Origin: Hymenobacter oligotrophus
GTDB taxonomy: Bacteria; Bacteroidota; Bacteroidia; Cytophagales; Hymenobacteraceae
DNA: 64,000 nucleotides
Reading direction: 5' to 3'
Assembly: GCF_003574965.1 (NCBI RefSeq)
Contig: NZ_CP032317.1
Location: 1,550,001-1,614,000, forward strand
Part shown: positions 1 through 64,000 of the stretch, piece after piece
Position numbering within the stretch: the stretch's first letter is position 1
How the letters are laid out: every line of letters begins with the position of its first letter
Program-made: the position numbers and the translations under genes
The notes under the pieces: generated by a model
The model's database searches: none
What the model was told of the DNA's origin: nothing
The model's input: only the letters and a program-made list of their open reading frames with translations

Positions 1-1662
1 AACCTTGCTAACAACGGTACCCTAGGTGGCTTGGGCACGCTGCTTGCCAATGGGCCGGCCGCGCAAACGCTATCCGGCAGCGGCAGTGTTAGCGTGGGCA
101 GCCTCACGGTGGGCGCTGCCGGCGCGCAGTTAGCCGAGCCAGTTGCCATCAGCAAACTCCTGACCTTAACGGGCAACCTGGCGACGAACAACAACCTGAC
201 GCTGCTTTCCTCGGCCAATGGTACGGCCACGGTGGTAAACCTTGGCGCAGCCGAAATAACGGGCAACGCCCGCGTTCAGCAGTACATCAGCGGCGCCCGA
301 AACGGCGGTTTGGGTTACCGGCACCTAGCCTCGCCGGTGGCTGGCAGCAGCATTGCGGGTGTGCAGGCAAGCGGCCCGGCCGGTTTTGCGCCAGTGGTAA
401 ACCCGGCCTACAACACCGCTCCCCAGCCGGGCAGTGTTATACCCTTTCCGAACCTGTTTTTCTACGAGCAGTCGCGGGTAACGGCCAGCGGCCGGGGCGC
501 AGTGGCCGATTTCGACCTAGGCTGGGTTTCGCCGGGCAGCACCGCCGAATTGCTGGTGCCGGGCCAAGGGTACACCGCCAACATAGCCCCCAACCAAATT
601 ATCAGCTTTGCAGGCCAGCCCAACAACGGCACCATTGCCCGCAACGACCTAGGACGCAACGCCGCACCCCAAGCTGGCTGGCATCTGCTCGGCAACCCCT
701 ACCCCTCGCCCATCGACTGGAACCTTACCTACGCTGGCGCCACCAACCTCGAGAACACCGTGTACGTGTTCAAATCGAACGGTCCGTACTCGGGCAGTTA
801 CGCGAGCTACGTGGCGGGCAGCGGGGTTTCCACCAACGGCGGCAGCAATATTCTGCCGGTGGCGCAAGGGTTTTTCGTGCGCACGAGCACACCGGGCGCA
901 AATGGCAGCCTCACGTTTACCAACGCCGCGCGCGTTGCTGCGCCCTCCAATGCACCGCTCGAGCGCACCACCCATACACACGCGCTTGCCAAAATCAGCC
1001 TGAACGGTGCTGGCACCTCCGATCAGGTTGCGGTGTACTTCCGGGCCGGCGCCACGCCCGCGTTCGATTCGGCTTTTGATGCCCACAAGCTTTCGGCCGG
1101 TGGCAACATGCTGGCCATCGGCGACAACCCCAACGCGCTGCTTTCCATCAGTGGTTTGCCCTTGCTGGGCTCGGCTCCCGTGGCCGTGCCGCTGCTTACT
1201 TACCTAGGCGCGGCCGGCAACTTTACCCTGAAGGCCGACGAGTTATTGAACCTGCCCGCCGGAACTGCCGTGCACTTGCTCGATGCTGCCACCGGCGCTG
1301 TGGTCGACCTTCAGAAACAACCCACGTACGCCTTCGCTGCCGAAGCCGGCCTGGCCACCTCCCGCTTTAGCTTGCTTTTCACTCCGGCCCGTCCGCTTGC
1401 CACTGCAGGCCTAGGTGCACAGCTTGAGGCAGAGGTGTTTCCGAACCCAGCCCACGACCGACTTTGGATACGCTTGCCCGCGGGCAGCCAAATCGCAGAG
1501 GCCGTGCTTTTCAACTCTTTGGGACAAGCGGTGCAGCGTCAAACCATACCCGGTGGCCAAGAGCTGCGCGCCATGCCGCTCCAGCACCTAGCCCTTGGCA
1601 TATACACGCTCCACTTGCACCTAGGCCAAGCGGTAGTCGTCAAGCGCGTGGTCGTCAATTAG
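1..1662 (+). CDS. T9SS-exported surface protein, 3' part (5' end outside window)
   Basis: The frame is open from the first base, so the true start lies upstream; 553 codons are visible. The N-terminal visible part is rich in Ala, Gly, Asn, Ser and Leu, as in repetitive beta-rich adhesin-like or autotransporter-like Bacteroidota proteins. The last 80 or so residues form a type A T9SS sorting domain: the PNPAHDRLWI motif, then a short beta sandwich with LGQAV and the ending GIYTLHLHLGQAVVVKRVVVN-like strands. That domain directs export through the type IX system and attachment to, or release from, the outer membrane. No catalytic motif is recognisable. The stop is followed at once by a possible promoter for the small gene downstream. 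Confidence 0.8.
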   Translation, partial: NLANNGTLGGLGTLLANGPAAQTLSGSGSVSVGSLTVGAAGAQLAEPVAISKLLTLTGNLATNNNLTLLSSANGTATVVNLGAAEITGNARVQQYISGARNGGLGYRHLASPVAGSSIAGVQASGPAGFAPVVNPAYNTAPQPGSVIPFPNLFFYEQSRVTASGRGAVADFDLGWVSPGSTAELLVPGQGYTANIAPNQIISFAGQPNNGTIARNDLGRNAAPQAGWHLLGNPYPSPIDWNLTYAGATNLENTVYVFKSNGPYSGSYASYVAGSGVSTNGGSNILPVAQGFFVRTSTPGANGSLTFTNAARVAAPSNAPLERTTHTHALAKISLNGAGTSDQVAVYFRAGATPAFDSAFDAHKLSAGGNMLAIGDNPNALLSISGLPLLGSAPVAVPLLTYLGAAGNFTLKADELLNLPAGTAVHLLDAATGAVVDLQKQPTYAFAAEAGLATSRFSLLFTPARPLATAGLGAQLEAEVFPNPAHDRLWIRLPAGSQIAEAVLFNSLGQAVQRQTIPGGQELRAMPLQHLALGIYTLHLHLGQAVVVKRVVVN

Positions 1663-1670
1663 TGGCCTCG

Positions 1671-1678
1671 TACATTTG
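1671..1678 (+). promoter_or_regulatory. Possible Bacteroidota -7 element (TACATTTG)
   Basis: TACATTTG matches the TAnnTTTG consensus and lies 32 bp before the 1710 start. No clear TTG -33 box is seen at the right distance, so support is partial. Confidence 0.35.
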
Positions 1679-1709
1679 CCATTGTATACTTTTCTGAAGC
1701 CAATTTCCT

Positions 1710-1949
1710 ATGTACCGCCATTATGTTTCGGCCAGGCTCAAATCGCTTTTTATGCGCATTACAGTGCTTGCGCTGCTTGTGATGCTTGTGAATTCCGTTT
1801 CGGCACTGGCCCAGGGCCCTGGCACTGGCGGCCCAACCCCCAACATCCCCAATCCCCCTACCGAAATTCCGATCGACGGCGGGGTGTCGTTGCTTGTGGC
1901 TGCAGCTGGCGCACTCGGCATTCGGCAGCTAACCCGGCGCCGCCGCTAA
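1710..1949 (+). CDS. Small PID-CTERM-type sorted protein
   Basis: A 79-residue protein consisting almost only of targeting signals. Residues 15-35 are a signal peptide (MRITVLALLVML, ending in ALAQ). A short Gly/Pro/Asn-rich linker follows, then a C-terminal tripartite tail: the motif PIDGG (about residue 55), a hydrophobic helix (VSLLVAAAGALGI) and a basic end (RRRR). This tail resembles the PID-CTERM family of Bacteroidota, analogous in layout to PEP-CTERM signals recognised by exosortases. A second start at 1752 would give just the signal peptide and is equally possible. The mature protein would be about 20 residues. No exosortase gene is in the window. Function unknown. Confidence 0.7.
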   Translation: MYRHYVSARLKSLFMRITVLALLVMLVNSVSALAQGPGTGGPTPNIPNPPTEIPIDGGVSLLVAAAGALGIRQLTRRRR

Positions 1950-1956
1950 GATTTTT

Positions 1957-2015
1957 AACGGACAAGTGCCCAAAAAGGCCCGCTGGCAGCGGGCCCTTTT
2001 GGGCACTTGTCCGTT
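1957..2015. terminator. Bidirectional hairpin terminator, 29-bp arms
   Basis: The two arms are 29 bases each with one mismatch (a G-T wobble) and a one-base turn. It lies between the small plus-strand gene ending at 1949 and phhA, which ends at 2033 on the minus strand, so it can serve both. Confidence 0.85.
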
Positions 2016-2032
2016 GGGCAGCAAGCCCGAGC

Positions 2033-2770
2033 TTATCTCTGGTCGGCCGATACGGTGGCGCCCACGTTTGCGGCCGTAAGGCGCACCGCTAGCTCGGCCG
2101 TTGCGTCGGAAAGCTCGGCCCAATTGGGCAGCACAAAGTACGTCGCCTGAAACCCCTCGCGCACTACGGGCGTGGCTACCACGGCCGCTACCTCAAGGGG
2201 CTGACGTACTACTTCCTCGCCAAGGCAATGGTGCAGCTCCGAAGCCGACGACAGCAAACCGGCACCGAACACGCGCAGTTGCTCGCCCTCCTGCACCAGC
2301 CCAAACTCGGCCGTGTACCAAAACAGGCGCACCAGCTCTTGCACAGCGGCCGCATCGTGGAGGTGGTGGCGCGCTACCTGCCCAAAATGCTCGAGCCAAG
2401 TGGCCCACTCGGGGTCGGTGAGCATGGGCAAGTGGCCAAAAGCATCGTGAAACAAATCGGGCCCGGCAATGTAGTCGAACTGCTGCATGGAGCGCACCCA
2501 CTGCGTAACCGGGTACCGGCGCTCGGCCAGCAAAGCCAGAAACGTGCGGTCGTCGACGCGGCCCGGCGCGGGCACCACGTCCCAGCCGGTGTGTTGGCGC
2601 AGGCGTTGCCCTAGGTCATCGAGGTTGGGGGCAGCGTCGCGGGCGAGGCCCAGGCGAGTGAGCCCGGCCACAAACGGCGCCGCGGCCCGGCGGTGCAGCA
2701 GGGCGGTTTGGCGGTCGAAGAGAACCTTCCACACGAGGTGGTCTTCGGCAGTGAAGTGAGGGGCTTGCAT
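2033..2770 (-). CDS. phhA: Phenylalanine 4-monooxygenase
   Basis: Converts phenylalanine to tyrosine with tetrahydropterin and O2 using one non-haem iron. The 245-residue length is normal for the bacterial single-domain enzyme. The iron triad is visible: His108 and His113 in the DLFHDAFGHLP motif, and Glu155 in WYTAEFGLV. The catalytic-domain signature around residues 95-160 is intact; there is no N-terminal ACT domain, as expected in bacteria. The gene stands alone downstream of the DoxX gene, with a 180-base leader that has its own promoter and ends in an intrinsic terminator only 17 bp before the ATG, suggesting attenuation. It probably serves tyrosine supply or phenylalanine breakdown. 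Confidence 0.95.
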   Translation of the reverse strand: MQAPHFTAEDHLVWKVLFDRQTALLHRRAAAPFVAGLTRLGLARDAAPNLDDLGQRLRQHTGWDVVPAPGRVDDRTFLALLAERRYPVTQWVRSMQQFDYIAGPDLFHDAFGHLPMLTDPEWATWLEHFGQVARHHLHDAAAVQELVRLFWYTAEFGLVQEGEQLRVFGAGLLSSASELHHCLGEEVVRQPLEVAAVVATPVVREGFQATYFVLPNWAELSDATAELAVRLTAANVGATVSADQR

Positions 2771-2787
2771 ACGAACTACTTAGGCAG

Positions 2788-2823
2788 AAAAAAAGCCCGG
2801 CCTCCGTTGAGCGGAGCCGGGCT
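2788..2823 (-). terminator. Intrinsic terminator immediately upstream of phhA
   Basis: On the minus strand a 12-bp GC-rich stem with one bulge is followed by seven T residues, ending 17 bp before the phhA ATG. It may end read-through from the DoxX gene, but the phhA promoter lies upstream of it, so it more likely acts inside the phhA leader. Confidence 0.8.
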
Positions 2824-2832
2824 TAGTTGATT

Positions 2833-2951
2833 TCAGAGAAGGAAGAGTAGCTGCGGTAGCTTCATTTTCTCACATGCAACGGCACGACTCCGGCCCCGTG
2901 AATGGGCTGGACGTACAGCGTAAAATTGCATTTGATGGACTGGTGCAGCAT
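2833..2951 (-). promoter_or_regulatory. phhA leader with two overlapping mini-ORFs (candidate attenuator)
   Basis: On the minus strand a 29-codon ORF (2951 to 2862), containing single Phe and Tyr codons (NFTLY), overlaps by ATGA a 10-codon ORF (2865 to 2833, MKLPQLLFLL). The second ends just before the terminator hairpin at 2823. The layout resembles a translated attenuator, but Phe codons are few, so the sensed signal is uncertain and a different leader mechanism is possible. Confidence 0.4.
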
Positions 2952-2960
2952 GACTACCAC

Positions 2961-2990
2961 AAAAGTAGTAAGAATTTGCAACGATGCAAC
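2961..2990 (-). promoter_or_regulatory. phhA promoter
   Basis: On the minus strand TTG, 19 bp, then TACTTTTG: an exact match to the Bacteroidota consensus (TAnnTTTG at -7). The same -7 octamer and spacing occur in the trp promoter. Coordinates are approximate by a few bases. Confidence 0.7.
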
Positions 2991-3034
2991 TTCGCCTAGG
3001 TTCGAGCCAAAATTATTGGGAAAGTGCGGGCTGC

Positions 3035-3931
3035 TTACTCGGCTTTTTGTCGCTGCCCTACTGGTTCGGAGGTCATGCTCAGTCCCTCGCCCCGCGTGAT
3101 GGTCAGCGCCAAATTGGCTTGCTGATTGGTCGAAGAATTGACCAGCACCGCCGCCGAGCCGGCCGTAAACCGCAAGCTGGCCCGCGCGCCCGGTTGCAGC
3201 GTGGCCTTGCCGAAAATACCGCCGCCGCGGGGCCGCTCTTTGATTTCGACCGGCACTTTGCCTTTGTTCAGGGCCTCTACCTTAAAGGTGCCCTCCTGCG
3301 AGCCGCCCAACACAAACTGCTTGCCTGGCTCGATGAACAAATCGGAATGCACCGTGCCGGCCCAACTGTTAAAGGCAATCAGCAGTGCGCAAACCACTGC
3401 TGCCCCGGCCGCCCAGGCCGGTTGGCGGTTGCCGAGTTGGGCGGCTGCTACGGGCTCGGCCGCAGCGGCCCGCCGGCCGATGTAGTAATCAAGCGAATAG
3501 CGCCCGGGGCCAACAGCCGTTATAACCATAAAGGCCCAAAACAACAGTTGTTGGTAGTACATGCCGGTGATGGGCGACGGGTCTTCGTACCACAGAAATG
3601 CCACCACGAAAAACTGGAACGCTAGCTGCAGCCCGCTCCAGCGGGTAAACAAACCTAGGGCAATGAGCAACCCGCCCGCAAACTCGCCCCACACGGCGGC
3701 GCCCGCCCAGAAGTAGGGCGACGGGAACGTGAACCCAAGCCCTGCCACTTGCTGCACAAACCAGTCGGGCGGGCCGGGTACCTGGGCATTGGCTACGGCC
3801 GCCAGGTTGGTGAGCTTGGGCAGCCCGGCGCCATCGGCAATGGAAAGCCCTAGGTGCAGGCGAAACAAAAGCCAGGCGGCATCGATGGCGCGAGTGGGCA
3901 GGGCCGCGGCTGAGAACAAGAGCTTTTTCAT
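3035..3931 (-). CDS. DoxX-family membrane protein with extra C-terminal domain
   Basis: 298 residues. Residues 15-165 carry about four membrane helices of the DoxX type (GLFTRWSGLQLAFQF, AVWGEFAGGLLIALG), a family linked to quinone or thiol redox chemistry in membranes. A fifth helix near 175-195 (WAAGAAVVCALLIAFNSW) leads into a soluble C-terminal segment of about 95 residues that is beta-rich and contains no motif I recognise; it would face the periplasm. The plain DoxX family is about 130-170 residues, so this tail is an addition. The gene precedes phhA on the same strand but is separated by the phhA promoter, so joint transcription is not needed. Confidence 0.75.
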   Translation of the reverse strand: MKKLLFSAAALPTRAIDAAWLLFRLHLGLSIADGAGLPKLTNLAAVANAQVPGPPDWFVQQVAGLGFTFPSPYFWAGAAVWGEFAGGLLIALGLFTRWSGLQLAFQFFVVAFLWYEDPSPITGMYYQQLLFWAFMVITAVGPGRYSLDYYIGRRAAAAEPVAAAQLGNRQPAWAAGAAVVCALLIAFNSWAGTVHSDLFIEPGKQFVLGGSQEGTFKVEALNKGKVPVEIKERPRGGGIFGKATLQPGARASLRFTAGSAAVLVNSSTNQQANLALTITRGEGLSMTSEPVGQRQKAE

Positions 3932-3991
3932 GGCAAGGCAGTGAGTTGTTTGAACAGCCCAAAACTGCTTTAGCTACACCCCGAAAGCGCT

Positions 3992-5236
3992 TCAGGTTAT
4001 GATTCGGGACGACGCAATTTGTGATTTGAGCCGCGTAGCCGCCTCACTAGGCGTTTCGCCCTTAAGCTTTTTGAACACCCGGTTGAAGGTAGATTTGGAG
4101 TTGAAGCCCGACTCCAACGCAATGCCTACCAGCGTATAGTGCTGGTACTTGGGGTCGGTTAGCAGGCGCTCGGCCTCTCCTACCCGGTAGCTGTTCACGA
4201 AGTCGTTGAAGTTTTGCCCAAAGCCCGCGTTGATGACCTTCGACAAAGTGGTGGTGTTGGTTTGCAGGCGGGTGGCCAAGTCACCGAGCGATAAGTCGGG
4301 CTCGAGGTAGGGCCGCTCGGTGAGCATCAGCTGCTCGAGGCGCTCGGCCCAGCGGAGTTGCTCGGTGGTGGGGGCATCGGTTATGGGTTCGGGTGCCGTT
4401 TTTACAACTAGCTCGGGTGCTGCCGGGTCGGCCCCCACCGGTTGTGGCTTGAAATGCAGCGGCACGCGCCCGTGGTGCTGCGCTTGCCACCCGCCGATGC
4501 TGAGGTAGTAAATGATGAGCCCCGTGAACAAGTAGCCGTACCAGAACTGAACGTACGACAGCCCAGCGCCGAAATCGACCAACGAAAAAGCCACCGACAC
4601 TACGGTGCCCACCAGCACGGCCACCAACGCATGGCGCAACCACCGGAAACGCCGCCGCTCGGTATCGGAAAAGTTGTCGTTGAGGTAGCGGGTGTACTGC
4701 CGAAACTCCCGGAGCGTGAAATACCCGTAGGCACCTAGCGAAATGTAGTTGAGCAGGCTGGCCACATCGTGCACGGCAACGATGCTGATGAGCGCGCCCT
4801 TGGTGCCAAAATGCTCGGGCAAAGGCTGCCCCAGCGCGCGGTGCTGCACCAGTACATCGGCCACGAAGCAGAACACATGCCAGGCCACGTAGGCAGCGGC
4901 CGGCGCAAAATGCCACAACTGACCTTTGCGCAGCCGAAACTGCTGGTTGGTAAGGTTGCGGAAGTAGAAATAGAACAAAGGCCCCGCCCCTAGGTGAAAA
5001 GAGAACGGGAAGTAGAACATGAAGGTGGAGTACGCGTTGTGCGCGTCGTACCAGCCGGCAAACCCCAGCATCCACTGCGCTACGTTGGCCGTGTACAGCA
5101 AAATCAGGAGCCCCAGCCAACGGTCGGCGGGCTCCTCGAGGCGCCAGCTGCGCACCAGCAGCAGCACCCCAAACACGATGCCTTGCACAAAAAACGGCAG
5201 CAGCAACGAGCTATACGGGCTAAACTCAAACAACAT
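3992..5236 (-). CDS. Membrane-anchored AraC-family regulator
   Basis: 414 residues. The first 245 residues hold about seven hydrophobic helices separated by short loops (FFVQGIVFGVLLLV, LGLLILLYTANVAQW, YGYLFTGLIIYYLSI). Residues 305-405 are an AraC/XylS DNA-binding domain with two helix-turn-helix units (LSLGDLATRLQTNTTTLSKVI and the second around VGIALESGFNSKSTFNRVFKK). This seven-helix plus AraC layout is common in Bacteroidota, where the membrane part is presumed to sense a signal and the domain acts at the membrane. The target is unknown; the neighbouring DoxX gene, 60 bp downstream on the same strand, is the simplest candidate for co-transcription. Confidence 0.85.
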   Translation of the reverse strand: MLFEFSPYSSLLLPFFVQGIVFGVLLLVRSWRLEEPADRWLGLLILLYTANVAQWMLGFAGWYDAHNAYSTFMFYFPFSFHLGAGPLFYFYFRNLTNQQFRLRKGQLWHFAPAAAYVAWHVFCFVADVLVQHRALGQPLPEHFGTKGALISIVAVHDVASLLNYISLGAYGYFTLREFRQYTRYLNDNFSDTERRRFRWLRHALVAVLVGTVVSVAFSLVDFGAGLSYVQFWYGYLFTGLIIYYLSIGGWQAQHHGRVPLHFKPQPVGADPAAPELVVKTAPEPITDAPTTEQLRWAERLEQLMLTERPYLEPDLSLGDLATRLQTNTTTLSKVINAGFGQNFNDFVNSYRVGEAERLLTDPKYQHYTLVGIALESGFNSKSTFNRVFKKLKGETPSEAATRLKSQIASSRIIT

Positions 5237-5246
5237 AAAACGAAGG

Positions 5247-5287
5247 AAGGGCCGGATGAGGCTATTTCCAACCTCAACCCGGCCCTT
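5247..5287 (-). terminator. Terminator after the trp-aroF operon
   Basis: Arms AAGGGCCGG and CCGGCCCTT flank a partly complementary interior, between aroF (stop at 5312) and the AraC gene. It would end the eight-gene trp-aroF transcript. Confidence 0.6.
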
Positions 5288-5311
5288 TCTGCATTGTTTT
5301 GCCGAGCGGTG

Positions 5312-6340
5312 CTACACCAGCTCGCGTTCAATCAGCTCTTGGCGCAGCGCGTAGGTGCGGCGCATGGCCTCCACCAGCCTTGCCGATTCGTCGAAATCGA
5401 GGGTTTGTTGGCCATCCGAAGCGGCGCGCTCGGGCACCGGCGCGGTTTCGTACAAAATGCCGTCGGCACCGGCCATGATGCCGGCCAAAGCCAGCGGGGC
5501 CACGTGCTCGCGCAAGCCAATGCCGTGCGAAGGATCGACGAACACCGGCAGGTGGGTTTTCTCTTTCAGAATGGGTACTGCGTTCAGATCGAGCGTATTG
5601 CGCGAAGCCGTTTCGAAGGTACGAATGCCCCGCTCGCACAAAATGATGTCCTCGTTGCCGCCCGAGAAAATATACTCGGCCGAGTGCAGCAGCTCCTCGA
5701 TGGTGCCCGATACGCCGCGCTTCAGCAGCACGGGCTTGTCTACGCCACCTAGGGCGTCGAGCAGGTTGAAGTTTTGGGTGTTGCGCGCGCCCACCTGAAA
5801 CACGTCGACGTAGTCGTACATCTCCTCTACTTGCGACACCTGCATTACCTCCGTTACGATGCGCAAGCCGTGCTGGCGGGCCAAACGGTAAAAGTCGCGC
5901 AGGCCAGCCAGGCCCAAACCGCGGAACGAGTACGGCGACGAACGGGGCTTGAACACGCCGCCGCGCATCAGGCGCACACCGCTTCGCACCAGGTGCTGCA
6001 TCACGGCCTCCATCTGGCCTTCGTTCTCGATGCTGCAGGGGCCAGCCACAATGCTCAGCGAGCCTTCGCCTAGGTGAATACCGTCGCCGAGGTCAAGCAC
6101 GGTGGGGTGCACGCGCCACTTGCGCGACACCAGCTTGTAGTCGTCGGACACGCGATGCACGTCGCGCACGCCGGGCAGGGACGCAATGCGGCGCAGGTCA
6201 ACGTCTTGCGGACCTAGGGCCACGAGGTAAGCCGCGCGCTGCGTATGAACCGGAGTGACTTTGAAACGCAGCTGGCGCAGTTCAGCAACCAAGGCTTCTT
6301 GTGCAGCAAACGTAAGCTGGGGGTCGAGGTGAATTATCAT
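5312..6340 (-). CDS. aroF: 3-deoxy-7-phosphoheptulonate (DAHP) synthase, type I-beta
   Basis: First enzyme of the shikimate pathway: phosphoenolpyruvate plus erythrose 4-phosphate gives DAHP. At 342 residues it has an N-terminal ferredoxin-like regulatory domain (about 1-70, MIIHLDPQLTF...) followed by the TIM barrel. Motifs of the I-beta subfamily: VAGPCSIEN, FKPRSSPYSFRG, VGARNTQNF, LLKRG and FVDPSHGIG. The metal-binding Cys, His, Glu and Asp positions appear intact. The N-terminal domain is the type that binds an aromatic end product in Thermotoga-like enzymes. It is the last gene of the trp operon, 68 bp after trpA, so precursor supply is raised together with tryptophan synthesis. Confidence 0.95.
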   Translation of the reverse strand: MIIHLDPQLTFAAQEALVAELRQLRFKVTPVHTQRAAYLVALGPQDVDLRRIASLPGVRDVHRVSDDYKLVSRKWRVHPTVLDLGDGIHLGEGSLSIVAGPCSIENEGQMEAVMQHLVRSGVRLMRGGVFKPRSSPYSFRGLGLAGLRDFYRLARQHGLRIVTEVMQVSQVEEMYDYVDVFQVGARNTQNFNLLDALGGVDKPVLLKRGVSGTIEELLHSAEYIFSGGNEDIILCERGIRTFETASRNTLDLNAVPILKEKTHLPVFVDPSHGIGLREHVAPLALAGIMAGADGILYETAPVPERAASDGQQTLDFDESARLVEAMRRTYALRQELIERELV

Positions 6341-6408
6341 GGACCGCTGATGTGGGTCTGGGGAAAGTTTCAGGTGATTGCAGAAGCCCGTTGGCCGCTG
6401 CTTAGGTG

Positions 6409-7221
6409 CTAGCGGATGCTTTGAACAAATTGGCGAGCGGCGGCGTGCGGGTCGTCGGCGCCTTCTATGGCGCGCAGCAAGGCCGAGCCGATGATGGCGC
6501 CGTTGGCGTGCTGGCAGGCCTGATTGAACGAGGCCCGATCGGCAATGCCAAAGCCTACTAGGCGCGGGTTGCGCAAGTTCATTTGGGCAATGCGCTGCAG
6601 GTAAGCGTCCTGCGCGGTTTTGTCGGCGGTTTGGTTGCCGCCCGTCAGGCCCGGGCCCGACACCAGGTACAGGAACGCATCGGTTAGCTCGTCGAGGCGG
6701 CGGATGCGAGCTTCCGAGGTTTGCGGCGTGATGAGGAACACCTTGCGTAGGTTATAGCGGCGGAAGGTTTCCTGGTAGAAGTCGGCGTACTCTTCGGCGG
6801 GCAGATCGGGCAGGATTACGCCATCGATACCTGCTTCGGAAGCGCGGCGGCAAAAATGCTCCATGCCTAGCTGCATCACGGGGTTCAGGTAGCCCATCAG
6901 CAGCAACGGCGTATCGGGCAAATGCTGCCGAACGCCCTGCAGCTCATCGAGCAAACGGCGCAGCGTCATGCCGTTGCGCAAGGCCACGGTGCTGGTTTGC
7001 TGAATCACCGGACCGTCGGCCAAGGGGTCGGAAAAGGGTACGCCTATTTCCAGAATATCAGCACCGGCATCGGCCAAGGTGCGCAGCAGCGGAACGGTGT
7101 CGTGGAGGCCGGGGTAGCCAGCCGTAATGTATAGGTTGAGCAGCCCCTGCGACTTGCGCGCAAAGAGGTCGGCGAAGCGGTTGGTCTGAACCACGTTATC
7201 GGGCTGAGTTGCGGTTTGCAC
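6409..7221 (-). CDS. trpA: Tryptophan synthase alpha chain
   Basis: Cleaves indole-3-glycerol phosphate to indole and glyceraldehyde 3-phosphate, passing indole to the beta chain. 270 residues, the normal length. The catalytic Glu58 (ILEIGVPFSDP) and Asp69 (LADGP) are in place in a TIM barrel; later motifs SGPGLTGG and GFGIAD, and the GAIIGSALL phosphate-binding end, are intact. It follows trpB by 46 bp, the usual pair order, and precedes aroF. Confidence 0.97.
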   Translation of the reverse strand: MQTATQPDNVVQTNRFADLFARKSQGLLNLYITAGYPGLHDTVPLLRTLADAGADILEIGVPFSDPLADGPVIQQTSTVALRNGMTLRRLLDELQGVRQHLPDTPLLLMGYLNPVMQLGMEHFCRRASEAGIDGVILPDLPAEEYADFYQETFRRYNLRKVFLITPQTSEARIRRLDELTDAFLYLVSGPGLTGGNQTADKTAQDAYLQRIAQMNLRNPRLVGFGIADRASFNQACQHANGAIIGSALLRAIEGADDPHAAARQFVQSIR

Positions 7222-7267
7222 GGTGCCTGATTGTTGAGTTGAGGGTTGGCGCGGCAGCGCGCATATA

Positions 7268-8452
7268 CTAGGCTAGGTGCAGCTCGCGCAGGTAGGTCTC
7301 GAGGTCTTTGTCGCCGCGGCCCGACAGGTTAAGTACCACCACATCCGTGGGCTTCAGCTCGAGCTGATCGAGCGCCGAGAAAGCGTGCGCCGTTTCGAGC
7401 GCCGGAATGATGCCTTCGAGGCGGCTGCAGAGCTGCGCAGCTTGCAGGGCGTCTTCGTCGGTAACGGCCACAAACTTAGCGCGACCCGAATCGGCCAGAA
7501 AGGCGTGCAGCGGACCAATACCGGGGTAATCGAGGCCAGCCGAAATGGAGTGCGGCTCGGTAATCTGCCCGTGCTCGTCCTGCATCAGCAGCGTGCGGCT
7601 GCCGTGGATAATACCCGGCCGACCCAGCACTGAAGTAGCGGCCGATTTATCGGTGTGCACGCCGTGGCCGGCAGCTTCCACGGCTACCAACTGCACGGTG
7701 GGCTCGTCGAGGAAGTGGTAAAAGGCACCTGCTGCGTTGGAGCCGCCTCCTACGCAGGCCACCACATAGTCGGGCAGCTCGCGGTCGGCTTGCGCGAGCA
7801 GCTGCTTCCGGATTTCTTCGCTTATCACCGACTGCAAGCGCGCTACCAAATCGGGGTACGGGTGCGGGCCCACCACCGAGCCGATGATGTAATGTGTATC
7901 GGTGGGGTTTGAAATCCAGTCGCGGATGGCTTCGTTGGTGGCGTCTTTCAGCGTTTGGCTGCCGCTGGTGGCGGGCCGCACTTCAGCCCCCAGCATGCAC
8001 ATGCGGGCCACGTTGGGCTTTTGCCGCTCCATATCCACGGCGCCCATGTACACAATGCACTCCAGCCCGCGCAGCGCGCACACTGTCGCCGTGGCTACGC
8101 CGTGCTGGCCGGCTCCCGTTTCGGCAATGATGCGCTTTTTACCTAGGCGCTCGGCCAGCAAAATCTGACCCACGGTGTTGTTCACCTTGTGGGCGCCGGT
8201 ATGGCACAGGTCTTCACGCTTCAGGTAAATAGTAGCTCCGTAGCGCTCCGAGAGGCGCTTGGCTCGGAACAGCGGCGTGGGCCGACCAACGTAGTCGCGC
8301 AGCAGCTGCTGGTACTCCTGCTGAAAATCCGGATCGGCCAGAATGCCTAGGTATTGCTCGCGCAGCTCCTCCACGTTGGGGTAGAGCATTTCCGGGATGA
8401 AAGCGCCACCAAACTGGCCGTAGTAGCCGCGGGCAGTGGGTTGAAAGGACAT
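7268..8452 (-). CDS. trpB: Tryptophan synthase beta chain
   Basis: Condenses indole with serine using pyridoxal phosphate. 394 residues, typical of TrpB1. The PLP lysine is Lys89 in HTGAHKVNN; the phosphate cup [10 protein letters not shown] lies near residue 232; the ETGAGQHG loop is intact. The start overlaps nothing: trpF ends 13 bp before it. No deviation from the family was noticed. Confidence 0.98.
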
Positions 8453-8465
8453 AGTTGGTGTGGTG

Positions 8466-9158
8466 TTAGCGGATGGATGTAGCCGCCGGGCGCAGCTGGC
8501 TCAGCGTTTCGCGGAGCAGCGCCGGGTTCTTCAGGCCAGGTGCTTGCTCGAGCTTGCTGTTGAGGTCGAAACCAGCTAGGCCGGGTAAGGTTAGGGCACC
8601 GGCTGCAGCAGCATTGTCGGGTCCTAGGCCGCCGGCCAGCAGGTAAGGCGTGGGCAGGTGGTAGCGGCGCAGCAGCTCCCAGTTGAAGGCTACGCCGTTG
8701 CCGCCAGCAGCGGGCCCGGCCGTATCGAACACAAACAGGCTGCAGTGCGGCACGTAGGCCTCTAACTGACTGAAGTCGAACGACTCCCCTACTCCGAACG
8801 CCTTGATAACCGCGAGGCCGGCCGCAGCCAGCTCAGCGCACTCGGCCGGCGTTTCGTGGCCGTGGAGCTGCACAGCATCAAGACCAAAGTGCAAAGCAAT
8901 TCGCCGGATTACGGCTGTGCGCTCGTTTACGAACACTCCTACTTTGATAACCGAAAGGCTGCGCATTTGGGCGGCATCCAGGGTATCCAGCGCATAGCGC
9001 GGCGACTTCGGGGCGAAGATGAAGCCCAGCATGTCCACCTCCTGCGCAACCACTTGGGCTACGTTGTCGGGGTACTTCAGGCCGCATACCTTCACCAACG
9101 GCCGGTTAGCCGATGCGGTAGGCAGTGCAGTGGTCAGCAACGAGTGAGCAGCAGTCAT
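8466..9158 (-). CDS. trpF: Phosphoribosylanthranilate isomerase
   Basis: Amadori rearrangement of N-(5-phosphoribosyl)anthranilate, third step of tryptophan synthesis. 230 residues; the extra 20 at the N-terminus before [10 protein letters not shown] are not needed by the fold and an internal start is not evident. Catalytic Cys is in [20 protein letters not shown] (with the catalytic Asp) and LAGGLGPDN follow in order. It is a free-standing TrpF, not fused to TrpC as in enterobacteria. It follows trpC by 14 bp. Confidence 0.95.
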
Positions 9159-9172
9159 GGCCTCGGCAACAG

Positions 9173-10006
9173 TTAGCGCACGGTTTGCAGTTCGCGCAGC
9201 TGCTGAATAAGCGCGGCGCAGGCTTTCTCGGGGCGGCTGTTGCGCATGAGTGTTTCCCCGATCAGGAAACCATCAAACCCAGCTTGGCGCAGCACCTGAA
9301 TGTCGGCGGCGGTGCGCAGGCCGCTTTCGGCTACCCGACCTAGGCGGGCGGGCAGCAACTGGGCCAGCTCCAACGAGCGTTCGATGTTCACCGAAAAGTC
9401 GCGCAGGTCGCGGTTGTTCACGCCCACCAGGTCCACGGCCTCAATGGCTACGTCGAGGGTGCGCAGCAGCTCTTCGCGGTCGTGCACTTCGAGCAGCACC
9501 TCCAGCCCTAGGTCCTTGGCAAACAGACCTAGGCGACGTACCTCAGTAGGCTCGAGCACGCTGGCAATCAGCAGCACGGCATCGGCACCAATGCTGCGGG
9601 CTTCGAGCAGTTGGTATTCATCAATCACAAAATCCTTGCGCAGGATGGGGCACAAGTTGAACTTGCGGGCCGTGGTCAGGTCGTCGTTTTTGCCGCCGAA
9701 GAACTCGGTATCGGTGAGGATGGACAATGCCGAAGCCCCGGCCATCATGTAGCCTAGGGTGGTACGCTCCACCTTGGCAAACTCGTTGATCCAGCCTTTC
9801 GAAGGCGAGCGGCGCTTAAACTCGGCAATGATGCCGCTGAGCTCGGGCCGGCGCAGGTAGCCTAGCAACGACAACGTAGGCGAGTTGAAGTACTGGCTGC
9901 GCTCGAGCAGCGTGGTGGGCACCAAGCTGCGGCGCTCGGCTACCTCCTGCTGTTTGTGGGCCACAATGCGGGCGAGTACATCGGGGGGCGAAATGGTAGT
10001 GCTCAT
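9173..10006 (-). CDS. trpC: Indole-3-glycerol-phosphate synthase
   Basis: Ring closure and decarboxylation to indole-3-glycerol phosphate. The start at 10006 (MSTTISPPDVLARIV) gives 277 residues, near the family's usual 260; an upstream start at 10060 would add 18 Pro/Ser-rich residues with no counterpart in the family. Catalytic motifs: FKRRSPSKGWI, LRKDFVIDEYQ, GVNNRDL and AESGLRT. It lies between trpD (99 bp gap) and trpF (14 bp gap). Confidence 0.96.
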   Translation of the reverse strand: MSTTISPPDVLARIVAHKQQEVAERRSLVPTTLLERSQYFNSPTLSLLGYLRRPELSGIIAEFKRRSPSKGWINEFAKVERTTLGYMMAGASALSILTDTEFFGGKNDDLTTARKFNLCPILRKDFVIDEYQLLEARSIGADAVLLIASVLEPTEVRRLGLFAKDLGLEVLLEVHDREELLRTLDVAIEAVDLVGVNNRDLRDFSVNIERSLELAQLLPARLGRVAESGLRTAADIQVLRQAGFDGFLIGETLMRNSRPEKACAALIQQLRELQTVR

Positions 10007-10105
10007 GTCGGTTGCCTTGGGCTGCGTGCTCGGGCTTAGGTGCGCGGGCGGCAGTGGCAAGGCATATGTGATGTGTTGAAGAATCGGGAGTAAGCTGGCC
10101 TTGGG

Positions 10106-11098
10106 TTAGGTGTTCAGCAAGGTGGTAAAGGCCTGCCGCGCCCGCCCCGAATCGAGCGACTCGTAGGCGGCCTCCAGCGCATCGGGCAGGCTGATGTTGG
10201 GGTTGATGCAGGTGATACCTAGGGCGGCATTGGCGGCTACCACATCGCACTGCGGGCGGGTGCCTTTGCCATCGAGCACATCGCGGAAGATGCGGGCCGA
10301 ACCTTCCACGGAGCGGCCGCCTACCAGGTCTTCGGTGCGGCACACGGGCAGGCCGAGTTCGGCAGCCGTCAACAGCCGCTCGCCCTCGTCGGAAGTAGCA
10401 ATTTTTGCGTCGCCGGTAAGCGAGAGTTCGTCGTAACCATCGAGGGCGTGCACCACGGCGTAGCGGGTGCCGCTTTCCTGCAGCAAGTATTGGTACAGTC
10501 GCAACAGCTCGAGGCTATACACGCCCAACAGCTGCGCCGTAGGGCGAGCGGGGTTGATGAGCGGCCCCAGCATGTTGAAGAACGTGCGCACGCCTAGGTC
10601 GCGCCGAACCGGCGCAATGCGGCGCATAGCCGGGTGAAACGCCGGCGCGTGCAGAAAGCAGATGTTGGCCGCCTCCAGCTGATGGCGCAGCCGATGGGTT
10701 GGCGAATCGAAATCGTAGCCGAAATAAGCTAAGATATTAGAAGCCCCCACCGACGACGACACGCCAAAATTGCCGTGCTTCACCACCTTATACCCAGCAC
10801 CGGCCACCACAAAGCTGGCCAGTGTGCTGATGTTCAGGGTTTCTTTGCCGTCGCCGCCGGTGCCCACGATATCGAGCACTTCGTGGGTGCCCAGCTCCGG
10901 GTCGCGGCACAGTTCAAGCAGCGCATCGCGGAAGCCAGCCAGCTCGGGCACCGTAATGGGGCGCATCCGAAAAACGGTCAGCAGGGCGGCAGCTTCGGCG
11001 TCGTTCACCTCGCCCTGACCTAGGCGCAGCATCAGCTCGTGGGCCTCGATGCGGCTTAGGTTGTGGTGTTCGAACAGGGCAGTGAGCAGTTGTTTCAT
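10106..11098 (-). CDS. trpD: Anthranilate phosphoribosyltransferase
   Basis: Transfers phosphoribose from PRPP to anthranilate. 330 residues, normal. Motifs: DIVGTGGDG (PRPP loop), LNISTLASFVVAGAG, and KHGNFGVSSSVGASN, where the usual KHGNRSVSS has Phe-Gly in place of Arg-Ser, a mild variation. FFNMLGPLINPA follows. It is separate from TrpG, unlike the fused enterobacterial protein. It follows trpG by 42 bp. Confidence 0.97.
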   Translation of the reverse strand: MKQLLTALFEHHNLSRIEAHELMLRLGQGEVNDAEAAALLTVFRMRPITVPELAGFRDALLELCRDPELGTHEVLDIVGTGGDGKETLNISTLASFVVAGAGYKVVKHGNFGVSSSVGASNILAYFGYDFDSPTHRLRHQLEAANICFLHAPAFHPAMRRIAPVRRDLGVRTFFNMLGPLINPARPTAQLLGVYSLELLRLYQYLLQESGTRYAVVHALDGYDELSLTGDAKIATSDEGERLLTAAELGLPVCRTEDLVGGRSVEGSARIFRDVLDGKGTRPQCDVVAANAALGITCINPNISLPDALEAAYESLDSGRARQAFTTLLNT

Positions 11099-11140
11099 AT
11101 GTGCGGGTGAGCGTAGGCTCGGTTGATGCTTGCGGATTGA

Positions 11141-11728
11141 TTACTTAGCGGCCGGCAGGTCGTGTAACCAGTTCTGCAGCAATCGGTGGCCGTGCTCCGT
11201 CAGGATGGACTCGGGGTGGAACTGCACGCCCCGCACGTCGTACTGGCGGTGGCGCAGCGCCATGATTTCACCTTCCTCGTCAAACGCCGTGGCCTCCAAA
11301 CAGTCGGGCATGGTGTCGGGCTTCACCGCCCACGAATGGTAGCGTCCTACCCGAAAACGCTCGGGAATGCCGGCAAACAGCCGCTCGCCGGGTACCGATA
11401 CCGTAGCGTCGGTAGCCACGCCGTGGCGCACCGCGCTCAGGTTAATCAGGCTAGCCCCGAAGCTTTCGGCAATGCCCTGATGACCTAGGCACACGCCCAA
11501 AATGCGTTTGGTTGGGGCGTAGCGACGGATAAGCTCCGGCATCAGACCAGCCTCCGAGGGAATGCCCGGGCCGGGCGACAGCAGCACGGCATCGTACTGC
11601 TCTACTTCATCCAGGTCGAGTTGGTCGTTGCGGCGCACGGTAATCTGGTCGCCGTAGCCCAGTTCGCGCAGCACCTGCACTAGGTTGTAGGTAAACGAAT
11701 CGTAGTTGTCGAAAACGAGAATAGACAT
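11141..11728 (-). CDS. trpG: Anthranilate synthase glutamine amidotransferase component
   Basis: Releases ammonia from glutamine for TrpE. 195 residues. Class I amidotransferase triad: Cys80 in GVCLGHQGI, His171 and Glu173 in QFHPESI; the oxyanion strand PGPGIPSEAG is present. It may also serve folate synthesis as PabA if no second copy exists in the genome, which cannot be judged here. It follows trpE by 45 bp. Confidence 0.96.
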   Translation of the reverse strand: MSILVFDNYDSFTYNLVQVLRELGYGDQITVRRNDQLDLDEVEQYDAVLLSPGPGIPSEAGLMPELIRRYAPTKRILGVCLGHQGIAESFGASLINLSAVRHGVATDATVSVPGERLFAGIPERFRVGRYHSWAVKPDTMPDCLEATAFDEEGEIMALRHRQYDVRGVQFHPESILTEHGHRLLQNWLHDLPAAK

Positions 11729-11773
11729 CGGTCGGCAGGTTCTACAGAGGTGGGCGGTTGATCAACCTAGGGA

Positions 11774-13252
11774 TTAGCGAGCGGCTGTGGCAGACTCGGT
11801 GGCGCCAAGCTCCACGGGCAGCACTTCGTCGCCGGCTGCGGCAGCTTGCTTAAGGGCCTGGCGTAGCGCAGCCAACTTGTGATGCACCTCGTTCAGTTCC
11901 GATTCGATGTCTGACTTCGCTACCACCCCGGCTCCGGCCTGGAAGTAAAGCGTGCGGCCCACGCTCACAAACGAGCGAATGAAAATGGCGTGGTTGAAGT
12001 CGCCGTTCAGGCCTAGGTGCCCAATGCAGCCGCCGTACAAGCCACGAGCTGTGGGCTCCAGCTGATCTATCAGCTGCATGGCCCGCACCTTTGGGGCGCC
12101 CGAAAGCGTACCGGCCGGGAACGTGTCGGCGGCTACCTGCAGCGGATCGGTGCCATCGGCCAGGGTGGCGGCCACGTGGCTTACCAAATGGATTACGTGC
12201 GAGTAGTACTGAATTTCGCGGAAGCGGCGTACCTCCACGGTGCGACCGTGGCGGGCTAGGTCGTTGCGAGCCAGGTCGACCAGCATTACGTGCTCGGCAT
12301 TTTCCTTGGGGTCGTCGGCTAGCTTCTGCGCCAATGCAGCATCTTCGGCATCCTGCCCGGTGCGGCGGAACGTACCGGCAATCGGGAAGATACTGGCTTC
12401 GCGGCCCTCTACGCGCAGCTGCGGCTCGGGCGACGAGCCCAGCAGGCGGTACTGGCCGTAGTCGAAGTAGAACAGGTACGGCGAAGGGTTGATGGCCCGC
12501 AGAGCGCGGTATACCTGAAACTCGTCGCCGCGGAAGCGCTGGGCAAAGCGGCGCGACAACACAATTTGAAACACGTCGCCGCGCAGGCAGTGCTGCTGGC
12601 CGGCAGCCAATACCCGGCGGAATTCGTCGTCGGTTTGGTTGGTTTCCTCCTCCCCTTCCATGGCAAAGCCAAAGGTGGGCCGCACGGGGCTGCGCACCAC
12701 GCTCAGCAGGCGCTGCAGGGCCGCATCGTCGGGCTCACTATCGGCCGGGGTGTGTTCAAATATGTGCAGCTCCTGCCGGTAATGGTTAAGCGCCAACACA
12801 TAGCGGTACAGGCCATAGCGCGCATCGGGCAGCGGGCCTGCCACCGGCTTAGTAGCATCGAACTGCACATCCTCGCAGTACTGCGCCGCGCCGTAGCCGA
12901 GGTAACCAAACAACCCGCCCGAAATGAAAGGAAAGTCGGCAGCAGGTGCCTCGAAGCGACGGGCAAACTGGCGCAAGCGGTCCAGCGCTTCGTGGCGCGG
13001 ATTGTCCAGCGTGCTGCGTTCCTCCGATGTGTCGGGCAGGCGCTCCAGCAACTCGGCGCCGCGCAGCTCAAAGCGAGCTAGCTCATCAAATGCGATGTAC
13101 GAGAAGGCGTTTTGCTGCGCGTGGTAGTCGGAGCTTTCGAGCAACAAGCAGCCCGGGTACTGGTCGCGCAAGCGCAGGTACAGGCCCACTGGAGTAACAG
13201 TATCGGCGGGCAGGCTCAGGTGACGGGTGCGAAGCTTGATGGGTGCTGACAT
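11774..13252 (-). CDS. trpE: Anthranilate synthase component I
   Basis: Makes anthranilate from chorismate and ammonia; committed step and usual target of tryptophan feedback. 492 residues. The N-terminal LLES motif of the tryptophan-binding site is present (CLLLESSDYH), which argues for TrpE rather than PabB and for feedback inhibition. Chorismate-binding domain motifs: GYLGYGAA, SPEPQLRVEG, IAGTFRRTG, LVDLARNDLARHG, SGAPKVRAM and YGGCIGHLG. First structural gene of the operon, 122 bp after the leader peptide. Confidence 0.97.
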   Translation of the reverse strand: MSAPIKLRTRHLSLPADTVTPVGLYLRLRDQYPGCLLLESSDYHAQQNAFSYIAFDELARFELRGAELLERLPDTSEERSTLDNPRHEALDRLRQFARRFEAPAADFPFISGGLFGYLGYGAAQYCEDVQFDATKPVAGPLPDARYGLYRYVLALNHYRQELHIFEHTPADSEPDDAALQRLLSVVRSPVRPTFGFAMEGEEETNQTDDEFRRVLAAGQQHCLRGDVFQIVLSRRFAQRFRGDEFQVYRALRAINPSPYLFYFDYGQYRLLGSSPEPQLRVEGREASIFPIAGTFRRTGQDAEDAALAQKLADDPKENAEHVMLVDLARNDLARHGRTVEVRRFREIQYYSHVIHLVSHVAATLADGTDPLQVAADTFPAGTLSGAPKVRAMQLIDQLEPTARGLYGGCIGHLGLNGDFNHAIFIRSFVSVGRTLYFQAGAGVVAKSDIESELNEVHHKLAALRQALKQAAAAGDEVLPVELGATESATAAR

Positions 13253-13281
13253 GGCGAGTGAGATTCGAAGCTGGCGTTTGG

Positions 13282-13369
13282 ATTTTTCGGCCGGGCCCGA
13301 AAAGCAACAAGCCCGGCTTGTTCGGCCGGGCTTGTTGCTTTGTATCTGGTGGTAGCAGCGGTTGCTGCT
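13282..13369 (-). terminator. trp attenuator: terminator and antiterminator stems
   Basis: A 17-bp stem (13301-13317 with 13325-13341) is followed on the minus strand by GCTTTT, then by a second GC-rich hairpin with T residues (13283-13304). Upstream of it, AGCAGC/GCTGCT around 13353-13369 can pair locally or with the CAGCAGC in the leader coding region, giving the alternative structures an attenuator needs. Confidence 0.8.
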
Positions 13370-13373
13370 TCGA

Positions 13374-13454
13374 CTAGCTTACAGACGCAGGTGCGACCCG
13401 TCCGAGATTTCGGCCGTGCCACCACCAAAGCTGCTGCGAAGTCGAGATATTCAT
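13374..13454 (-). CDS. trpL: trp operon leader peptide with three tandem Trp codons
   Basis: Twenty-six codons: MNISTSQQLWWWHGRNLGRV, then APASVS and TAG. The three consecutive TGG codons at positions 10-12, next to a terminator hairpin and 122 bp before trpE, are the classic design of transcription attenuation: ribosome stalling on scarce charged tRNA-Trp favours the antiterminator. Too short for routine gene finding. In coding terms it is not expected to yield a stable protein. The alternative, chance occurrence, is very unlikely given position and hairpins. Confidence 0.93.
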   Translation of the reverse strand: MNISTSQQLWWWHGRNLGRVAPASVS

Positions 13455-13475
13455 GGCTGTGTCGTTTTGACGCTG

Positions 13476-13505
13476 CAAAAGTACATAGGTTTTCAATAAA
13501 GCCAA
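13476..13505 (-). promoter_or_regulatory. trp operon promoter
   Basis: On the minus strand TTG (13503-13505), 19 bp, TACTTTTG (13476-13483), an exact Bacteroidota promoter. Transcription would begin near 13469, leaving a short untranslated stretch before the leader ATG at 13454. Confidence 0.85.
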
Positions 13506-13640
13506 GCCATGACTACAAAATCATCACTAAAACCGACATCCACTGATGTTTACTCAATAAAAACCGGATTATATGAAAATATGTTAATCCGATCAGGCTT
13601 CTATTGCCTTTCACTGCTAAACTAACAACGCACCTAGGGT

Positions 13641-15065
13641 TTATTGTTTGACCAGCGTTTGGTTAACCGCGTACTTTTTGCCCTTTACCCGTGCTACGTA
13701 ATTGCCTTTTGGCAGCGCGCTCACGTCGATTACGCTGCTAGCCTCGCGCAAGGCTCTGCGCAGCACCACGCGGCCCGTGGTATCTACCAGCTCCAGGCGC
13801 GCCTCGGAAAGGCCCGCGGGCAACTGCACCGTAACCTGCTGGTTGGCCGGGTTTGGGTACATTCCGAACGGTTGTTGTGCCGTAGGGCGCTGGCTGTTTA
13901 CTGTGCCGGGCGCAAAAAGCCATTGGTGAGCAGCCGGAAACTCGCGCTGCCAAAACCACTCGGCGTGTTGCCCATCGGCGCGCACCTGATAGCTCAGGTC
14001 GGTGGCGGCGTAGCCGGCTCGCTGTAGCGAGTCGCGCACGGCCTGCATTAGCGGCACCATGGTTTGGCTTTCCTGCGCGCCGGCTACAAAGTAAAAGCGG
14101 GTGGGCGCGGTGGCGCGGTGTTGGCGCAAGTAGTTTTTAAGCTCGGTTTCGGCAAACCAAAACGCCGGCGAAAATACGCCTACCCGTCCAAAAACCTCGG
14201 GGTGCCGGGTAGCTGCGTACAACGAAATCAGCCCGCCCATGCTCGAACCAGCAATGCCCGTGTTGGCGCGGTCGATGAGGGTACGGTAATTGGCATCGAT
14301 ATACGGCTTAAGCGTTTGCACCAGAAAATCGACGTACAGACCGCCTTGCCCGCCGCCGTATTGGGCGTTGCGCCAAGGCGAGTACTCATCGAGGCGCGAG
14401 CTGCCACCGTTGTCGATGGCCACCACCACGCATTTGCCTGCCGCTACGCCCTGCTGCTCCAGCTTACCTAGGGCTTCGTCCACGCCCCACTCGCCCGAAA
14501 AACTGGTGCATTTATCAAACACGTTTTGGCCATCGTGGAGGTAGAGCACCGGGTAGCGCTGCTGCGGGTTGGTGGCGTAGTCGGTGGGCAAATACACCCA
14601 CACCCGGCGCTTGCGCCCCAGTTGCGGCATATCAAACTCGTTGCTGATCACCCGCACTTGCGGCTGCATAGCCGTCGATTGGCACGGCGCGGGGGCATTG
14701 GTTCCTAAGTCCTTCCAGCCCAACACCTGCAAATCAATGGTAGTCGGGCCGGCGCCAATCGTGAGCCGGCGGTTGGGCACATCGGCAAATTGGGCGTCGC
14801 TTTCCACGGTCTGCCACGAGCCGCGGGTAAACTTAAACTCAACCGCTCCGCTAACCGCTGCCGGCAGCGTAATCTGGTATCGGCCCGCCGCTCCCGGCTG
14901 CAGTTGCCAATCGGCACTGGCCGGGTTCCAGTTATTGAAGCTGCCCGCCACGTACAGCTTGGCCCCGGCGGGGGTATTGGCAGGCACACTGGTGAGCTGC
15001 AAGGTGGTTTGGGCCTGGGCCTGACCTAGGGCCAGCGCTAAGCCAACGGCAAACAGAAGGCGCAT
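13641..15065 (-). CDS. Secreted CE1-like esterase with glycogen-binding-like domain and T9SS tail
   Basis: The start at 15065 gives a clean signal peptide (MRLLFAVGLALALGQAQA) and 474 residues. Domain 1 (about 20-115) resembles an AMPK/isoamylase-type carbohydrate-binding fold (YVAGSFNNWNP). Domain 2 (about 135-385) is an alpha/beta-hydrolase esterase of the Fes/CE1 type: YLHDGQN, nucleophile Ser275 in GSSMGG, a probable Glu332 and His367 (DGQHAEW). Domain 3 (about 400-474) is a T9SS type A sorting domain (MYPNPANQQVTV, LPKGNYVARV). It is divergent from the sus genes, sharing their 446-bp upstream region. It probably de-esterifies, or acts near, an alpha-glucan; enterochelin-esterase-like activity cannot be excluded. 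Confidence 0.85.
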   Translation of the reverse strand: MRLLFAVGLALALGQAQAQTTLQLTSVPANTPAGAKLYVAGSFNNWNPASADWQLQPGAAGRYQITLPAAVSGAVEFKFTRGSWQTVESDAQFADVPNRRLTIGAGPTTIDLQVLGWKDLGTNAPAPCQSTAMQPQVRVISNEFDMPQLGRKRRVWVYLPTDYATNPQQRYPVLYLHDGQNVFDKCTSFSGEWGVDEALGKLEQQGVAAGKCVVVAIDNGGSSRLDEYSPWRNAQYGGGQGGLYVDFLVQTLKPYIDANYRTLIDRANTGIAGSSMGGLISLYAATRHPEVFGRVGVFSPAFWFAETELKNYLRQHRATAPTRFYFVAGAQESQTMVPLMQAVRDSLQRAGYAATDLSYQVRADGQHAEWFWQREFPAAHQWLFAPGTVNSQRPTAQQPFGMYPNPANQQVTVQLPAGLSEARLELVDTTGRVVLRRALREASSVIDVSALPKGNYVARVKGKKYAVNQTLVKQ

Positions 15066-15328
15066 TGAACGTGGTTGAGTAAAGAAACAGCGCAAGTAAA
15101 GCGGCTTCGAGCAAACATTTTTGGCCAGAAGAAAAATTGTGCTGCCTCTCCCCGATCTTCGCATGAGCTTTAAGATCAGCTTTGTTTAATTCAACCCATC
15201 GGTATTATACTGCGAAACAATCACTTACCTCAAACGATTTCGGTAGAGTTACCGGCCTCCCGGCATGAAATCCTTTGCATAAACACAGAGGTAAAATCAT
15301 CCCACAAATAGTACTATGTAATCATCTG

Positions 15329-15344
15329 TCGCAAACGTTTGCGA
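15329..15344. promoter_or_regulatory. LacI-family operator palindrome
   Basis: TCGCAAACGTTTGCGA is a perfect 16-bp palindrome with the central CG and AAACGTTT core typical of LacI/GalR operators. It ends 7 bp before the susC -33 box. Confidence 0.75.
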
Positions 15345-15351
15345 TACGTGC

Positions 15352-15384
15352 TTTGATTACTTTAACTTGCGGAGTTTATTTATG
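15352..15384 (+). promoter_or_regulatory. Probable susC promoter
   Basis: TTTG (15352-15355), 21 bp, TATTTATG (15377-15384), one base off TAnnTTTG. It would give a leader of about 120 bases before the susC ATG. Confidence 0.55.
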
Positions 15385-15511
15385 AGTCGGAATCAACTCT
15401 TCAGGTAACCCCTTCACACCAAATTCTCGGCCATTGCTTCAACCCACATTTGAAACGTCGACGGCTCGCCAAACGCCTGCAAACATCTTCTTCAACCCAG
15501 TTCATGTGACC

Positions 15512-18500
15512 ATGAAACACTCCTACCTGCCGAAACTTTGGTTTCTGCTTTTCTTCCTTGTCAGTTGCTGCTTGAACGCGGCTGCCCAAACGGGCGCCGT
15601 GAGCGGGCGTATCCTCGACGAAAATCAACAAGGCCTGCCGGGCGTAACCGTGCTCATCGAGGGCACGCAGCTGGGCAGCTCCACCAACGCTGAGGGCCAG
15701 TACCTGATCCAGAACGTGCCCGTAGGTCCGCGCGTGGTAGTAGCCTCGTTTGTGGGCTTCTCCACCCAGCGCATTCCGGTAACGGTTACGGCCGGGCAAA
15801 CGGCAACGGTGGCCAACACGGTGCTGGGCGAAAACACCACCCTGCTGAACGAAGCCGTGGTAATCGGCTACGGCACCCAGCGTCGCCAGGACCTTTCGGG
15901 TTCGGTAGAGCAGATTTCGGAGCGCCAGTTTGTGAAGGGCCAGGTAACCAACCCCGAGCAACTGGTACAAGGCAAAGTGGCTGGTTTGCAAGTAACCACC
16001 AACAGCGGTGCTCCCGGCGCTGGCTCGGTTATCCGCATCCGCGGCGGCTCGTCGCTGAATGCCGGCAACGATCCGCTGTTCGTAATCGACGGCGTACCGG
16101 TTGATAACCGCGACCTGCCCGGCGCTTCGAACCCTCTGTCGCTAATCAACCCCAACGACATCGAGAGCATCAGCGTGCTGAAAGACGCCTCGGCGGCTGC
16201 TATCTACGGTTCGCGCGCTTCGAACGGCGTAATCATCGTAACGACCAAAAAAGGCCTGCAAGGCGAAAAGCTGCGCGTAAACGTATCGAGCCAAAACTCG
16301 GTAGCCACGCCCGTGCGCTACGTCGATGTGCTGTCGGCTGACGAGTTCCGCGCTCTGGTAAACGAGCGTGGTAATGCCCAGCAGAAAGCTTCGCTAGGTA
16401 CGGCCAACACCGACTGGCAGAAAGAAATCTTCCGCACGGCCCAAACCACCGACAACAACGTAAGCCTGACCGGTGCCGTTGGCAAGCTGCCGTTCCGTGC
16501 CTCGGCCGGCTACCTCGACCAAGAGGGTCTGCTGAAGCGCAACGACCTGAAGCGCTACACCGGTGCTTTGAGCCTGACGCCCGTGCTGCTCGACGGCAAC
16601 CTGCGCGTTGACATGAACGTGAAGGGTTCGTGGATCGACAACAACTTCTCGAACCAGGACGCCGTGGGCGCCGCTGTGTTCTACGACCCCACGCAGCCTA
16701 TCTTCTCCTCCGAAGGTCGTTTCGCTCCCTACGGTGGTTACTTTCAGTTCCTCGACAACGGCAGCATCAATACCCTGGCTACGCGCAACCCCGTTGGCCT
16801 GATTGAGCAAAACCGCCGCCGCAGCACCGTAAAGCGCAGCATCGGTAACCTTCAGCTTGACTACAAACTGCCCTTCCTGCGCGATTTGAGCGCCAACCTG
16901 AACCTGGGCTACGACATTCAGCGCAGCCGCGGTACCAGCGTAACCGACCCCAACTCGGGTCAGTTGACGGGCGCCCGCCTCGGTCGCGGTATTTTTGAGC
17001 AATACGCCCGCGACAACAACAACCGCCTGCTCGAAGCCTACCTGCGCTACAACAAGCAGATTGGCGGCAGCCGCATCGAATTGTTGGGCGGCCACTCGTA
17101 CCAGAGCTTCGATTACAAAGAGTACGTGTTCGACGACCGCGACGTATTCGGTCAGGTCTTCCAACAACCTGCCGACCGTCCGATTAACGGCAAAGATTAC
17201 TTCGACCCCGGCTACCGCCTGCTGTCGTTCTACGGCCGTGCCAACTACACTCTCAAAGACAAGTACATCCTGACGGGTACTTTCCGCGCCGACGGCTCGT
17301 CGCGCTTCTCCGAGGATAACCGCTGGGGCTACTTCCCCTCGGCTGCTTTCGCATGGCGTCTTAAGGAAGAAGGTTTCCTGAAAAACTCGTCGGCCGTTTC
17401 GGATCTGAAACTGCGCCTGAGCGTTGGCCAGACCGGCCAGCAGGACATCGGCAACCGCTACTACGACTACATTTCGCTTTACACCCCGAGCCGCAACACG
17501 GCGCAGTACCAGCTGGGCAACCAGTTCTCCAACACGCTGCGTGCTGGTCTCTACAACGAAGAGTTGAAGTGGGAAACCTCCACGACCTACAACGCCGGTC
17601 TTGACTTTGGTTTCTTCGACGGCCGCATCAGCGGTGCTCTTGACGCTTACCAGCGCAAAACCACCGACCTGCTGAGCTTTATCCAGGTAGCTGCCCTCAC
17701 CAACCTCTCGAACGAAGGTTTCTTTAACGTAGGCGACCTGGAGACCCGCGGCGTAGAAGCCAACGTGAACTTGGGCATCGTTCGCGGCGACAAATTCGAC
17801 TGGTCGATCAACGCCAACGCCAACGTTCTGCGCACCGAAATCACGCGCCTGACCAACGTTGACAACCCCAACTTCGTGGGCAACCCCACGGGTGGCATCG
17901 CCGGGGGCGTAGGCAACAACATCCAGATCAACTCGGTAGGCTACCAGCCCCAGACGTTCTTCGTATTCCAGCAGGTGTACGACAGCAACGGCAAGCCGGT
18001 AGAAGGCCTATACGTTGACCGCAACGGCGACGGCGTTATCAACGGCTCCGACCGCTACCATTACCAGTCGGCTCGCCCGCGCGCTATCCTGGGCTTTGGC
18101 ACCAACCTAACGTACGGCAAGGCTAGCCTCGCTGCCACGCTGCGTTCGCACCTAGGCAACTACGTGTACAACAACGTACGCTCGCAGTCCTTCTTCGTGC
18201 AGAACTCGAACGGTTTCGTGAACAATACCACCGAGGAAGTAAACGATTCGCGTTTTGGTTCGGCTCAGTACTTCTCCGATTACTTCATGGAGAATGCCTC
18301 GTTCCTGCGCATGGAAAACATTACGTTGGGTTACAATTTCGGCAACATCTACAAAGATCGCGCGAACCTCAATGTATCTTTCGCTGTTCAGAACTTGTTC
18401 ACTATCACGAACTACACGGGTCTGGATCCGGAGCCGCAGCGTGATGGTAACTCCGGTATCGATAACACGATTTACCCGCGTCCGCGCACCTTCACGGTTG

Positions 18501-18520
18501 GTCTGAACTTCGGCTTCTAA
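15512..18520 (+). CDS. susC: SusC/RagA-family TonB-dependent glycan transporter
   Basis: Outer-membrane importer that takes up oligosaccharides with its SusD lid, energised by TonB. The start at 15512 gives a proper signal peptide (MKHSYLPKLWFLLFFLVSC...AAAQ) and 1002 residues, typical. Residues 25-105 are a carboxypeptidase-regulatory-like domain (GRILDENQQGLPGVTVLIEG). The TonB-box region NEAVVIGYGTQ and plug (RIRGGSSLNAGNDPLFVIDG, then SAAAIYGSRASNGVI) follow, then the 22-strand barrel to the terminal Phe (GLNFGF). It is followed 13 bp later by susD. Its codon use looks more optimised than its neighbours': only one CCTAGG in 3 kb. Confidence 0.95.
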   Translation: MKHSYLPKLWFLLFFLVSCCLNAAAQTGAVSGRILDENQQGLPGVTVLIEGTQLGSSTNAEGQYLIQNVPVGPRVVVASFVGFSTQRIPVTVTAGQTATVANTVLGENTTLLNEAVVIGYGTQRRQDLSGSVEQISERQFVKGQVTNPEQLVQGKVAGLQVTTNSGAPGAGSVIRIRGGSSLNAGNDPLFVIDGVPVDNRDLPGASNPLSLINPNDIESISVLKDASAAAIYGSRASNGVIIVTTKKGLQGEKLRVNVSSQNSVATPVRYVDVLSADEFRALVNERGNAQQKASLGTANTDWQKEIFRTAQTTDNNVSLTGAVGKLPFRASAGYLDQEGLLKRNDLKRYTGALSLTPVLLDGNLRVDMNVKGSWIDNNFSNQDAVGAAVFYDPTQPIFSSEGRFAPYGGYFQFLDNGSINTLATRNPVGLIEQNRRRSTVKRSIGNLQLDYKLPFLRDLSANLNLGYDIQRSRGTSVTDPNSGQLTGARLGRGIFEQYARDNNNRLLEAYLRYNKQIGGSRIELLGGHSYQSFDYKEYVFDDRDVFGQVFQQPADRPINGKDYFDPGYRLLSFYGRANYTLKDKYILTGTFRADGSSRFSEDNRWGYFPSAAFAWRLKEEGFLKNSSAVSDLKLRLSVGQTGQQDIGNRYYDYISLYTPSRNTAQYQLGNQFSNTLRAGLYNEELKWETSTTYNAGLDFGFFDGRISGALDAYQRKTTDLLSFIQVAALTNLSNEGFFNVGDLETRGVEANVNLGIVRGDKFDWSINANANVLRTEITRLTNVDNPNFVGNPTGGIAGGVGNNIQINSVGYQPQTFFVFQQVYDSNGKPVEGLYVDRNGDGVINGSDRYHYQSARPRAILGFGTNLTYGKASLAATLRSHLGNYVYNNVRSQSFFVQNSNGFVNNTTEEVNDSRFGSAQYFSDYFMENASFLRMENITLGYNFGNIYKDRANLNVSFAVQNLFTITNYTGLDPEPQRDGNSGIDNTIYPRPRTFTVGLNFGF

Positions 18521-18533
18521 CGCATTCCTGAAA

Positions 18534-20144
18534 ATGAAAAATAAGTTTATCCGGAGTTTGGCGGCCGTAATGCTTGCGGCTTCGCTGGCACCGCTCTCCT
18601 CTTGCGTAGGCGAACTGGAACAGTCGCCCACGTTCTTGGCCAACACCGAAACGGTTTACCGTGACCCGGCCCAGATTCAGCAGGTACTCACCCGCCTCTA
18701 CGCTACCTTAGCCATCAGCGGCCAGCAGGGCCCGGCCGGCCTGCCCGATATCACCGGCATCGACGAAGGCTTCTCGAACTACCTGCGTCAGTACTGGAAA
18801 GCCCAGGAATTGACCACCGACGAGGCCATCATCGCTTGGAACGACGGCAACCTGCCCGACTACAACCGCCTGACCTGGAACGCCAACAACGAGTTCGTAC
18901 GCGCCATGTACGACCGTATCTTCTACCAGGTAGGCTTGTGCAACGAGTTCATCCGCCAAACGACCGATGCGAAGCTGAGCGAGCGGGGCATTAGCGGCAA
19001 CGATGCGGCCACCATCAAAACGTACCGTGCCGAGGCCCGCTTCCTGCGTGCCCTTAGCTACTACCACGCACTCGATATGTTTGGGGGCAACGTACCGTTT
19101 GCCACGGAAGAGTCGTCGGTAGGTAGCACGCTTCCCACGCAAACCAACGGCGCGGCACTGTTCAACTACATCGAGGCTGAGCTTAAGGCCGCTGAAGCCG
19201 ACCTGCCCAATGCTGGCCCGAACGCTGCCACCTACGGCCGCGCTACCAAAGCCGCCGCCTGGACGCTGCTGGCCAAGCTGTACCTGAACTCGAAAACCTA
19301 CCTAGGTGCTTCGAGCCAGGACCGCTGGTCCGACGTTATTGCCAACTGCAACAAGGTAATTGCCGCCAACTACCAGTTGGCGCCGGAATACCGCCTGCTG
19401 TTTTTGGCCGATAACGACCGCACCGCTGCTAACCGCGAAATCATCTTCCCGATCAACTTCGACGGCGTGCGCACCAAAACCTTCGGTGGCATGACGTTCC
19501 TGGTACACGCTGCTATCGGTGGTAGCATGCGCGCCGCCGACTTCGGCGTGAACGGTGGCTGGTTTGGTTTGCGCACCAAGAAGAATCTGGTCGACCTGTT
19601 CCCGGATGCCAACGGCACCGCCGACAAGCGCGCCATGTTCTACACGGCCGGCCAAAACAAGGAAATCAGCGACATCTTCACCTTCACCGACGGCTACGCC
19701 GTTACGAAGTACAAGAACGTAACCTCGACCGGCCAAGCCGGCTCCGACGCTACGGGCGACTTCCCCGACACCGACTTCCCGATGTTCCGCCTAGCCGACG
19801 TATACCTGATGTACGCCGAGGCAGTACTGCGCGGCGGCACGGGCGGCAGCCAGGCCGACGCCGTACGCTACGTAAACCAGCTGCGCACCCGCGCGCAGGC
19901 AGCCCAGGTAACCACCCTCTCGCTCGACGAAATCCTGAACGAGCGTGCGCGTGAGCTGTACTGGGAAGGCCACCGCCGTACCGACCTGATTCGCTTTGGC
20001 CGCTTTACCGGTGGTAACTACGTGTGGCCCTTTAAGGGCGGCACGCCCGAAGGCCGGGGTGTATCCGACAACCTGCGGATTTTCCCCATCCCCACCACCG
20101 ACCTCACGGCCAACCCCAACCTCAAGCAGAACCCCGGCTACTAA
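18534..20144 (+). CDS. susD: SusD/RagB-family glycan-binding lipoprotein
   Basis: Surface lipoprotein lid of the SusC transporter. 536 residues; lipobox in APLSSCVGE near residue 24. Family signatures: TETVYRDPAQIQQVL, tetratricopeptide-like helices, FLRALSYYHALDMFGGNVPF, the MFRLADVYLMYAEAVLRGG segment and the end LNERARELYWEGHRRTDLIRFGRF with PIPTTDL. It sits between susC and susE and is surely co-transcribed with them. Confidence 0.95.
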   Translation: MKNKFIRSLAAVMLAASLAPLSSCVGELEQSPTFLANTETVYRDPAQIQQVLTRLYATLAISGQQGPAGLPDITGIDEGFSNYLRQYWKAQELTTDEAIIAWNDGNLPDYNRLTWNANNEFVRAMYDRIFYQVGLCNEFIRQTTDAKLSERGISGNDAATIKTYRAEARFLRALSYYHALDMFGGNVPFATEESSVGSTLPTQTNGAALFNYIEAELKAAEADLPNAGPNAATYGRATKAAAWTLLAKLYLNSKTYLGASSQDRWSDVIANCNKVIAANYQLAPEYRLLFLADNDRTAANREIIFPINFDGVRTKTFGGMTFLVHAAIGGSMRAADFGVNGGWFGLRTKKNLVDLFPDANGTADKRAMFYTAGQNKEISDIFTFTDGYAVTKYKNVTSTGQAGSDATGDFPDTDFPMFRLADVYLMYAEAVLRGGTGGSQADAVRYVNQLRTRAQAAQVTTLSLDEILNERARELYWEGHRRTDLIRFGRFTGGNYVWPFKGGTPEGRGVSDNLRIFPIPTTDLTANPNLKQNPGY

Positions 20145-20244
20145 AATGTAGTTGGCAGGTCCCGGTGCCCTAGCTGTGGGCAACCACCTAGGGCACCGGG
20201 CGCCTGTCTGCCGAATCAACCACGTGTTTTCAAATTCATCGCAT

Positions 20245-21303
20245 ATGAACAATCGGCTTACCCAACTTACTGGGCTTTGCGCTGCCGCTTTGCTTTTGCT
20301 CGCCTCGTGCGAGAAAGAAGAGGAGCGCGCAATACTGGCCCCAAAAGATGTTCCTGGCCTGACGGCTTCGGCGACCACGCTGAACCTCTCGATGGCTAGC
20401 GCCAGCCAACCGGCTGTAACCTACAACTGGACGCCTTCGACGTTTGGTTACGATGCTGCCGTGACGTACACGCTGCAATTCGACAAGCAGAGCGGTGACT
20501 TCTCGACGCCTTACGAAGTTGCGGTGGGCTCGGCGCTTACCAAAACCTTCACGGTTGCCGAAATTAACGACCTGCTCATCAGCCGCCTGAAGCTTACGGC
20601 CGGTTCGCCGGCGCAGGTGAAAGTGCGCGTAAAATCGAGCGTAGGCGACAAAGTAGCTCCGCTGAACTCGGGCGTTTCGACTTTCACGGCCACGCCGTAC
20701 TTGGTGGTTATCAACTACCCCTCGCTGTACGTACCTGGCAATTACCAGGGATGGACGCCCGCCACTGCCCCGAAGATTTCGGCCTTCACCAACAACCCCG
20801 ACTCGTACGAGGGCTATGTGAACATCACCGATGCTTCGCCGGAGTTTAAGTTCACGAGCGCGCCTAACTGGGACAACACCAACTACGGCGACGGCGGCAC
20901 GGCTGGCACCCTTTCGAGCAACGGCGGCGCTGGCAACCTGAAGGTAACTGGCCCCGGCTATTACCGCCTAAAGGCCAACACCAAGAGCCTGACGTGGGAA
21001 AACCTCAAGACTACTTGGGGCGTGATTGGCTCGGCCACGCCAAACGAGTGGAACAGCGACACCCCCCTCACCTTCGACGCTGCCACCGGCACTTGGAGTG
21101 CTCGGGTAGCCTTAAAAGTGGGCGAGATTAAGTTCCGCGCCAACAGCGATTGGGGCGTGAACTTTGGCGACGGCGGCAACGGTGCACCCGTGGACGCTAT
21201 ACTCGATTACGGCGGCGACAACATCAAGATCAACACTGCCGGCACCTACACCGTTACGCTCGACCTGAGCAAGCCTGGCAACTACACCTACACGGTGAAG
21301 TAA
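20245..21303 (+). CDS. susE: SusE-like starch-binding outer-membrane lipoprotein
   Basis: The start at 20245 gives a lipoprotein signal (LLLLASCEK, Cys19) and 352 residues. The N-terminal part (residues 30-165) is an Ig-like SusE domain (VTYNWTPSTFGYDAAVTYTLQ); two C-terminal beta modules repeat a pattern of YVPGNYQGW and WGVIGSATPNEWNSD with matching FGDGG/YGDGG loops, as in the starch-binding modules of SusE/SusF. Expected on the cell surface beside SusCD, holding alpha-glucan. Shorter than SusF, with two rather than three binding modules. Confidence 0.88.
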   Translation: MNNRLTQLTGLCAAALLLLASCEKEEERAILAPKDVPGLTASATTLNLSMASASQPAVTYNWTPSTFGYDAAVTYTLQFDKQSGDFSTPYEVAVGSALTKTFTVAEINDLLISRLKLTAGSPAQVKVRVKSSVGDKVAPLNSGVSTFTATPYLVVINYPSLYVPGNYQGWTPATAPKISAFTNNPDSYEGYVNITDASPEFKFTSAPNWDNTNYGDGGTAGTLSSNGGAGNLKVTGPGYYRLKANTKSLTWENLKTTWGVIGSATPNEWNSDTPLTFDAATGTWSARVALKVGEIKFRANSDWGVNFGDGGNGAPVDAILDYGGDNIKINTAGTYTVTLDLSKPGNYTYTVK

Positions 21304-21360
21304 GCTAACGATCGGTCGGCCCGCGGCTGCGCAAGCACCGTTTGGGTGCCGCTTTTGCAA

Positions 21361-21390
21361 AAGGCCACTGCCTCGGCAGTGGCCTTTTTT
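21361..21390 (+). terminator. Terminator of the susCDE transcript
   Basis: AAGGCCACTGCC stem, TCGG-type loop region and a run of six T residues, 58 bp after the susE stop. Confidence 0.88.
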
Positions 21391-21576
21391 GTTGCCACAT
21401 ATTTTTAGCGTGCACCGCACCTAGGGCCACTGACCACCAAGGCGTAGCGGCAGCCGCCCAAACTTTTCTGCCGCTTTGGCCCGGTATTGCAGCGGCAAAA
21501 CTAGGTACTTGACATAACCTGCCTATTTTCGCAGATAGTCCGGCTTATCCGGTTTCCCCGCAACCCAATCTGCTCT

Positions 21577-22437
21577 ATGATTTTAATTGCCGACGGCGGT
21601 TCTACCAAAACCAGCTGGTGCCAGCTCGATTTAGCCAACCCGCAGGATCGTATCCACTTCAACACCGAGGGGTACAACCCGTATTTCATCGACACCGAAG
21701 GCATCGTGAAGTCGCTGGATGGTAGCTTGCCCGAAGCCCTGCCGCGCGAGGCCGTAACCCAAGTAAGCTACTACGGCGCCGGCTGCTCCACCGCTGCCAA
21801 CGTGGGCATTGTGGAGAAGGCTATGCGCCTCACTTTTCCCAACGCCAACGTGTATGTAGGCCACGATTTGCTGGCTGCCGCGCGGGCATTGCTAGGGCGC
21901 GAGGCGGGGTTTGCGGCCATTTTGGGTACCGGCACCAACTCGGCTATTTACGACGGCCAGGACATTGCCCACAACATCGACTCGCTTGGTTATTTCCTGG
22001 GCGACGAAGGATCGGGCTCCTGGATTGGCAAACGCCTGCTGCGCGACTACATGCGCCGGCTGCTGCCCGATGGCTTGCAGGATGCGTTCAAGCAAGAGTA
22101 CGGCCTCGAAAACGAGCAGATCTTCGACCGCATTTACAACCAGCCGTTGCCAAACCGCTTTCTGGCGTCGTTCAGCAAGTTTGCCTACGAGCACAACAAC
22201 GTAAGCTACTGCCGCGACATCGTGGTAGAAGGCTTTGAGGCATTCTTCCAGAATCTGGTTATCCGCTATCCCGATTACCAGAACTATACCTTCAACTGCG
22301 TGGGCTCGGTGGGCTACAACTTCCGCGATGCGCTGGCGCAGGTGGCACGGGCCCACGGCATGCAAGTCGGCAAAATCATCCGCTCCCCCATCGACAGCCT
22401 TGTCGACTACCACGTGGAAGTAGCGCAAAGCGAATAA
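21577..22437 (+). CDS. BadF/BadG-type sugar kinase, N-acetylglucosamine kinase-like
   Basis: 286 residues with the ASKHA ATPase layout: phosphate-1 motif IADGGSTKTSW at the N-terminus, a central AAILGTGTNSAIYDG, GYFLGDEGSGSWIGKRLL and the adenosine motif CVGSVGYNFRDAL. The size and GDEGSG motif match the BadF/BadG/BcrA/BcrD family annotated as N-acetylglucosamine kinase in Bacteroidota. Separated from susE by a terminator, so it has its own promoter. In a starch locus it might instead phosphorylate glucose; the substrate is inferred from family only. Confidence 0.8.
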   Translation: MILIADGGSTKTSWCQLDLANPQDRIHFNTEGYNPYFIDTEGIVKSLDGSLPEALPREAVTQVSYYGAGCSTAANVGIVEKAMRLTFPNANVYVGHDLLAAARALLGREAGFAAILGTGTNSAIYDGQDIAHNIDSLGYFLGDEGSGSWIGKRLLRDYMRRLLPDGLQDAFKQEYGLENEQIFDRIYNQPLPNRFLASFSKFAYEHNNVSYCRDIVVEGFEAFFQNLVIRYPDYQNYTFNCVGSVGYNFRDALAQVARAHGMQVGKIIRSPIDSLVDYHVEVAQSE

Positions 22438-22464
22438 CGTTTCTTCCCTAGGTCGGCGGCAGTA

Positions 22465-22524
22465 CCGGCGGCAAGCAACAGGGCCGCTCCCAAATGGGAG
22501 CGGCCCTGTTGCTTGCCGCCGGTG
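22465..22524. terminator. Perfect 28-bp-arm hairpin between convergent genes
   Basis: Two perfectly complementary 28-base arms (22465-22492 and 22497-22524) enclose a four-base AAAT loop, directly after the sugar kinase gene. Confidence 0.85.
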
Positions 22525-22642
22525 CCTGAAACGCGTGCGGCACGGAGTATGTGCTGCAGTTCGCGCCAACGCTTGCTGCGGAAGTCATGCATAGCCAACG
22601 GATTCGGCAGCCGCTTGCGTTTCTGACGAAAGTATGCGCCAA

Positions 22643-22672
22643 CAAAAAACCCCGCCGGTTTGGCGGGGCTTT
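22643..22672 (-). terminator. Terminator of the amylase gene
   Basis: AAAAACCCCGCC and GGCGGGGCTTTTT arms with a short loop, 44 bp downstream of the GH13 stop on the minus strand; T-rich on both strands. Confidence 0.85.
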
Positions 22673-22715
22673 TTGGTTGCCTGGGCTACCTAGGTAGCCA
22701 GAGCTTGCAGAGCAC

Positions 22716-25535
22716 CTAGGGCTGTACTACCAAGCGGGTGGTGGCGGTGGTAGCACCGGCTTGCACCTTCACGAGGTATACACCCGGTGCAAGGTTGGCC
22801 AGCGGCACCTCAACCCCAACGGGGCCCGCAGCCTGGCGGCCCGGCAGGGCTACGCGGCGTACTTCGCGGCCTATGATGTTGAGCACCGTTACCTGCACGG
22901 GTGCGGCCGTGGGCAGCGTAAAGAGCACCGTGGCGCGCGAGGCAGCCGGGTTGGGGGCCACCGTGAGGCCAATGGCCGCTACTTGCTGTGCTGCCTTGGA
23001 GGAGGTAACGCGGGCCAGGCGGCGCGAGGTGTACACGCGGTACTCGCCGGGCTGCAGCGTAATAGTAGCGTTTACGTCGGTTACCGTGATGCTGTCGTTA
23101 GCTAGGTAGTTGTACCACTTGCCGGTCGTCTGGAACTTGGGGTTCACCGTGGCCGACACCACATCGAAGTTGCCGATAACCGCCACGTTCAGGTTCGCGT
23201 CGCTGAGGTGGATGGTTTTGGTGGCGCCGGCTACGTTCTGCACAAAGCTCGACGGGTTGTCGAACACGGCGTTGTTTTTCTTCAGCGAAATGAGGTTGCG
23301 ATACGTGTCGTAGAGTTTGCGGCGGGCCGGGTTGTTGTAGTACTCCCATAGTATGGGCTTGTTGCCCACGCGGCCGTTCTCGTCGATGCTCTTATCGTAA
23401 CCTACTTCGCCAAACTGCCAGATCATCTTCGGGCCGGGCACCGTGAAGAAGAACGCGGCAGCGGCTTCGTTGCGGGCCAGCGCCGTGTTCAGGTTTTTCA
23501 CATCGTGGCCGGGTACCTGCTTGCCGAAGCTGAGGTTCTTGAACGTCAGGCGCTCCTCGTCGTGGCTTTCCATGTAGGTTACCAGGTTCGGCTGCGACCA
23601 GTTGCGCGTGCCGTAGTAGCCCCAGCTCAAGTCCGACTTGTTGTTCTCCACGTAGCCCATGGTGGCTTCGTTGTAGTTGTGGTTCAGGTTGCCCCACAAC
23701 ATCATGCCTTCGGCGGCCAAAATCTGCTCCTCGCTGTTGTCGGCGAAGTGCTCCAGAATCACGTAGGCGTTCGGGTCGACGCTGCGGATGTGGTTGTTGT
23801 AATCCTTCCAGATGGCAATGCGCGAGTCGTCCTTCTGGCCCCACTTGCCTACGTCGCCGCCCGAGTTTACTTGGGTAAAGCCCTTCGAGAGGTCGAAGCG
23901 GTAGCCGTCGATCTTGTATTCCTGCAGCCAAAACTCCATCACGCGCTTCGAGAACTCGCGGGTGTAGGGGCTTTCGTGGTTGAAGTCGTACCCTACGTTG
24001 AAGGGGTGCGTGGCATCGGGGTTGTGCCAGGGGTTGCTGGCCGTGGGCTTGCCGTTTTCGAAGTACAGCTGCACCATCGGCGACTCGCCGAACGAATGGT
24101 TCAGCACCATGTCGAGAATCACGGCCATGCCGCGGCGGTGGCACTCGTCGATAAAGCGCTTCAGCTGGTTTTTGGTACCGTAGTACTTGTCCGGGGCGAA
24201 GTAGAACGAGGTGTTGTAGCCCCACGATTCGTTGCCCTCAAACTCGTTTATGGGCATCAGCTCGATGGCATTTACGCCCAAGCGCTGCAGGTAAGCCAGC
24301 GTATCAACGAGGGTTTGGTAGTCGTGGCGGGCGATAAAGTCGCGCACCAGCAGCTCGTAAATCACCAGCTTGGTTTTGGCCGGGCGCTGGAAGTTGGTAG
24401 CCTGCCAGGTGTAGGCGGCTTGGTTGGTTTGCAGCACCGATACGTTGCCCGTGGTTTTGCCCGTGGGGTAGGCCTTCAGGCCGGGGTACGTTACCTGCGG
24501 GATAAAGGGGTCGTCGCTGGGGTCGAGCACCTTTTCGGTGAAGGGGTCGGCGATGCGCAGCGTGCCATCAACCAAGTACTGGTAAGCGTACTCCTGGCCG
24601 GGCTGCAGGTTATCGAGCTGCACCCACCACTGCTTGCCGTCGGGGGTTTTCTTCAGGTAGCCGGCGTCGGTGGGTTCCCAATTGTTGAACTCGCCCAGCA
24701 CAAATACGTGCTGCTTGCCGGGGGCCGTGAGCACCAGCACGGCCGAGGTATTGCCGGGCAGGTAATTGATGCCGTCGCGCATGCCAGCGGGCAGGGCCTG
24801 CGTAACCACGGCCGAGCGGGCGTACACCAGCAGGGTTTGCTCGGCGGTTTGCGCGCCGTCGGTGGCTACTAGCTTTACTTCGTTGCGGCCGGGCTGAGCA
24901 ATGGTCAGCTCTTTGCTGATGGTTGCGGCGTTGGCTTCTTCCTGCAACGTGTTGTTGAGGTACAGCTTCAGGTTCGTGCTCTTGGAGGCTTCGGCCGATA
25001 CCAGCAGCTTGCCGCCGGTTTCAACGAGCTGCACGCCTTGGGCCGTGGGCGCGGTAAACCGCACCGACAGCGCCGCGCTCTGCTGCACGCTCACCAGAAT
25101 ATCCTTGTTGCCGGTGTCTTTGCCTTCGGGCGAACCGTTGGCGCCGCGGAACACCATGGCCAGCTTCAGGATCTTGTCGGAGGCCGGCAGCTTATCGTAG
25201 TAAGTGCGCGGCACGAAGGTGATGGTGTAGAGGTTCGGGTTGCTGGCGCTGCGCGTCATCTTCTCCTTGGCAATGGGCTGGGAGAAGCTAGTGCCCACCA
25301 CGGCCTTCCAGTCGGAATCGCTGGCGCTCTTGTCGGAAATTACGCCGGTCCAGATGTACACGTCGCCGGTGTAATCCTTCAGGCCACCCGAGCCTTTGGT
25401 GGCGTCGAAAGTGATAGTTACCTGGTCGTCGGCTGTGAAAAACGACGGCTGCGTGGTAACCACCTGGGCGCGCACGGTGGCTGCTGCGCTAAGCAGCATT
25501 ATCCAAAGCACGCCTAGGAGTCGAAGTTTTCTCAT
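22716..25535 (-). CDS. Secreted GH13 alpha-amylase/pullulanase-like enzyme with T9SS tail
   Basis: 939 residues. Signal peptide 1-23. Residues 25-240 are two beta domains, the second Ig-like. Residues 265-345 form a CBM48-like module (VFVLGEFNNWEPTD). The GH13 barrel runs about 385-760: region I DMVLNH (476-480), nucleophile Asp548 in GYRFDLSKG, acid/base Glu595 in VILEHF, and Asp659 in ESHDEE. The last 90 residues are a T9SS type A sorting domain (APNPAASRATVLF, LAPGVYLVKVQAG). It hydrolyses alpha-1,4 or alpha-1,6 glucan outside the cell, supplying SusCDE. A partial LacI-type site lies upstream. Exact specificity is not decidable by eye. Confidence 0.92.
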   Translation of the reverse strand: MRKLRLLGVLWIMLLSAAATVRAQVVTTQPSFFTADDQVTITFDATKGSGGLKDYTGDVYIWTGVISDKSASDSDWKAVVGTSFSQPIAKEKMTRSASNPNLYTITFVPRTYYDKLPASDKILKLAMVFRGANGSPEGKDTGNKDILVSVQQSAALSVRFTAPTAQGVQLVETGGKLLVSAEASKSTNLKLYLNNTLQEEANAATISKELTIAQPGRNEVKLVATDGAQTAEQTLLVYARSAVVTQALPAGMRDGINYLPGNTSAVLVLTAPGKQHVFVLGEFNNWEPTDAGYLKKTPDGKQWWVQLDNLQPGQEYAYQYLVDGTLRIADPFTEKVLDPSDDPFIPQVTYPGLKAYPTGKTTGNVSVLQTNQAAYTWQATNFQRPAKTKLVIYELLVRDFIARHDYQTLVDTLAYLQRLGVNAIELMPINEFEGNESWGYNTSFYFAPDKYYGTKNQLKRFIDECHRRGMAVILDMVLNHSFGESPMVQLYFENGKPTASNPWHNPDATHPFNVGYDFNHESPYTREFSKRVMEFWLQEYKIDGYRFDLSKGFTQVNSGGDVGKWGQKDDSRIAIWKDYNNHIRSVDPNAYVILEHFADNSEEQILAAEGMMLWGNLNHNYNEATMGYVENNKSDLSWGYYGTRNWSQPNLVTYMESHDEERLTFKNLSFGKQVPGHDVKNLNTALARNEAAAAFFFTVPGPKMIWQFGEVGYDKSIDENGRVGNKPILWEYYNNPARRKLYDTYRNLISLKKNNAVFDNPSSFVQNVAGATKTIHLSDANLNVAVIGNFDVVSATVNPKFQTTGKWYNYLANDSITVTDVNATITLQPGEYRVYTSRRLARVTSSKAAQQVAAIGLTVAPNPAASRATVLFTLPTAAPVQVTVLNIIGREVRRVALPGRQAAGPVGVEVPLANLAPGVYLVKVQAGATTATTRLVVQP

Positions 25536-25613
25536 AAACGGTGAGGGGTATGGTTGATGGAGAAGTAAATCCTAAAAAAATGACGCAAGGAACAGAGTAA
25601 AGGTACTACCGGC

Positions 25614-25629
25614 CGCAAACGTTACCAAC
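25614..25629. promoter_or_regulatory. Possible second LacI-type site upstream of the amylase gene
   Basis: GCAAACGTTACC differs in two positions from the susC operator core GCAAACGTTTGC. It lies about 80 bp before the amylase ATG and 52 bp before the divergent DUF2279 gene. Confidence 0.35.
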
Positions 25630-25680
25630 CCTGCTGCTATCTTTTGTGCGTAGCTTTGGCCAGCGCACAACATTTATGGC

Positions 25681-26640
25681 ATGCGGCCCCTGCAACGCGT
25701 TTTTCTTTTGATTTTGGGTTGCCTGTTGGCGGTGGCCGGGGCGCGGGCACAGGTGCCGCCGGTGCGGCCCGCCGCAAACGATTCGGTAACCCTACTGGCT
25801 CCGCGCCCGGCCCTAGGTGCGGCACCGGCTCCGGTGCCCCGGCACCGCCTGCCGCTGGTAATCGGCACTTTTGCCACGGGGTATGCGGGCACGTATTACG
25901 CCCTGAGCCGCGGCTGGTACACGGGCCCGCGCAGCCTCTTTCATTGGTTTGACGATTCGCGCGAGTGGAAGCAGCTCGACAAAGTAGGCCATTTGTGGGG
26001 CGCGTTTCACGAGAGCCGCGGCGCCGTGGATTGGCTGCGCTGGGCCGGCCTCACCCCAAAGCAAGCCCTGTGGTACGGCGGCTTCGTGGGCTTTTTGTTG
26101 CAAAGCCCCATTGAGTATTTCGACGGCCGCGACCCGGCTTACGGCGCATCGGCTACCGACCTGGCGGCCAACTTTGCGGGCTCGGCGGGGCTGATAGCCC
26201 AACAGCTTGCCTGGGGCGAGGTGCGCCTCATGCCCAAAGTATCGTTCCGGAAAACCCCCTACGCCCTGCGCCGGCCCAATGTGCTGGGCAGCAACCTAGG
26301 CGAGCGGCTGCTGAAAGACTACAACGGCCAAACCTACTGGCTGTGCGCCGACGTGGGCGCTTTCCTGCCCGAGGGCAGCCGCTGGCCGCGCTGGCTGCAG
26401 CCGGCCCTGGGCTACGGCGCGCAGCAAATGCTCTACAACGACGCCGACGCGAACCGCGCCGCCGGCCTCGATGCCTACCGCCAGTACTACCTGTCGTTCG
26501 ACATTGACCTGCGCCACATCCCCACGCGTAGCAAAGCCCTACGCACGGTGTTTTACGTGGCCAGTATTTTTCACCTGCCCGCGCCGGCCCTGGAGCTCAA
26601 CCGCAAGCGCGGCTTGGTGTTGCACGGGCTGTATCATTAA
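25681..26640 (+). CDS. DUF2279 family protein
   Basis: 319 residues with a signal peptide (MRPLQRVFLLILGCLLAVAGARA) and a Pro/Ala-rich linker to about residue 55. The core has several short hydrophobic segments (LPLVIGTFATGYAGTYYAL, GFVGFLLQSPIEYFDG) and conserved aromatic/charged motifs (DKVGHLWGAFHESRG, EYFDGRDPAYGASATDLAANFAGS) typical of DUF2279, an envelope family of unknown role in Bacteroidota. Probably an outer- or inner-membrane-associated protein. Divergent from the amylase gene with 145 bp between; no functional link is evident. Confidence 0.75.
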   Translation: MRPLQRVFLLILGCLLAVAGARAQVPPVRPAANDSVTLLAPRPALGAAPAPVPRHRLPLVIGTFATGYAGTYYALSRGWYTGPRSLFHWFDDSREWKQLDKVGHLWGAFHESRGAVDWLRWAGLTPKQALWYGGFVGFLLQSPIEYFDGRDPAYGASATDLAANFAGSAGLIAQQLAWGEVRLMPKVSFRKTPYALRRPNVLGSNLGERLLKDYNGQTYWLCADVGAFLPEGSRWPRWLQPALGYGAQQMLYNDADANRAAGLDAYRQYYLSFDIDLRHIPTRSKALRTVFYVASIFHLPAPALELNRKRGLVLHGLYH

Positions 26641-26784
26641 GGCACCTAGAGGCTTGGGGCGCGGCGGGCCGGCCACCCGAACCGGTGGGGCCGCTTTTCA
26701 CGTTTCATTCGCGACCTTTACCCCTACCTGCCCCCTGGCTGCCGCCCCGCCACCTAGGGCAACCCAGACGAAAAACAGCTGATT

Positions 26785-27921
26785 ATGAATATTGGAGACC
26801 GTGTGCGCCTGATGTCGGGCCGCGAAGAAGGCATTGTTACCCGCATCCTCGATCAAAACCTGGTGGAAGTAACCATCGACGACTTTCCGGTGCCGGTGCT
26901 GCGCTCGGAGTTGGTGCTGGTAGCCCCCGAGGAGTTTAAAGCATTTGGCGGGAGCGAGTTGGCGCCTTCGCAAGTGGCTGCCCCGCGCCCACTTAAGCCG
27001 GGCAAGCCGAGCGGCAAAAACACGCCGCCCGCCGTTACCAGCACTACTTCGCCCAGCGGTAGCACGCCCGTGGCACCCAAGCCGGCGCCGGCCCCGCCTG
27101 CGCCCAAAGGCCTGTACCTGGCCTTGGTGCAGCAAACCTCGGAGCTGCTGGTGGCGCACCTCATCAACAACACCGATGCCGATGTGCTTTTCACGTTCGG
27201 CGAGGAGCGCAACGGCCAATACCGCGCTTTATCGGCCGAAAAACTTGCCCCCAAAACCGTAAGCCAGCCCCTAGGTCATCGGCACCTCAAGGACTTCGAC
27301 CAGTGGAGCACGGCCGTGGTGCAGTTGCTGCCTGTGCAACTCAACTCGCCCACGCTGTTCGAAACCCTGCTAAAGCGCGTTTCTTTCAAAGCCAGCTCGT
27401 TTTACTCAAGCCGCCGCGAGGCACCGGTTATCAAGCGCGAGGCGTTCTTGTTTCAGCTCGACGAAAAACCCGTGGCGCCCATTCCGGTGCCCACCGCCGA
27501 CGAGCCCAAGCCCGCTGCCGCCCCGGTTGTCGACCCAGTAAAGCTGCGCGACCAAATTGCCGAAAAGCTGCGCGGCGACGCCAAAACCGTGGTACCCGCC
27601 CCCAAGCAAGAGCCCGTGAAAGCCATTGTGCCCCCGTCTCACGAGGTTGATTTGCACTTGGAGGCCCTAAAGCCCGAAGGCGTCACCGAAGGCCTCAGCA
27701 ACACCGCTATTTTGGAGCTACAGGTAAACGCCTTTGAGGATGCGCTGAGCCGTGCCTTGGCCACCAACATGCACGAAATCGTGTTCATCCACGGCACTGG
27801 CAACGGCACGCTGCGCAAAGAACTGCACAAGCGCTTGAGCCGCAACCGCGACATCAAGTTCTTCGAGGAAGCCCGCAAGGAGAAATTCGGCTACGGAGCC
27901 ACGCTGGTACGGCTGAAGTAA
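26785..27921 (+). CDS. DUF2027 protein with C-terminal Smr domain
   Basis: 378 residues. The N-terminus (1-60) is a small beta barrel (MNIGDRVRLMSGREEGIVTRI) characteristic of DUF2027; a Pro/Ala/Lys-rich linker (60-110) leads to a central beta domain (about 110-240), a second linker, then a Smr domain (about 295-378) with the HGTGNGTLRKELHKRL motif. Smr domains bind or nick nucleic acid and in other bacteria act in recombination control or ribosome rescue; the role of the DUF2027 combination is unknown. Cytoplasmic, no signal peptide. Confidence 0.88.
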   Translation: MNIGDRVRLMSGREEGIVTRILDQNLVEVTIDDFPVPVLRSELVLVAPEEFKAFGGSELAPSQVAAPRPLKPGKPSGKNTPPAVTSTTSPSGSTPVAPKPAPAPPAPKGLYLALVQQTSELLVAHLINNTDADVLFTFGEERNGQYRALSAEKLAPKTVSQPLGHRHLKDFDQWSTAVVQLLPVQLNSPTLFETLLKRVSFKASSFYSSRREAPVIKREAFLFQLDEKPVAPIPVPTADEPKPAAAPVVDPVKLRDQIAEKLRGDAKTVVPAPKQEPVKAIVPPSHEVDLHLEALKPEGVTEGLSNTAILELQVNAFEDALSRALATNMHEIVFIHGTGNGTLRKELHKRLSRNRDIKFFEEARKEKFGYGATLVRLK

Positions 27922-27940
27922 GGAATTTGGCCTAGGCGCT

Positions 27941-28029
27941 GTCATCCTGAGCAAAGCGAAGGACCTTATCACGTTTGGGTAGTAATTACTATCTCGCGTG
28001 ATAAGGTCCTTCGCTTTGCTCAAGATGAC
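27941..28029. repeat. 89-bp REP-like inverted-repeat element, copy A1
   Basis: Arms of about 33 bases (GTCATCCTGAGCAAAGCGAA... and its complement, one mismatch) around a centre containing AGTAATTACT. Same length and arms as the copy at 30314-30402. Confidence 0.9.
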
Positions 28030-28045
28030 GGAAGATTCGGAACTT

Positions 28046-28327
28046 ATGCCTTATTACGTCTATATCACTACCAACCCTGCGAAAACAGTTCTGTACATCG
28101 GCGTAACAAACGACTTGGCAAACCGCCTTGCGCAACACTACGCCAACCGCGGCGAACCAGGCACTTTTGCAGGCAAGTACTTCTGTTACAACTTGCTCTA
28201 CTTCGAGCAACATCAGAGCAGCCTCAACGCCATTGCCCGCGAAAAGGAATTGAAAGGTTGGACCCGAGCGAAGAAAGACGCGCTGATTGATACCTTGAAT
28301 CCTGCTAGAGAATTCCTGCAACCCTAA
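28046..28327 (+). CDS. GIY-YIG domain protein (UPF0213/endonuclease-like)
   Basis: 93 residues starting at 28046. The GIY-YIG fold is clear: MPYYVYITTNP, then VLYIGVTNDLANRLAQHY, with the catalytic Tyr/Arg region and the late Glu in REKELKGWTRAKKDALI. Single-domain proteins of this type are widespread; some are nucleases, most are untested. It lies between the 89-bp repeat A1 (17 bp upstream) and a half copy A2 (11 bp downstream), so repeat sequence forms both its leader and its trailer. The reading frame also runs back into the repeat, but the ATG at 28046 gives the normal family N-terminus. Confidence 0.9.
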   Translation: MPYYVYITTNPAKTVLYIGVTNDLANRLAQHYANRGEPGTFAGKYFCYNLLYFEQHQSSLNAIAREKELKGWTRAKKDALIDTLNPAREFLQP

Positions 28328-28337
28328 CGGCGCCGGA

Positions 28338-28370
28338 CGTGATAAGGTCCTTCGCTTTGCTCAGGATGAC
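28338..28370. repeat. Half copy (A2) of the 89-bp REP-like element
   Basis: Only the right arm (CGTGATAAGGTCCTTCGCTT... to GGATGAC) is present, between the GIY-YIG gene and the M1 peptidase gene. Confidence 0.88.
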
Positions 28371-28398
28371 AGCAACTTCATATTGCAAATTTTTACCC

Positions 28399-30285
28399 AT
28401 GAAACTACCTGGCCTGCTTGCCGCCTCGCTCCTCGTCCTCAGCACCATCCCCTCATTAGCACAGCAGCCCACAGCACCTAGGCTGCCCGTGCCGCGCAAC
28501 CTCCAGGACACCTACACCAAAGGCACCCGCGCCGAGGACGGCAGGCCCGGCCCCAAGTATTGGCAGAACGCCGCCGACTACAACCTGCGCATCAATTTCG
28601 ACCCGAACACGCGCCTGCTGGCGGGCACCGTTGACATAACCTACTTCAACAACTGCCCCGACGAGCTCGGCCAGCTGTGGTTTAAGCTCTACCCCAACCT
28701 TTACCAAAAGGGCGCAGCGCGGGCCAGCAACATCAAGCCCGAGGATGTGAGCGAAGGCGTGAAAATTGAGCAGCTGAGCATCAACGGCCAGGCCATCGAC
28801 CTTGCCAAGCTGAACATCAGTGCCACCAACATGCAGGTAATGCTGCCGCAGCCCCTAGGTGCGCGGCAGCAAGCCAAGGTGTCGGTAACGTACTCCTACA
28901 CGCTCAACAAAGGCTCGCACACGCGCACCGGCGAGGTGGAGCCCGGCTCGCACTTCTTGGCCTATTTCTTCCCGCGCATCGCCGTGTACGACGACATCGA
29001 CGGCTGGAACAAATTGCCCTACAACGGCCAGCAGGAGTTCTACAACGACTTCGGCAACTACTCGGCCGCCATTACGGTGCCCAAGGATTACGTGGTGTGG
29101 GCCACCGGCGACCTGCAGAACGCCAACGAGGTACTCACGAAAAAATACGCCAAGCGCCTGCGCGATGCCGAGCGCAAAGACGAGGTGGTGAAGATCATCG
29201 ACGAAGCCGATGCCCAGCGCCGCGACATTACCGCCAGCAACGCTCAAAACACTTGGCGCTTCGAGGCCAAGAACGTGCCCGACTTCGCTTTTGCTACCTC
29301 CGACCACTACGTATGGCAGTCGACGAGCTTGGTAGTAGACCCCAAAACCAAGCGCCGCACCCGCGTAGATGCCGTGTACAACCCCAAGCACAAGGACTTT
29401 GAGGAGGTGGTGCAGTTCGGCCGCAAAACCGTGGAGGCCATGAGCTACACCTTTCCGAAGTGGCCCTTCCCCTATTCCCACGAAACCGTGTTCGACGGCC
29501 TCGACCAGATGGAGTACCCCATGATGGTGAACGACAACCCCGTGGAAACCCGCGCCGACGCCATTACGCTCACCGACCACGAAATCTTCCACACGATGTT
29601 CCCCTTTTACATGGGCATCAACGAAACGAAGTACGGCTGGATGGACGAGGGCTGGGCAACCATCGGCGAGTGGGTAATTTCAAGCATTATCGACCCCAAG
29701 CTGGTTGACGACTATGGCGTGATGCCTTATGCCCGCGCCGCTGCTACCGAAGTCGATATGCCCATCACCACGCTCAGCACGCAGCAAACCGGCACAGCTT
29801 TTTTCCTTAACTCGTATCCCAAACCAGCTCTAGGTTACCTCTACGTGCGCGATTTGCTCGGCGACGAGCTGTTCACGAAAGCCTTGCATACCTACATTCA
29901 GAACTGGAACGGCAAGCACCCCATGCCGTTCGACTTCTTTAACTCGATGAACGCCGGGGCGGGCCGCAACCTCAACTGGTTCTGGCAGCGCTGGTTTTTC
30001 GACGGCGGCTACCCCGACCTAGGCATTGCCAGCGTTACCAAGCAAGGCGCCGGCTACGATGTGGTAGTGGAAGCCGAAGGCAGCAAACCCGTGCCCGTTG
30101 ACGTGACTGTGACTTACGCCGACGGCACCACGCAACAAGTGCACCGCAACATCGGCGTGTGGGAGTCAGCGCCTAGGTCCATAACCGTGCAAGTGCCCGG
30201 CGACAAAGCGGTGAAGAAGGTAAAGTTGGGTAGCACGTACGTGCCGGACAGCAACCCGCAGGATAACGTGTGGGAGCAGAAGTAG
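28399..30285 (+). CDS. Secreted M1-family zinc metallopeptidase
   Basis: The start at 28399 gives a signal peptide (MKLPGLLAASLLVLSTIPSLAQ) and 628 residues. Zinc site HEIFH at 394-398 with the third ligand Glu417 in WMDEGWA; the substrate-binding GAMEN-type strand appears as DQMEYPMMV near 370. The N-terminal beta domain (60-240) and a C-terminal all-helical/beta end fit the M1 aminopeptidase family of Bacteroidota. Probably periplasmic or surface peptide trimming. The 20 codons upstream of the chosen start are repeat sequence and would spoil the signal peptide. Confidence 0.92.
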   Translation: MKLPGLLAASLLVLSTIPSLAQQPTAPRLPVPRNLQDTYTKGTRAEDGRPGPKYWQNAADYNLRINFDPNTRLLAGTVDITYFNNCPDELGQLWFKLYPNLYQKGAARASNIKPEDVSEGVKIEQLSINGQAIDLAKLNISATNMQVMLPQPLGARQQAKVSVTYSYTLNKGSHTRTGEVEPGSHFLAYFFPRIAVYDDIDGWNKLPYNGQQEFYNDFGNYSAAITVPKDYVVWATGDLQNANEVLTKKYAKRLRDAERKDEVVKIIDEADAQRRDITASNAQNTWRFEAKNVPDFAFATSDHYVWQSTSLVVDPKTKRRTRVDAVYNPKHKDFEEVVQFGRKTVEAMSYTFPKWPFPYSHETVFDGLDQMEYPMMVNDNPVETRADAITLTDHEIFHTMFPFYMGINETKYGWMDEGWATIGEWVISSIIDPKLVDDYGVMPYARAAATEVDMPITTLSTQQTGTAFFLNSYPKPALGYLYVRDLLGDELFTKALHTYIQNWNGKHPMPFDFFNSMNAGAGRNLNWFWQRWFFDGGYPDLGIASVTKQGAGYDVVVEAEGSKPVPVDVTVTYADGTTQQVHRNIGVWESAPRSITVQVPGDKAVKKVKLGSTYVPDSNPQDNVWEQK

Positions 30286-30313
30286 GAAAAAACAATATTG
30301 TCATTTTTTATCT

Positions 30314-30402
30314 GTCATCCTGAGCAAAGCGAAGGACCTTATCACGTTTGGGTAGTAATTACTATCTGGCGTGATAAGGTCCTTCGCTTTGCTCAGGATG
30401 AC
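30314..30402. repeat. 89-bp REP-like inverted-repeat element, copy A3
   Basis: Same arms, centre and length as A1; the two differ in only a few positions. It lies between the M1 peptidase and rnpB. Confidence 0.9.
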
Positions 30403-30429
30403 AAATGGACCAAGACAGGAAGAATAACT

Positions 30430-30437
30430 TACCTTTG
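30430..30437 (+). promoter_or_regulatory. rnpB -7 promoter element
   Basis: TACCTTTG matches TAnnTTTG and ends exactly 7 bp before the predicted 5' end of RNase P RNA at 30445. A -33 TTG is not clear. Confidence 0.65.
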
Positions 30438-30444
30438 CCCGCAA

Positions 30445-30852
30445 GTGATGCGCCGCCCCACCGCTGCGCAACCGGCCTAGGTCGGGAGCGGAGAGGAAAG
30501 TCCGGGCAACGCAGAGCACCCTGCTTCCTAACGGGAAGGACGGCGACTGGCGACGGCCGCCGGACAGCCAGTGCCACAGAAAACTACCGCCTAAGCTGCC
30601 CTCGGGCAGCCGGTAAGGGTGAAAAGGTGCGGTAAGAGCGCACCAGCGGGCGGGCAACCGTTCCGGCTGGGTAAACCTCAGGGGTTGAAAGGCCAAATAG
30701 GCCGGCAGGCGGGGCTTCGGCTCCGCAACGGGCGGCTCGTTCGTTGTCGGCGGGTAGGCTGATGGAGCCCACGCGCGAGTGTGGGCCTAGATAAATGGTG
30801 GGGCCGCTGCCCTTTGGGGTGGCGGACAGAACCCGGCTTACAGGCGCATCAC
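30445..30852 (+). ncRNA. rnpB: RNase P RNA, class A
   Basis: Catalytic RNA that matures tRNA 5' ends. The terminal P1 helix is GTGATGCGCC (30445-30454) with GGCGCATCAC (30843-30852), giving 408 nucleotides. Conserved core: GAGGAAAGTCCGGGC (CR I), CCACAGAAA, GTAAGGGTGAAAAGGTGCGGTAAGAGCGCACC (CR II/III region, in short pieces), and AGATAAATGG with ACAGAACCCGGCTTAC near the 3' end. A CCTAGG site lies inside the P-region near 30476. Confidence 0.95.
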
Positions 30853-30862
30853 CAAAAACACG

Positions 30863-30904
30863 AAACCGGCCGTCGTTGCAAGTGAGCAACGGCGGCCGGT
30901 TTTG
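30863..30904 (+). terminator. rnpB terminator
   Basis: Two 17-base arms with one mismatch, six-base loop, then T residues, 10 bp after the end of RNase P RNA. Confidence 0.88.
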
Positions 30905-30962
30905 CTTTAGCATCCGGGCAATAGCAAGGCAACTGGGCGCGTATTCGCACCGGCTCTAAAAA

Positions 30963-31092
30963 CTAGTTCCCCTCCTCAGATGAGGAGGGGCTAGGGGTGG
31001 TTGACCATACGTTTGAGCAGCACCTAGGACTAGACTTTAATTCTAGACTTTCAACCACCCCTAGCCCCTCCTCATTTGAGGAGGGGAACTAG
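30963..31092. repeat. 130-bp inverted repeat with 42-bp arms
   Basis: Arms 30963-31004 and 31051-31092 are complementary with about two mismatches. Each arm is itself partly palindromic (CCCCTCCTC with GAGGAGGGG) and ends in CTAG. The 46-bp centre contains a CCTAGG and TAGACTTTAATTCTAGACTTT, a smaller repeat. Lies between rnpB and the cytochrome gene. Confidence 0.9.
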
Positions 31093-31114
31093 CCCTAGCC
31101 TTTAGCCTCACACG

Positions 31115-31588
31115 CTACTTCTTATTCGCAGCCCGGATGGCTTTAACCTCGGCGGGCGTTACGGCCGATGCTTTGTTGCCGAAGCTGTTGCGCACGTACG
31201 TCAGCACGTCGGCAATTTGCTGGTCGGTGAGGTGGGGCTGCGCGGGCATTACGTTGCGGTACTCTTCGCCGTCGATTTCCACGTCTTCGAGGCCGTTGAG
31301 TACCACTTTTACCAAGCGGGTTTTGTCGCCCAGCACCCAAGTGGTTTTGCTCAGCGGCGGGTTCATGGTCTCCACCCCGCCCCCATCGGCCATGTGGCAA
31401 GTGAGGCAGTTTTGGGTGTACACCGTTTTGCCGGCGGCCAGCATGGCTGCCGAAACAGCTGCCCCGGCGAGTTTGGCTTTGGAGGCGGTTGACTTGGCCT
31501 TCGCGGCCGGTTTTTGTTGGGCGGCTGTCGGGGTAGCACCTACTGTCAGCAGACCTAGGGTCGCAATAATCAGCTTGATAGAAGCCAT
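31115..31588 (-). CDS. Periplasmic c-type cytochrome
   Basis: 157 residues: signal peptide 1-23, an Ala/Lys-rich linker, then one cytochrome c domain. Haem is bound at Cys61-Leu-Thr-Cys64-His65, with Met114 (NVMPAQP) as probable axial ligand. The gene begins one base after the stop of the upstream PQQ-type dehydrogenase, so the two are translationally linked and the cytochrome very likely takes electrons from that enzyme towards a terminal oxidase. Confidence 0.92.
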   Translation of the reverse strand: MASIKLIIATLGLLTVGATPTAAQQKPAAKAKSTASKAKLAGAAVSAAMLAAGKTVYTQNCLTCHMADGGGVETMNPPLSKTTWVLGDKTRLVKVVLNGLEDVEIDGEEYRNVMPAQPHLTDQQIADVLTYVRNSFGNKASAVTPAEVKAIRAANKK

Positions 31589-32872
31589 TTACTTTTTGTT
31601 GTACACGATGCGGTAGACGGTGCCCTTCTTATCATCGGTGATGTAGAGGGAGCCGTCGGGGCCTTGGGCCAAGCCGCAGGGTTTGTGGTCGGGGCGGCCG
31701 GCAGCGGCTTTGGCGGCGTCGCCCGCAAAATTGTCAGCAAATACTTCCCAATCGCCGGAAGGTTTCCCGTCTTTGAAAGGCTGAAACACTACGTAGTAAC
31801 CCTTCTGCGGCTCAGGGGCGCGGTTCCAGGAGCCGTGAAAGGCAATAAAGGCCCCGTTCCGATACTTTTCGGGGAACATAGTACCGGTGTAAAACAGCAG
31901 CGCATTGGGTGCGGTGTGGGCCGGATAAGCTGCCACCGGGTCGATGAAGTTGCCGGTGGCTTCCTTCTTGCCGTCGCCGCCGTACTCGGGCGCTTGCATT
32001 TTCTTCTTCTGCAAGCCGTCGTAGTACATATAGGGCCAGCCGGCGTTGTCGCCCTTCTTCAGCGCGTACATGCACTCGGCCGGCAGTTCGGCCGACTGCT
32101 TGGTGTCGTACATGGCCGGGAAGATGTCGTGCAACTGGTCGCGGCCGTGCTGCATTACAAACAGCTGGTTGGCTTGCGGGCTCCAGTCGAGGCCCACCAC
32201 GTTGCGCAGGCCGGTAACGTAGCGCGTGCCGCTGCCGTAGCTCTGGTTCAGCTTATCGGCCCGAAACTGCCAGATGCCCCCGGCCGAATCGAGCATGGGG
32301 CAGTTGGGCCGACCTAGGGAGCCGCGCTGCCGGTCGCGCTCCTGGCACGAGTTGGAGTACGCGCCGATATTCACGTACAGGTTGCCGTCGTTGTCGAGGG
32401 CAATGGATTTGCTTTCGTGCTGGCGGCGGTTAATCAGGCCCGTTACAATCTTCTCGGGCTTGTCGGGGTTGGTTACCTGACCCTTGTCGTCCAGCTTGTA
32501 GCGGAATACTTCCTGATCGGAAGAGGCATAGAGGTAACCGTTTTTCACGGCGATACCCGTGCCCCCGTACTTGCCAAAACCGCTGGCTACTTCGGCTTTG
32601 CCACCGGTGCCGGGGCGCAACATCAGAATGCCGTTGCCGGAGGCATTGGGTCGGTTCAGCTTAACAAACATGGTGCCCTCTGGCGTAGTGGCAATATGCC
32701 GGGCGCGGCCACCGGTTTCGGCCACTACCAGCGCGCCAAAGCCGGCCGGCAATTTCAGACCCGCGTTGTCGGCGTCGGGCACTACGCGCTCCTCGGGCCG
32801 GAGCGCAAACAAGGACAGGCTCCCGACCACCGCCGCAGGCAGCAGCAGGTAACGCGAAACAGCGTTTTTCAT
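31589..32872 (-). CDS. PQQ-dependent sugar (sorbosone/glucose) dehydrogenase
   Basis: 427 residues, signal peptide or anchor at 1-24 (LLLPAAVVGSLSLFAL). Six-bladed beta-propeller of the soluble glucose/sorbosone dehydrogenase family: LPAGFGALVVAE at the start, HIATTPEGTMFV, INRRQHESKSIALDNDGNLYVNIGA, GTRYVTGLRNVVGLDW, FHGSWNRAPE, and PCGLAQGPDGSLYITDD at the end. It oxidises a sugar or related alcohol in the periplasm and would reduce the cytochrome encoded immediately after it. The specific substrate is unknown. Confidence 0.9.
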   Translation of the reverse strand: MKNAVSRYLLLPAAVVGSLSLFALRPEERVVPDADNAGLKLPAGFGALVVAETGGRARHIATTPEGTMFVKLNRPNASGNGILMLRPGTGGKAEVASGFGKYGGTGIAVKNGYLYASSDQEVFRYKLDDKGQVTNPDKPEKIVTGLINRRQHESKSIALDNDGNLYVNIGAYSNSCQERDRQRGSLGRPNCPMLDSAGGIWQFRADKLNQSYGSGTRYVTGLRNVVGLDWSPQANQLFVMQHGRDQLHDIFPAMYDTKQSAELPAECMYALKKGDNAGWPYMYYDGLQKKKMQAPEYGGDGKKEATGNFIDPVAAYPAHTAPNALLFYTGTMFPEKYRNGAFIAFHGSWNRAPEPQKGYYVVFQPFKDGKPSGDWEVFADNFAGDAAKAAAGRPDHKPCGLAQGPDGSLYITDDKKGTVYRIVYNKK

Positions 32873-33132
32873 GGGGTATTGATGAGCGGTAAACGTGGTT
32901 GGTAGCAGACTTTAATACGGCCGCTGAGGCAAAACGAACAGCCGGGCTCCGCAGCCTCCTGGGTGCGGCGCATGCCTGGCGCACCTAGGGCTGTTCGGGC
33001 CAGCCGGGCACGCGGGCCCAGTAAACAGCAAAGCGAAGGTAGTAGTTGCCGCCAACGGTGGCGGTTTTCGGCGTATAATTACAACGCCCTCCTTTTCGTT
33101 ACTTTCGGCCCCGACTGACTTACCCTGAATCC

Positions 33133-34290
33133 ATGCCCCGCATCCTCATCATCGACGACGAAAAAGCCATTCGCTACACGCTCAAGGAAATCCTGGAGTT
33201 TGAGAACTACACCGTCGATCAGGCTGAAGACGGACCCGCGGGCTTGGATATGCTCATCAAGGACAAATACGACGTGGTGCTCTGCGACGTGAAGATGCCC
33301 AAGATGGACGGACTCGAGGTGCTGGAACGTGCCCAGAAAATTTCGCCCGACACGGCCTTTATCATGGTTTCGGCCCACGGCAATATTGAAATGGCCGTGG
33401 ACGCCACCAAAAAAGGCGCATTCGATTTTATTCCGAAGCCGCCCGACCTCAACCGCCTACTCGTAACCGTGCGCAATGCCCTCGACCGCACCAAGCTGGT
33501 TACCGAAACCAAAACGCTGAAGAAGAAAATCGCCAAGAACTCCGAGATGGTGGGCGACTCGGCGGCGTTGGAGAGCGTGCGCAAGGCCATTACCAAAGTA
33601 GCCCCCACCGATGCCCGCGTGTTGATTACCGGCCCCAACGGCGCCGGTAAGGAAATGGTAGCCCGCCAGATACACGAGCAAAGCAACCGCGCCAACGGCC
33701 CGCTGATTGAAGTGAACTGCGCCGCTATTCCGTCGGAGCTGATTGAATCGGAGTTGTTTGGCCACGAGAAAGGCTCGTTTACATCGGCCGTAAAGCAGCG
33801 CATCGGCAAATTTGAGCAGGCCGATGGCGGCACGCTGTTCCTCGACGAAATCGGCGACATGAGCCTGTCGGCCCAAGCCAAGGTGCTGCGCGCCCTGCAG
33901 GAAAACAAAATAACCCGCGTGGGCGGCGAGAAGGAAATTTCGGTGAACGTGCGCGTGCTGGCGGCCACCAACAAAAACCTGCTGCAGGAAATAGCCGACC
34001 GCAACTTCCGCGAAGACTTATATCACCGCCTGTCGGTAATCCTGATTCAGGTGCCGGCCCTGAACGACCGCCGCGAGGACATTCCGGCGCTGGCCGAGAA
34101 GTTTCTGGCTGACATTGCCAACGATTACGGCAACAAGCCCAAGCGCTTCGCCCCCGATGCCATGCAGTACCTGCAAAGCCTCGATTGGCGCGGCAACATC
34201 CGGGAGCTGCGCAACGTGGTGGAGCGCCTCGTGATCATGGGCGGCGACCCCATCAGCGAAGACGACGCCCGCAGCTTTTCAGGCAAATAA
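33133..34290 (+). CDS. NtrC-like response regulator with AAA+ domain, no DNA-binding domain
   Basis: 385 residues. Receiver domain 1-120 with Asp8, Asp9, phospho-acceptor Asp52 (CDVKMP) and Lys102. AAA+ sigma-54-activator domain about 140-365: Walker A GPNGAGKE at 167-174, sigma-54 contact loop GSFTSA at 214-219, Walker B TLFLDEIGD, and R-finger region. The protein stops about 20 residues after the helical subdomain; the usual Fis-type helix-turn-helix is absent. Such proteins may activate sigma-54 from solution or have another role. No kinase gene is adjacent. Confidence 0.92.
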   Translation: MPRILIIDDEKAIRYTLKEILEFENYTVDQAEDGPAGLDMLIKDKYDVVLCDVKMPKMDGLEVLERAQKISPDTAFIMVSAHGNIEMAVDATKKGAFDFIPKPPDLNRLLVTVRNALDRTKLVTETKTLKKKIAKNSEMVGDSAALESVRKAITKVAPTDARVLITGPNGAGKEMVARQIHEQSNRANGPLIEVNCAAIPSELIESELFGHEKGSFTSAVKQRIGKFEQADGGTLFLDEIGDMSLSAQAKVLRALQENKITRVGGEKEISVNVRVLAATNKNLLQEIADRNFREDLYHRLSVILIQVPALNDRREDIPALAEKFLADIANDYGNKPKRFAPDAMQYLQSLDWRGNIRELRNVVERLVIMGGDPISEDDARSFSGK

Positions 34291-34310
34291 CTGATGCTGC
34301 TAAAAACAAA

Positions 34311-34337
34311 AACGCCGGCCTGAAATGGCCGGCTTTT
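34311..34337. terminator. Terminator between convergent genes
   Basis: GCCGGCC/GGCCGGC stem with T-run on the plus strand, 20 bp after the NtrC-like gene. Confidence 0.85.
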
Positions 34338-34363
34338 TTGTTTCAGAACTCCTTCGGAAGGCT

Positions 34364-34753
34364 TTAATCCGGTGTAGAACTAGCTTCGCGAATGTCCCGT
34401 TTCTGATCTTTCACGCGGCTTTTTTCCTCACGCTTTTGTACCTGGGCGGCCTGCTCCCGTTGCCGGTTTTGGCGGGCTATCAATTGTTGCTCCCTGAGTT
34501 GGCGCTTTTGTACCTGCATGGCGCTGCGCTGCTTGCGCAGCTCCGTTTCGCTGTCGTTAACGGCGCGCCGGCTCTCCACGGTTCGTTGGTGCTGGTCGGC
34601 CACTTCGTTTTTGGCATCCTGGGCGCGCTGCTTTTGCTCTATTAAGCGTGCCTGCGCCGAATCTGTGGCGGTTTGAGCGTTTACAGCAGTGCTACCGAAT
34701 CCCTGCAACCCTACAAGGACGAGGAGGGAGAAAAATATGGGGTAATGTTTCAT
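34364..34753 (-). CDS. Small secreted coiled-coil protein, unknown function
   Basis: The start at 34753 gives a signal peptide (MKHYPIFFSLLVLVGLQGF...VNAQ) and 129 residues. From about residue 28 to the end the sequence is Gln/Arg/Glu/Lys rich with no Pro or Gly and heptad-like spacing (RLIEQKQRAQDAKNEVADQH), so a long charged helix or coiled coil is expected in the periplasm. No family recognised. It is between convergent and tandem neighbours with no clear operon partner. Confidence 0.7.
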   Translation of the reverse strand: MKHYPIFFSLLVLVGLQGFGSTAVNAQTATDSAQARLIEQKQRAQDAKNEVADQHQRTVESRRAVNDSETELRKQRSAMQVQKRQLREQQLIARQNRQREQAAQVQKREEKSRVKDQKRDIREASSTPD

Positions 34754-34852
34754 GGTGCGGGTGCGGCTACGTGTACTATGCTTAACGCACTTCACCAGTA
34801 TTTAAACAACTAATAATCAGTTATTTTCAGCCGAATCATTAATTAAACGTGT

Positions 34853-35869
34853 TTACCCTGCCAGTTGGCTGCAACCACGGATGTCGGAGTTATCCAAGCG
34901 GCCAAGCACCTCGAAGCTGCCATCCGGATGGCGGCGCCCTAGGTCGCGCGTTTCGATGAAGGCGCAACTATCGATGTTGGCCAGGTCAACCACATTGATG
35001 GCACCCGATGCACGTTCGAAGTTGGCGCTGAACGGGTCGGTGGGTTCGCGCAGCAGCACCTGCAATGCCGGAGCGGCATAAAAGCGGCCGTGCCCGGGGC
35101 TATACGCTTGCGAGAGCAGCTCCGTCATGCCATATTCGGAGTGGATAACCTCTTGACTAAAAGCCGTTGCTAGGTCGGCGTGCAGCTCCTCCCTGATCAT
35201 TTCGCGGCGGCGGCCTTTCATGCCGCCGGTTTCCAGCACGGCATCGGGTAGGCGCAACGTCCGGTGGTTGGGGTAGGCAGCGGCCAAGTCGAGCAAGGCG
35301 TAGGTTACTCCAATCAGCATAATCTTACGGCCGCCTAGGTGGTGCGCCTGCTCGAGCGCCCGCAGCAGCGCGGCGTGGTCGTGCAGAAAAAACGCCTCTT
35401 GCTGCGGCTGGCCCGAGGTGCGCACAAAATGCTCGACCATGGCCACCAGCGACGACTCGCCTTGCTCGAGGTACGACGGCAACAAGGTCAGAAACGTCCA
35501 GTCGGTTAGGGGGCCGTACTGCTGCTCGAACAAGCGTTGGGCGTGTTGGTAGTACAGCTCAGGGTCGCGCACTAGGTGGCGGCTGCGCTGCATTTGCGTG
35601 GTGCCGCTGCTGCGAAATACCTGCACGGGCTGCCACTCGTCGCCGGGCTCGATGGTAACAACCTCCTGCGTTTTGAAAAACTCGATGGGCAGAAAGGGTA
35701 CATCGGCCAAGCGCTGCACTTGGGCAGGCTGGCAACCCAAGGCCCCCAACCAGTTGCGGTACGCCGCGCAGCATTCGGCCTGGTAGCGAAACAGGTTCAG
35801 GGCCAGCTCCTCGGCGGTGTCGGGGCGCACGGCGGCCAGCTCGCGGAGGTATGCAGCACGGAAACTCAT
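34853..35869 (-). CDS. LuxE/PaaK-like acyl-protein synthetase
   Basis: 338 residues from the ATG at 35869. It is an adenylate-forming ligase of the LuxE type: FLPIEFFKTQEVV, FRSSGTT (the phosphate-binding loop), LIGVTYALLDLA, ETGGMKGRRREM, EYGMTELLSQAY and the C-terminal DLGRRHPDGSFEVLGRLDNSDIRGC. Family members activate a carboxylate with ATP and pass it to a thiol. There is no luciferase or fatty-acid reductase nearby, so luminescence is not implied; these orphan LuxE-like genes are common in Bacteroidota and their substrate is unknown. Confidence 0.82.
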   Translation of the reverse strand: MSFRAAYLRELAAVRPDTAEELALNLFRYQAECCAAYRNWLGALGCQPAQVQRLADVPFLPIEFFKTQEVVTIEPGDEWQPVQVFRSSGTTQMQRSRHLVRDPELYYQHAQRLFEQQYGPLTDWTFLTLLPSYLEQGESSLVAMVEHFVRTSGQPQQEAFFLHDHAALLRALEQAHHLGGRKIMLIGVTYALLDLAAAYPNHRTLRLPDAVLETGGMKGRRREMIREELHADLATAFSQEVIHSEYGMTELLSQAYSPGHGRFYAAPALQVLLREPTDPFSANFERASGAINVVDLANIDSCAFIETRDLGRRHPDGSFEVLGRLDNSDIRGCSQLAG

Positions 35870-35986
35870 CGGGCCAGTAGCGGGTTTAGGAAGAGCATAA
35901 CAAATGCGCCGGTGCTGCGTTCTGTGGAAGTAAATTGTGTACTTTTTCGGGCCGGATATCGGCAGCACCTGCTTAGCTTTCTCTCT

Positions 35987-36532
35987 ATGCTGCGCATACG
36001 TTTACTCATGAGCTTGTTGGCAGTGGCCGCCGCATCGGCGCTGACAGCCTGCGAGAGTGCACCGGATTACCCGGATACGCCCTCCATCGAATTCAGAAGC
36101 GTTACGGCTGAGCGCGTTACGCCCACCACCGGCGAAACGCCCTACAACCGAATTTATGTAACCGTGGCCTACAAAGATGGCGACGGCGACCTAGGCTTGT
36201 CGGAAGAAGACATTCAGACGCCGCCCTTCAACTCGGGCCGTTACAGCCAGAACTACTTCATTACGATGTTCCGGCAAAACAGCAGCGGTATCTACGAGCA
36301 GTACATTCCATCGATTCCGTTCAACGGCCGCTTTCCGCGCATGCTCGAGCCGAACGAGAAAAGCCAGCCCATTCGCGGCGACCTGACGTACGAAATTTAC
36401 AAAGGCATCGGCTTCACCATCACCGACCCCAACTTCCGTCCCGGCACCAAAATCAAGTTCAACATCCAGATCGTGGACCGCGAGCTGCACGAGAGCAACG
36501 TCATCACCACCGACGAGCTGACGCTGCCCTAG
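35987..36532 (+). CDS. Lipoprotein of unknown function
   Basis: 181 residues; lipobox ALTACES with Cys23 or so after a hydrophobic leader (LLMSLLAVAAASA). The rest is predicted beta-rich with a VTVAYKDGDGDLGLSEEDI segment that looks like a Ca-binding or Ig-like edge, and an end of PGTKIKFNIQIVDRELHESN. Similar DGDGDLG lipoproteins occur widely in Bacteroidota, function untested. An internal ATG at 36008 would also leave a lipoprotein signal. Divergent from the LuxE-like gene. Confidence 0.75.
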   Translation: MLRIRLLMSLLAVAAASALTACESAPDYPDTPSIEFRSVTAERVTPTTGETPYNRIYVTVAYKDGDGDLGLSEEDIQTPPFNSGRYSQNYFITMFRQNSSGIYEQYIPSIPFNGRFPRMLEPNEKSQPIRGDLTYEIYKGIGFTITDPNFRPGTKIKFNIQIVDRELHESNVITTDELTLP

Positions 36533-36558
36533 GTACGTACCGGGTTAAGCACCCAATG

Positions 36559-36600
36559 CAACCGCCCCGCCGCCGGCAATGCTGGCAGCGGGGCGGTTTG
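36559..36600. terminator. Terminator between convergent genes
   Basis: Arms CAACCGCCCCGC and GCGGGGCGGTTTG with a partly structured loop, between the lipoprotein gene and the E1 gene. Confidence 0.8.
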
Positions 36601-36621
36601 CTTTTCGGCACCTAGCTCGTT

Positions 36622-36703
36622 GTCATTTCGAGCGAAGCGAGAAATCTGGGTTGAAAAGGCGTTTGGCTGCCAGCCCTAGATTTCTCGCTTCGCTCGAAAT
36701 GAC
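36622..36703. repeat. 82-bp inverted-repeat element, copy B1
   Basis: Perfect 26-base arms (GTCATTTCGAGCGAAGCGAG... and complement). A partial arm (CGCTCGAAATGA) follows at about 36711. Same length as the copy at 48396-48477. Confidence 0.9.
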
Positions 36704-36733
36704 AATACGACCGCTCGAAATGATAAGCTGGGC

Positions 36734-39154
36734 CTAGTAAATGTCGGGGAAACGCTGCGGCTCTACCTCCTGCATCAGCTCGTACACGGTGTCGAACACG
36801 TCCTCGGCGTTGGGCTTCGAGAAGTAGTCGCCGTCGGAGCCGTAGGGCGGGCGGTGGGCCTGCGCCGCGAGGCAGCGCGGCTGCGAATCGAGGTAGCGGT
36901 AGCCGCCTTGCTCGTCCACGACTTGCTGCATCATGTAGGCGGTGGCGCCACCGGGCACGTCTTCGTCGGCGAACAGCACGCGCGAGGTTTTCTTGATCGA
37001 CTCCAGCACCACGCCTTCGCGGTCGAAGGGCAGTAGCGTCTGCACGTCGATTACCTCCACCGAAATGCCTACTTGCTCCAGTTGGGCGGCGGCATCGAGC
37101 ACGATGCGGCACATGGAGCCGTAGGTTACGATGGTGATGTCGGTGCCTTGCTTCAGCACTTCGGGCACACCTAGGGGCAGCGTAAACTCGCCGATGTTGC
37201 TCGGGATGCGCTCCTTGAGGCGGTAGCCGTTCAGGGGCTCAATTACGATGGCCGGTTCGTCGCTCTTCAGCAACGTGTTGTAAAAACCGGCGGCCTGTGT
37301 CATGTTGCGCGGTACGCACAGGTGCATGCCCCGAATCGAGCCCAGAATCATCTGAATGGGCGAGCCGCTGTGCCAGATGCCCTCGAGGCGGTGGCCGCGG
37401 GTGCGCACAATCAGCGGAGCCTTTTGTCCGCCTTTGGTGCGGTACTGCAGCGAGGCCAAGTCATCCGACAGAATCTGAATGGCGTACAGCAGGTAATCGA
37501 GGTACTGGATTTCGGTGATGGGGCGCAGGCCGCGCATGGCGGCGCCAATGCCCTGGCCCACAATCGTGCACTCGCGAATGCCGGTGTCGGTTACGCGCAG
37601 CTCGCCGTACTTCTCCTGCAGGCCGGCAAAAGCCTGGTTTACGTCGCCGATGCGGCCTACGTCTTCGCCAATGGCGAAAACGCGCGGGTCGCGGGCCAGG
37701 ATGGCGTCGAAGCAGGCTTGCAACACCTCGCGGCCGTCGACCTGCGGGGCATCGGCGGCAAACTCGGGCTTTACTTCTTCCACGTTCAGCGCCGATTCTT
37801 CGCTTTGGCTGAACAGGTGCGAGTTGTAGCGGTCGGCGTTTTCGGCCACGGCTTGCTCGTGCCAGCGGCGCAGCTCGCCGCGGGCGCCGGAGCGCTTCAC
37901 GTCGCGCACAAGGCGCAGCGAGCGGCGCACGGCGCGCATGATGTCGGCGCGGATGGGCGTGGGGTTGTGCTCGAGTTGGTGGATCAGCTCGTGCAGCTCG
38001 TTTTCGCGGCCGGTTTCGGTAGCGAGGTTGTTGAGCAATTGCACGGCTTCATTACGCTCGGCAACGATGGGGTTGAAGAAGGCCTCCCAAGCAGCGGCCC
38101 GCGCTTTACGCACGGCATCCTTGGCTTCGTTTTCAATCTGGTCGAGCTCGGCCTCGGTGGCGTGGCCGTCTTGCAGAATCCACTGGCGCATTTGGCGCAG
38201 GCAGTCGTACTCCTGCTCCCAGGTGAGGCGGTCTTTGCTCTTGTAACGCTCGTGCGAGCCCGAGGTGGAGTGGCCTTGGGGCTGCGTGAGTTCGGTTACG
38301 TGCACCAACACGGGCACGTGCTCGCGGCGGCACACCTCGGCGGCGCGCTGGTATGTGTCGACGAGGGCGGCGTAGTCCCAACCCTTCACCACAAAAATTT
38401 CGAAGCCCTGCTCGCCCGGCGCGTTGCGCTGGAAACCACCTAGGATTTCGGAAATGCTTTGCTTGCAGGTTTGGTACTCGGCCGGTACCGAAATGCCGTA
38501 GTGGTCGTCCCACACGCTCATGAGCATGGGTACCTGCAGCACGCCGGCCGCGTTAATGGCCTCGAAGAACATGCCCTCGGAGGTGCTGGCGTTGCCGATG
38601 GTACCAAAAGCTACCTCGTCGCCGTTGCGCGAAAACTGCGTGAACTGCTGCAGCTCGGGGTTTTGGCGGAAGAGCTTGGACGCATAGGCCAGGCCCAGCA
38701 GGCGCGGCATTTGGCCACCGGTAGGCGAAATATCGGCCGAGGAATTTTTGCTGTCGACGAGGGCTTTGAAGTTGCCGTCTTCGTCGAGGAAGCGCGTAGC
38801 GAAGTGGCCGTTCATGGCGCGGCCAGCAGTGGCGGGCTCGGCTTCGGCGTCGGGGTGCGCGTACAGCTGGGCGAAGTACTGCTGCAGCGTCAGCTCGCCG
38901 GTGGCGAACATGAAGGTTTGGTCGCGGTAGTAACCCGAGCGGAAGTCGCCGGGGCGGAAAGCACGCGCCATTGCCAGCTGGGGCAGCTCTTTGCCGTCGC
39001 CGAAAATGCCGAACTTGGCTTTGCCCATAAACACTTCCTTGCGGCCCGTGAGCGAGGCCTGGCGGCTTTCCCACCCTAGGCGGTAATCGCGGAGCAGTTC
39101 TTCTTTGCTAAGCGTGGCGGCGGCCGAAGCTACGGCCGATTCGGCAGTGGACAT
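36734..39154 (-). CDS. Fused E1 alpha/beta 2-oxoacid dehydrogenase (branched-chain or pyruvate type)
   Basis: 806 residues from the ATG at 39154; an earlier ATG at 39193 would add 13 residues. Residues 40-390 are an E1 alpha domain (GYYRDQTFMFATGELT, GQMPRLLGLAYASKL, GNASTSEGMFFEAINAAG with the TPP-binding site, DDHYGIS). Residues 470-806 are E1 beta (FAIGEDVGRIGDVNQAF, GQGIGAAMRGLRPITEIQ, EPLNGYRLKE, FADEDVPGGATAYMM). It decarboxylates a 2-oxoacid and passes the acyl group to an E2 lipoyl protein. E2 and E3 genes are not adjacent. The fusion is the form annotated as 2-oxoisovalerate dehydrogenase in Bacteroidota; pyruvate cannot be excluded. Confidence 0.9.
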   Translation of the reverse strand: MSTAESAVASAAATLSKEELLRDYRLGWESRQASLTGRKEVFMGKAKFGIFGDGKELPQLAMARAFRPGDFRSGYYRDQTFMFATGELTLQQYFAQLYAHPDAEAEPATAGRAMNGHFATRFLDEDGNFKALVDSKNSSADISPTGGQMPRLLGLAYASKLFRQNPELQQFTQFSRNGDEVAFGTIGNASTSEGMFFEAINAAGVLQVPMLMSVWDDHYGISVPAEYQTCKQSISEILGGFQRNAPGEQGFEIFVVKGWDYAALVDTYQRAAEVCRREHVPVLVHVTELTQPQGHSTSGSHERYKSKDRLTWEQEYDCLRQMRQWILQDGHATEAELDQIENEAKDAVRKARAAAWEAFFNPIVAERNEAVQLLNNLATETGRENELHELIHQLEHNPTPIRADIMRAVRRSLRLVRDVKRSGARGELRRWHEQAVAENADRYNSHLFSQSEESALNVEEVKPEFAADAPQVDGREVLQACFDAILARDPRVFAIGEDVGRIGDVNQAFAGLQEKYGELRVTDTGIRECTIVGQGIGAAMRGLRPITEIQYLDYLLYAIQILSDDLASLQYRTKGGQKAPLIVRTRGHRLEGIWHSGSPIQMILGSIRGMHLCVPRNMTQAAGFYNTLLKSDEPAIVIEPLNGYRLKERIPSNIGEFTLPLGVPEVLKQGTDITIVTYGSMCRIVLDAAAQLEQVGISVEVIDVQTLLPFDREGVVLESIKKTSRVLFADEDVPGGATAYMMQQVVDEQGGYRYLDSQPRCLAAQAHRPPYGSDGDYFSKPNAEDVFDTVYELMQEVEPQRFPDIY

Positions 39155-39405
39155 GCAGTTGGTCGTCGGGGAAAATATAGACGGAGCGGACACCCGCCGG
39201 ATGGGTGCGGGCGGCCCGCCGAAGCCGACGGGCCCTCAAAAGTACGTAAAAGCGGCACGCAAAGTCGATGCCTGGCAAACGAGCGTTAGGTGCGGGCTTC
39301 TGATTATATTTGCTGAGGCTGTTTTACCTGGCTGTTCGGGCCCTAGGGCGCGGCGGTTAGCCGTTGGGCAAGCAGCCATTTGTCCTTCATCTACGCCTTT
39401 TTGTT

Positions 39406-40194
39406 ATGCTTCGTACCCTTACTACTTCGCTGCTGGGCCTGTGCCTGCTGCTCACGGCTCTAGGTGCTTCGGCCCAGGGTGTGCTCGAGTTCACCCAAAC
39501 CCTGCACGATTTCGGCAACGTGGCCGAGGGCAGCGTGGCCACGCACGAGTTCAAGTTTAAGAACACCGGCAACCAACCCGTGGTAATTGCCAACGTGCAG
39601 GCCTCGTGCGGCTGCACCACCCCCGACTGGACCAAAACGCCCGTGATGCCCGGCAAAACAGGTTTCATCCGGGCCGCCTACAACAGCGCCGGCCGCCCCG
39701 GGCAATTCAACAAAACCGTAACGGTAACCAGCAACGCCGCTACGCCCACCATGGTGCTCACCATTAAAGGCGCGGTGGTGGATAAGGCCGAAATGGCCAA
39801 GAGCTACACGGCTGCGCAAATCGCCAAGTCGCCCAAGCTCACCCTCGACCGCAAGCTGCACGACTTCGGCAAGATGGAATCGGGCCAGCAGCTCACGGCC
39901 AAGTTCACGGTGAAGAACACCGGCAAAAGCGACCTGCAACTGGGCTCGATTACCTCCAACTGTTACTGCGTGTCGCTGCGCAACCAACCCAAGGCCCTGA
40001 AGCCCGGCGAGTCGGCTACCATCGAGCTGCAGTATGCGCAGCGCCAGATTGGCCAGATGGCCGATGTGGTTACGCTGCACTCGAACGATATCACCGGCCC
40101 CGACGCCACCATCACGCTCAAAGCCAACGTGGTGCAAAGCCTTTCGCAGCAAAGCATGTTGAAAGAAGGCGCAGCGGCGGTACCGTTTAAGTAA
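39406..40194 (+). CDS. Exported protein with two DUF1573 domains
   Basis: 262 residues from 39406, signal peptide 1-23 (ending GASA). Two tandem copies of the DUF1573 fold: FTQTLHDFGNVAEGSVATHEF at 28-120 with ASCGCTTPDW, and LDRKLHDFGKMESGQQL at 145-240 with NCYCVSL in place of CGCT. The Cys pairs suggest a structural or redox role; the family is periplasmic or surface-attached and its function unknown. A TATATTTG -7-like element at 39305-39312 is about 95 bp upstream. Confidence 0.85.
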   Translation: MLRTLTTSLLGLCLLLTALGASAQGVLEFTQTLHDFGNVAEGSVATHEFKFKNTGNQPVVIANVQASCGCTTPDWTKTPVMPGKTGFIRAAYNSAGRPGQFNKTVTVTSNAATPTMVLTIKGAVVDKAEMAKSYTAAQIAKSPKLTLDRKLHDFGKMESGQQLTAKFTVKNTGKSDLQLGSITSNCYCVSLRNQPKALKPGESATIELQYAQRQIGQMADVVTLHSNDITGPDATITLKANVVQSLSQQSMLKEGAAAVPFK

Positions 40195-40241
40195 GCTTTC
40201 GGCCGCTGAAACCACGCCGCAAACGCAAACTAATTTCCTGC

Positions 40242-40278
40242 TGATGCCACGACCTTAACCGTCGTGGCATCATTTTTT
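40242..40278 (+). terminator. Terminator of the DUF1573 gene
   Basis: TGATGCCACGAC and GTCGTGGCATCA arms, seven-base loop, then T6G. Confidence 0.9.
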
Positions 40279-40337
40279 GTAGAGCCCGCCTGGGTGCATT
40301 TTGCGCCTTCCTCTCTCAACAACCTCCACCCTACCCA

Positions 40338-40832
40338 ATGCGTGTTTCTCTACCCCTTTTCCTAGGTCTGACCAGCGCGGCCGTGCTCGGCAGCGGCTGC
40401 GTCCGCAATATTCAGGTGCCGCAGGCCACGCCGCAATACGGTTTGCAGCTGCGCATTCGGCTGCCGCAAATCAAGCCCAGCACTACGCTTGATACCGTGC
40501 GCGTGGCCTTGGAGCTCACCAATACCAACGATGAACCCTACGTGGTATCGAGCCCGGCGCGGCCGCAGGCCACCCTGCCCGTGGCCTACATCGACGGGGC
40601 ACCTAGGGCTTGGCAAATGCACATGCGCCGCGGCAAGGATGTGCGCGTTACCATACCAGCCCGCGGCACCTACCGCGCCACCTATGATTTGCCCATGAGC
40701 GCCTTTGCGGGCGAGCGGCGCGAGGCCGGCAAACAATATCAGCTGCAGCTGCTTTACCACCCCAAGGTGTACGGCCCCAAAGGGCACCGCTCCACGTTCG
40801 TCGAAATCCAGAGCAACAGGCTCTCCTTTTGA
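40338..40832 (+). CDS. Small lipoprotein of unknown function
   Basis: 164 residues; signal with lipobox VLGSGCVRN (Cys21). The mature part is predicted beta-rich (LDTVRVALELTNTNDEPYVVSS, FVEIQSNRLSF), similar to an Ig-like or COG-style cohesin fold, but no named family is recognised. It lies between the DUF1573 terminator and alanine dehydrogenase, 84 bp upstream of the latter. Confidence 0.7.
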   Translation: MRVSLPLFLGLTSAAVLGSGCVRNIQVPQATPQYGLQLRIRLPQIKPSTTLDTVRVALELTNTNDEPYVVSSPARPQATLPVAYIDGAPRAWQMHMRRGKDVRVTIPARGTYRATYDLPMSAFAGERREAGKQYQLQLLYHPKVYGPKGHRSTFVEIQSNRLSF

Positions 40833-40868
40833 GTTAGCTCAACAGAACGCTAGGCGGCGGGCATTGCC

Positions 40869-40876
40869 TATATTTG
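40869..40876 (+). promoter_or_regulatory. Possible ald -7 element (TATATTTG)
   Basis: Exact TAnnTTTG match 40 bp before the ald start; no clear -33 box. Confidence 0.4.
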
Positions 40877-40916
40877 CGGCCACTTTTCCCCGTCATCACA
40901 TCCCACCATATTTCCC

Positions 40917-42044
40917 ATGATCATCGGCGTACCGAAGGAAATTAAGAATAACGAAAACCGCGTGGGCGTTACGCCCGCCGGCGTGGCCGAGTTCCGCAAG
41001 GCGGGCCACACGGTGTATGTGCAAGCCAGCGCCGGCGAAGGCAGCGGCTTCTCCGATGCCGATTACGAGCAAGCCGGTGCCCTGATGCTGCCGACCATCG
41101 CCGAGGTTTATGGCCAGGCCGAGATGATCGTGAAAGTGAAGGAGCCCATTCAGGAGGAGTACCAGCTCATCCGCGAAGGCCAGTTGCTGTTCACTTACTT
41201 CCACTTTGCCTCGTCGGAGGAGCTGACGCACGCCATGATCGAGCGCAAAGCTACCTGCTTGGCTTACGAAACCGTGGAGCTGCCCAACCGCTCGCTGCCC
41301 CTGCTGGTGCCCATGAGCGAAGTTGCCGGCCGCATGGCTCCGCAAGAAGGCGCTAAGTACCTCGAGAAACCGCTGAAAGGCCGTGGCATTCTGCTGGGTG
41401 GCGTACCCGGCGTGCGCCCTGCCAACGTGCTCATCCTGGGCGGTGGCGTAGTAGGCACCAACGCTGCCAAAGTAGCGGCTGGCTTCGGTGCTCAGGTAAC
41501 CATCATGGACATCAGCCTGAACCGTCTGCGCGAGCTCGACGACATCATGCCGAAGAACGTGGTAACCCAGTACTCGAACGATTACAACATCCGCGCTGCC
41601 ATCAAGGAGGCCGACCTGATCATCGGTGCTGTACTGATTCCGGGTGCTAAGGCTCCGCACCTCGTTACCCGCGACATGCTGAAGGACATGAAGCCCGGCG
41701 CGGTGGTAGTTGACGTAGCCGTTGACCAAGGCGGTTGCATCGAAACCTGCACGCCCACCACGCACGAAAACCCCACCTTCATCATCGACGATGTGGTGCA
41801 CTACTGCGTAGCCAACATGCCCGGCGCGGTGCCCTACACCTCTACCCTGGCCCTCACCAACGCTACCCTGCCCTACGCCGTTAAACTGGCAAACCTGGGC
41901 TGGCGCGAGGCCTGCTTGCGCGACGCTTCGTTGCGCCTGGGCCTGAACGTGGTAAACGGCGAGGTGGTGTACAAAGGCGTAGCCGAGGCTTGGGGCCTGC
42001 CGCTCACCAACGTGAGCAAAATCCTGGAGCCCGCCCACGCGTAA
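40917..42044 (+). CDS. ald: Alanine dehydrogenase
   Basis: NAD-dependent interconversion of alanine with pyruvate and ammonia. 375 residues, full length. Start [17 protein letters not shown] with substrate Arg15; Lys in VKVKEP and His in YFHFA (catalytic pair); nucleotide-binding [16 protein letters not shown]; and [13 protein letters not shown]. No CCTAGG occurs in this gene although its neighbours carry them, fitting the pattern of well-expressed genes. Confidence 0.97.
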
Positions 42045-42051
42045 TGAATTA

Positions 42052-42135
42052 AGAAGGAATAATGAGGAAGGATGATTGCGTCCGCAGGCCCAATCATCCT
42101 TGTTTTGCCTTCTTCCTTCCTCACTATTCCTTCCT
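42052..42135. repeat. Imperfect inverted repeat of purine-rich arms downstream of ald
   Basis: GAAGGAATAATGAGGAAGGATGATTG is mirrored by CAATCATCC...CTTCCTTCCTCACTATTCCTTC with interruptions. Could form a long imperfect hairpin in the ald transcript. Confidence 0.7.
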
Positions 42136-42141
42136 CCTTAA

Positions 42142-42172
42142 AAAAAGCCTCCCCGCACAAGGGAGGCTTTTT
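42142..42172 (+). terminator. Terminator after ald
   Basis: AAAAAGCCTCCC and GGGAGGCTTTTT arms, seven-base loop; T-rich on both strands. Confidence 0.88.
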
Positions 42173-42200
42173 GCTAACTCGAATACCTTCTTTCTGCGCG

Positions 42201-42800
42201 ATGCAAGACATCACCTATATCGGCGAGCCGGTTTCCGATTCGGCCACCTTTAAGCTGCTGCCGTTTGAAATGCAGGCGTTTATGCTGCAGCACAACGGCA
42301 TGGTTGCCTTTTTGGGCGGCCTGCACATTCGGGGTTGCTGCCACGAGCCCGCCTGGCACTCGCTGCGCGAGGCCTGGCAAGGCGAAAACGCGTTTTGGCG
42401 CACTTACTCCAGCGTAAAGCAAAGCGACTTGCCTTTTGCCCAGGATGCAGTGGGCAACCAGTTTTTGCTCCGCCGCGGCGAGGTATGGTGGCTCGATACC
42501 GAAACCGGCGAAATGGAAAACCTGGGCGTGGACTTCGTGCGGTTTATCCGCGGGGTGGAGCTGTACCCCAACGACGCCCTCGACCTGCAGGCCGTTTCTA
42601 TGTTTACCAACCTAGGGGCTGTGCTGCAACCCGGTGAGCTGTTGGCCGTGTACCCGCCCAACTGCATCAAGGCCGAAAACGAGAACTTCAACCTCACGCG
42701 CATGCCGGTAGATGTGCGCCTGACTTCGTTGGCCAACCTGTACCAGCAAATCCGCCGCCTCAAGCCGGGCCAAAAAATTCGCCTGCGCAAAGACTATTAA
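42201..42800 (+). CDS. Uncharacterised cytoplasmic protein, possibly SMI1/KNR4-like
   Basis: 199 residues starting at 42201 (MQDITYIGEPVSDSA). The pattern with WHSLREAWQGENAFWRTYSSV, DLPFAQDAVGNQFLLRRGEVWWLDTETGE and a hydrophobic FVRFIRGVEL recalls the SMI1/KNR4 (SUKH) fold, whose members include immunity proteins, but no toxin gene is adjacent and the match is only by pattern. No signal peptide or membrane helix. Confidence 0.7.
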   Translation: MQDITYIGEPVSDSATFKLLPFEMQAFMLQHNGMVAFLGGLHIRGCCHEPAWHSLREAWQGENAFWRTYSSVKQSDLPFAQDAVGNQFLLRRGEVWWLDTETGEMENLGVDFVRFIRGVELYPNDALDLQAVSMFTNLGAVLQPGELLAVYPPNCIKAENENFNLTRMPVDVRLTSLANLYQQIRRLKPGQKIRLRKDY

Positions 42801-42942
42801 TAGTTTGTGAGCTAAAGGGGTTGAGGAGTTTAAGAGTTAGTAGGGATTGAGTTTTGGGTAGATGTAAATCAACCCATTAACTACTTCACCCACCTACTTC
42901 CACACTCCTCAACTCCTTCGTTTTTATTTCCCCCTCCCTCGC

Positions 42943-44889
42943 ATGCCCTCTTCTTTGCTGCAACTGCTGCTCCGGCGCTTTGCGCTGCTGCTGGCTGCTT
43001 ACCTGCTGCTGCGCGGCGGGTTTTACGCGGCCAACTACAGCGTATTTGCCGAGGCCTCGGTGGGGCAAACGTTGCTGGCGTTCTGGCACGGCTTCCGATT
43101 CGATTTATCGGCGCTGCTGCTGCTCAACGTTCCGTTCTTGCTGTTGTCGCTGATACCGGCCTACGGGCGCACCTGGCAGCGCACTTTGCGCGGCGTGTAC
43201 CTCACGCTGAACGCGCCCGGCCTGGCCCTGAACATCATCGACAGCCAGTACTTTAAGTTTATCGGGCGGCGCACCTCCGATGAGCTGTTCACCATCACCG
43301 GCGACATCGAGCGCCAGGCTGGGCAGCTGGTGTGGCATTACTGGTTTCTGGTGCCGCCGTTTGTGCTGCTGTTTGGGTTGCTGTGGTATTTCTACCCCAT
43401 GCCCAAAGCCGCCCCGCCAGTGCAAAGCAACCCGCGCGGTGCCCTGCGCCGCATGGCGGTAGCCATGCTGGAGCTTACGCTGGTGGCTGGGTTGGCCGTG
43501 CTGGGCATGCGGGGTGGGCTGCAGCTGAAGCCATTGCGGCCTGGCCACGCCTTTGTGCAAACGCCGCCCACCCTAGGTCATTTGGCCCTAAACAGCACCT
43601 TTACTTTTATTAAAAGCATTGGGCAGAAGGTGTTGGAGCGGCGCGAGTTTTTCACCAACCCTGCTGCCCTGCAACAAGCCCTAGGTGCCAGCTACCCCGC
43701 GCCGCGCCCGCAGCCCGCTACCACCCGCCCCCACAACGTGTTGATTTTGCTGGTGGAAGGTTTTGCCTCGGAGTACAACGGCATCGAAAACCCCGGGCAG
43801 CGCAGCTACACGCCGTTTTTCGATTCGCTGGCAACGCAGGGGCTGCTGTTTCGGGAGCACTACGCCAACGGCCGCCGCTCTATCGAGTCGTTGCCCGCCA
43901 TCTTGGCCGGCTTGCCGGCCCTGATGGAGTCGCCCTATATCACCTCCAACTTCCAGACAAACGAGCTGCACGGCTTGGGCGAGCTGCTGGGGCGCCGCGG
44001 CTACGCTACGTCGGTTTTTCACGGGGCCCAAAACGGTACTATGGGCTTCAACGTGTTTGCCAGCAAGGCCGGTATTCAGCAGTACTTTGGCCTGCAAGAC
44101 TACCCCAACGGCGCCAAAAGCCCCGACTACGACGGGCACTGGGGCATTTTCGACGAGCCGTACCTGCAGTATTTCGCGCAGCAGCTTACGCAGCAACGGC
44201 AGCCGTTTTTCTCGACGGTGTTCACGCTCACCTCGCACGAGCCGTTTCCGGTGCCAGCGCAGTACCAAGGGCAGTTTTCGCCGGGCAAGCTGCCCATCCA
44301 TGCCTCCATCGGCTACACCGATTTTGCCCTGCGGCGCTTTTTTCAAACCGCCAGCAAACAACCTTGGTACCGCAACACGCTGTTCGTTCTGCTCGCCGAC
44401 CACACTTCGCAAAGCTTGCAGCCCGATTACCAGAACCTGCTAGGCTCGTACAAAACGCCGCTGCTGCTGTTCCACCCCAGCCGGCAACTGCCCGCCGCCG
44501 ATGTGCACCGCATCACGCAGCAAGCCGATGTGCCCGCCACCGTACTCGATTACCTAGGTTTCGGGGCCGATGCCAGCCAGCTGCTGCCGTTTGGGTATTC
44601 GGTGTTCGACAACCGGGTAACCGGTCGTGCGGTGTTCTTATCGGGCAACACTTACTACCTGGTGCACCGCGACTACGTAACCGAGCTGACGACCGACAAT
44701 CAGGTGCGCCTTTACCCCTACCGCACCCACAATATGCCCGCCCAGCCGCTGGCTCAGCCACCTAGGGATAAACAACAGGCTTACGGCAACGAGCTACGCG
44801 CATTGGTGCAATTCTTTACCAATGGGCTGCTTGATAACACTTTGTATCCGAAGCCGGCCACGCCTGCAACTGTAGCGCGGACATTGTAG
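42943..44889 (+). CDS. LTA-synthase-family membrane sulfatase/phosphotransferase
   Basis: 648 residues. Five membrane helices in residues 5-205, then an extracytoplasmic sulfatase-fold domain (about 255-600). Active-site features: metal Glu in LLVEGFASEY, a Ser nucleophile in GRRSIESLPAIL where lipoteichoic acid synthases have Thr, HWGIFDE, and the second metal site LADHTSQ. Gram-negative relatives transfer phosphoglycerol or phosphoethanolamine to glycans or lipids; lipoteichoic acid itself is not expected in this phylum. The C-terminal stop lies inside the left arm of an inverted repeat. Confidence 0.88.
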   Translation: MPSSLLQLLLRRFALLLAAYLLLRGGFYAANYSVFAEASVGQTLLAFWHGFRFDLSALLLLNVPFLLLSLIPAYGRTWQRTLRGVYLTLNAPGLALNIIDSQYFKFIGRRTSDELFTITGDIERQAGQLVWHYWFLVPPFVLLFGLLWYFYPMPKAAPPVQSNPRGALRRMAVAMLELTLVAGLAVLGMRGGLQLKPLRPGHAFVQTPPTLGHLALNSTFTFIKSIGQKVLERREFFTNPAALQQALGASYPAPRPQPATTRPHNVLILLVEGFASEYNGIENPGQRSYTPFFDSLATQGLLFREHYANGRRSIESLPAILAGLPALMESPYITSNFQTNELHGLGELLGRRGYATSVFHGAQNGTMGFNVFASKAGIQQYFGLQDYPNGAKSPDYDGHWGIFDEPYLQYFAQQLTQQRQPFFSTVFTLTSHEPFPVPAQYQGQFSPGKLPIHASIGYTDFALRRFFQTASKQPWYRNTLFVLLADHTSQSLQPDYQNLLGSYKTPLLLFHPSRQLPAADVHRITQQADVPATVLDYLGFGADASQLLPFGYSVFDNRVTGRAVFLSGNTYYLVHRDYVTELTTDNQVRLYPYRTHNMPAQPLAQPPRDKQQAYGNELRALVQFFTNGLLDNTLYPKPATPATVARTL

Positions 44890-45104
44890 TCCGCGTCCGC
44901 AGAAAGTAATTTCTGACCTAGGGAAATGCAGCGCGGGCTTAATATTCCAGAACGATTCGTGCCGCGCGGTTACGCCCTAACGACGTCGTGCTGGCACATG
45001 CGGGCTGAACCGCAGGAAGGCGTCGCCTAGCGCGCGCTACACCGCACTGCAGCACAACGATTGAGTTTACTATATGGGGACGCGGACTACAAAGTCCGCG
45101 CTAC
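44872..45104. repeat. Inverted repeat with 27-bp arms spanning a convergent gene junction
   Basis: Arms 44872-44898 and 45078-45104 (GTAGCGCGGAC...GTCCGCGTCC) are near-perfect complements, each also an imperfect hairpin itself. The arms overlap the 3' ends of both flanking genes; the 179-bp interior has no gene and one CCTAGG. Confidence 0.88.
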
Positions 45105-45566
45105 TTCCAGCAGCTCCAACGCCTCGGCGTAGGTGGGGATAAACGTAAGCGCCTGCGTGGTACGCTCGATGCTGTGCACGCGCCAGCAGCAATGTTGCAC
45201 GCCGTTGGTTACGAGCAGCAGCGGCGCGCCAATCGTTTGGTTGTAGGTAGCAATTTGCATGGCCACTTGGGCGGTGAGGGGCACGCTGGCCGCTTTGCAC
45301 TCCACCAGCAGCAGCGGCTGCCCATCGGGGCCTAGGGCGTGCAAATCGGTGCGCTTGCGGCGTTGGTTGTAGGTGTGGCCGCGCTCCAGGCTGAGCAGGC
45401 CGCGCGGGTAACCCAGGTGTTCAACCAAGTAATTTACAACGTGTTGCCGCACCCACTCCTCGGGCGTGCACACCACGTTGCGGCGGCGGAGCACGTCCCA
45501 GATCAACAGATTCGGGCCCGATTGCGTAACTTTGTAGGCGAAAGGCGGCAGGTTCAACGCTTGCAT
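45087..45566 (-). CDS. Orphan type I restriction HsdR N-terminal-like protein
   Basis: 159 residues from the ATG at 45566 (MQALNLPPFAYKV). It matches the N-terminal nuclease domain of HsdR: RRNVVCTPEEWVRQHVVNYLV, then the PD-(D/E)xK-like core RTDLHALG with LLLVECKAASVPL. The Asp and Glu-x-Lys catalytic residues are visible. No helicase domain and no HsdM or HsdS follow, so it is a free-standing nuclease-fold protein of a type often found in Bacteroidota, not a working restriction system. The last few codons are repeat sequence. Confidence 0.85.
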   Translation of the reverse strand: MQALNLPPFAYKVTQSGPNLLIWDVLRRRNVVCTPEEWVRQHVVNYLVEHLGYPRGLLSLERGHTYNQRRKRTDLHALGPDGQPLLLVECKAASVPLTAQVAMQIATYNQTIGAPLLLVTNGVQHCCWRVHSIERTTQALTFIPTYAEALELLEVARTL

Positions 45567-45760
45567 CACCTCCAAAGGTACTGCTTACAGGCTCCTGCAC
45601 CCGCTTTTTCGCTCCGCAGAGCCGTCGTTCAATCCCATGCACGACGGTTTTTTTGTACCCGTTGGGGTGCTGGGCGAGCAAGCACCCAGGCACCCGTCGG
45701 CAACTGCCGCCCCGCAAACCCGCGTCTCTCAGAACCCAAGACCCTAAGTTCCCACAATAC

Positions 45761-46534
45761 ATGAAGACCAAATCAGACATCGTCAAGAACTGGTTGCCCC
45801 GCTACACCGGGGTGCCGCTCGAAGACTTTGGCCAGTACATTCTGCTGACCAATTTCATCAACTACGTAACCATGTTCGCCGACCATTTCGGCGTCGAAAT
45901 CAAGGGCATTGACAAGCCCATGCAAACGGCCACGGCCAACGGCATCACCATCATCAACTTCGGCATGGGCTCGGCCATGGCTGCTACCGTGATGGACCTG
46001 CTCGGGGCCATCAAGCCGAAAGCTGCGCTCTTCCTGGGCAAGTGCGGTGGCCTGAAAGGCAAAACCAAAGTTGGCGACCTGATTCTGCCCATCGCGGCTA
46101 TTCGCGGCGAAGGTACCTCCGACGACTATCTGCCGCCAGAAATCCCCGCGCTGCCCTCGTTCCGCTTGCAGCGTTCGGTTTCCTCGATGATCAAGAAGCA
46201 CGAGAAGGACTACTGGACGGGCACGGTGTACACCACCAACCGCCGCGTGTGGGAGCACGACGAAAACTTTAAGAACTACCTGCGCCAGATCCGCGCCATG
46301 GCCGTGGATATGGAAACCGCTACCATTTTCGTGGTGGGCTTCGTGAACGAGATTCCGCACGGCGCGCTGTTGCTGGTATCCGACGAGCCGATGACGCCCG
46401 AGGGCGTGAAAACCGCCGAGAGCGACAAGAGCGTAACGTCGAACTACGTTACTACGCACTTGCAAATCGGTATCGAATCGTTGCTGGAATTGAAGAACTC
46501 CGGCGAATCGGTGAAGCACATGCGCTTTGAATAG
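45761..46534 (+). CDS. amn: AMP nucleosidase, short form
   Basis: Hydrolyses AMP to adenine and ribose 5-phosphate. 257 residues; the phosphorylase-like catalytic domain only, without the 170-residue regulatory N-terminus of the E. coli enzyme. Motifs: INFGMGSAMAATVMDLL, ALFLGKCGGL, AIRGEGTSDDYLPPE and the purine-site AVDMETATIF. The start at 45761 is preceded by no other suitable ATG. It has no CCTAGG in its coding region. Confidence 0.9.
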   Translation: MKTKSDIVKNWLPRYTGVPLEDFGQYILLTNFINYVTMFADHFGVEIKGIDKPMQTATANGITIINFGMGSAMAATVMDLLGAIKPKAALFLGKCGGLKGKTKVGDLILPIAAIRGEGTSDDYLPPEIPALPSFRLQRSVSSMIKKHEKDYWTGTVYTTNRRVWEHDENFKNYLRQIRAMAVDMETATIFVVGFVNEIPHGALLLVSDEPMTPEGVKTAESDKSVTSNYVTTHLQIGIESLLELKNSGESVKHMRFE

Positions 46535-46586
46535 GCAGTGCACCTAGGCCGGTTGCCCACCCGGCATCGGCTTACGCCAATCCTCA

Positions 46587-46623
46587 CACCGCCACGGCTT
46601 CCCGGCCGTGGCGGTGCTTTTTT
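46587..46623 (+). terminator. Terminator of amn
   Basis: CACCGCCACGGC and GCCGTGGCGGTG arms with a short loop and seven T residues. Confidence 0.9.
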
Positions 46624-46680
46624 CGGGGGCTTTCGTTGGTGGCATGCAGTGACCTAACTTGCCGCCTTTCTTCCTCTGCC

Positions 46681-48345
46681 ATGCTCCAACGACTACGCCC
46701 CGTGCTGGCGCCGCTTGCGGCGCTGCCCTTGCTGGCGGGCCTTACCGCCTGCCCCACCACCAAATACCCCGCCGACCTCATCGTGTACAACGCCACCGTG
46801 TACACCGTCGATTCGGCCTTTACCAAAGCGCAGGCGTTTGCTGTGCAGGATGGCCAAATCATGTTTGTGGGCAGCTCCGATGAGGTGCGGCAACGCTACC
46901 GCGGCAAGGAGGAAGTCGACGCCCAGGGCAAATTCATTTACCCCGGCTTTTACGATGCCCACTGCCACTTTTACCGCTACGCCCTAGGTTTGCGCGATGC
47001 CGATTTGGTCGGCACCGACTCGTGGAGCGCGGTGCTGGGCAAGCTGCGCGCGCAACGCCTCCAGTACGCGCAAAGCGCGTGGCTCACGGGCCGCGGCTGG
47101 GACCAAAACGACTGGACCACAAAGCAATTTCCGACCAAAGACTCGCTTGATCGACAGTTCCCGAATGTGCCCGTGTTTATTGTGCGGGTTGATGGCCACG
47201 CGGCCCTCGTCAACCAAAAAGCGCTCGACTTAGCCGGCGTTACGGCCAGCACGCCCATTTCGGGCGGCGTGATTGAGAAAGATGCCCAGGGCCGCCTGAC
47301 GGGGCTATTGGTCGATAACGCGGTGGATTTAGTGTCGGCCAAAATTCCGGAGCCCACGCCCGCCGAAGCCGCCAAGTTGCTGCTGCAAGCCCAGGAGCAG
47401 TGCGTGGAGCTGGGCCTCACCAGCCTGGCCGATGCCGGCTTAGAGCGCAGCCAAATCGAACGCCTCGACGCGATGCAGAAGGCCAACCAGCTGAAGCTGC
47501 GCCTCGACTGCATGATTAACCCCACGCCCGCCAATCGGCAGTACTACCTCAAACGCGGCCCTTACCTCACCGACCGCCTCACGGTGAACTCCTTTAAGGT
47601 GTACGCCGATGGCGCCCTGGGTTCGCGCGGGGCCTGCCTAATGCATCCTTACGCCGATCAGCCGAAGCAAACCGGGTTTCTGCTGCAATCGGTAGCCGAA
47701 TACCGTGCGTTGGCAAAGGAGCTGGCAGCCAGTAAGTTTCAGATGAATACCCACGCCATCGGCGACTCGGCCAATCGGGCTTTGCTGGACATTTACGCCG
47801 AAGTGCTGCGCGGCCAAACCGACCGCCGCTGGCGCATCGAGCACGCGCAGGTGGTAAGCCGCCCCGACGTGGCCAAGTTTGGCCGCTTCAACGTGGTGCC
47901 CTCGGTGCAGCCCACCCACGCCACCTCCGATATGTACTGGGCTGGCGAGCGGCTGGGTGCCGAGCGACTAAAAACCGCCTACGCCTACCAGGACTTGCTT
48001 AAGGCCACCGGCCGCTTAGCCCTAGGTTCCGACTTTCCGGTGGAGGCCCTGAACCCGCTGTTCGGCTTTCATGCGGCCGTAGCGCGACAGGATGCCAAGA
48101 ACTACCCCAAGGGCGGTTTTCAGCCCGAAAACGCCCTCACCCGCGAGCAAGCCCTGCGCGGCATGACGGAGTGGGCCGCCTGGGCGGCTTTCGAGGAGGA
48201 GAAAAAAGGCACGCTGCAAGGCGGCAAGTGGGCCGACTTTGTGATTCTGGAGCAGGACCTAATGACTGCGCCCGCCGAACAGCTCCGCAACATCAAAGTG
48301 CTGAGCACTTACATCAGCGGCGAGAAAGTGTACGAACGGAAGTAA
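46681..48345 (+). CDS. Amidohydrolase (YtcJ-like), lipoprotein
   Basis: 554 residues; lipobox LLAGLTACPTT (Cys19). Metal-dependent hydrolase of the amidohydrolase superfamily: DLIVYNATVYTVD start, metal motif YDAHCHFY (HxH), LTGRGWDQNDW, the HAIGDSANRALL His, RIEHAQVV His and LALGSDFPVEALNP Asp. The YtcJ subgroup typically carries the GWDQ motif. Expected on the periplasmic face of a membrane, substrate unknown. Confidence 0.88.
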   Translation: MLQRLRPVLAPLAALPLLAGLTACPTTKYPADLIVYNATVYTVDSAFTKAQAFAVQDGQIMFVGSSDEVRQRYRGKEEVDAQGKFIYPGFYDAHCHFYRYALGLRDADLVGTDSWSAVLGKLRAQRLQYAQSAWLTGRGWDQNDWTTKQFPTKDSLDRQFPNVPVFIVRVDGHAALVNQKALDLAGVTASTPISGGVIEKDAQGRLTGLLVDNAVDLVSAKIPEPTPAEAAKLLLQAQEQCVELGLTSLADAGLERSQIERLDAMQKANQLKLRLDCMINPTPANRQYYLKRGPYLTDRLTVNSFKVYADGALGSRGACLMHPYADQPKQTGFLLQSVAEYRALAKELAASKFQMNTHAIGDSANRALLDIYAEVLRGQTDRRWRIEHAQVVSRPDVAKFGRFNVVPSVQPTHATSDMYWAGERLGAERLKTAYAYQDLLKATGRLALGSDFPVEALNPLFGFHAAVARQDAKNYPKGGFQPENALTREQALRGMTEWAAWAAFEEEKKGTLQGGKWADFVILEQDLMTAPAEQLRNIKVLSTYISGEKVYERK

Positions 48346-48395
48346 CCAACTGGCATTCCGACGATAGAGCCGGTTATCATGTAATGCGCCTGACT

Positions 48396-48477
48396 GTCAT
48401 TTCGAGCGTGAGCGAGGAATCTGGATCAGCAGCCTCGCGTCGGCAGCACCAGATTTCTCGCTCACGCTCGAAATGAC
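48396..48477. repeat. 82-bp inverted-repeat element, copy B2
   Basis: Arms of 29 bases with one mismatch (GTCATTTCGAGCGTGAGCGA... and complement). Same length as B1, though the arm core differs (AGCGTGAGCGA versus AGCGAAGCGA), with compensating changes in both arms. Confidence 0.9.
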
Positions 48478-48485
48478 AAAACGCC

Positions 48486-48521
48486 GAACGGCCCCGCCTG
48501 CAGCTGCAGGCGGGGCCGTTC
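48486..48521. terminator. Perfect 36-bp palindrome between convergent genes
   Basis: Arms 48486-48503 and 48504-48521 are exact complements with no spacer. Confidence 0.8.
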
Positions 48522-48574
48522 AATTTAAATGCCCCAGGTACACCGAGGATACTCGGCACTTGAGGCTGTGCAGC

Positions 48575-50011
48575 TTAGTGCGCCTGCAGCGGCGTGCCGG
48601 CGTGCGGCGCGGCGGGCGGCGGCTGGTTAATGGCCTCGCTGGGGTGCGGCTCGCGCAGTTTTTTGCCACGCAGCGTCAGCAGAAACAACAGGCCCAGGAT
48701 GAAGAACACAATGAGGGCCAGGATGCTGTACCGCATCGAGCCAAACCACTGCCCGATAATGCCCCACGTGGCGGTGCCGATTACGATGCTGAGCTTTTCG
48801 GTCACGTCGAAAAAGCTGAAGTAAGCGGCCGTGTTGTGCGTGTCTTCGGGGATGATTTTGGAATAGGTGGAGCGCGAAAGGCTTTGGATGCCGCCCATGG
48901 TAAGGCCGATAACCGAAGCCAGGGCGTAGAACGTCCAGTCGGCCTGCACGAAGTAGCCCGCAATGCAGATAAACGCCCAAATAACCACAGCCCAGCTAAG
49001 GGCGCGCGTGTTGCCGATGCGCTCCGACAGCCGGGCGAACAGATAGGCACCTAGGATGGCCACCAGCTGCAGCAGCAAGATGGTGATAATCAGGTCCTGA
49101 TCGGGCAGGTGCAGCTCGTCTTTGCCGAAGATGGTAGCCACGTACATCACGGTTTGCACGCCCATGTTGTAGGTGAAGTAGGCCAGCAAAAAGCGCTTCA
49201 GGTTGGGCAGGTGCTTGAGCTCGTCCCACACCTTGCCTAGCTCTTTGAAACCGTTGAGCAACCAGCCGCTGTCGGGGGCGGCGGCATCGGCGGCGCGGCC
49301 CTCGTCGGCGGGCAGGCGGGCGAAGGGAATTTGCGCAAAGCCAGCCCACCAAATGCCCGTGAGCAGGAACGCAATTTGGGTGGCTTTGCCGGCCGTAAGG
49401 CCCAACGACTTATCCAAGCCTAGGGCGGGGTGGCCCATAATCAGCCCCAGGCTCAGCAGCAGCAGTATTACCGAACCGATGTAGCCCATGGAAAACCCGC
49501 GGGCCGAAAGGCGGTCGTACTGGTCTTCGGTGGCGATGATGGGCAAGTAGGAGTTGTAGAACACGATGGAGCCCGAGAAACCCACCGTGGCAGCGATGAA
49601 CACGAACGTAGAAGCCGTGAGCGTGCTGGGCGTGAAGAAGTACAGCGCCGCGCACGAGGCCGCCCCCAGGTAGCAGAAGAACTGCAGGAACAGCTTTTTG
49701 CGCCCCGAAAAGTCGGCCAGGGCCGTAAGGAACGGGCTGATGAGGGCAATCAGCAGAAAAGCGGCCGAAATGGCGTAGGTAAGCAACGAAGAGCCGGGCA
49801 CCTGAAAGCCCAAGAATTCAACGGGGCTGTTGCCGTTGCGGCCGGTTATTTCGGACACCACGCCGCTCCAGTAAATCGGGAAGATGGAGGAGGTGATTAC
49901 GAGCGGGTACACCGAGTTGGCCCAATCATACATGGCCCAGCCCGAGGTAATGCGCTTGTCGTTTTTCGGCACCGCAACGGGTGTGGCGGCCGCGGCCGAG
50001 GCAGTTGTCAT
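48575..50011 (-). CDS. UMF1-type MFS transporter
   Basis: 478 residues from the ATG at 50011. Twelve hydrophobic helices; the N-terminal WAMYDWANSVYPLVITSSIFP motif and FLGFQVPGSSLLTYAISAAF are hallmarks of the UMF1 (Atg22-like) branch of the major facilitator superfamily. A central hydrophilic loop (about 225-250) divides the two halves. Substrate unknown; plant and yeast relatives release amino acids. Ends in a Pro/Ala/His tail. Confidence 0.88.
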   Translation of the reverse strand: MTTASAAAATPVAVPKNDKRITSGWAMYDWANSVYPLVITSSIFPIYWSGVVSEITGRNGNSPVEFLGFQVPGSSLLTYAISAAFLLIALISPFLTALADFSGRKKLFLQFFCYLGAASCAALYFFTPSTLTASTFVFIAATVGFSGSIVFYNSYLPIIATEDQYDRLSARGFSMGYIGSVILLLLSLGLIMGHPALGLDKSLGLTAGKATQIAFLLTGIWWAGFAQIPFARLPADEGRAADAAAPDSGWLLNGFKELGKVWDELKHLPNLKRFLLAYFTYNMGVQTVMYVATIFGKDELHLPDQDLIITILLLQLVAILGAYLFARLSERIGNTRALSWAVVIWAFICIAGYFVQADWTFYALASVIGLTMGGIQSLSRSTYSKIIPEDTHNTAAYFSFFDVTEKLSIVIGTATWGIIGQWFGSMRYSILALIVFFILGLLFLLTLRGKKLREPHPSEAINQPPPAAPHAGTPLQAH

Positions 50012-50602
50012 AAAGTAAGGCAGTAGAAGAATGCCCAAACTACGCAGTTTTACTTATTGCCCGCGTTGCCCTACGGTTAAGTAACGTGCCCGGGTGGCTG
50101 CCCAGGCCAACTACGGCGCCGCGCACCTAGGCCGTCGGTGTTTATTTTGCCGCTTCACCAGCCCTTGCCTTGCAGTGCCTGCCTTCACCTCGGCGCGCCG
50201 CAACCCTTTGCCCGTCGAGCTGTTTGGCGTTCCGCAGCACCGTACCTGGCGCTGGTTTGCTTAATGGCATACCTGGTTTCGAGTCACCGCGGCATTTACC
50301 GGGCTCAAGTAGTAGGCCAGCCCAAGCACCCGCGTTTCAGGCGCGATGTCGGCCAATGTCTCAACCAACTACTTAAGCGTTAACCCTTACTGAAATTAAG
50401 TTTTCAATAAATTTTACAAAAAACGTAACCCCCACGCGGCCGCGGCCGTTTGAGGAGGCGTGTTGTACTGTGCGTGCGTGAGCAGTTGGTTTGAGTTCTT
50501 GCCGAGCAAGACTTGTGGTGCCGAGGGCAGCAATACCCAACCCCTTGGCGCGCCCCTACCTCGCGTAGTCGTCGCAAACTCAGCTCCTTCCCCCGCTTTC
50601 CC
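50012..50602. other. 591-bp stretch without a gene
   Basis: Contains one CCTAGG (about 50126) and an AT-rich patch near 50390-50430 that could hold a promoter for the gene at 50603. An 81-codon frame at 50138-50383 has no coding character. Confidence 0.5.
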
Positions 50603-50842
50603 ATGACTGCCGAAGAATTAGCACAAGCCGGCTTTTACCCCGCCGACTGGGTGCCATCGGGTACTACCTACACGCAGGGCCAGCTGTACGTCCGTATGTC
50701 GGCTACCGGCTCCGTGCGCGTGTTTGTGCCGCTCGATTCCGCTGACATTGAAGTTTCGTCGGGCGACCTGTACAATCCCGACATTCACCACCGCGGGCCG
50801 GTGCCCACGCTCACCGAGCTGCATCGTATCCTGAAGGCCTAA
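50603..50842 (+). CDS. Small uncharacterised protein
   Basis: 79 residues, start at 50603 (MTAEELAQAGFYPADWV). Acidic, no signal peptide, with alternating hydrophobic beta-like segments (LYVRMSATGSVRVFVPLDS). No family recognised. Its codon use and the terminator-like palindrome just after its stop support it as a real gene. Confidence 0.65.
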   Translation: MTAEELAQAGFYPADWVPSGTTYTQGQLYVRMSATGSVRVFVPLDSADIEVSSGDLYNPDIHHRGPVPTLTELHRILKA

Positions 50843-50860
50843 ACCGCCTCTGTGGCGTTA

Positions 50861-50908
50861 AAACGAGCGGGCCCCGCAGCCAATATTGGCTGCGGGGCCC
50901 GCTCGTTT
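50861..50908. terminator. Perfect 48-bp palindrome between convergent genes
   Basis: Two exact 24-base arms with no spacer, AAACGAGCGGGCC... on both strands; 18 bp after the upstream stop. Confidence 0.85.
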
Positions 50909-50927
50909 GCTAAAGCAGGATGTTGGG

Positions 50928-51236
50928 TTAGTCCGACACCGGGTCGCCGAAGAAAAAGCCTGCGTCTTCGAGCGAGGTGGCCACGGCGGCCGCAATTTGG
51001 TGCTGCTGCACGTACTCCAGCTCGTCGGGGTAGGCCTCAAAGTACTGTTCCGTTACAAAATCGGCCGCATCCTCGGTGCCCATGGAGGCCCACAGCAGGC
51101 GCGGCATATCGAGCCGCCACGAGTGCGACTGAGCACGCACGCGCACAATTTTCATCTTGCACTGAATGCGCACCGTTACCATGGCCATGTCGGGTTCGGC
51201 ATCGGCCTGAATGACGTAAGAAATGGTGTTGCTCAT
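50928..51236 (-). CDS. Uncharacterised protein, tandem paralogue of the next gene
   Basis: 102 residues from the ATG at 51236. No signal peptide. It shares the motif (W/R)..DMPRLLWASMGTEDAADFV with the neighbouring gene at 51291-51566 (MDLPYLLWESMGTRAASQLV) at the same position, so the two are paralogues. Ends acidic (FFFGDPVSD). The gene lies 54 bp after its paralogue on the same strand, probably one transcript. Function unknown. Confidence 0.72.
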   Translation of the reverse strand: MSNTISYVIQADAEPDMAMVTVRIQCKMKIVRVRAQSHSWRLDMPRLLWASMGTEDAADFVTEQYFEAYPDELEYVQQHQIAAAVATSLEDAGFFFGDPVSD

Positions 51237-51290
51237 GTTACGAGGTGGAGAAGCAACCCGGAGGCTGCAGGTACAAAACAAGCAGCTGCA

Positions 51291-51566
51291 TTAGCGCACC
51301 CGTTCGGTGCTGTGCTGCTGCAAAGCATTGGTAATGATGCGGTGCACGTGGCAACTGCCCAGCAAGCGGGCCGCCAACGGGTGCCGCTCCCGAAATATGC
51401 GGGCCACCAGTTGGGAGGCAGCCCGGGTGCCCATGCTTTCCCAGAGCAGGTAGGGCAAATCCATTTCCCAAACGTCGGGGTGGTCGTTGCCGAGCGTTAC
51501 GAGCACAAGGCTTACTACCGGCCCATCGGCCTCGGCTACCGCCCGCAAAGTGTACCGGTTGCCCAT
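51291..51566 (-). CDS. Uncharacterised protein, tandem paralogue of the previous gene
   Basis: 91 residues (MGNRYTLRAVAEADGPVV). Beta-strand start then the shared LPYLLWESMGT motif and a helical end. The spacing between the shared motif and both ends is similar in the two proteins. No family recognised. Confidence 0.7.
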   Translation of the reverse strand: MGNRYTLRAVAEADGPVVSLVLVTLGNDHPDVWEMDLPYLLWESMGTRAASQLVARIFRERHPLAARLLGSCHVHRIITNALQQHSTERVR

Positions 51567-52045
51567 GCACGAAAAAGTTTAGCCGTTTCTACGTTTAAGA
51601 AAATACATTATTGTCAAAGTTTCATCAGTGCGGTTGCGCTGGCGTGCGACCGGCGGCCTTAAGCAGCTATGCTTGGCCAGCTTTGGTACCACCGTTGTGG
51701 CAACGGCTTGGGCCTTGGGCAACCCGGCACCCCGAAAAATGACAACAACCCGGAAACAGACAGCTGTTTAACCCTCTTTCGCAGCAATGCACCGTTGGGT
51801 TACGGGGGTAAGTACGGTTTTTCAAGCTGAACAAATACGGACGCGGACGCGGCCCGGCTTTACTCTCAACGTAAACCTGAGAATCTGCCTACCACCACCG
51901 AATATCTGGCCCGGCCTCAGCCCTTAGGGCTTGGCGTAGCGTGCTACGGCTTGCTCGTTGCAACGGCCGGGGCAAGTTTCCGCTCGTCAGTAGCATCGTC
52001 GGCGGCGCGCTTGCGTACGTTCTTCTGAAACCAACCGCTACGCAT
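51567..52045. other. 479-bp stretch without a gene
   Basis: AT-richer around 51590-51640, suitable for a promoter of the minus-strand pair; no exact TAnnTTTG with a matching TTG was found. No repeats seen. Confidence 0.5.
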
Positions 52046-52303
52046 ATGCCACCCGATACCCCCGCCCCTTCCCCCACGCAGCTTATCCGCTACGTGCTGC
52101 AAATCGGCAACATGCCCGACAACGACAGCATTGGCCGCGTGCGCGAGTTGCTCGCCGGCCTGGGTTTGCTGGTCGACCAAGTTGGGATTGGGCAGGCCGA
52201 AGTGGCCGTGGCCCAAGGCACCAACCCCGGCCCCGAAGGCATACGGCAGGCCCTCGAGGGCAACGGCTTCCGGCTGGAGGCCTGCACCGCCCAACCCGGC
52301 TAA
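52046..52303 (+). CDS. Small uncharacterised protein, HMA-like pattern
   Basis: 85 residues from the ATG at 52046. After a Pro-rich start, LIRYVLQIGNMPDNDSIGRVRELLAGLGLLVDQVGIGQAEVAVA follows a beta-alpha-beta pattern as in heavy-metal-associated-like ferredoxin folds, but without the metal-binding Cys pair. Function unknown. The upstream GTG-initiated extension reads like non-coding sequence. Confidence 0.65.
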   Translation: MPPDTPAPSPTQLIRYVLQIGNMPDNDSIGRVRELLAGLGLLVDQVGIGQAEVAVAQGTNPGPEGIRQALEGNGFRLEACTAQPG

Positions 52304-52308
52304 CACTA

Positions 52309-52376
52309 CGGCCCCACGGCAAACAGCGCGGGCCCGGAGCAATTGCTCCGGGCCCGCGCTGTTTGCCGTGGGGCCG
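52309..52376. terminator. Perfect 68-bp palindrome between convergent genes
   Basis: Arms 52309-52342 and 52343-52376 are exact 34-base complements with no spacer, the longest perfect palindrome in the window. It lies 5 bp after one stop and 10 bp before the other. Confidence 0.88.
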
Positions 52377-52386
52377 CGCCAGTGGC

Positions 52387-53145
52387 TTACTGTTCGTTGT
52401 CGTAGCGGCGGTACTCCCGGTTTGGGTCGCGGCGGTCGTAACGGTCATGGAAATCGGCGCGGGGCGGCTGCGGGCGGCCGTACGGCTCGCGACCGGGGCC
52501 GCGGCTGTTCATACCGATGTTCATGTGGCGGGTATCGGTTTGGTTGCGGCCGCCCTGGTCGTAGTCGCCGCCGCCGTAGCCACCCCTGAAGGGGTTGCGG
52601 TCGACGTCGAAATTGCGGTCCGAAAAACTATCGCGGCCGCCGCTGCCCAAACCACCCCTGATGCCGCTTTCGTCGTAGCCGCGGTCTAGGTCGCCGTTGA
52701 AGCCGGCAAAACCCTGGCCGTAGCCGCGGTTGGCGCCGCTGTATTCCGAGCTGCCGTAGCCCGAGCCACCTAGGGCCGCGCCGCGGCCGTAGTTGTCGTT
52801 GTACTGTTGGCGCGGGCGCGGGTAATCGTCGGCGTCGTTGTTGTTGCGACGGCGTGGCTGCTCGTTGGGGCGGCCAATGTCGCGGCGGCGTCCGTCGTAC
52901 TGCTCGCCCATTTCGTTGGGTTGGTAGCCCGGCCCCAAGCCGTTGCGGCGGCCCGCCGCCCCACCCGACGAGGTATCCGAAGTTCCGCCGCGCCGGCTAA
53001 AGCCGCGGTCATAATCATCGTCTTGGTCTGAGCGGCCAGCGCCTTGTCGGTTGTCGCGGGGGTAGCGCTGGTCGGAGCGGCCTTCGCGGGGGCGGTTGTC
53101 TTGGTTGCGCGGTTCGTCGAAAAGGTAATCCGAATAGTAGGTCAT
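52387..53145 (-). CDS. Disordered Gly/Arg/Asp/Tyr/Asn-rich protein
   Basis: 252 residues with no hydrophobic core: about half are Gly, Arg, Asp or Asn, with many Tyr. Short recurrent units such as RGG, YGQG, GGRD, DRGYDE and GYGGGDYDQ appear throughout. No signal peptide or membrane helix. The composition is that of an intrinsically disordered, RGG/YG-type polypeptide, which in other organisms supports RNA binding or condensate formation; this is inference. The frame is intact over its whole length and bounded by a terminator palindrome. No family recognised. Confidence 0.72.
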   Translation of the reverse strand: MTYYSDYLFDEPRNQDNRPREGRSDQRYPRDNRQGAGRSDQDDDYDRGFSRRGGTSDTSSGGAAGRRNGLGPGYQPNEMGEQYDGRRRDIGRPNEQPRRRNNNDADDYPRPRQQYNDNYGRGAALGGSGYGSSEYSGANRGYGQGFAGFNGDLDRGYDESGIRGGLGSGGRDSFSDRNFDVDRNPFRGGYGGGDYDQGGRNQTDTRHMNIGMNSRGPGREPYGRPQPPRADFHDRYDRRDPNREYRRYDNEQ

Positions 53146-53528
53146 GGCGTTTGGGGCGTTGGTCAGATTCCTTTTTTACCGCTGCGCAGGCCGCAATGTT
53201 ACACATCGGTGCTAGCAACCACCCGCGCTGCCTGCGCCGCGCATCTTCCTTACTACCAATTTATTGCACCGCACATCGTCCACTAACTCGGCTGTAGTGC
53301 TGGCCCATAAAGGTCTCTTCCAGCACGCGCCAATGCTCAGTGCGTGCTGGCCGCCGGCCCTAGGTGCGGCCAGGCGTTGGGCTGGCCAAGAGCTTGCCCG
53401 GGCAACACAACGCGCGAAGGCCGCTGGCGCATCGGCTCTTCGTCCGGGCACCAACGGCCTCCGCGTTGTGTTGGCCCTCGGCTGCCGCGCGCCGGCAGTG
53501 GGGCCGCCACCTAGGGCGCAGCTAGTTG
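53146..53528. other. 383-bp stretch without a gene
   Basis: Holds two CCTAGG sites (about 53361 and 53512) and the promoter region of the disordered-protein gene; nothing else recognised. Confidence 0.5.
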
Positions 53529-53879
53529 CTACAGCACGGGCTGCGCCTCGAGCGAGGCGGTGGTCAGCTTACTGAGCAGCACATCGGCCACGCCGTCGCC
53601 ATCGGGCAGGCCTTGCTGGCGCCACAGCTCCACGCCGCGGCGCACCAGCACGCACGAGGGCAACTCGGCCGCATGAAAGCTGCGCACCACCGTGGGGTGG
53701 CTTACTTCGTCAATCTTCAGAACCCGAATGGCCGAGCCCAGCTGCCCCTGCAACATATCGAGCGAAGCCTGTAGCGAAACGTGGTGCTGCTTGCCATGCG
53801 CGTTAACCACCGGCAGCAGCACCAGCAATACCGCCGCATCGGTGGGCGGTGGCATCGATTTGGATGAGGAGATGGTCAT
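53529..53879 (-). CDS. Thioredoxin-fold-like protein without active-site cysteines
   Basis: 116 residues. The order of elements (VLLVLLPVVNA, helix, AIRVLKIDEVSHPTVVRSFHAAELPSCVLVRRGVELWRQQGLPDG) is that of a thioredoxin fold ending with the cis-Pro strand and the GxE(L/I)WR turn, but the CxxC motif is missing, so no disulfide chemistry is expected. No signal peptide. Possibly a binding or regulatory thioredoxin-like protein. Confidence 0.62.
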   Translation of the reverse strand: MTISSSKSMPPPTDAAVLLVLLPVVNAHGKQHHVSLQASLDMLQGQLGSAIRVLKIDEVSHPTVVRSFHAAELPSCVLVRRGVELWRQQGLPDGDGVADVLLSKLTTASLEAQPVL

Positions 53880-54048
53880 TGCTGGTTAGGTAATATTGCG
53901 GAAGTAAAATTGGGTTTTCCGCCATATCCTTGCTATGACATTCGTCATGCTTTGCGGTTGACAAGGGTCAGTTCGGCAATTTTGCGGCAAACCTTCGTAC
54001 TCTAGTGTTCAGGCAGCTCCCCGCACGCAGCTGCCTTATTTTCGGCCC

Positions 54049-55662
54049 ATGCCCAACAACCCCTACACCAGTGCCCTAACCGACCTGCTCATCAACCAGG
54101 CGCAGGAGTTTATTGGTATTTACGATGCGGCGCAAGGCAAATTCATCCGCGCCAACGAGGCCGGCGCCCGGCTGCTGGGCTTTGCCTCCGAGCAGGAGTT
54201 TTTGCAGCGTACGCCCGAGGCGCTGCCCCTGGCGCTGCCGCCCGGTGCCAATTGGCCCATGGTGCTGCAAGAGGCGCAGCAAAACGGCCCGCTCGAAGTA
54301 GAAATCGACCCGTCGCGCTCCTCCGGCGCGGCCTGCCGCGGCTTGCTCGAGGTTACCCGTTTCGATTCGGACGGCCACCCGTATTGCCTGGTGCGGTTAA
54401 GCGAGCAGGGCCGCCTGCAGCAGGCCGAGCGCGAGCTGGCGCAAAGCGTCAGGCGCTTCGAGGCGGTGGTGGCCAACGCCACCATCGGCATTATTATGTG
54501 CGACCGAAGCGGCACCATCGTATCGGCCAACCGCCTATCGGAGCAGCAATTCGGCTACGTACCCGGCGAGCTGCTCGGCCAGCGCATCGAAATGCTGGTG
54601 CCCAGCGCCATCAGCGGCCACCACGAGTCGCTGCGCAAGTCGTTTAACGCGCACCCCTCGGTGCGGGCCATGGGCGCCCACCGCGGCGACCTAGAAGCCC
54701 AGCGCAAAGACGGCTCGGTGTTTCCGGTAGAAGTCAGCCTCAGCTACTTCAACCTCGACGACGAGCTGTATGTCGTGTCGTACATTATCGACATTACTTA
54801 TAAAAAAGAGGCCGAGCGCGAGTTGGTGGCCCAGCGCCAGCGCGTGGAGCGCCTCAACGCCGAGCTGGAGCAAAAGGTAGCCGACCGCACCCACGCCCTG
54901 CTCAGCACGCTGGAGCAGCTGGAGCAACGCTCCGAGGAGCTGGCGCAGGCCCTGGCCGCCGAGCAGGAGCTGGGCGAGTTGAAGTCGCGCTTCGTGTCGA
55001 TGGCCTCGCACGAGTTCCGCACGCCGCTCACGGCGGTGCTCACCTCGGCCACGCTCATCGAGAAGTACCCCGGCGGCGACCAGCAGGACAAGCGCTTGAA
55101 GCACCTGCACCGCATTCGGGCCTCGGTAAACCACCTCAACGACATTCTCGAGGAGTTCCTGTCGGTGGGCAAAATTGAGGAGGGCAAAATCGAGGCCCGC
55201 CCCGTGAGCCTCGACATTGCCACCCTGCTGCACGAAACCGTGGCCGACGTACACGGCATGCTCAAGGCGGGCCAAACCATTGCCGAAACCGTGCAGTGCT
55301 CGGGCCCGGTGCGCCTCGACCCCTCTTTGCTGCGCAAAATCCTCGTCAACCTCCTCTCCAACGCCATCAAGTACTCGGGCGAAAACTCCGTGGTGCGCGT
55401 GCACGCCGATTGCAACGGCCAGCGCCTGCTGCTGCAGGTGCAAGACCAAGGCATGGGCATTTCGCGCGAAGACCAGGAGCACTTGTTCGAGCGGTTTTTC
55501 CGGGCCCGCAACGTTACCAACGTGCCGGGTACGGGCCTAGGTCTGTACATTATCGGCAAATACTTGGAGCTCATGGGTGGCCGTATTGAGCTGCAAAGCG
55601 AGCTGAACGTGGGCACCACCGTTACCATCACCATTCCCTATGAAAACCATCCTGCTGATTGA
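54049..55662 (+). CDS. PAS-domain sensor histidine kinase
   Basis: 537 residues, soluble, no membrane helices. PAS-like region 10-115, second PAS with PAC about 130-250 (FEAVVANATIGIIMCDRSGTIVSAN), coiled coil 255-310, then HisKA with phospho-acceptor His321 (SMASHEFRTPLTAV) and HATPase_c (NLLSNAIKYSGEN, DQGMGIS, GTGLGLYI). It senses something in the cytoplasm through PAS domains and phosphorylates a regulator. The partner is almost certainly the REC-CRP protein encoded next; the genes overlap by 23 bp. Confidence 0.94.
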   Translation: MPNNPYTSALTDLLINQAQEFIGIYDAAQGKFIRANEAGARLLGFASEQEFLQRTPEALPLALPPGANWPMVLQEAQQNGPLEVEIDPSRSSGAACRGLLEVTRFDSDGHPYCLVRLSEQGRLQQAERELAQSVRRFEAVVANATIGIIMCDRSGTIVSANRLSEQQFGYVPGELLGQRIEMLVPSAISGHHESLRKSFNAHPSVRAMGAHRGDLEAQRKDGSVFPVEVSLSYFNLDDELYVVSYIIDITYKKEAERELVAQRQRVERLNAELEQKVADRTHALLSTLEQLEQRSEELAQALAAEQELGELKSRFVSMASHEFRTPLTAVLTSATLIEKYPGGDQQDKRLKHLHRIRASVNHLNDILEEFLSVGKIEEGKIEARPVSLDIATLLHETVADVHGMLKAGQTIAETVQCSGPVRLDPSLLRKILVNLLSNAIKYSGENSVVRVHADCNGQRLLLQVQDQGMGISREDQEHLFERFFRARNVTNVPGTGLGLYIIGKYLELMGGRIELQSELNVGTTVTITIPYENHPAD

Positions 55663-56695
55663 GGACAACGACCTCATTCGTGAGAACACCGCCGAAATTC
55701 TGGAACTGGCCGGCTACCACGTGCTCACGGCCGAAAACGGCAAAATTGGGGTGGAAAAGGCACTGGCATCGCGCCCCGACTTGGTCATCTGCGACATCAT
55801 GATGCCCGTGCTCGATGGCTACGGCGTGCTCAACATCTTCAACCAGAACCCGCAGCTGGCCGGCATTCCGTTTATCTTCCTGACGGCCAAAACCGAGCGC
55901 TCCGACATGCGCAAGGGCATGGAGCTGGGCGCCGACGACTACCTCACCAAGCCCTTCGACGAGGCCGAGCTGCTGAGCGCCGTAACCGGCCGCCTCAACC
56001 GCTTCAAACACCTCAAGCCCGAGTACGACCTGCAGAGCGAAAGCGGCCTGAACGAGTTTCTGGACGACGCCCGCGCCGTAGGCAACCTCGAAAGCTTGTC
56101 GGCCGACCGCAAGGTGCACACCGTGCGCAAAAAGCAGGAAATCTACTCCGAAGGCGACGAGCCCACGCGCTTGTACTTCGTGAAAGCGGGCCGCGTGAAA
56201 ACCGTGAAAACCACCGCCGGCGGCAAGGAGCTGATTACGGGCCTTTACAACGCGGGCGAGTTTTTTGGCTATATGGCCTTGCTCGAGCAAACCAAGCACG
56301 GCGACTCGGCCGTGGCCGTCGATGATTCGGAGCTGGTATACATCCCCAAAGACGACTTTACGCAGTTGCTCCTGCGCAACCCCGAGGTGGGCCAGCAGTT
56401 TATTCGCCTGCTGGCGGGCCGCGTAAACGAGCGGGAGCAGCAACTGCTGGGCATGGCCTACAACAGCATCCGGCGCCGCGTGGCCGATGTGCTGCTGCGC
56501 ATGCACGAGCAGCCCGCCGCCGAGGGCGCCGCCGTCATCCAACTCTCGCGCGACGACATGGCCGCTGTAGTGGGCACCGCGCCCGAGTCGCTCATCCGCA
56601 CGCTCAGCGAGTTCAAGCACGATGGCCTGATTGAGCTAACGAACAAAACCATCCGGGTGCTGCAGCCCGATAAGCTGCGCCGCTCCAATTGGTAA
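55640..56695 (+). CDS. REC-CRP/FNR fusion transcription regulator
   Basis: 351 residues. Receiver 1-125 with phospho-acceptor Asp52 (CDIMMP) and Lys104. Residues about 145-245 form a cyclic-nucleotide-binding-like barrel (YSEGDEPTRLYFVKAGRVKT, GEFFGYMALLE). The C-terminal 100 residues are a winged-helix CRP/FNR DNA-binding domain (VIQLSRDDMAAVVGTAPESLIRTLSEF). The receiver lets the upstream kinase control a CRP-type regulator. The cNMP pocket lacks clear Glu/Arg ligands, so nucleotide binding is doubtful. Translation is coupled to the kinase by the 23-bp overlap. Confidence 0.94.
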   Translation: MKTILLIEDNDLIRENTAEILELAGYHVLTAENGKIGVEKALASRPDLVICDIMMPVLDGYGVLNIFNQNPQLAGIPFIFLTAKTERSDMRKGMELGADDYLTKPFDEAELLSAVTGRLNRFKHLKPEYDLQSESGLNEFLDDARAVGNLESLSADRKVHTVRKKQEIYSEGDEPTRLYFVKAGRVKTVKTTAGGKELITGLYNAGEFFGYMALLEQTKHGDSAVAVDDSELVYIPKDDFTQLLLRNPEVGQQFIRLLAGRVNEREQQLLGMAYNSIRRRVADVLLRMHEQPAAEGAAVIQLSRDDMAAVVGTAPESLIRTLSEFKHDGLIELTNKTIRVLQPDKLRRSNW

Positions 56696-56701
56696 CCTAG
56701 T

Positions 56702-56735
56702 ACAAAGGGGCCGCCCAGGTGGGCGGCCCCTTTGT
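56702..56735. terminator. Terminator between convergent genes, 15-bp arms
   Basis: ACAAAGGGGCCGCCC with its exact complement around an AGGT loop, just after the REC-CRP gene. Confidence 0.88.
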
Positions 56736-56770
56736 GTGTAGCCGGGCCTTGAGCACCTAGGCCGGCGTGC

Positions 56771-57163
56771 TTACTGGAGCGTGCTGGCCAGGTCGAGCGC
56801 AATTTGGCGCTGCTCCGTGCTGCTGATCTGCATCGGGTAGCGGCGTTGCTCTTTGCCGAGCTGCACTACCAAGGCGTAGTTGCCATTGGGCAACTCCTGC
56901 AAGTTAAGCTTGCTGCCGAAAGCCGGTTTGCGGCTGCTGCTTTCATAGAGCACTACCCCATCGGGGAGGCGCACAAGTTGCAGGCGGCCGGTTTGCTGCG
57001 CGGGGTTGCTTACGCGCACCACGTACACGCCCGCGCTTACTTGCTCTACGTGCACGGGTTGGGCCTCGCCGGGCTGCGGCCAGTTTGCTTTGGCGCGAGC
57101 ACCTAGGCACAAAATGCCGCCAAGCATCAGCAACCGAATGGGAGTTTGCAGATACGCTTTCAT
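56771..57163 (-). CDS. Small exported protein of unknown function
   Basis: 130 residues from the ATG at 57163; signal peptide about 1-25 (LLMLGGILCLGARA). The mature part is beta-rich (GVYVVRVSNPAQQTGRLQLVRL, LPNGNYALVVQLGKE), resembling a single small beta sandwich such as those in T9SS tails, but it is a separate protein without the sorting motifs. Function unknown. Confidence 0.7.
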   Translation of the reverse strand: MKAYLQTPIRLLMLGGILCLGARAKANWPQPGEAQPVHVEQVSAGVYVVRVSNPAQQTGRLQLVRLPDGVVLYESSSRKPAFGSKLNLQELPNGNYALVVQLGKEQRRYPMQISSTEQRQIALDLASTLQ

Positions 57164-57302
57164 GGGTTTTCCGGGTTTGGTTTGCCATGGCCGGGGTTGT
57201 GTATCCGGCTTTGTTGGCGGCAAAGGTCGGCACGGCCTGTTTTCCCGAATTCACCCCACGGTTACGCTTGTGCTACCATTGCGGCCTGACCGCAGCAAAA
57301 AA

Positions 57303-57332
57303 AAAGCCCGTTCCTGACCTAGGAACGGGCTT
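57303..57332. terminator. Terminator downstream of tRNA-Ser
   Basis: AAGCCCGTTCCT and AGGAACGGGCTT arms, with a CCTAGG at the loop base, six bases from the tRNA 3' end; A-rich on one side so T-rich on the minus strand. Confidence 0.8.
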
Positions 57333-57337
57333 TGTTG

Positions 57338-57425
57338 CAGAGAGGATGGGATTCGAACCCACGATGACCTTTTGGGCCATACACACTTTCCAGGCGTGCT
57401 CCTTCGACCACTCGGACACCTCTCT
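57338..57425 (-). tRNA. tRNA-Ser (anticodon GGA)
   Basis: 88 nucleotides with a type II (long variable arm) structure. Acceptor arms AGAGAGG/CCTCTCT with discriminator G, anticodon loop CTGGAAA giving anticodon GGA (reads UCC and UCU), variable arm TGGCCC/GGTCATC region and T-loop GGTTCGAATCC. The 3' CCA is not encoded. It lies between an exported-protein gene and ansA, with its own terminator. Confidence 0.92.
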
Positions 57426-57461
57426 GAATGCGGAAAGCTGCGCAAAGTAACGCGGCTTTTC

Positions 57462-58580
57462 TCAGAAACGCAACCCGCCGTGCGTAGGTTGGCTCGCGGA
57501 GATTTCGCCGCGCAGGTCTTGCATCAGCAAATTGCGGGTGGCAACTACATCAAGGCCCAAGCCCAGCACGAACATGAGTTTGGTGATAGCGGCCTCAGTG
57601 GTAATGTCTTCGCCGCCAATTACGCCTAGATCGGTGAGGTGGGCGCTGGTTTCGTAGCGGCCCTGTATTACGCGGCCTTCTTCGCATTGGCTCACGTTGA
57701 GCACGTGTACGCCGCGGGCGTGAGCATCGCGCAGGCACTGCAAAAACCACGGCGCGGTGGGCGCGTTGCCCGAGCCGTAGGTTTCGAGAACGCAGCCGCG
57801 CAGGTCGGGGGCACTTAGGATGGCGCGCACCATGCGCTCGGTGATGCCCGGAAAAAGCTTGAGCACGGCCACGCGGTCGTCGAGGTGCTGGTGCACGCGC
57901 AAGGGGCTGCTGGGCAACAGGCGCACGAGGTTGTCGTTGAACTCCAGCTCGATGCCGGCGCGGGCCAAGGGCGGCAGGTTTTCGCTTTTGAAAGCCGAGT
58001 AGTGCTGGCTTTCCACCTTTTTGGCGCGGGTGCCGCGAATCAGCACATCGTTGAAAAACACGCACACCTCGGGCACGCGCACGGTACCGGCGCGGGGGTG
58101 GCGGGCGGCAGCAATTTCGAGGGCCGTAACCAGGTTGCGGCGGGCATCGGTGCGGATGCGGCCCACCGGCACCTGCGCCCCCGTAAACACCACCGGTTTG
58201 CCTAGGTTCTCGAGCAGGTAGCTGAGGGCGGCAGCTGAGTAGGCCATGGTATCGGTGCCGTGCAGCACCACAAAGCCGTCGTAGTGCGGGTAGTGCTCCT
58301 CCAGAATGGCCGCCAGCTGCAGCCACTCGGCGGGTGTTACGTTGCTCGAGTCGATGGGCTCGGGTAAGCTCAGCACCGATACGCGCATGCCCAATTGGCG
58401 CAGCTCGGGCATTTTCTTCTGAATCTGGGCAAACTTCATGGGCACCAGCTCGCCGCGCCGGTTTACCGACATGCCTACGGTGCCGCCGGTATAAATCACC
58501 AGCACCGAGGCCACGGGCTGCTGCCCGGTAGCGGGCTCCACATCCACTATCACGCTGGGCTGAAGAACTTGCTCGGCCAC
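57462..58580 (-). CDS. ansA: Type I L-asparaginase
   Basis: 372 residues. Threonine nucleophile in the N-terminal YTGGTVGM; second catalytic motif VLHGTDTMAYSAAAL with the Thr-Lys-Asp set (PVVFTGAQVP, KSENLPPLARAG). Cytoplasmic type: no signal peptide. It deamidates asparagine to aspartate and ammonia; some relatives act on glutamine. It stands alone, convergent with tatD at its other side. Confidence 0.93.
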   Translation of the reverse strand: MAEQVLQPSVIVDVEPATGQQPVASVLVIYTGGTVGMSVNRRGELVPMKFAQIQKKMPELRQLGMRVSVLSLPEPIDSSNVTPAEWLQLAAILEEHYPHYDGFVVLHGTDTMAYSAAALSYLLENLGKPVVFTGAQVPVGRIRTDARRNLVTALEIAAARHPRAGTVRVPEVCVFFNDVLIRGTRAKKVESQHYSAFKSENLPPLARAGIELEFNDNLVRLLPSSPLRVHQHLDDRVAVLKLFPGITERMVRAILSAPDLRGCVLETYGSGNAPTAPWFLQCLRDAHARGVHVLNVSQCEEGRVIQGRYETSAHLTDLGVIGGEDITTEAAITKLMFVLGLGLDVVATRNLLMQDLRGEISASQPTHGGLRF

Positions 58581-58584
58581 GGTG

Positions 58585-59352
58585 CTATAGGTTAAACAGT
58601 TCGCGGGCGGTGTGGGTGGTGGCCTCGGCCACTTCTTCCACGTCCTTTTTCATCAGCTCGGCTACGCGCTTGGCTACCAAAGGCAAATAGCTGGGCTCGT
58701 TGCGCTTGCCGCGGTGCGGCGCCGGGGCCAGGTACGGGCAATCGGTTTCGAGCAGCAGGTGCTCGAGCCCCAGGTGCGGAAGTACTTGGTCGAGGCCTCC
58801 ATTTTTAAAGGTAGCTACGCCGCCTATGCCCAGCTTGAACCCGAGCTTGATGGCGCGTTCGGCCTCTTCCTTCGTGCCCGAAAAGCAATGATATACACCG
58901 CGCAGCGTGCCGTCCTGAGCCTGCTCTACCAGCTCGGCCGTTTCAGTGAAAGCGTCGCGGGTGTGCAGCACAATGGGCAGTTTGTGCTTCTTGGCTAGGT
59001 CGAGCTGCACGCGCAGGGCCTCTTGCTGCCAACCTAGGGTGGTTTTATCCCAATACAAATCGACACCGCACTCCCCTACTGCCGCAAACGGGCGCTTGTT
59101 CAGCCAATCCTCTACCTGGTACAGCTCGCGCTCAAAACCTTTGTGCACGTGGCACGGGTGCAGGCCCATCATGGCAAAGCAGTGCTGCGGGTGGCGCGCT
59201 TCGGTCTCAAGCATGGCATCGATGCTGGTGTGGTCGATGTTGGGCATGAGAATGGTGCTTATCCCGGCGGCGTAGGCGCGGTCGAGGGCCTCGTCGCGGT
59301 CCTCCTTAAACTGCTCGGCGTAAATGTGGGCGTGGGAATCGGTAAGAATCAC
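58585..59352 (-). CDS. tatD: TatD-family hydrolase
   Basis: A GTG at 59352 begins VILTDSHAHI and gives 255 residues, the family length; no ATG is suitably placed and the upstream codons look non-coding. TIM-barrel metal hydrolase with the N-terminal DSHAHI metal pair, GECGVDLYWD, HTRDAFTE, YHCFSGT, and LLETDCPYLAPAPHRGKRNEP. Family members are 3'-5' exonucleases active on DNA or on D-aminoacyl-tRNA substrates; here the target is unknown. It lies 4 bp after ansA and is oriented with it. Confidence 0.88.
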   Translation of the reverse strand: MILTDSHAHIYAEQFKEDRDEALDRAYAAGISTILMPNIDHTSIDAMLETEARHPQHCFAMMGLHPCHVHKGFERELYQVEDWLNKRPFAAVGECGVDLYWDKTTLGWQQEALRVQLDLAKKHKLPIVLHTRDAFTETAELVEQAQDGTLRGVYHCFSGTKEEAERAIKLGFKLGIGGVATFKNGGLDQVLPHLGLEHLLLETDCPYLAPAPHRGKRNEPSYLPLVAKRVAELMKKDVEEVAEATTHTARELFNL

Positions 59353-59524
59353 GGGTTGAGGCAGATTTAGCAAACGGCACGGCTGCGGTGTACGATGGCC
59401 GTTGCCGGCAAAGCTACGCAGGCTTGTGCTTAAGGGCGGCACCATCTTGTCGTGGCGGGCTGAGACGCGCGCCAGTGGCCCGCCCCCATCGGCTGTTCCG
59501 TATTACGTTTTACCTGTCAACCAA

Positions 59525-60640
59525 TTACTCCTTGTACATCCGTCCTTTCCAGTCGAAAGGTTTGCGGCTGAGGCGAAACCACGTCATGCCGGCCGTTACG
59601 CCTACTGTATATAGCTCGAAGAAAGGAAGCAAGTGCAAAGGTGGCTTCAGGCCGGCCTTGCGAAACGCACTGGTAGCCAATAAGCCCTGTGCCAGCATTT
59701 TAGCGCCCAACACACCTAGGGCCACCAACAAGCCCCACCACCACGCGGCCAGCAACAAGGCCGGGTAAAAGCCCGCGTACAGCAGCAGCCCGACCCGAAT
59801 GCCCAAGGGTAGTTGCTCCACGCCGCGCATCCAGCGGCGGCGCTGGTGCATCAGCTTGCTCCACGTGGCTATGGGCAGCGACTCGGCCAGCACCAGCGGG
59901 TCGTACACGTTCAGCCACCCAAAGCCGCGGCGCAGAATGGCCTGAAACAACTCGTAGTCTTCGGTTACCGAAAAGGGCAGATTCTCGTAGCCGCCGGTAG
60001 CCAGGTAGGCCTCGCGGGTAATGAGCATGTTGTTGCCCATGGCCGTTACGGGTTGGCCGCGGTCGGATACCATTTGCACCAGCGACAAAGACATCAGCCA
60101 ATCGAGGCCTTGCAGCCGATCGAACAACCTAGGGCCGCGCACCACCGTGAGGCCGGTGATGGTGGCCATGCCCGGCTGCCAATACGCCAGCAAACCCTGC
60201 ACCCACGTGGGCGGCACGGCAATGTCGGCGTCGGTAATGAGGAAAAACTCGCTGGTGGCTTGGCGGGCCAAGTGGGCCAGCACGTTGGCCTTGCCGCGCG
60301 CCGAGCCCAGGTGCTCTTCGATGCGGGTAATCCGGAACGTGCCCGCAAAGCCCTGCATGGTAGCCTCGGCAACGGCTGCGGTGGCGTCTGTGCTGCCGTC
60401 GTCGCCGAGGAGCACTTCCAGCTGCTCGTGCGGGTACGCCAGTTGCCTGATGCTGCTCAGGCACCGACCAATAGCCTGCTCCTCGTTGCGCGCGGCTATC
60501 AGGATGCTAACGCGGGGCATCGGCTGCGGCAAGGGCTGCGGCCTAGGTGGGCGCCGACGCGCAAACAGCCACCACGAGCTGAGCAAAATGCCAAACCACA
60601 AAATCAAGTAACCGAGCAGCAGCTGATGAGCCAGCACCAT
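59525..60640 (-). CDS. GT2-family glycosyltransferase, membrane-anchored
   Basis: 371 residues from the ATG at 60640; an upstream extension looks non-coding. N-terminal helix (GYLILWFGILLSSWWLF), then the GT-A fold: VSILIAARNEEQAI, ADDGST-type DLGDDG region, DADIAVPP (DxD), and the C-terminal HQRRRWMRG motif of processive synthases. Two further hydrophobic stretches near 250-330. It likely builds a surface glycan. It neighbours a polysaccharide deacetylase and a second glycosyltransferase on the same strand. Confidence 0.88.
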   Translation of the reverse strand: MVLAHQLLLGYLILWFGILLSSWWLFARRRPPRPQPLPQPMPRVSILIAARNEEQAIGRCLSSIRQLAYPHEQLEVLLGDDGSTDATAAVAEATMQGFAGTFRITRIEEHLGSARGKANVLAHLARQATSEFFLITDADIAVPPTWVQGLLAYWQPGMATITGLTVVRGPRLFDRLQGLDWLMSLSLVQMVSDRGQPVTAMGNNMLITREAYLATGGYENLPFSVTEDYELFQAILRRGFGWLNVYDPLVLAESLPIATWSKLMHQRRRWMRGVEQLPLGIRVGLLLYAGFYPALLLAAWWWGLLVALGVLGAKMLAQGLLATSAFRKAGLKPPLHLLPFFELYTVGVTAGMTWFRLSRKPFDWKGRMYKE

Positions 60641-60815
60641 ACACAAACAATGCACCGACCTGGGCAAAAACCGCCCGGCCGGGCAGGCAAAGATAGGCCG
60701 ATACCCCAGCACGGCGTCAGCTCGGCCCGGTACTTTGGGCCAAGCCCCCACCCCCTGCCTGAGCCTGCTCGGCGCCTAATGTGTTGTTTCTTTGCCGGCC
60801 CTTACCCCCGCGCTC

Positions 60816-61628
60816 ATGTCTTTTGCTGACATCCGGCTTATTGCCACCGACGTCGACGGCACCCTGCTCAACTCCCGCCACGAGCTTAGCCCCAACTTCT
60901 ACTCCTTGTTCGAACAGCTGCAAGCCAACAATGTGGTGTTTGCCGTGGCCAGCGGGCGGCAGTACCACAACCTGCGCAGCCGTTTCGCCCGCATTGCCGA
61001 GCACGTGGTGTTTGTGGCCGAAAACGGCAGCTACGTGGTGTGGCGGGGTAAGCAGCTGCTGGTGCAGGCCCTGCCGCTGGCAGCCGTGGCCGATGTGCTG
61101 CACCTAGCCCGTCGGCTGCCCGGCGTGCAGGCAGTGCTGTGCGGCAAGCGCAGTGCGTATGTCGATTGTGGCACCGACGATTTTTTGGCCCGCATACGCC
61201 CGTTCTACGACGCCGTGGCGGTGGTGCCCGATCTGCTGCAGGTAACCCACGACGAGTTTCTGAAAATTGCTTTGTTAGACGAACGAGGCGCCGAAACGCA
61301 CCTGCTGCCGCACTTTGCACACTTGCAGGGCGAGCTGCAGGTAATGGTTTCGGGCATGCATTGGCTTGATATTGCCCACGGCCTCGCCAGCAAAGGCCGC
61401 GCCCTGGCCGCGTTGCAGCAGCAATACGGCATCGGGCCGGCGCAAACCATGGCGTTTGGCGATTACCTGAACGACCTCGACATGATGCAGTACGCCCAGT
61501 TCAGCTACGCCATGGCCAATGCGCACCCCCAGGTAAAGCAAGCGGCCCGCTACCTCGCCGCCAGCAACGATGAGTTTGGCGTGGCAGCGGTGCTCGAGCA
61601 GGTGGTGGCTTCGCTTCGCACCACCTAG
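60816..61628 (+). CDS. HAD-superfamily phosphatase, Cof type
   Basis: 270 residues. HAD motif 1 DVDGTLLNS with the nucleophile and general-acid Asp pair, motif 2 Thr and motif 4 MAFGDYLNDLDMM; the insertion pattern and C-terminal VAAVLEQVV fit the Cof/C2-cap subgroup (sugar or nucleotide phosphatases). No signal peptide. Substrate unknown. Confidence 0.88.
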   Translation: MSFADIRLIATDVDGTLLNSRHELSPNFYSLFEQLQANNVVFAVASGRQYHNLRSRFARIAEHVVFVAENGSYVVWRGKQLLVQALPLAAVADVLHLARRLPGVQAVLCGKRSAYVDCGTDDFLARIRPFYDAVAVVPDLLQVTHDEFLKIALLDERGAETHLLPHFAHLQGELQVMVSGMHWLDIAHGLASKGRALAALQQQYGIGPAQTMAFGDYLNDLDMMQYAQFSYAMANAHPQVKQAARYLAASNDEFGVAAVLEQVVASLRTT

Positions 61629-61679
61629 GCAGGCGGCCTTGCTCTTGCCCGCTTGCGCACTGCTCGGCACCTAGGGCCG

Positions 61680-62309
61680 CTACAGCAGCCCAAACCGGTA
61701 GCCCTGCCCGGCCAGCTCGGCCAGGTAACGGGGCAGCACATAGCGCAGGTTGCGGCTGGCTTTCAGGCTATCGTGAAACACTACCACCGAGCCCGGCCGC
61801 GTAAGGCGCAACGAGTCGCGCAGGCAGCGCTCGGGCTCGTAGCCGCGGTCGTAATCGCATGTGAGCACGTCCCACATGATGATGCGGTAGGCGGGCTGCA
61901 GCGCGCGGTTCAGGGCCGGCGTGATGCGACCGTACGGCGGCCGAAACAACTTCGGGCCGCTGGGTTGCAGCGCCTCAATAGCCTGCTGGCACCGGGCCAC
62001 CTCGGCCAGGTACGTCGCCTGCGAGTTCGACCAGCCGCTGATGTGGTGGTGGGTGTGGTTGCCCAATCGGTGGCCGGCGGCCAGCACTTGCCGCGCCACT
62101 GCGGGATGACGCTCCACGTTGTCGCCCACGCAAAAAAACACCGCTTTGGCCTCAAAAGCAGCCAGTTGCTCGAGTACCCAAGGCGTTTCTTCGGGTATGG
62201 GGCCGTCGTCGAACGTGAGGTACACGGTGGGCTCGGCGGCAGTTGGCCCTTGCCAGATAGCGCCGGGCAGCCAGCGCTGCATGACTTCGGGCAAACGGTG
62301 CAAACGCAT
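61680..62309 (-). CDS. Polysaccharide deacetylase (NodB-like)
   Basis: 209 residues from the ATG at 62309. NodB catalytic motifs: TFDDGP, GNHTHHH metal site, FRPPYGR, MWDVLTCDY and VVVFHDS. No membrane anchor is obvious within the frame, though the usual N-terminal anchor could lie in a longer form. Removes acetyl groups from a surface polysaccharide; the neighbouring glycosyltransferases suggest a common glycan. Confidence 0.88.
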   Translation of the reverse strand: MRLHRLPEVMQRWLPGAIWQGPTAAEPTVYLTFDDGPIPEETPWVLEQLAAFEAKAVFFCVGDNVERHPAVARQVLAAGHRLGNHTHHHISGWSNSQATYLAEVARCQQAIEALQPSGPKLFRPPYGRITPALNRALQPAYRIIMWDVLTCDYDRGYEPERCLRDSLRLTRPGSVVVFHDSLKASRNLRYVLPRYLAELAGQGYRFGLL

Positions 62310-62524
62310 GGGCAAGCAAAGGTGGTGGAGCCTGCAAAAGTAAGCAGCGGCGCTTGTCGGTGGGGCTCAGTGGCTGTGCTTGCGCCTAGGTGCCGGACTG
62401 CGTTGGATCGGGCAGCACCTAGCGCAGCTAGGGCTTGACCTACTCATTTGGCACAGGCCATACAGTGCCCGCTCGCTAATTTCAGCACCGATAACCAACC
62501 GACTGTCAGCCATTTGTAGTACCG

Positions 62525-62557
62525 TAAGCTAGTTTACTTTTTTAGTAAACTAGCTTA
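62525..62557. terminator. AT-rich perfect palindrome, probable terminator
   Basis: TAAGCTAGTTTACT and its exact complement around TTTTT, just after the GT4 stop; T-rich on the minus strand. Confidence 0.75.
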
Positions 62558-62567
62558 TTACAACCAC

Positions 62568-63704
62568 TCACTGAGCATCTACCGTGGCCTCAACTGCTTG
62601 CCAGAGCCGGCGGGCGCTTTCCTGCCAGTCAAAGCGTTTGGCGTTTTGCAAGCCTTGCTGCACCAGTTGTTGGCGGAGGGCGTCGTCCGAATCGAGTTGA
62701 ATTAGTGCTTGGGCCAGCTCTTGCACCGAAAACGGATCGGCGAGCAGTGCGCCGCCGGGGCCGGCAACCTCAGGCATGGAGCTGCGGTTGGAGGTAAGTA
62801 CCGGGCAACCGCTTTGCTGCGCCTCCACAATCGGGATGCCGAAGCCCTCGAAATACGGCACGTAGGCGCAGGCGCGGGCCGCAGCATACAGCTGCACCAG
62901 CTCTTCGTCGGCCACGCGGCCCGTGAGGTGCACTGCCTGCTGGTGCTGCATCTGCTGGTAGGCATCGAGGATGGGGCCCGCTTTCCAGGCTTTGCGGCCA
63001 ACTACCAGCAGCTGCGTTTCGGAGTGGGTTTGCTGCTTGAACTGGTCGAAGGCGCGCAGCAGGTTCACGAGGTTTTTGCGCGGCTGCAGCGCCCCCACAA
63101 ACAAGATGTAGGGCCGCCCCCCGCTGAATTGCTGCCGCACGGCCGCTTGCTCGGCGGCCGGCAGCGGACGAAAGTGGGCATCGGCCGCATTGTACACCAC
63201 GTCGATTTTGGCGGCCTCGGTGCCGTAGGTGCGTACCAAATCCTGCTTGGTGGCTTCCGACACGGCCACAATGCGGCGCGAAGCGCGCACGTAGCGCGGC
63301 GTGAAGTAGTGGTAGTATTTGCGCACCAGCCAGCCTATATCCTGCGGGTAGTGCTCGAAGGCCAGATCGTGCACCACCGTGAGGCGCGGCACCGAGGTAT
63401 TAAGGGTGGTAAAGCCGTCGGGGCTGAGAAAAACTGCGGGGCGGTGCCGCCGCAGCCAGGCCGCCACCGCCCCCTCAAACCAGGCCACAAACAAAAACGG
63501 GTGGCGCGCCGGCGGGTACAGCACGTGCGGCACCACGTTGGACCCAAACACGTAGCGCGGGTCGAAAGCCCGATCGAAGAGGAAATGAAACGTGTGCTCG
63601 GGATGCTGGGCCACGAGGTAGCGCAGCGTTTCGTACGTAAACCGGCCAATGCCTTCGAGCGCGTTGCCGGGCAGCAGAAAACGGGTGTTTACGGCAATAT
63701 CCAA
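62568..63704 (-). CDS. GT4-family glycosyltransferase
   Basis: 378 residues. N-terminal MDIAVNTRFLLPG of GT-B transferases, VVHDLAFEHYP, ILFVGALQPRKNLVNLLRAF and the nucleotide-sugar site EGFGIPIVEAQQSGCP (the E-x7-E pattern). Likely mannosyl- or glucosyl-transferase in surface glycan synthesis. It sits beside the deacetylase, on the same strand as the GT2 gene. Confidence 0.9.
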   Translation of the reverse strand: MDIAVNTRFLLPGNALEGIGRFTYETLRYLVAQHPEHTFHFLFDRAFDPRYVFGSNVVPHVLYPPARHPFLFVAWFEGAVAAWLRRHRPAVFLSPDGFTTLNTSVPRLTVVHDLAFEHYPQDIGWLVRKYYHYFTPRYVRASRRIVAVSEATKQDLVRTYGTEAAKIDVVYNAADAHFRPLPAAEQAAVRQQFSGGRPYILFVGALQPRKNLVNLLRAFDQFKQQTHSETQLLVVGRKAWKAGPILDAYQQMQHQQAVHLTGRVADEELVQLYAAARACAYVPYFEGFGIPIVEAQQSGCPVLTSNRSSMPEVAGPGGALLADPFSVQELAQALIQLDSDDALRQQLVQQGLQNAKRFDWQESARRLWQAVEATVDAQ

Positions 63705-63796
63705 GTTAAGGCGCGTTGGCTAAAGTGCTGAAATATAATTGACAGTGCCCGCCTGGGCTGACTGCTGCCCCCGTTGCGGGCTGAACTGGTTGCGCA

Positions 63797-64000
63797 TCAG
63801 CCCCTAGGTTTCAGGAGGCCGCGCAGCTCAGCCACCCGCACCACGCCGGCGGCAAACAGCAACGCCACGAACATTAGTCCGGCCACTACGCTTTCGGCCA
63901 GCCACGGCAGCGCCGCCCAGGTTTGCAGCGCGTACCACCCCGCGCACAGACCCGCAAACACGGCCAGCAAGCGGCCCAGCAAGCTCCAGGGCACGGCAAT
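63797..64000 (-). CDS. Membrane protein, C-terminal fragment (5' end outside window)
   Basis: The frame is open to the end of the window, so the start lies beyond it. The visible 67 residues contain two hydrophobic helices (LLAVFAGLCAGWYALQTW, SVVAGLMFVALLFAAGVV) and end in a basic tail (ELRGLLKPRG), as in the last segments of polysaccharide exporters of the Wzx/MOP type. With the glycan genes next to it that is a fair guess, no more. Confidence 0.55.
   Translation of the reverse strand: MAVPWSLLGRLLAVFAGLCAGWYALQTWAALPWLAESVVAGLMFVALLFAAGVVRVAELRGLLKPRG

Follow-up and report, generated by a model that had tools for sequence, protein, structure and literature searches.

Why does one six-letter word, CCTAGG, recur so often in this 64,000-nt stretch of DNA (the window), and what maintains it there? 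The earlier note had estimated by eye about 90 copies against some 20 expected from base composition, and both figures were confirmed: 91 were counted, one per 703 bp, compared to a computed expectation of 20.9. First- and second-order Markov models lowered the expectation to 12.3 and 11.3, respectively, and CCTAGG ranked first among all 4,096 hexamers in the window. As had also been noticed, CTAG occurs mostly within this hexamer (91 of 157 occurrences in the window), and for this reason the maximal-order model gave an expectation as high as 79.9. A count near the Markov expectation, which had been named as grounds to doubt the excess, was thus literally obtained at maximal order, but it is contradicted by the lower orders and by the comparison with relatives, and should therefore not be taken to refute the excess.

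Genome-wide, 5,678 copies of CCTAGG were found in 4,188,814 bases, compared to 67 copies of the reversed control GGATCC, which is itself depleted (11 vs. 97.3 expected in 824 kb of the genome). CCTAGG is recognized by AvrII-type restriction-modification; with 1,154 copies vs. 162.7 expected in the same 824 kb, it is not avoided as such a restriction site would be. A word of 7–8 bp around CCTAGG is kept at approximately 1.4 copies per kb all along the chromosome. One short word in many-fold excess and spread chromosome-wide is what characterizes signatures of highly iterated palindromes (HIP), while DNA uptake sequences (DUS) and uptake signal sequences (USS) occur at roughly one copy per kb and form dialects that share a core; both patterns were observed here.

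The driven word is longer than the palindrome. Among the 91 sites of the window, 74 read ACCTAGG[CG] or its reverse complement (for instance, A-CCTAGG-C at 516–521 on the plus strand and C-CCTAGG-T at 2610–2615 on the minus strand), six are of the ACCTAGGA type, three are ACCTAGGT and eight have no such flanking A/T. SCCTAGGS was near expectation (44 vs. 36.6 in 464 kb). The pressure here falls on the directional ACCTAGG[GC] and not on the bare palindrome, and the palindromic form typical of HIP was not seen in this genome, with 16 ACCTAGGT and 15 GCCTAGGC vs. 311 ACCTAGGG; it was seen in genomes G058 (CCCTAGGG) and G079 (ACCTAGGT).

A distal contact was detected as well. TGCC stood at position −26 in 100 of 1,013 sites (7.8 expected), and 15 inverted pairs were spaced at exactly 33 bp, while the next commonest class of orientation and gap had three members. 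The word looks like a double-stranded DNA-binding site contacted along about 39 bp, in which GGCACCTAGG half-sites form inverted pairs at a spacing of 33 bp. Distal signals of other dialects were weak (in G058, TTT at −16, 23 vs. 4.5; weak also in G137) and, since a control hexamer yielded scattered distal signals of similar information content, we restrict the claim of such a contact to the ACCTAGG[GC] dialect.

This anatomy bears on whether the word could be a Chi-like recombination signal for an enzyme of the RecBCD/AddAB type. A short, dense word that would favor recombination of the DNA carrying it speaks for such a role. However, ACCTAGGS is present genome-wide in 2,350 forward and 2,332 reverse copies and, in this count and in the sampled stretches, each of mixed orientation, no strand or replichore bias was found. 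Further, a partner contact 26 bp away would be odd for single-strand reading by a translocating enzyme, and genus-wide presence would be expected, yet five of the eight genomes of the genus lack the signature. A Chi site was set aside on the absence of orientation bias along replichores, and we consider it quite improbable.

With regard to placement, the earlier note had stated that sites inside genes nearly always use one phase. In line with this, of the 724 sites lying wholly within genes over 824 kb of the genome, 662 were nnC-CTA-GGn and 62 were CCT-AGG, the genes having been called by a simple custom script. CTA accounted for 61% of the Leu codons in NNC-Leu-Gly compared to 7% of all Leu codons, and sites arise mostly through synonymous codons. 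Pure codon preference was set aside on this difference and on an intergenic density that is higher still: 6.15 sites per kb over the 30 bp that follow stop codons, 2.77 in intergenic DNA and 1.08 in coding DNA, where intergenic totals depend on the rule applied (430 if sites that extend beyond a gene are included, 379 if any contact with a gene excludes a site). Amino-acid replacement was rejected as the main route, as Leu-Gly pairs at sites were kept in 26/38, 27/37 and 26/41 cases in three low-copy relatives, little below the other Leu-Gly pairs (40/55, 37/46 and 44/62); two further low genomes had fewer than six sites each.

The six gene-end places that had been pointed out each have a CCTAGG within 2 bp. 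These sites lie near a gene end (20187–20192, named as 20189), between called genes (21420–21425, named as 21419), between the called genes 25681–26640 and 26785–27921 (26753–26758), between rnpB and the gene at 31115–31588 (31023–31028, named as 31022), 9 bp past the stop of the gene at 45761–46534 (46543–46548, named as 46541) and between the genes at 60816–61628 and 61680–62282 (61670–61675, named as 61672). The site reported inside rnpB (30476–30481) is indeed covered by a match to the RNase P RNA family (Rfam RF00010, 30445–30856, plus strand). A minority of sites lie in hairpin loops: the site at 57318 occupies the loop of a perfect 10-bp, terminator-like stem (57303–57333), and that at 53359 is enclosed by a perfect 8-bp stem (53348–53374, as derived from stem and site position). 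Avoidance in highly expressed genes, also proposed earlier, proved slight and was only weakly borne out. Usable NNC-CTN-GGN positions are few in the five genes checked: four in the susC-like gene, one in the susD-like, three in ald, one in the amn-like and none in the 2.8-kb gene at 22716–25499 on the minus strand, which is free of CCTAGG. With CTG use as a crude proxy of expression, occupancy fell from 0.71 in the lowest fifth of genes to 0.60 in the highest.

In intergenic DNA, 307 sites were found compared to 277 occurrences of all 21 one-base neighbors combined, so that sites outnumber the average one-base neighbor by a factor of 23, transversions included. At position 4, A occurred 307 times vs. 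21 for C, 19 for G and 13 for T. As transversion neighbors were as rare as transition neighbors, the mismatch-specific repair target suggested in the earlier note is disfavored. The pressure targets the entire word, in coding as well as non-coding DNA, and not one mutation type. A mutation bias, whereby the word would be produced by deamination of a methylated C (turning CCCAGG into CCTAGG) or by a Vsr-like mismatch endonuclease, is contradicted by this and was set aside on the transversion evidence. In low relatives, the words most often aligned with sites are CCCAGG and CCTGGG, one transition away (15/55 in G035), as such a bias would have it; however, CCTG is also the commonest start of a Leu codon, and these words are therefore expected from synonymous change. 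Moreover, CCCAGG was not depleted (391 vs. 377 expected) and no C5-methyltransferase family match was detected in G000, G025, G058 or G137. We regard this bias as extremely improbable.

The signature is sporadic among relatives. Six of 150 Hymenobacteraceae genomes hold 5,325–8,806 copies and the other 144 hold 54–876, with intermediate counts in G149 (876), G052 (661), G123 (609) and G067 (574); in one survey, 19 low genomes were sampled at 20–45 kb each. The high genomes are G000, G004 and G025 (nearest low relatives G010, G015, G020, G030 and G035), G058 and G137 (nearest low relative G052) and G079 (nearest low relatives G011 and G125). CCTAGG showed an enrichment of about sevenfold in the high state, whereas three low relatives had about ten times fewer copies than expected. 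A tree of 30 genomes built from one protein, with six open forks, requires three changes between high and low state; by this one-gene tree, the signature has three or more separate origins within a single family, with different spellings. The dialects of high genomes are ACCTAGG[GC], CCCTAGGG, ACCTAGGT and a looser NCCTAGGN; G000 and G025, two close high genomes, share the same one.

Between high species, 60/78 and 71/103 site positions were kept, compared to 45–50% for 23 hand-chosen control hexamers (BLAST pieces shorter than 150 bp or overlapping others by more than 20% were dropped). The conservation of position beyond that of other hexamers, on which the earlier note had made its proposal depend, was thus found. 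At orthologous places in three of the five low genomes of the genus, sites were nearly absent (1/175). The idea of a maintained, HIP1-like signature accordingly stands with regard to density, conserved positions and the drive in coding and non-coding DNA, but not as a genus-wide property or, in this genome, as a palindrome.

Mobile DNA was poor in sites: plasmid-size contigs totaling 82,586 bases had two where 116 were expected, and a 20-kb biosynthetic island with graspeptide-type peptide genes had seven. To account for these observations, we propose, with a probability of roughly one in three, that the word may serve as a recognition signal for self DNA and owe its spread to recombination. 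Each high lineage would have gained or re-tuned a sequence-specific DNA-binding protein that identifies DNA carrying the word as self; as such DNA would be preferentially taken up, protected or recombined, alleles with the word would replace those without, as in the DUS of Neisseriaceae and Pasteurellaceae, by a machinery that would work without type IV pili. Density and uniformity, the sporadic state, the dialects, the mutation-independent drive, conserved positions, distal contact and scarcity on plasmids and the island were counted in favor, as were the excess past stop codons, the hairpin-loop sites, the pilus-less competence known from Bacteroidota (Riemerella), the preference of R. columbina for its own DNA and the presence of ComEC. 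The latter, an inner-membrane channel that also belongs to DUS and USS systems, was found in 30 of 30 genomes examined; however, since low genomes possess it too, it does not track the signature, which counts against self-recognition. So does the absence of the type II/IV pilus ATPase family (PF00437): it was found in none of 24 genomes, whereas all 14 control genomes gave a match (13 of them above the cut-off), so that every classical uptake-sequence machine is missing from all 24. The palindromic form of most dialects also argues against self-recognition, as DUS and USS are not known to be palindromic. The comEC neighborhood offered no candidate, and a reading protein was not found, a further count against self-recognition.

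In a HIP1-type signature tied to DNA methylation, as in Elhai's model, the reader would be an orphan methyltransferase, and the word would be favored by methyl-directed mismatch repair. This has the closest published precedent, as the available text of PMC4390886 describes sporadic alternative HIPs, each with a matching methyltransferase, and weak Eco57I-family matches in long frames were found in the high genomes G000, G004, G058 and G137, that in G000 being an MmeI-like enzyme. Nevertheless, similar weak matches were present in the low genomes G015, G030 and G035. G000 had no PF00145 or PF01555 match; G025 had none to PF00145, PF02384 or PF07669, and its sole PF01555 enzyme adjoins a SmaI-type nuclease. 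None of these four families was common to G000 and G025, in a search of these four profiles that may miss weak matches. Gene content in these families thus gives no support so far to the methylation target suggested earlier, and we consider this explanation rather unlikely.

The word could instead be the binding site of an architectural or repair protein (nucleoid-associated, or acting in topology or segregation) acquired in high lineages, with very weak selection per site. The binding-site-like anatomy, with its helically distant partner and inverted pairs, the excess near gene ends and the equal pressure on transitions and transversions are consistent with this. Plain selection for a binding site on the chromosome would predict the drive, and the lack of sites on mobile DNA, just as well. 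Gaps between sites were close to random, with occupancy mildly lower where another site was less than 100 bp away (z −2.7, −1.7 and −2.2, island stretch L014 excluded) and more sites at 200–400 bp; this weak spacing effect also fits a chromosomal protein, and the drop within 100 bp is not specific to the self-DNA model. On the other hand, a strand or replichore bias was not seen, no such protein was identified, a preference of about 23-fold across thousands of sites implies that almost every one of them steadily confers a small benefit, and the scarcity on plasmid-size contigs must be ascribed to recent arrival. Overall, a chromosomal protein of this kind is a possible explanation, though less likely than not.

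If self-recognition is true, it would show how pilus-less Bacteroidota distinguish their own from foreign DNA. Tentatively, this may be the first self-recognition (uptake or recombination) sequence in Bacteroidota, read double-stranded by a fast-evolving protein that works independently of pili, acquired on three or more occasions within a single family and forming dialects that would act as species barriers. For HIP1, the question of what brings thousands of copies of one word into a genome is long-standing. In the present family, closely related genomes with about 5,500 and about 200 copies occur three times over by the one-gene tree, and with high and low genomes side by side, a comparison of whole gene sets in a small group could name the responsible gene. 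The signature also reshapes Leu and Gly codon choice and thereby affects codon and composition statistics in these genomes.

Among known systems, AvrII-type restriction-modification shares the core word, but restriction would deplete the site, which is enriched here. HIP1 and the alternative HIPs of cyanobacteria, as described in the consulted part of PMC4390886, are likewise short words that occur throughout the genome at about 0.5–2.5 copies per kb, inside and outside coding sequence, with sporadic alternatives. They belong to another phylum and are other words, whereas the one in this genome is asymmetric with a distant partner site; Elhai reports, in the same text, a fitting methyltransferase in all cases, in contrast to the four families compared in G000 and G025. 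The DUS of Neisseriaceae and the USS of Pasteurellaceae resemble the signature in their thousands of copies, about one per kb, in their excess near gene ends and terminators and in their scarcity in newly arrived DNA; their dialects surround a fixed core, a conserved CTG for DUS in the available text of PMC3630211. They differ in that the present signature comes without a type IV pilus ATPase, has a palindromic core in most dialects and is sporadic within a genus. In Riemerella, which is competent, the accessible parts of PMC7965970 and PMC8459023 identify no such word, the top k-mers reported being A/T runs, and the latter finds no pilus homologue and involves outer-membrane proteins of unknown kind. 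This pilus-less transformation is alike in phylum, in ComEC and in the lack of pilus homologues, and R. columbina prefers its own DNA, by a sequence given as unknown in the text available from PMC7965970.

CCTAGG was found 91 times in the window, compared with an expectation of 20.9 copies on base composition, 12.3 under a first-order Markov model and 11.3 under a second-order one, and it ranked first in over-representation among the 4,096 hexamers. The maximal-order Markov expectation was as high as 79.9 because 91 of the 157 CTAG tetramers in the window fall within CCTAGG. The whole H. oligotrophus genome (G000; 4,188,814 bases, four contigs) holds 5,678 copies, and a chromosome sample of 824 kb, composed of the window (C1:1550001-1614000) and 38 stretches of 20 kb, contained 1,154 (1.4 per kb; GC 0.607). 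Copies were evenly spread over the first 19 places sampled, at 1.15 to 1.8 per kb; the one exception was a stretch at 2.80 Mb with 7 copies in 20 kb. This motif-poor stretch (G000:C1:2800001-2820000) encodes a grasp-with-spasm ATP-grasp maturase, a C39-peptidase ABC exporter and HlyD-type genes; it is a ribosomal-peptide cluster, probably of recent acquisition. The three small contigs carried two copies vs. 116 expected in 82,586 bases (coverage 40,000 of 42,169, 31,586 of 31,586 and 11,000 of 11,152).

Judged by its flanks, the unit under pressure is not the bare palindrome. In 464 kb of G000, ACCTAGGG (311 vs. 7.9 expected), ACCTAGGC (189 vs. 16.3), ACCTAGGA (33 vs. 3.7) and ACCTAGGT (16 vs. 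4.0) were in excess, and GCCTAGGC (15 vs. 16.6), GCCTAGGG (25 vs. 16.1) and CCCTAGGG (4 vs. 3.9) were close to chance. The main word, ACCTAGGS (S, G or C), occurred 2,350 times forward and 2,332 times in reverse across G000, with no steady strand bias found.

This pressure falls on the word as a whole, in coding and intergenic DNA alike. Within genes of G000, 662 of 724 sites were in the phase nnC-CTA-GGn, and CTA made up 7.2% of all 24,198 Leu codons and 60.7% of the 1,091 that follow NNC and precede Gly. Occupancy of NNC-CTN-GGN positions tracked the octamer, so that both the preceding codon and the Gly codon count: 101 of 111 positions were occupied with A before and G after, 218 of 245 for C..T, 102 of 126 for G..T, 129 of 193 for A..C, 26 of 115 for G..C and 3 of 33 for T..C. 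Relative to a permutation null, occupancy was mildly reduced when another site lay less than 100 bp away (z −2.7, −1.7 and −2.2) and mildly raised at 200–400 bp (z 2.1). In intergenic DNA, the word was present 307 times vs. 277 for all 21 one-base neighbours summed (mean 13, maximum 36), and transversion neighbours were not commoner than transition neighbours. Sites were denser between genes (2.77 per kb) than within them (1.08 per kb), reaching 6.15 per kb in the first 30 bp past stop codons, with 1.56 per kb over the 30 bp upstream of starts, and 4.27, 2.67 and 2.23 per kb between convergent, tandem and divergent genes, respectively. Perfect stems of at least 7 bp enclosed 18 of 379 intergenic sites vs. 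84 of 5,850 random intergenic places. The element GTCATCCTGAG, located 3' of the site at window position 27931 (27931-27960) and at similar places, is a putative intergenic repeat dispersed in this group.

A second element beyond the octamer was also detected. TGCC at −26 accompanied 100 of 1,013 A-oriented sites in G000 (7.8 expected), and CTAG at −31 accompanied 38 (2.3 expected). In the 824 kb, inverted pairs CCTAGGT..ACCTAGG with exactly 33 bp occurred 15 times, while the next orientation-and-gap class had three members. Since their spacers vary and their arms are GGCACCTAGG-like, these pairs resemble a binding site that spans about 39 bp more than they do copies of a repeat. The footprint suggests a double-stranded DNA-binding protein. 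A chromosomal binding site kept by weak selection is a possible origin of the signature, little less probable than the recombination drive ranked first below.

Among 150 Hymenobacteraceae genomes, six (G000, G004, G025, G058, G079 and G137) were in the high state, with 5,325 to 8,806 CCTAGG copies, and the other 144 had 54 to 876; of eight Hymenobacter genomes compared, three were high and five low. In three low relatives the hexamer was depleted (5 vs. 59.8 expected in 300 kb). Aligned sites were kept in the high genomes G004 (71 of 103 vs. 308 of 615 for control hexamers) and G025 (60 of 78 vs. 234 of 515), but almost never in the low genomes G035 (0 of 55 vs. 112 of 361), G015 (0 of 58 vs. 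101 of 375) and G020 (1 of 62 vs. 107 of 376). A tree of one 806-aa protein encoded in the window (30 genomes) nested the G000, G004 and G025 clade (100/100) in a low genus, placed the G137 and G058 clade (99/96) next to low G052 and grouped G079 with low G011 and G125 (85/68), which requires three changes of state.

The favoured spelling of the flanks, or dialect, was counted in 220–240 kb of each of three other high genomes. CCCTAGGG (160) and CCCTAGGC (103) dominated the 331 copies in G058, and ACCTAGGT accounted for 124 of 236 in G079, to which AGCTAGGT/ACCTAGCT added 93. The 397 copies in G137 included ACCTAGGG (127), ACCTAGGC (95), CCCTAGGC (39), ACCTAGGA (37) and CCCTAGGG (33); as the tree pairs G137 with G058, spelling changed inside one high clade. 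The signature is one that was gained repeatedly and re-spelled. No CCTAGG-like word was detected in 19 low genomes (20–45 kb each), two of which showed other AT-rich palindromes. TATATA, present 34 times in G002:C1:1-20000 (another genus of the family, 54% GC; 1.4 and 8.2 expected from first- and second-order models), is perhaps another lineage-specific iterated palindrome. GTATAC stood at about 1 per kb in four Pontibacter contigs, 6–10 times what a first-order model predicts, but just 0.7–3 times its one-base neighbours, a weaker signal than CCTAGG. GGATCC looks like a sporadic restriction-avoidance signature: many members of genus g5 are nearly free of it (0–15 copies), and other members have 100–300.

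Whole-word pressure in coding and intergenic DNA, the DNA-binding-like footprint, repeated gain and re-spelling together exclude, to our satisfaction, both codon preference and mismatch-specific mutation. Methylation-linked repair is a less probable source of the word, as judged from four methyltransferase families. In 12 genomes searched per family, and among the high ones, PF01555 had no match in G000 or G079, PF00145 none in G000, G025, G058 or G137, and PF02384 and PF07669 none in G025; hence, none of the four families is common to G000 and G025, two genomes of one dialect. The PF07669 (Eco57I family) match in G000 was a weak sub-cut-off one alone, to an MmeI-like single-chain restriction-modification enzyme near C1 2004976, and similar weak matches occurred in long frames of several high and low genomes. 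The G025 PF01555 enzyme (N6/N4 methyltransferase) adjoins a SmaI-type endonuclease gene (G025:C4, around 5622-6341); over 160 kb of this genome, CCCGGG occurred 18 times vs. 67.6 expected, and it was low in G000 and G004 too.

We rank first, at roughly one chance in three, a recombination drive in which the word would act as a mark of self DNA, favoured through uptake or protection. ComEC (PF03772) was present in 30 of 30 genomes, and the type II/IV secretion and pilus ATPase (PF00437) in none of 24, with controls positive in 14 of 14. No earlier description of a Hymenobacter or Bacteroidota CCTAGG signature was found among the listed titles and opening lines of abstracts in the open full-text literature. 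The one listed paper on CCTAGG and over-represented palindromes was a Thermanaerosceptrum methylome, and titles linking CCTAGG to Bacteroidetes genomes concerned microbiota, the gut or unrelated subjects. Among 395 Bacteroidota genomes, G000 alone reached thousands of copies (runner-up, 734). The ranking of the recombination drive is due to two points: the dialects closely resemble those of the DNA uptake sequences (DUS) of Neisseriaceae (PMC3630211), and competence without a pilus, preferring self DNA, exists in Bacteroidota (PMC8459023, PMC7965970). The nearest precedent is Elhai's work on HIP, the highly iterated palindrome of cyanobacteria (PMC4390886).
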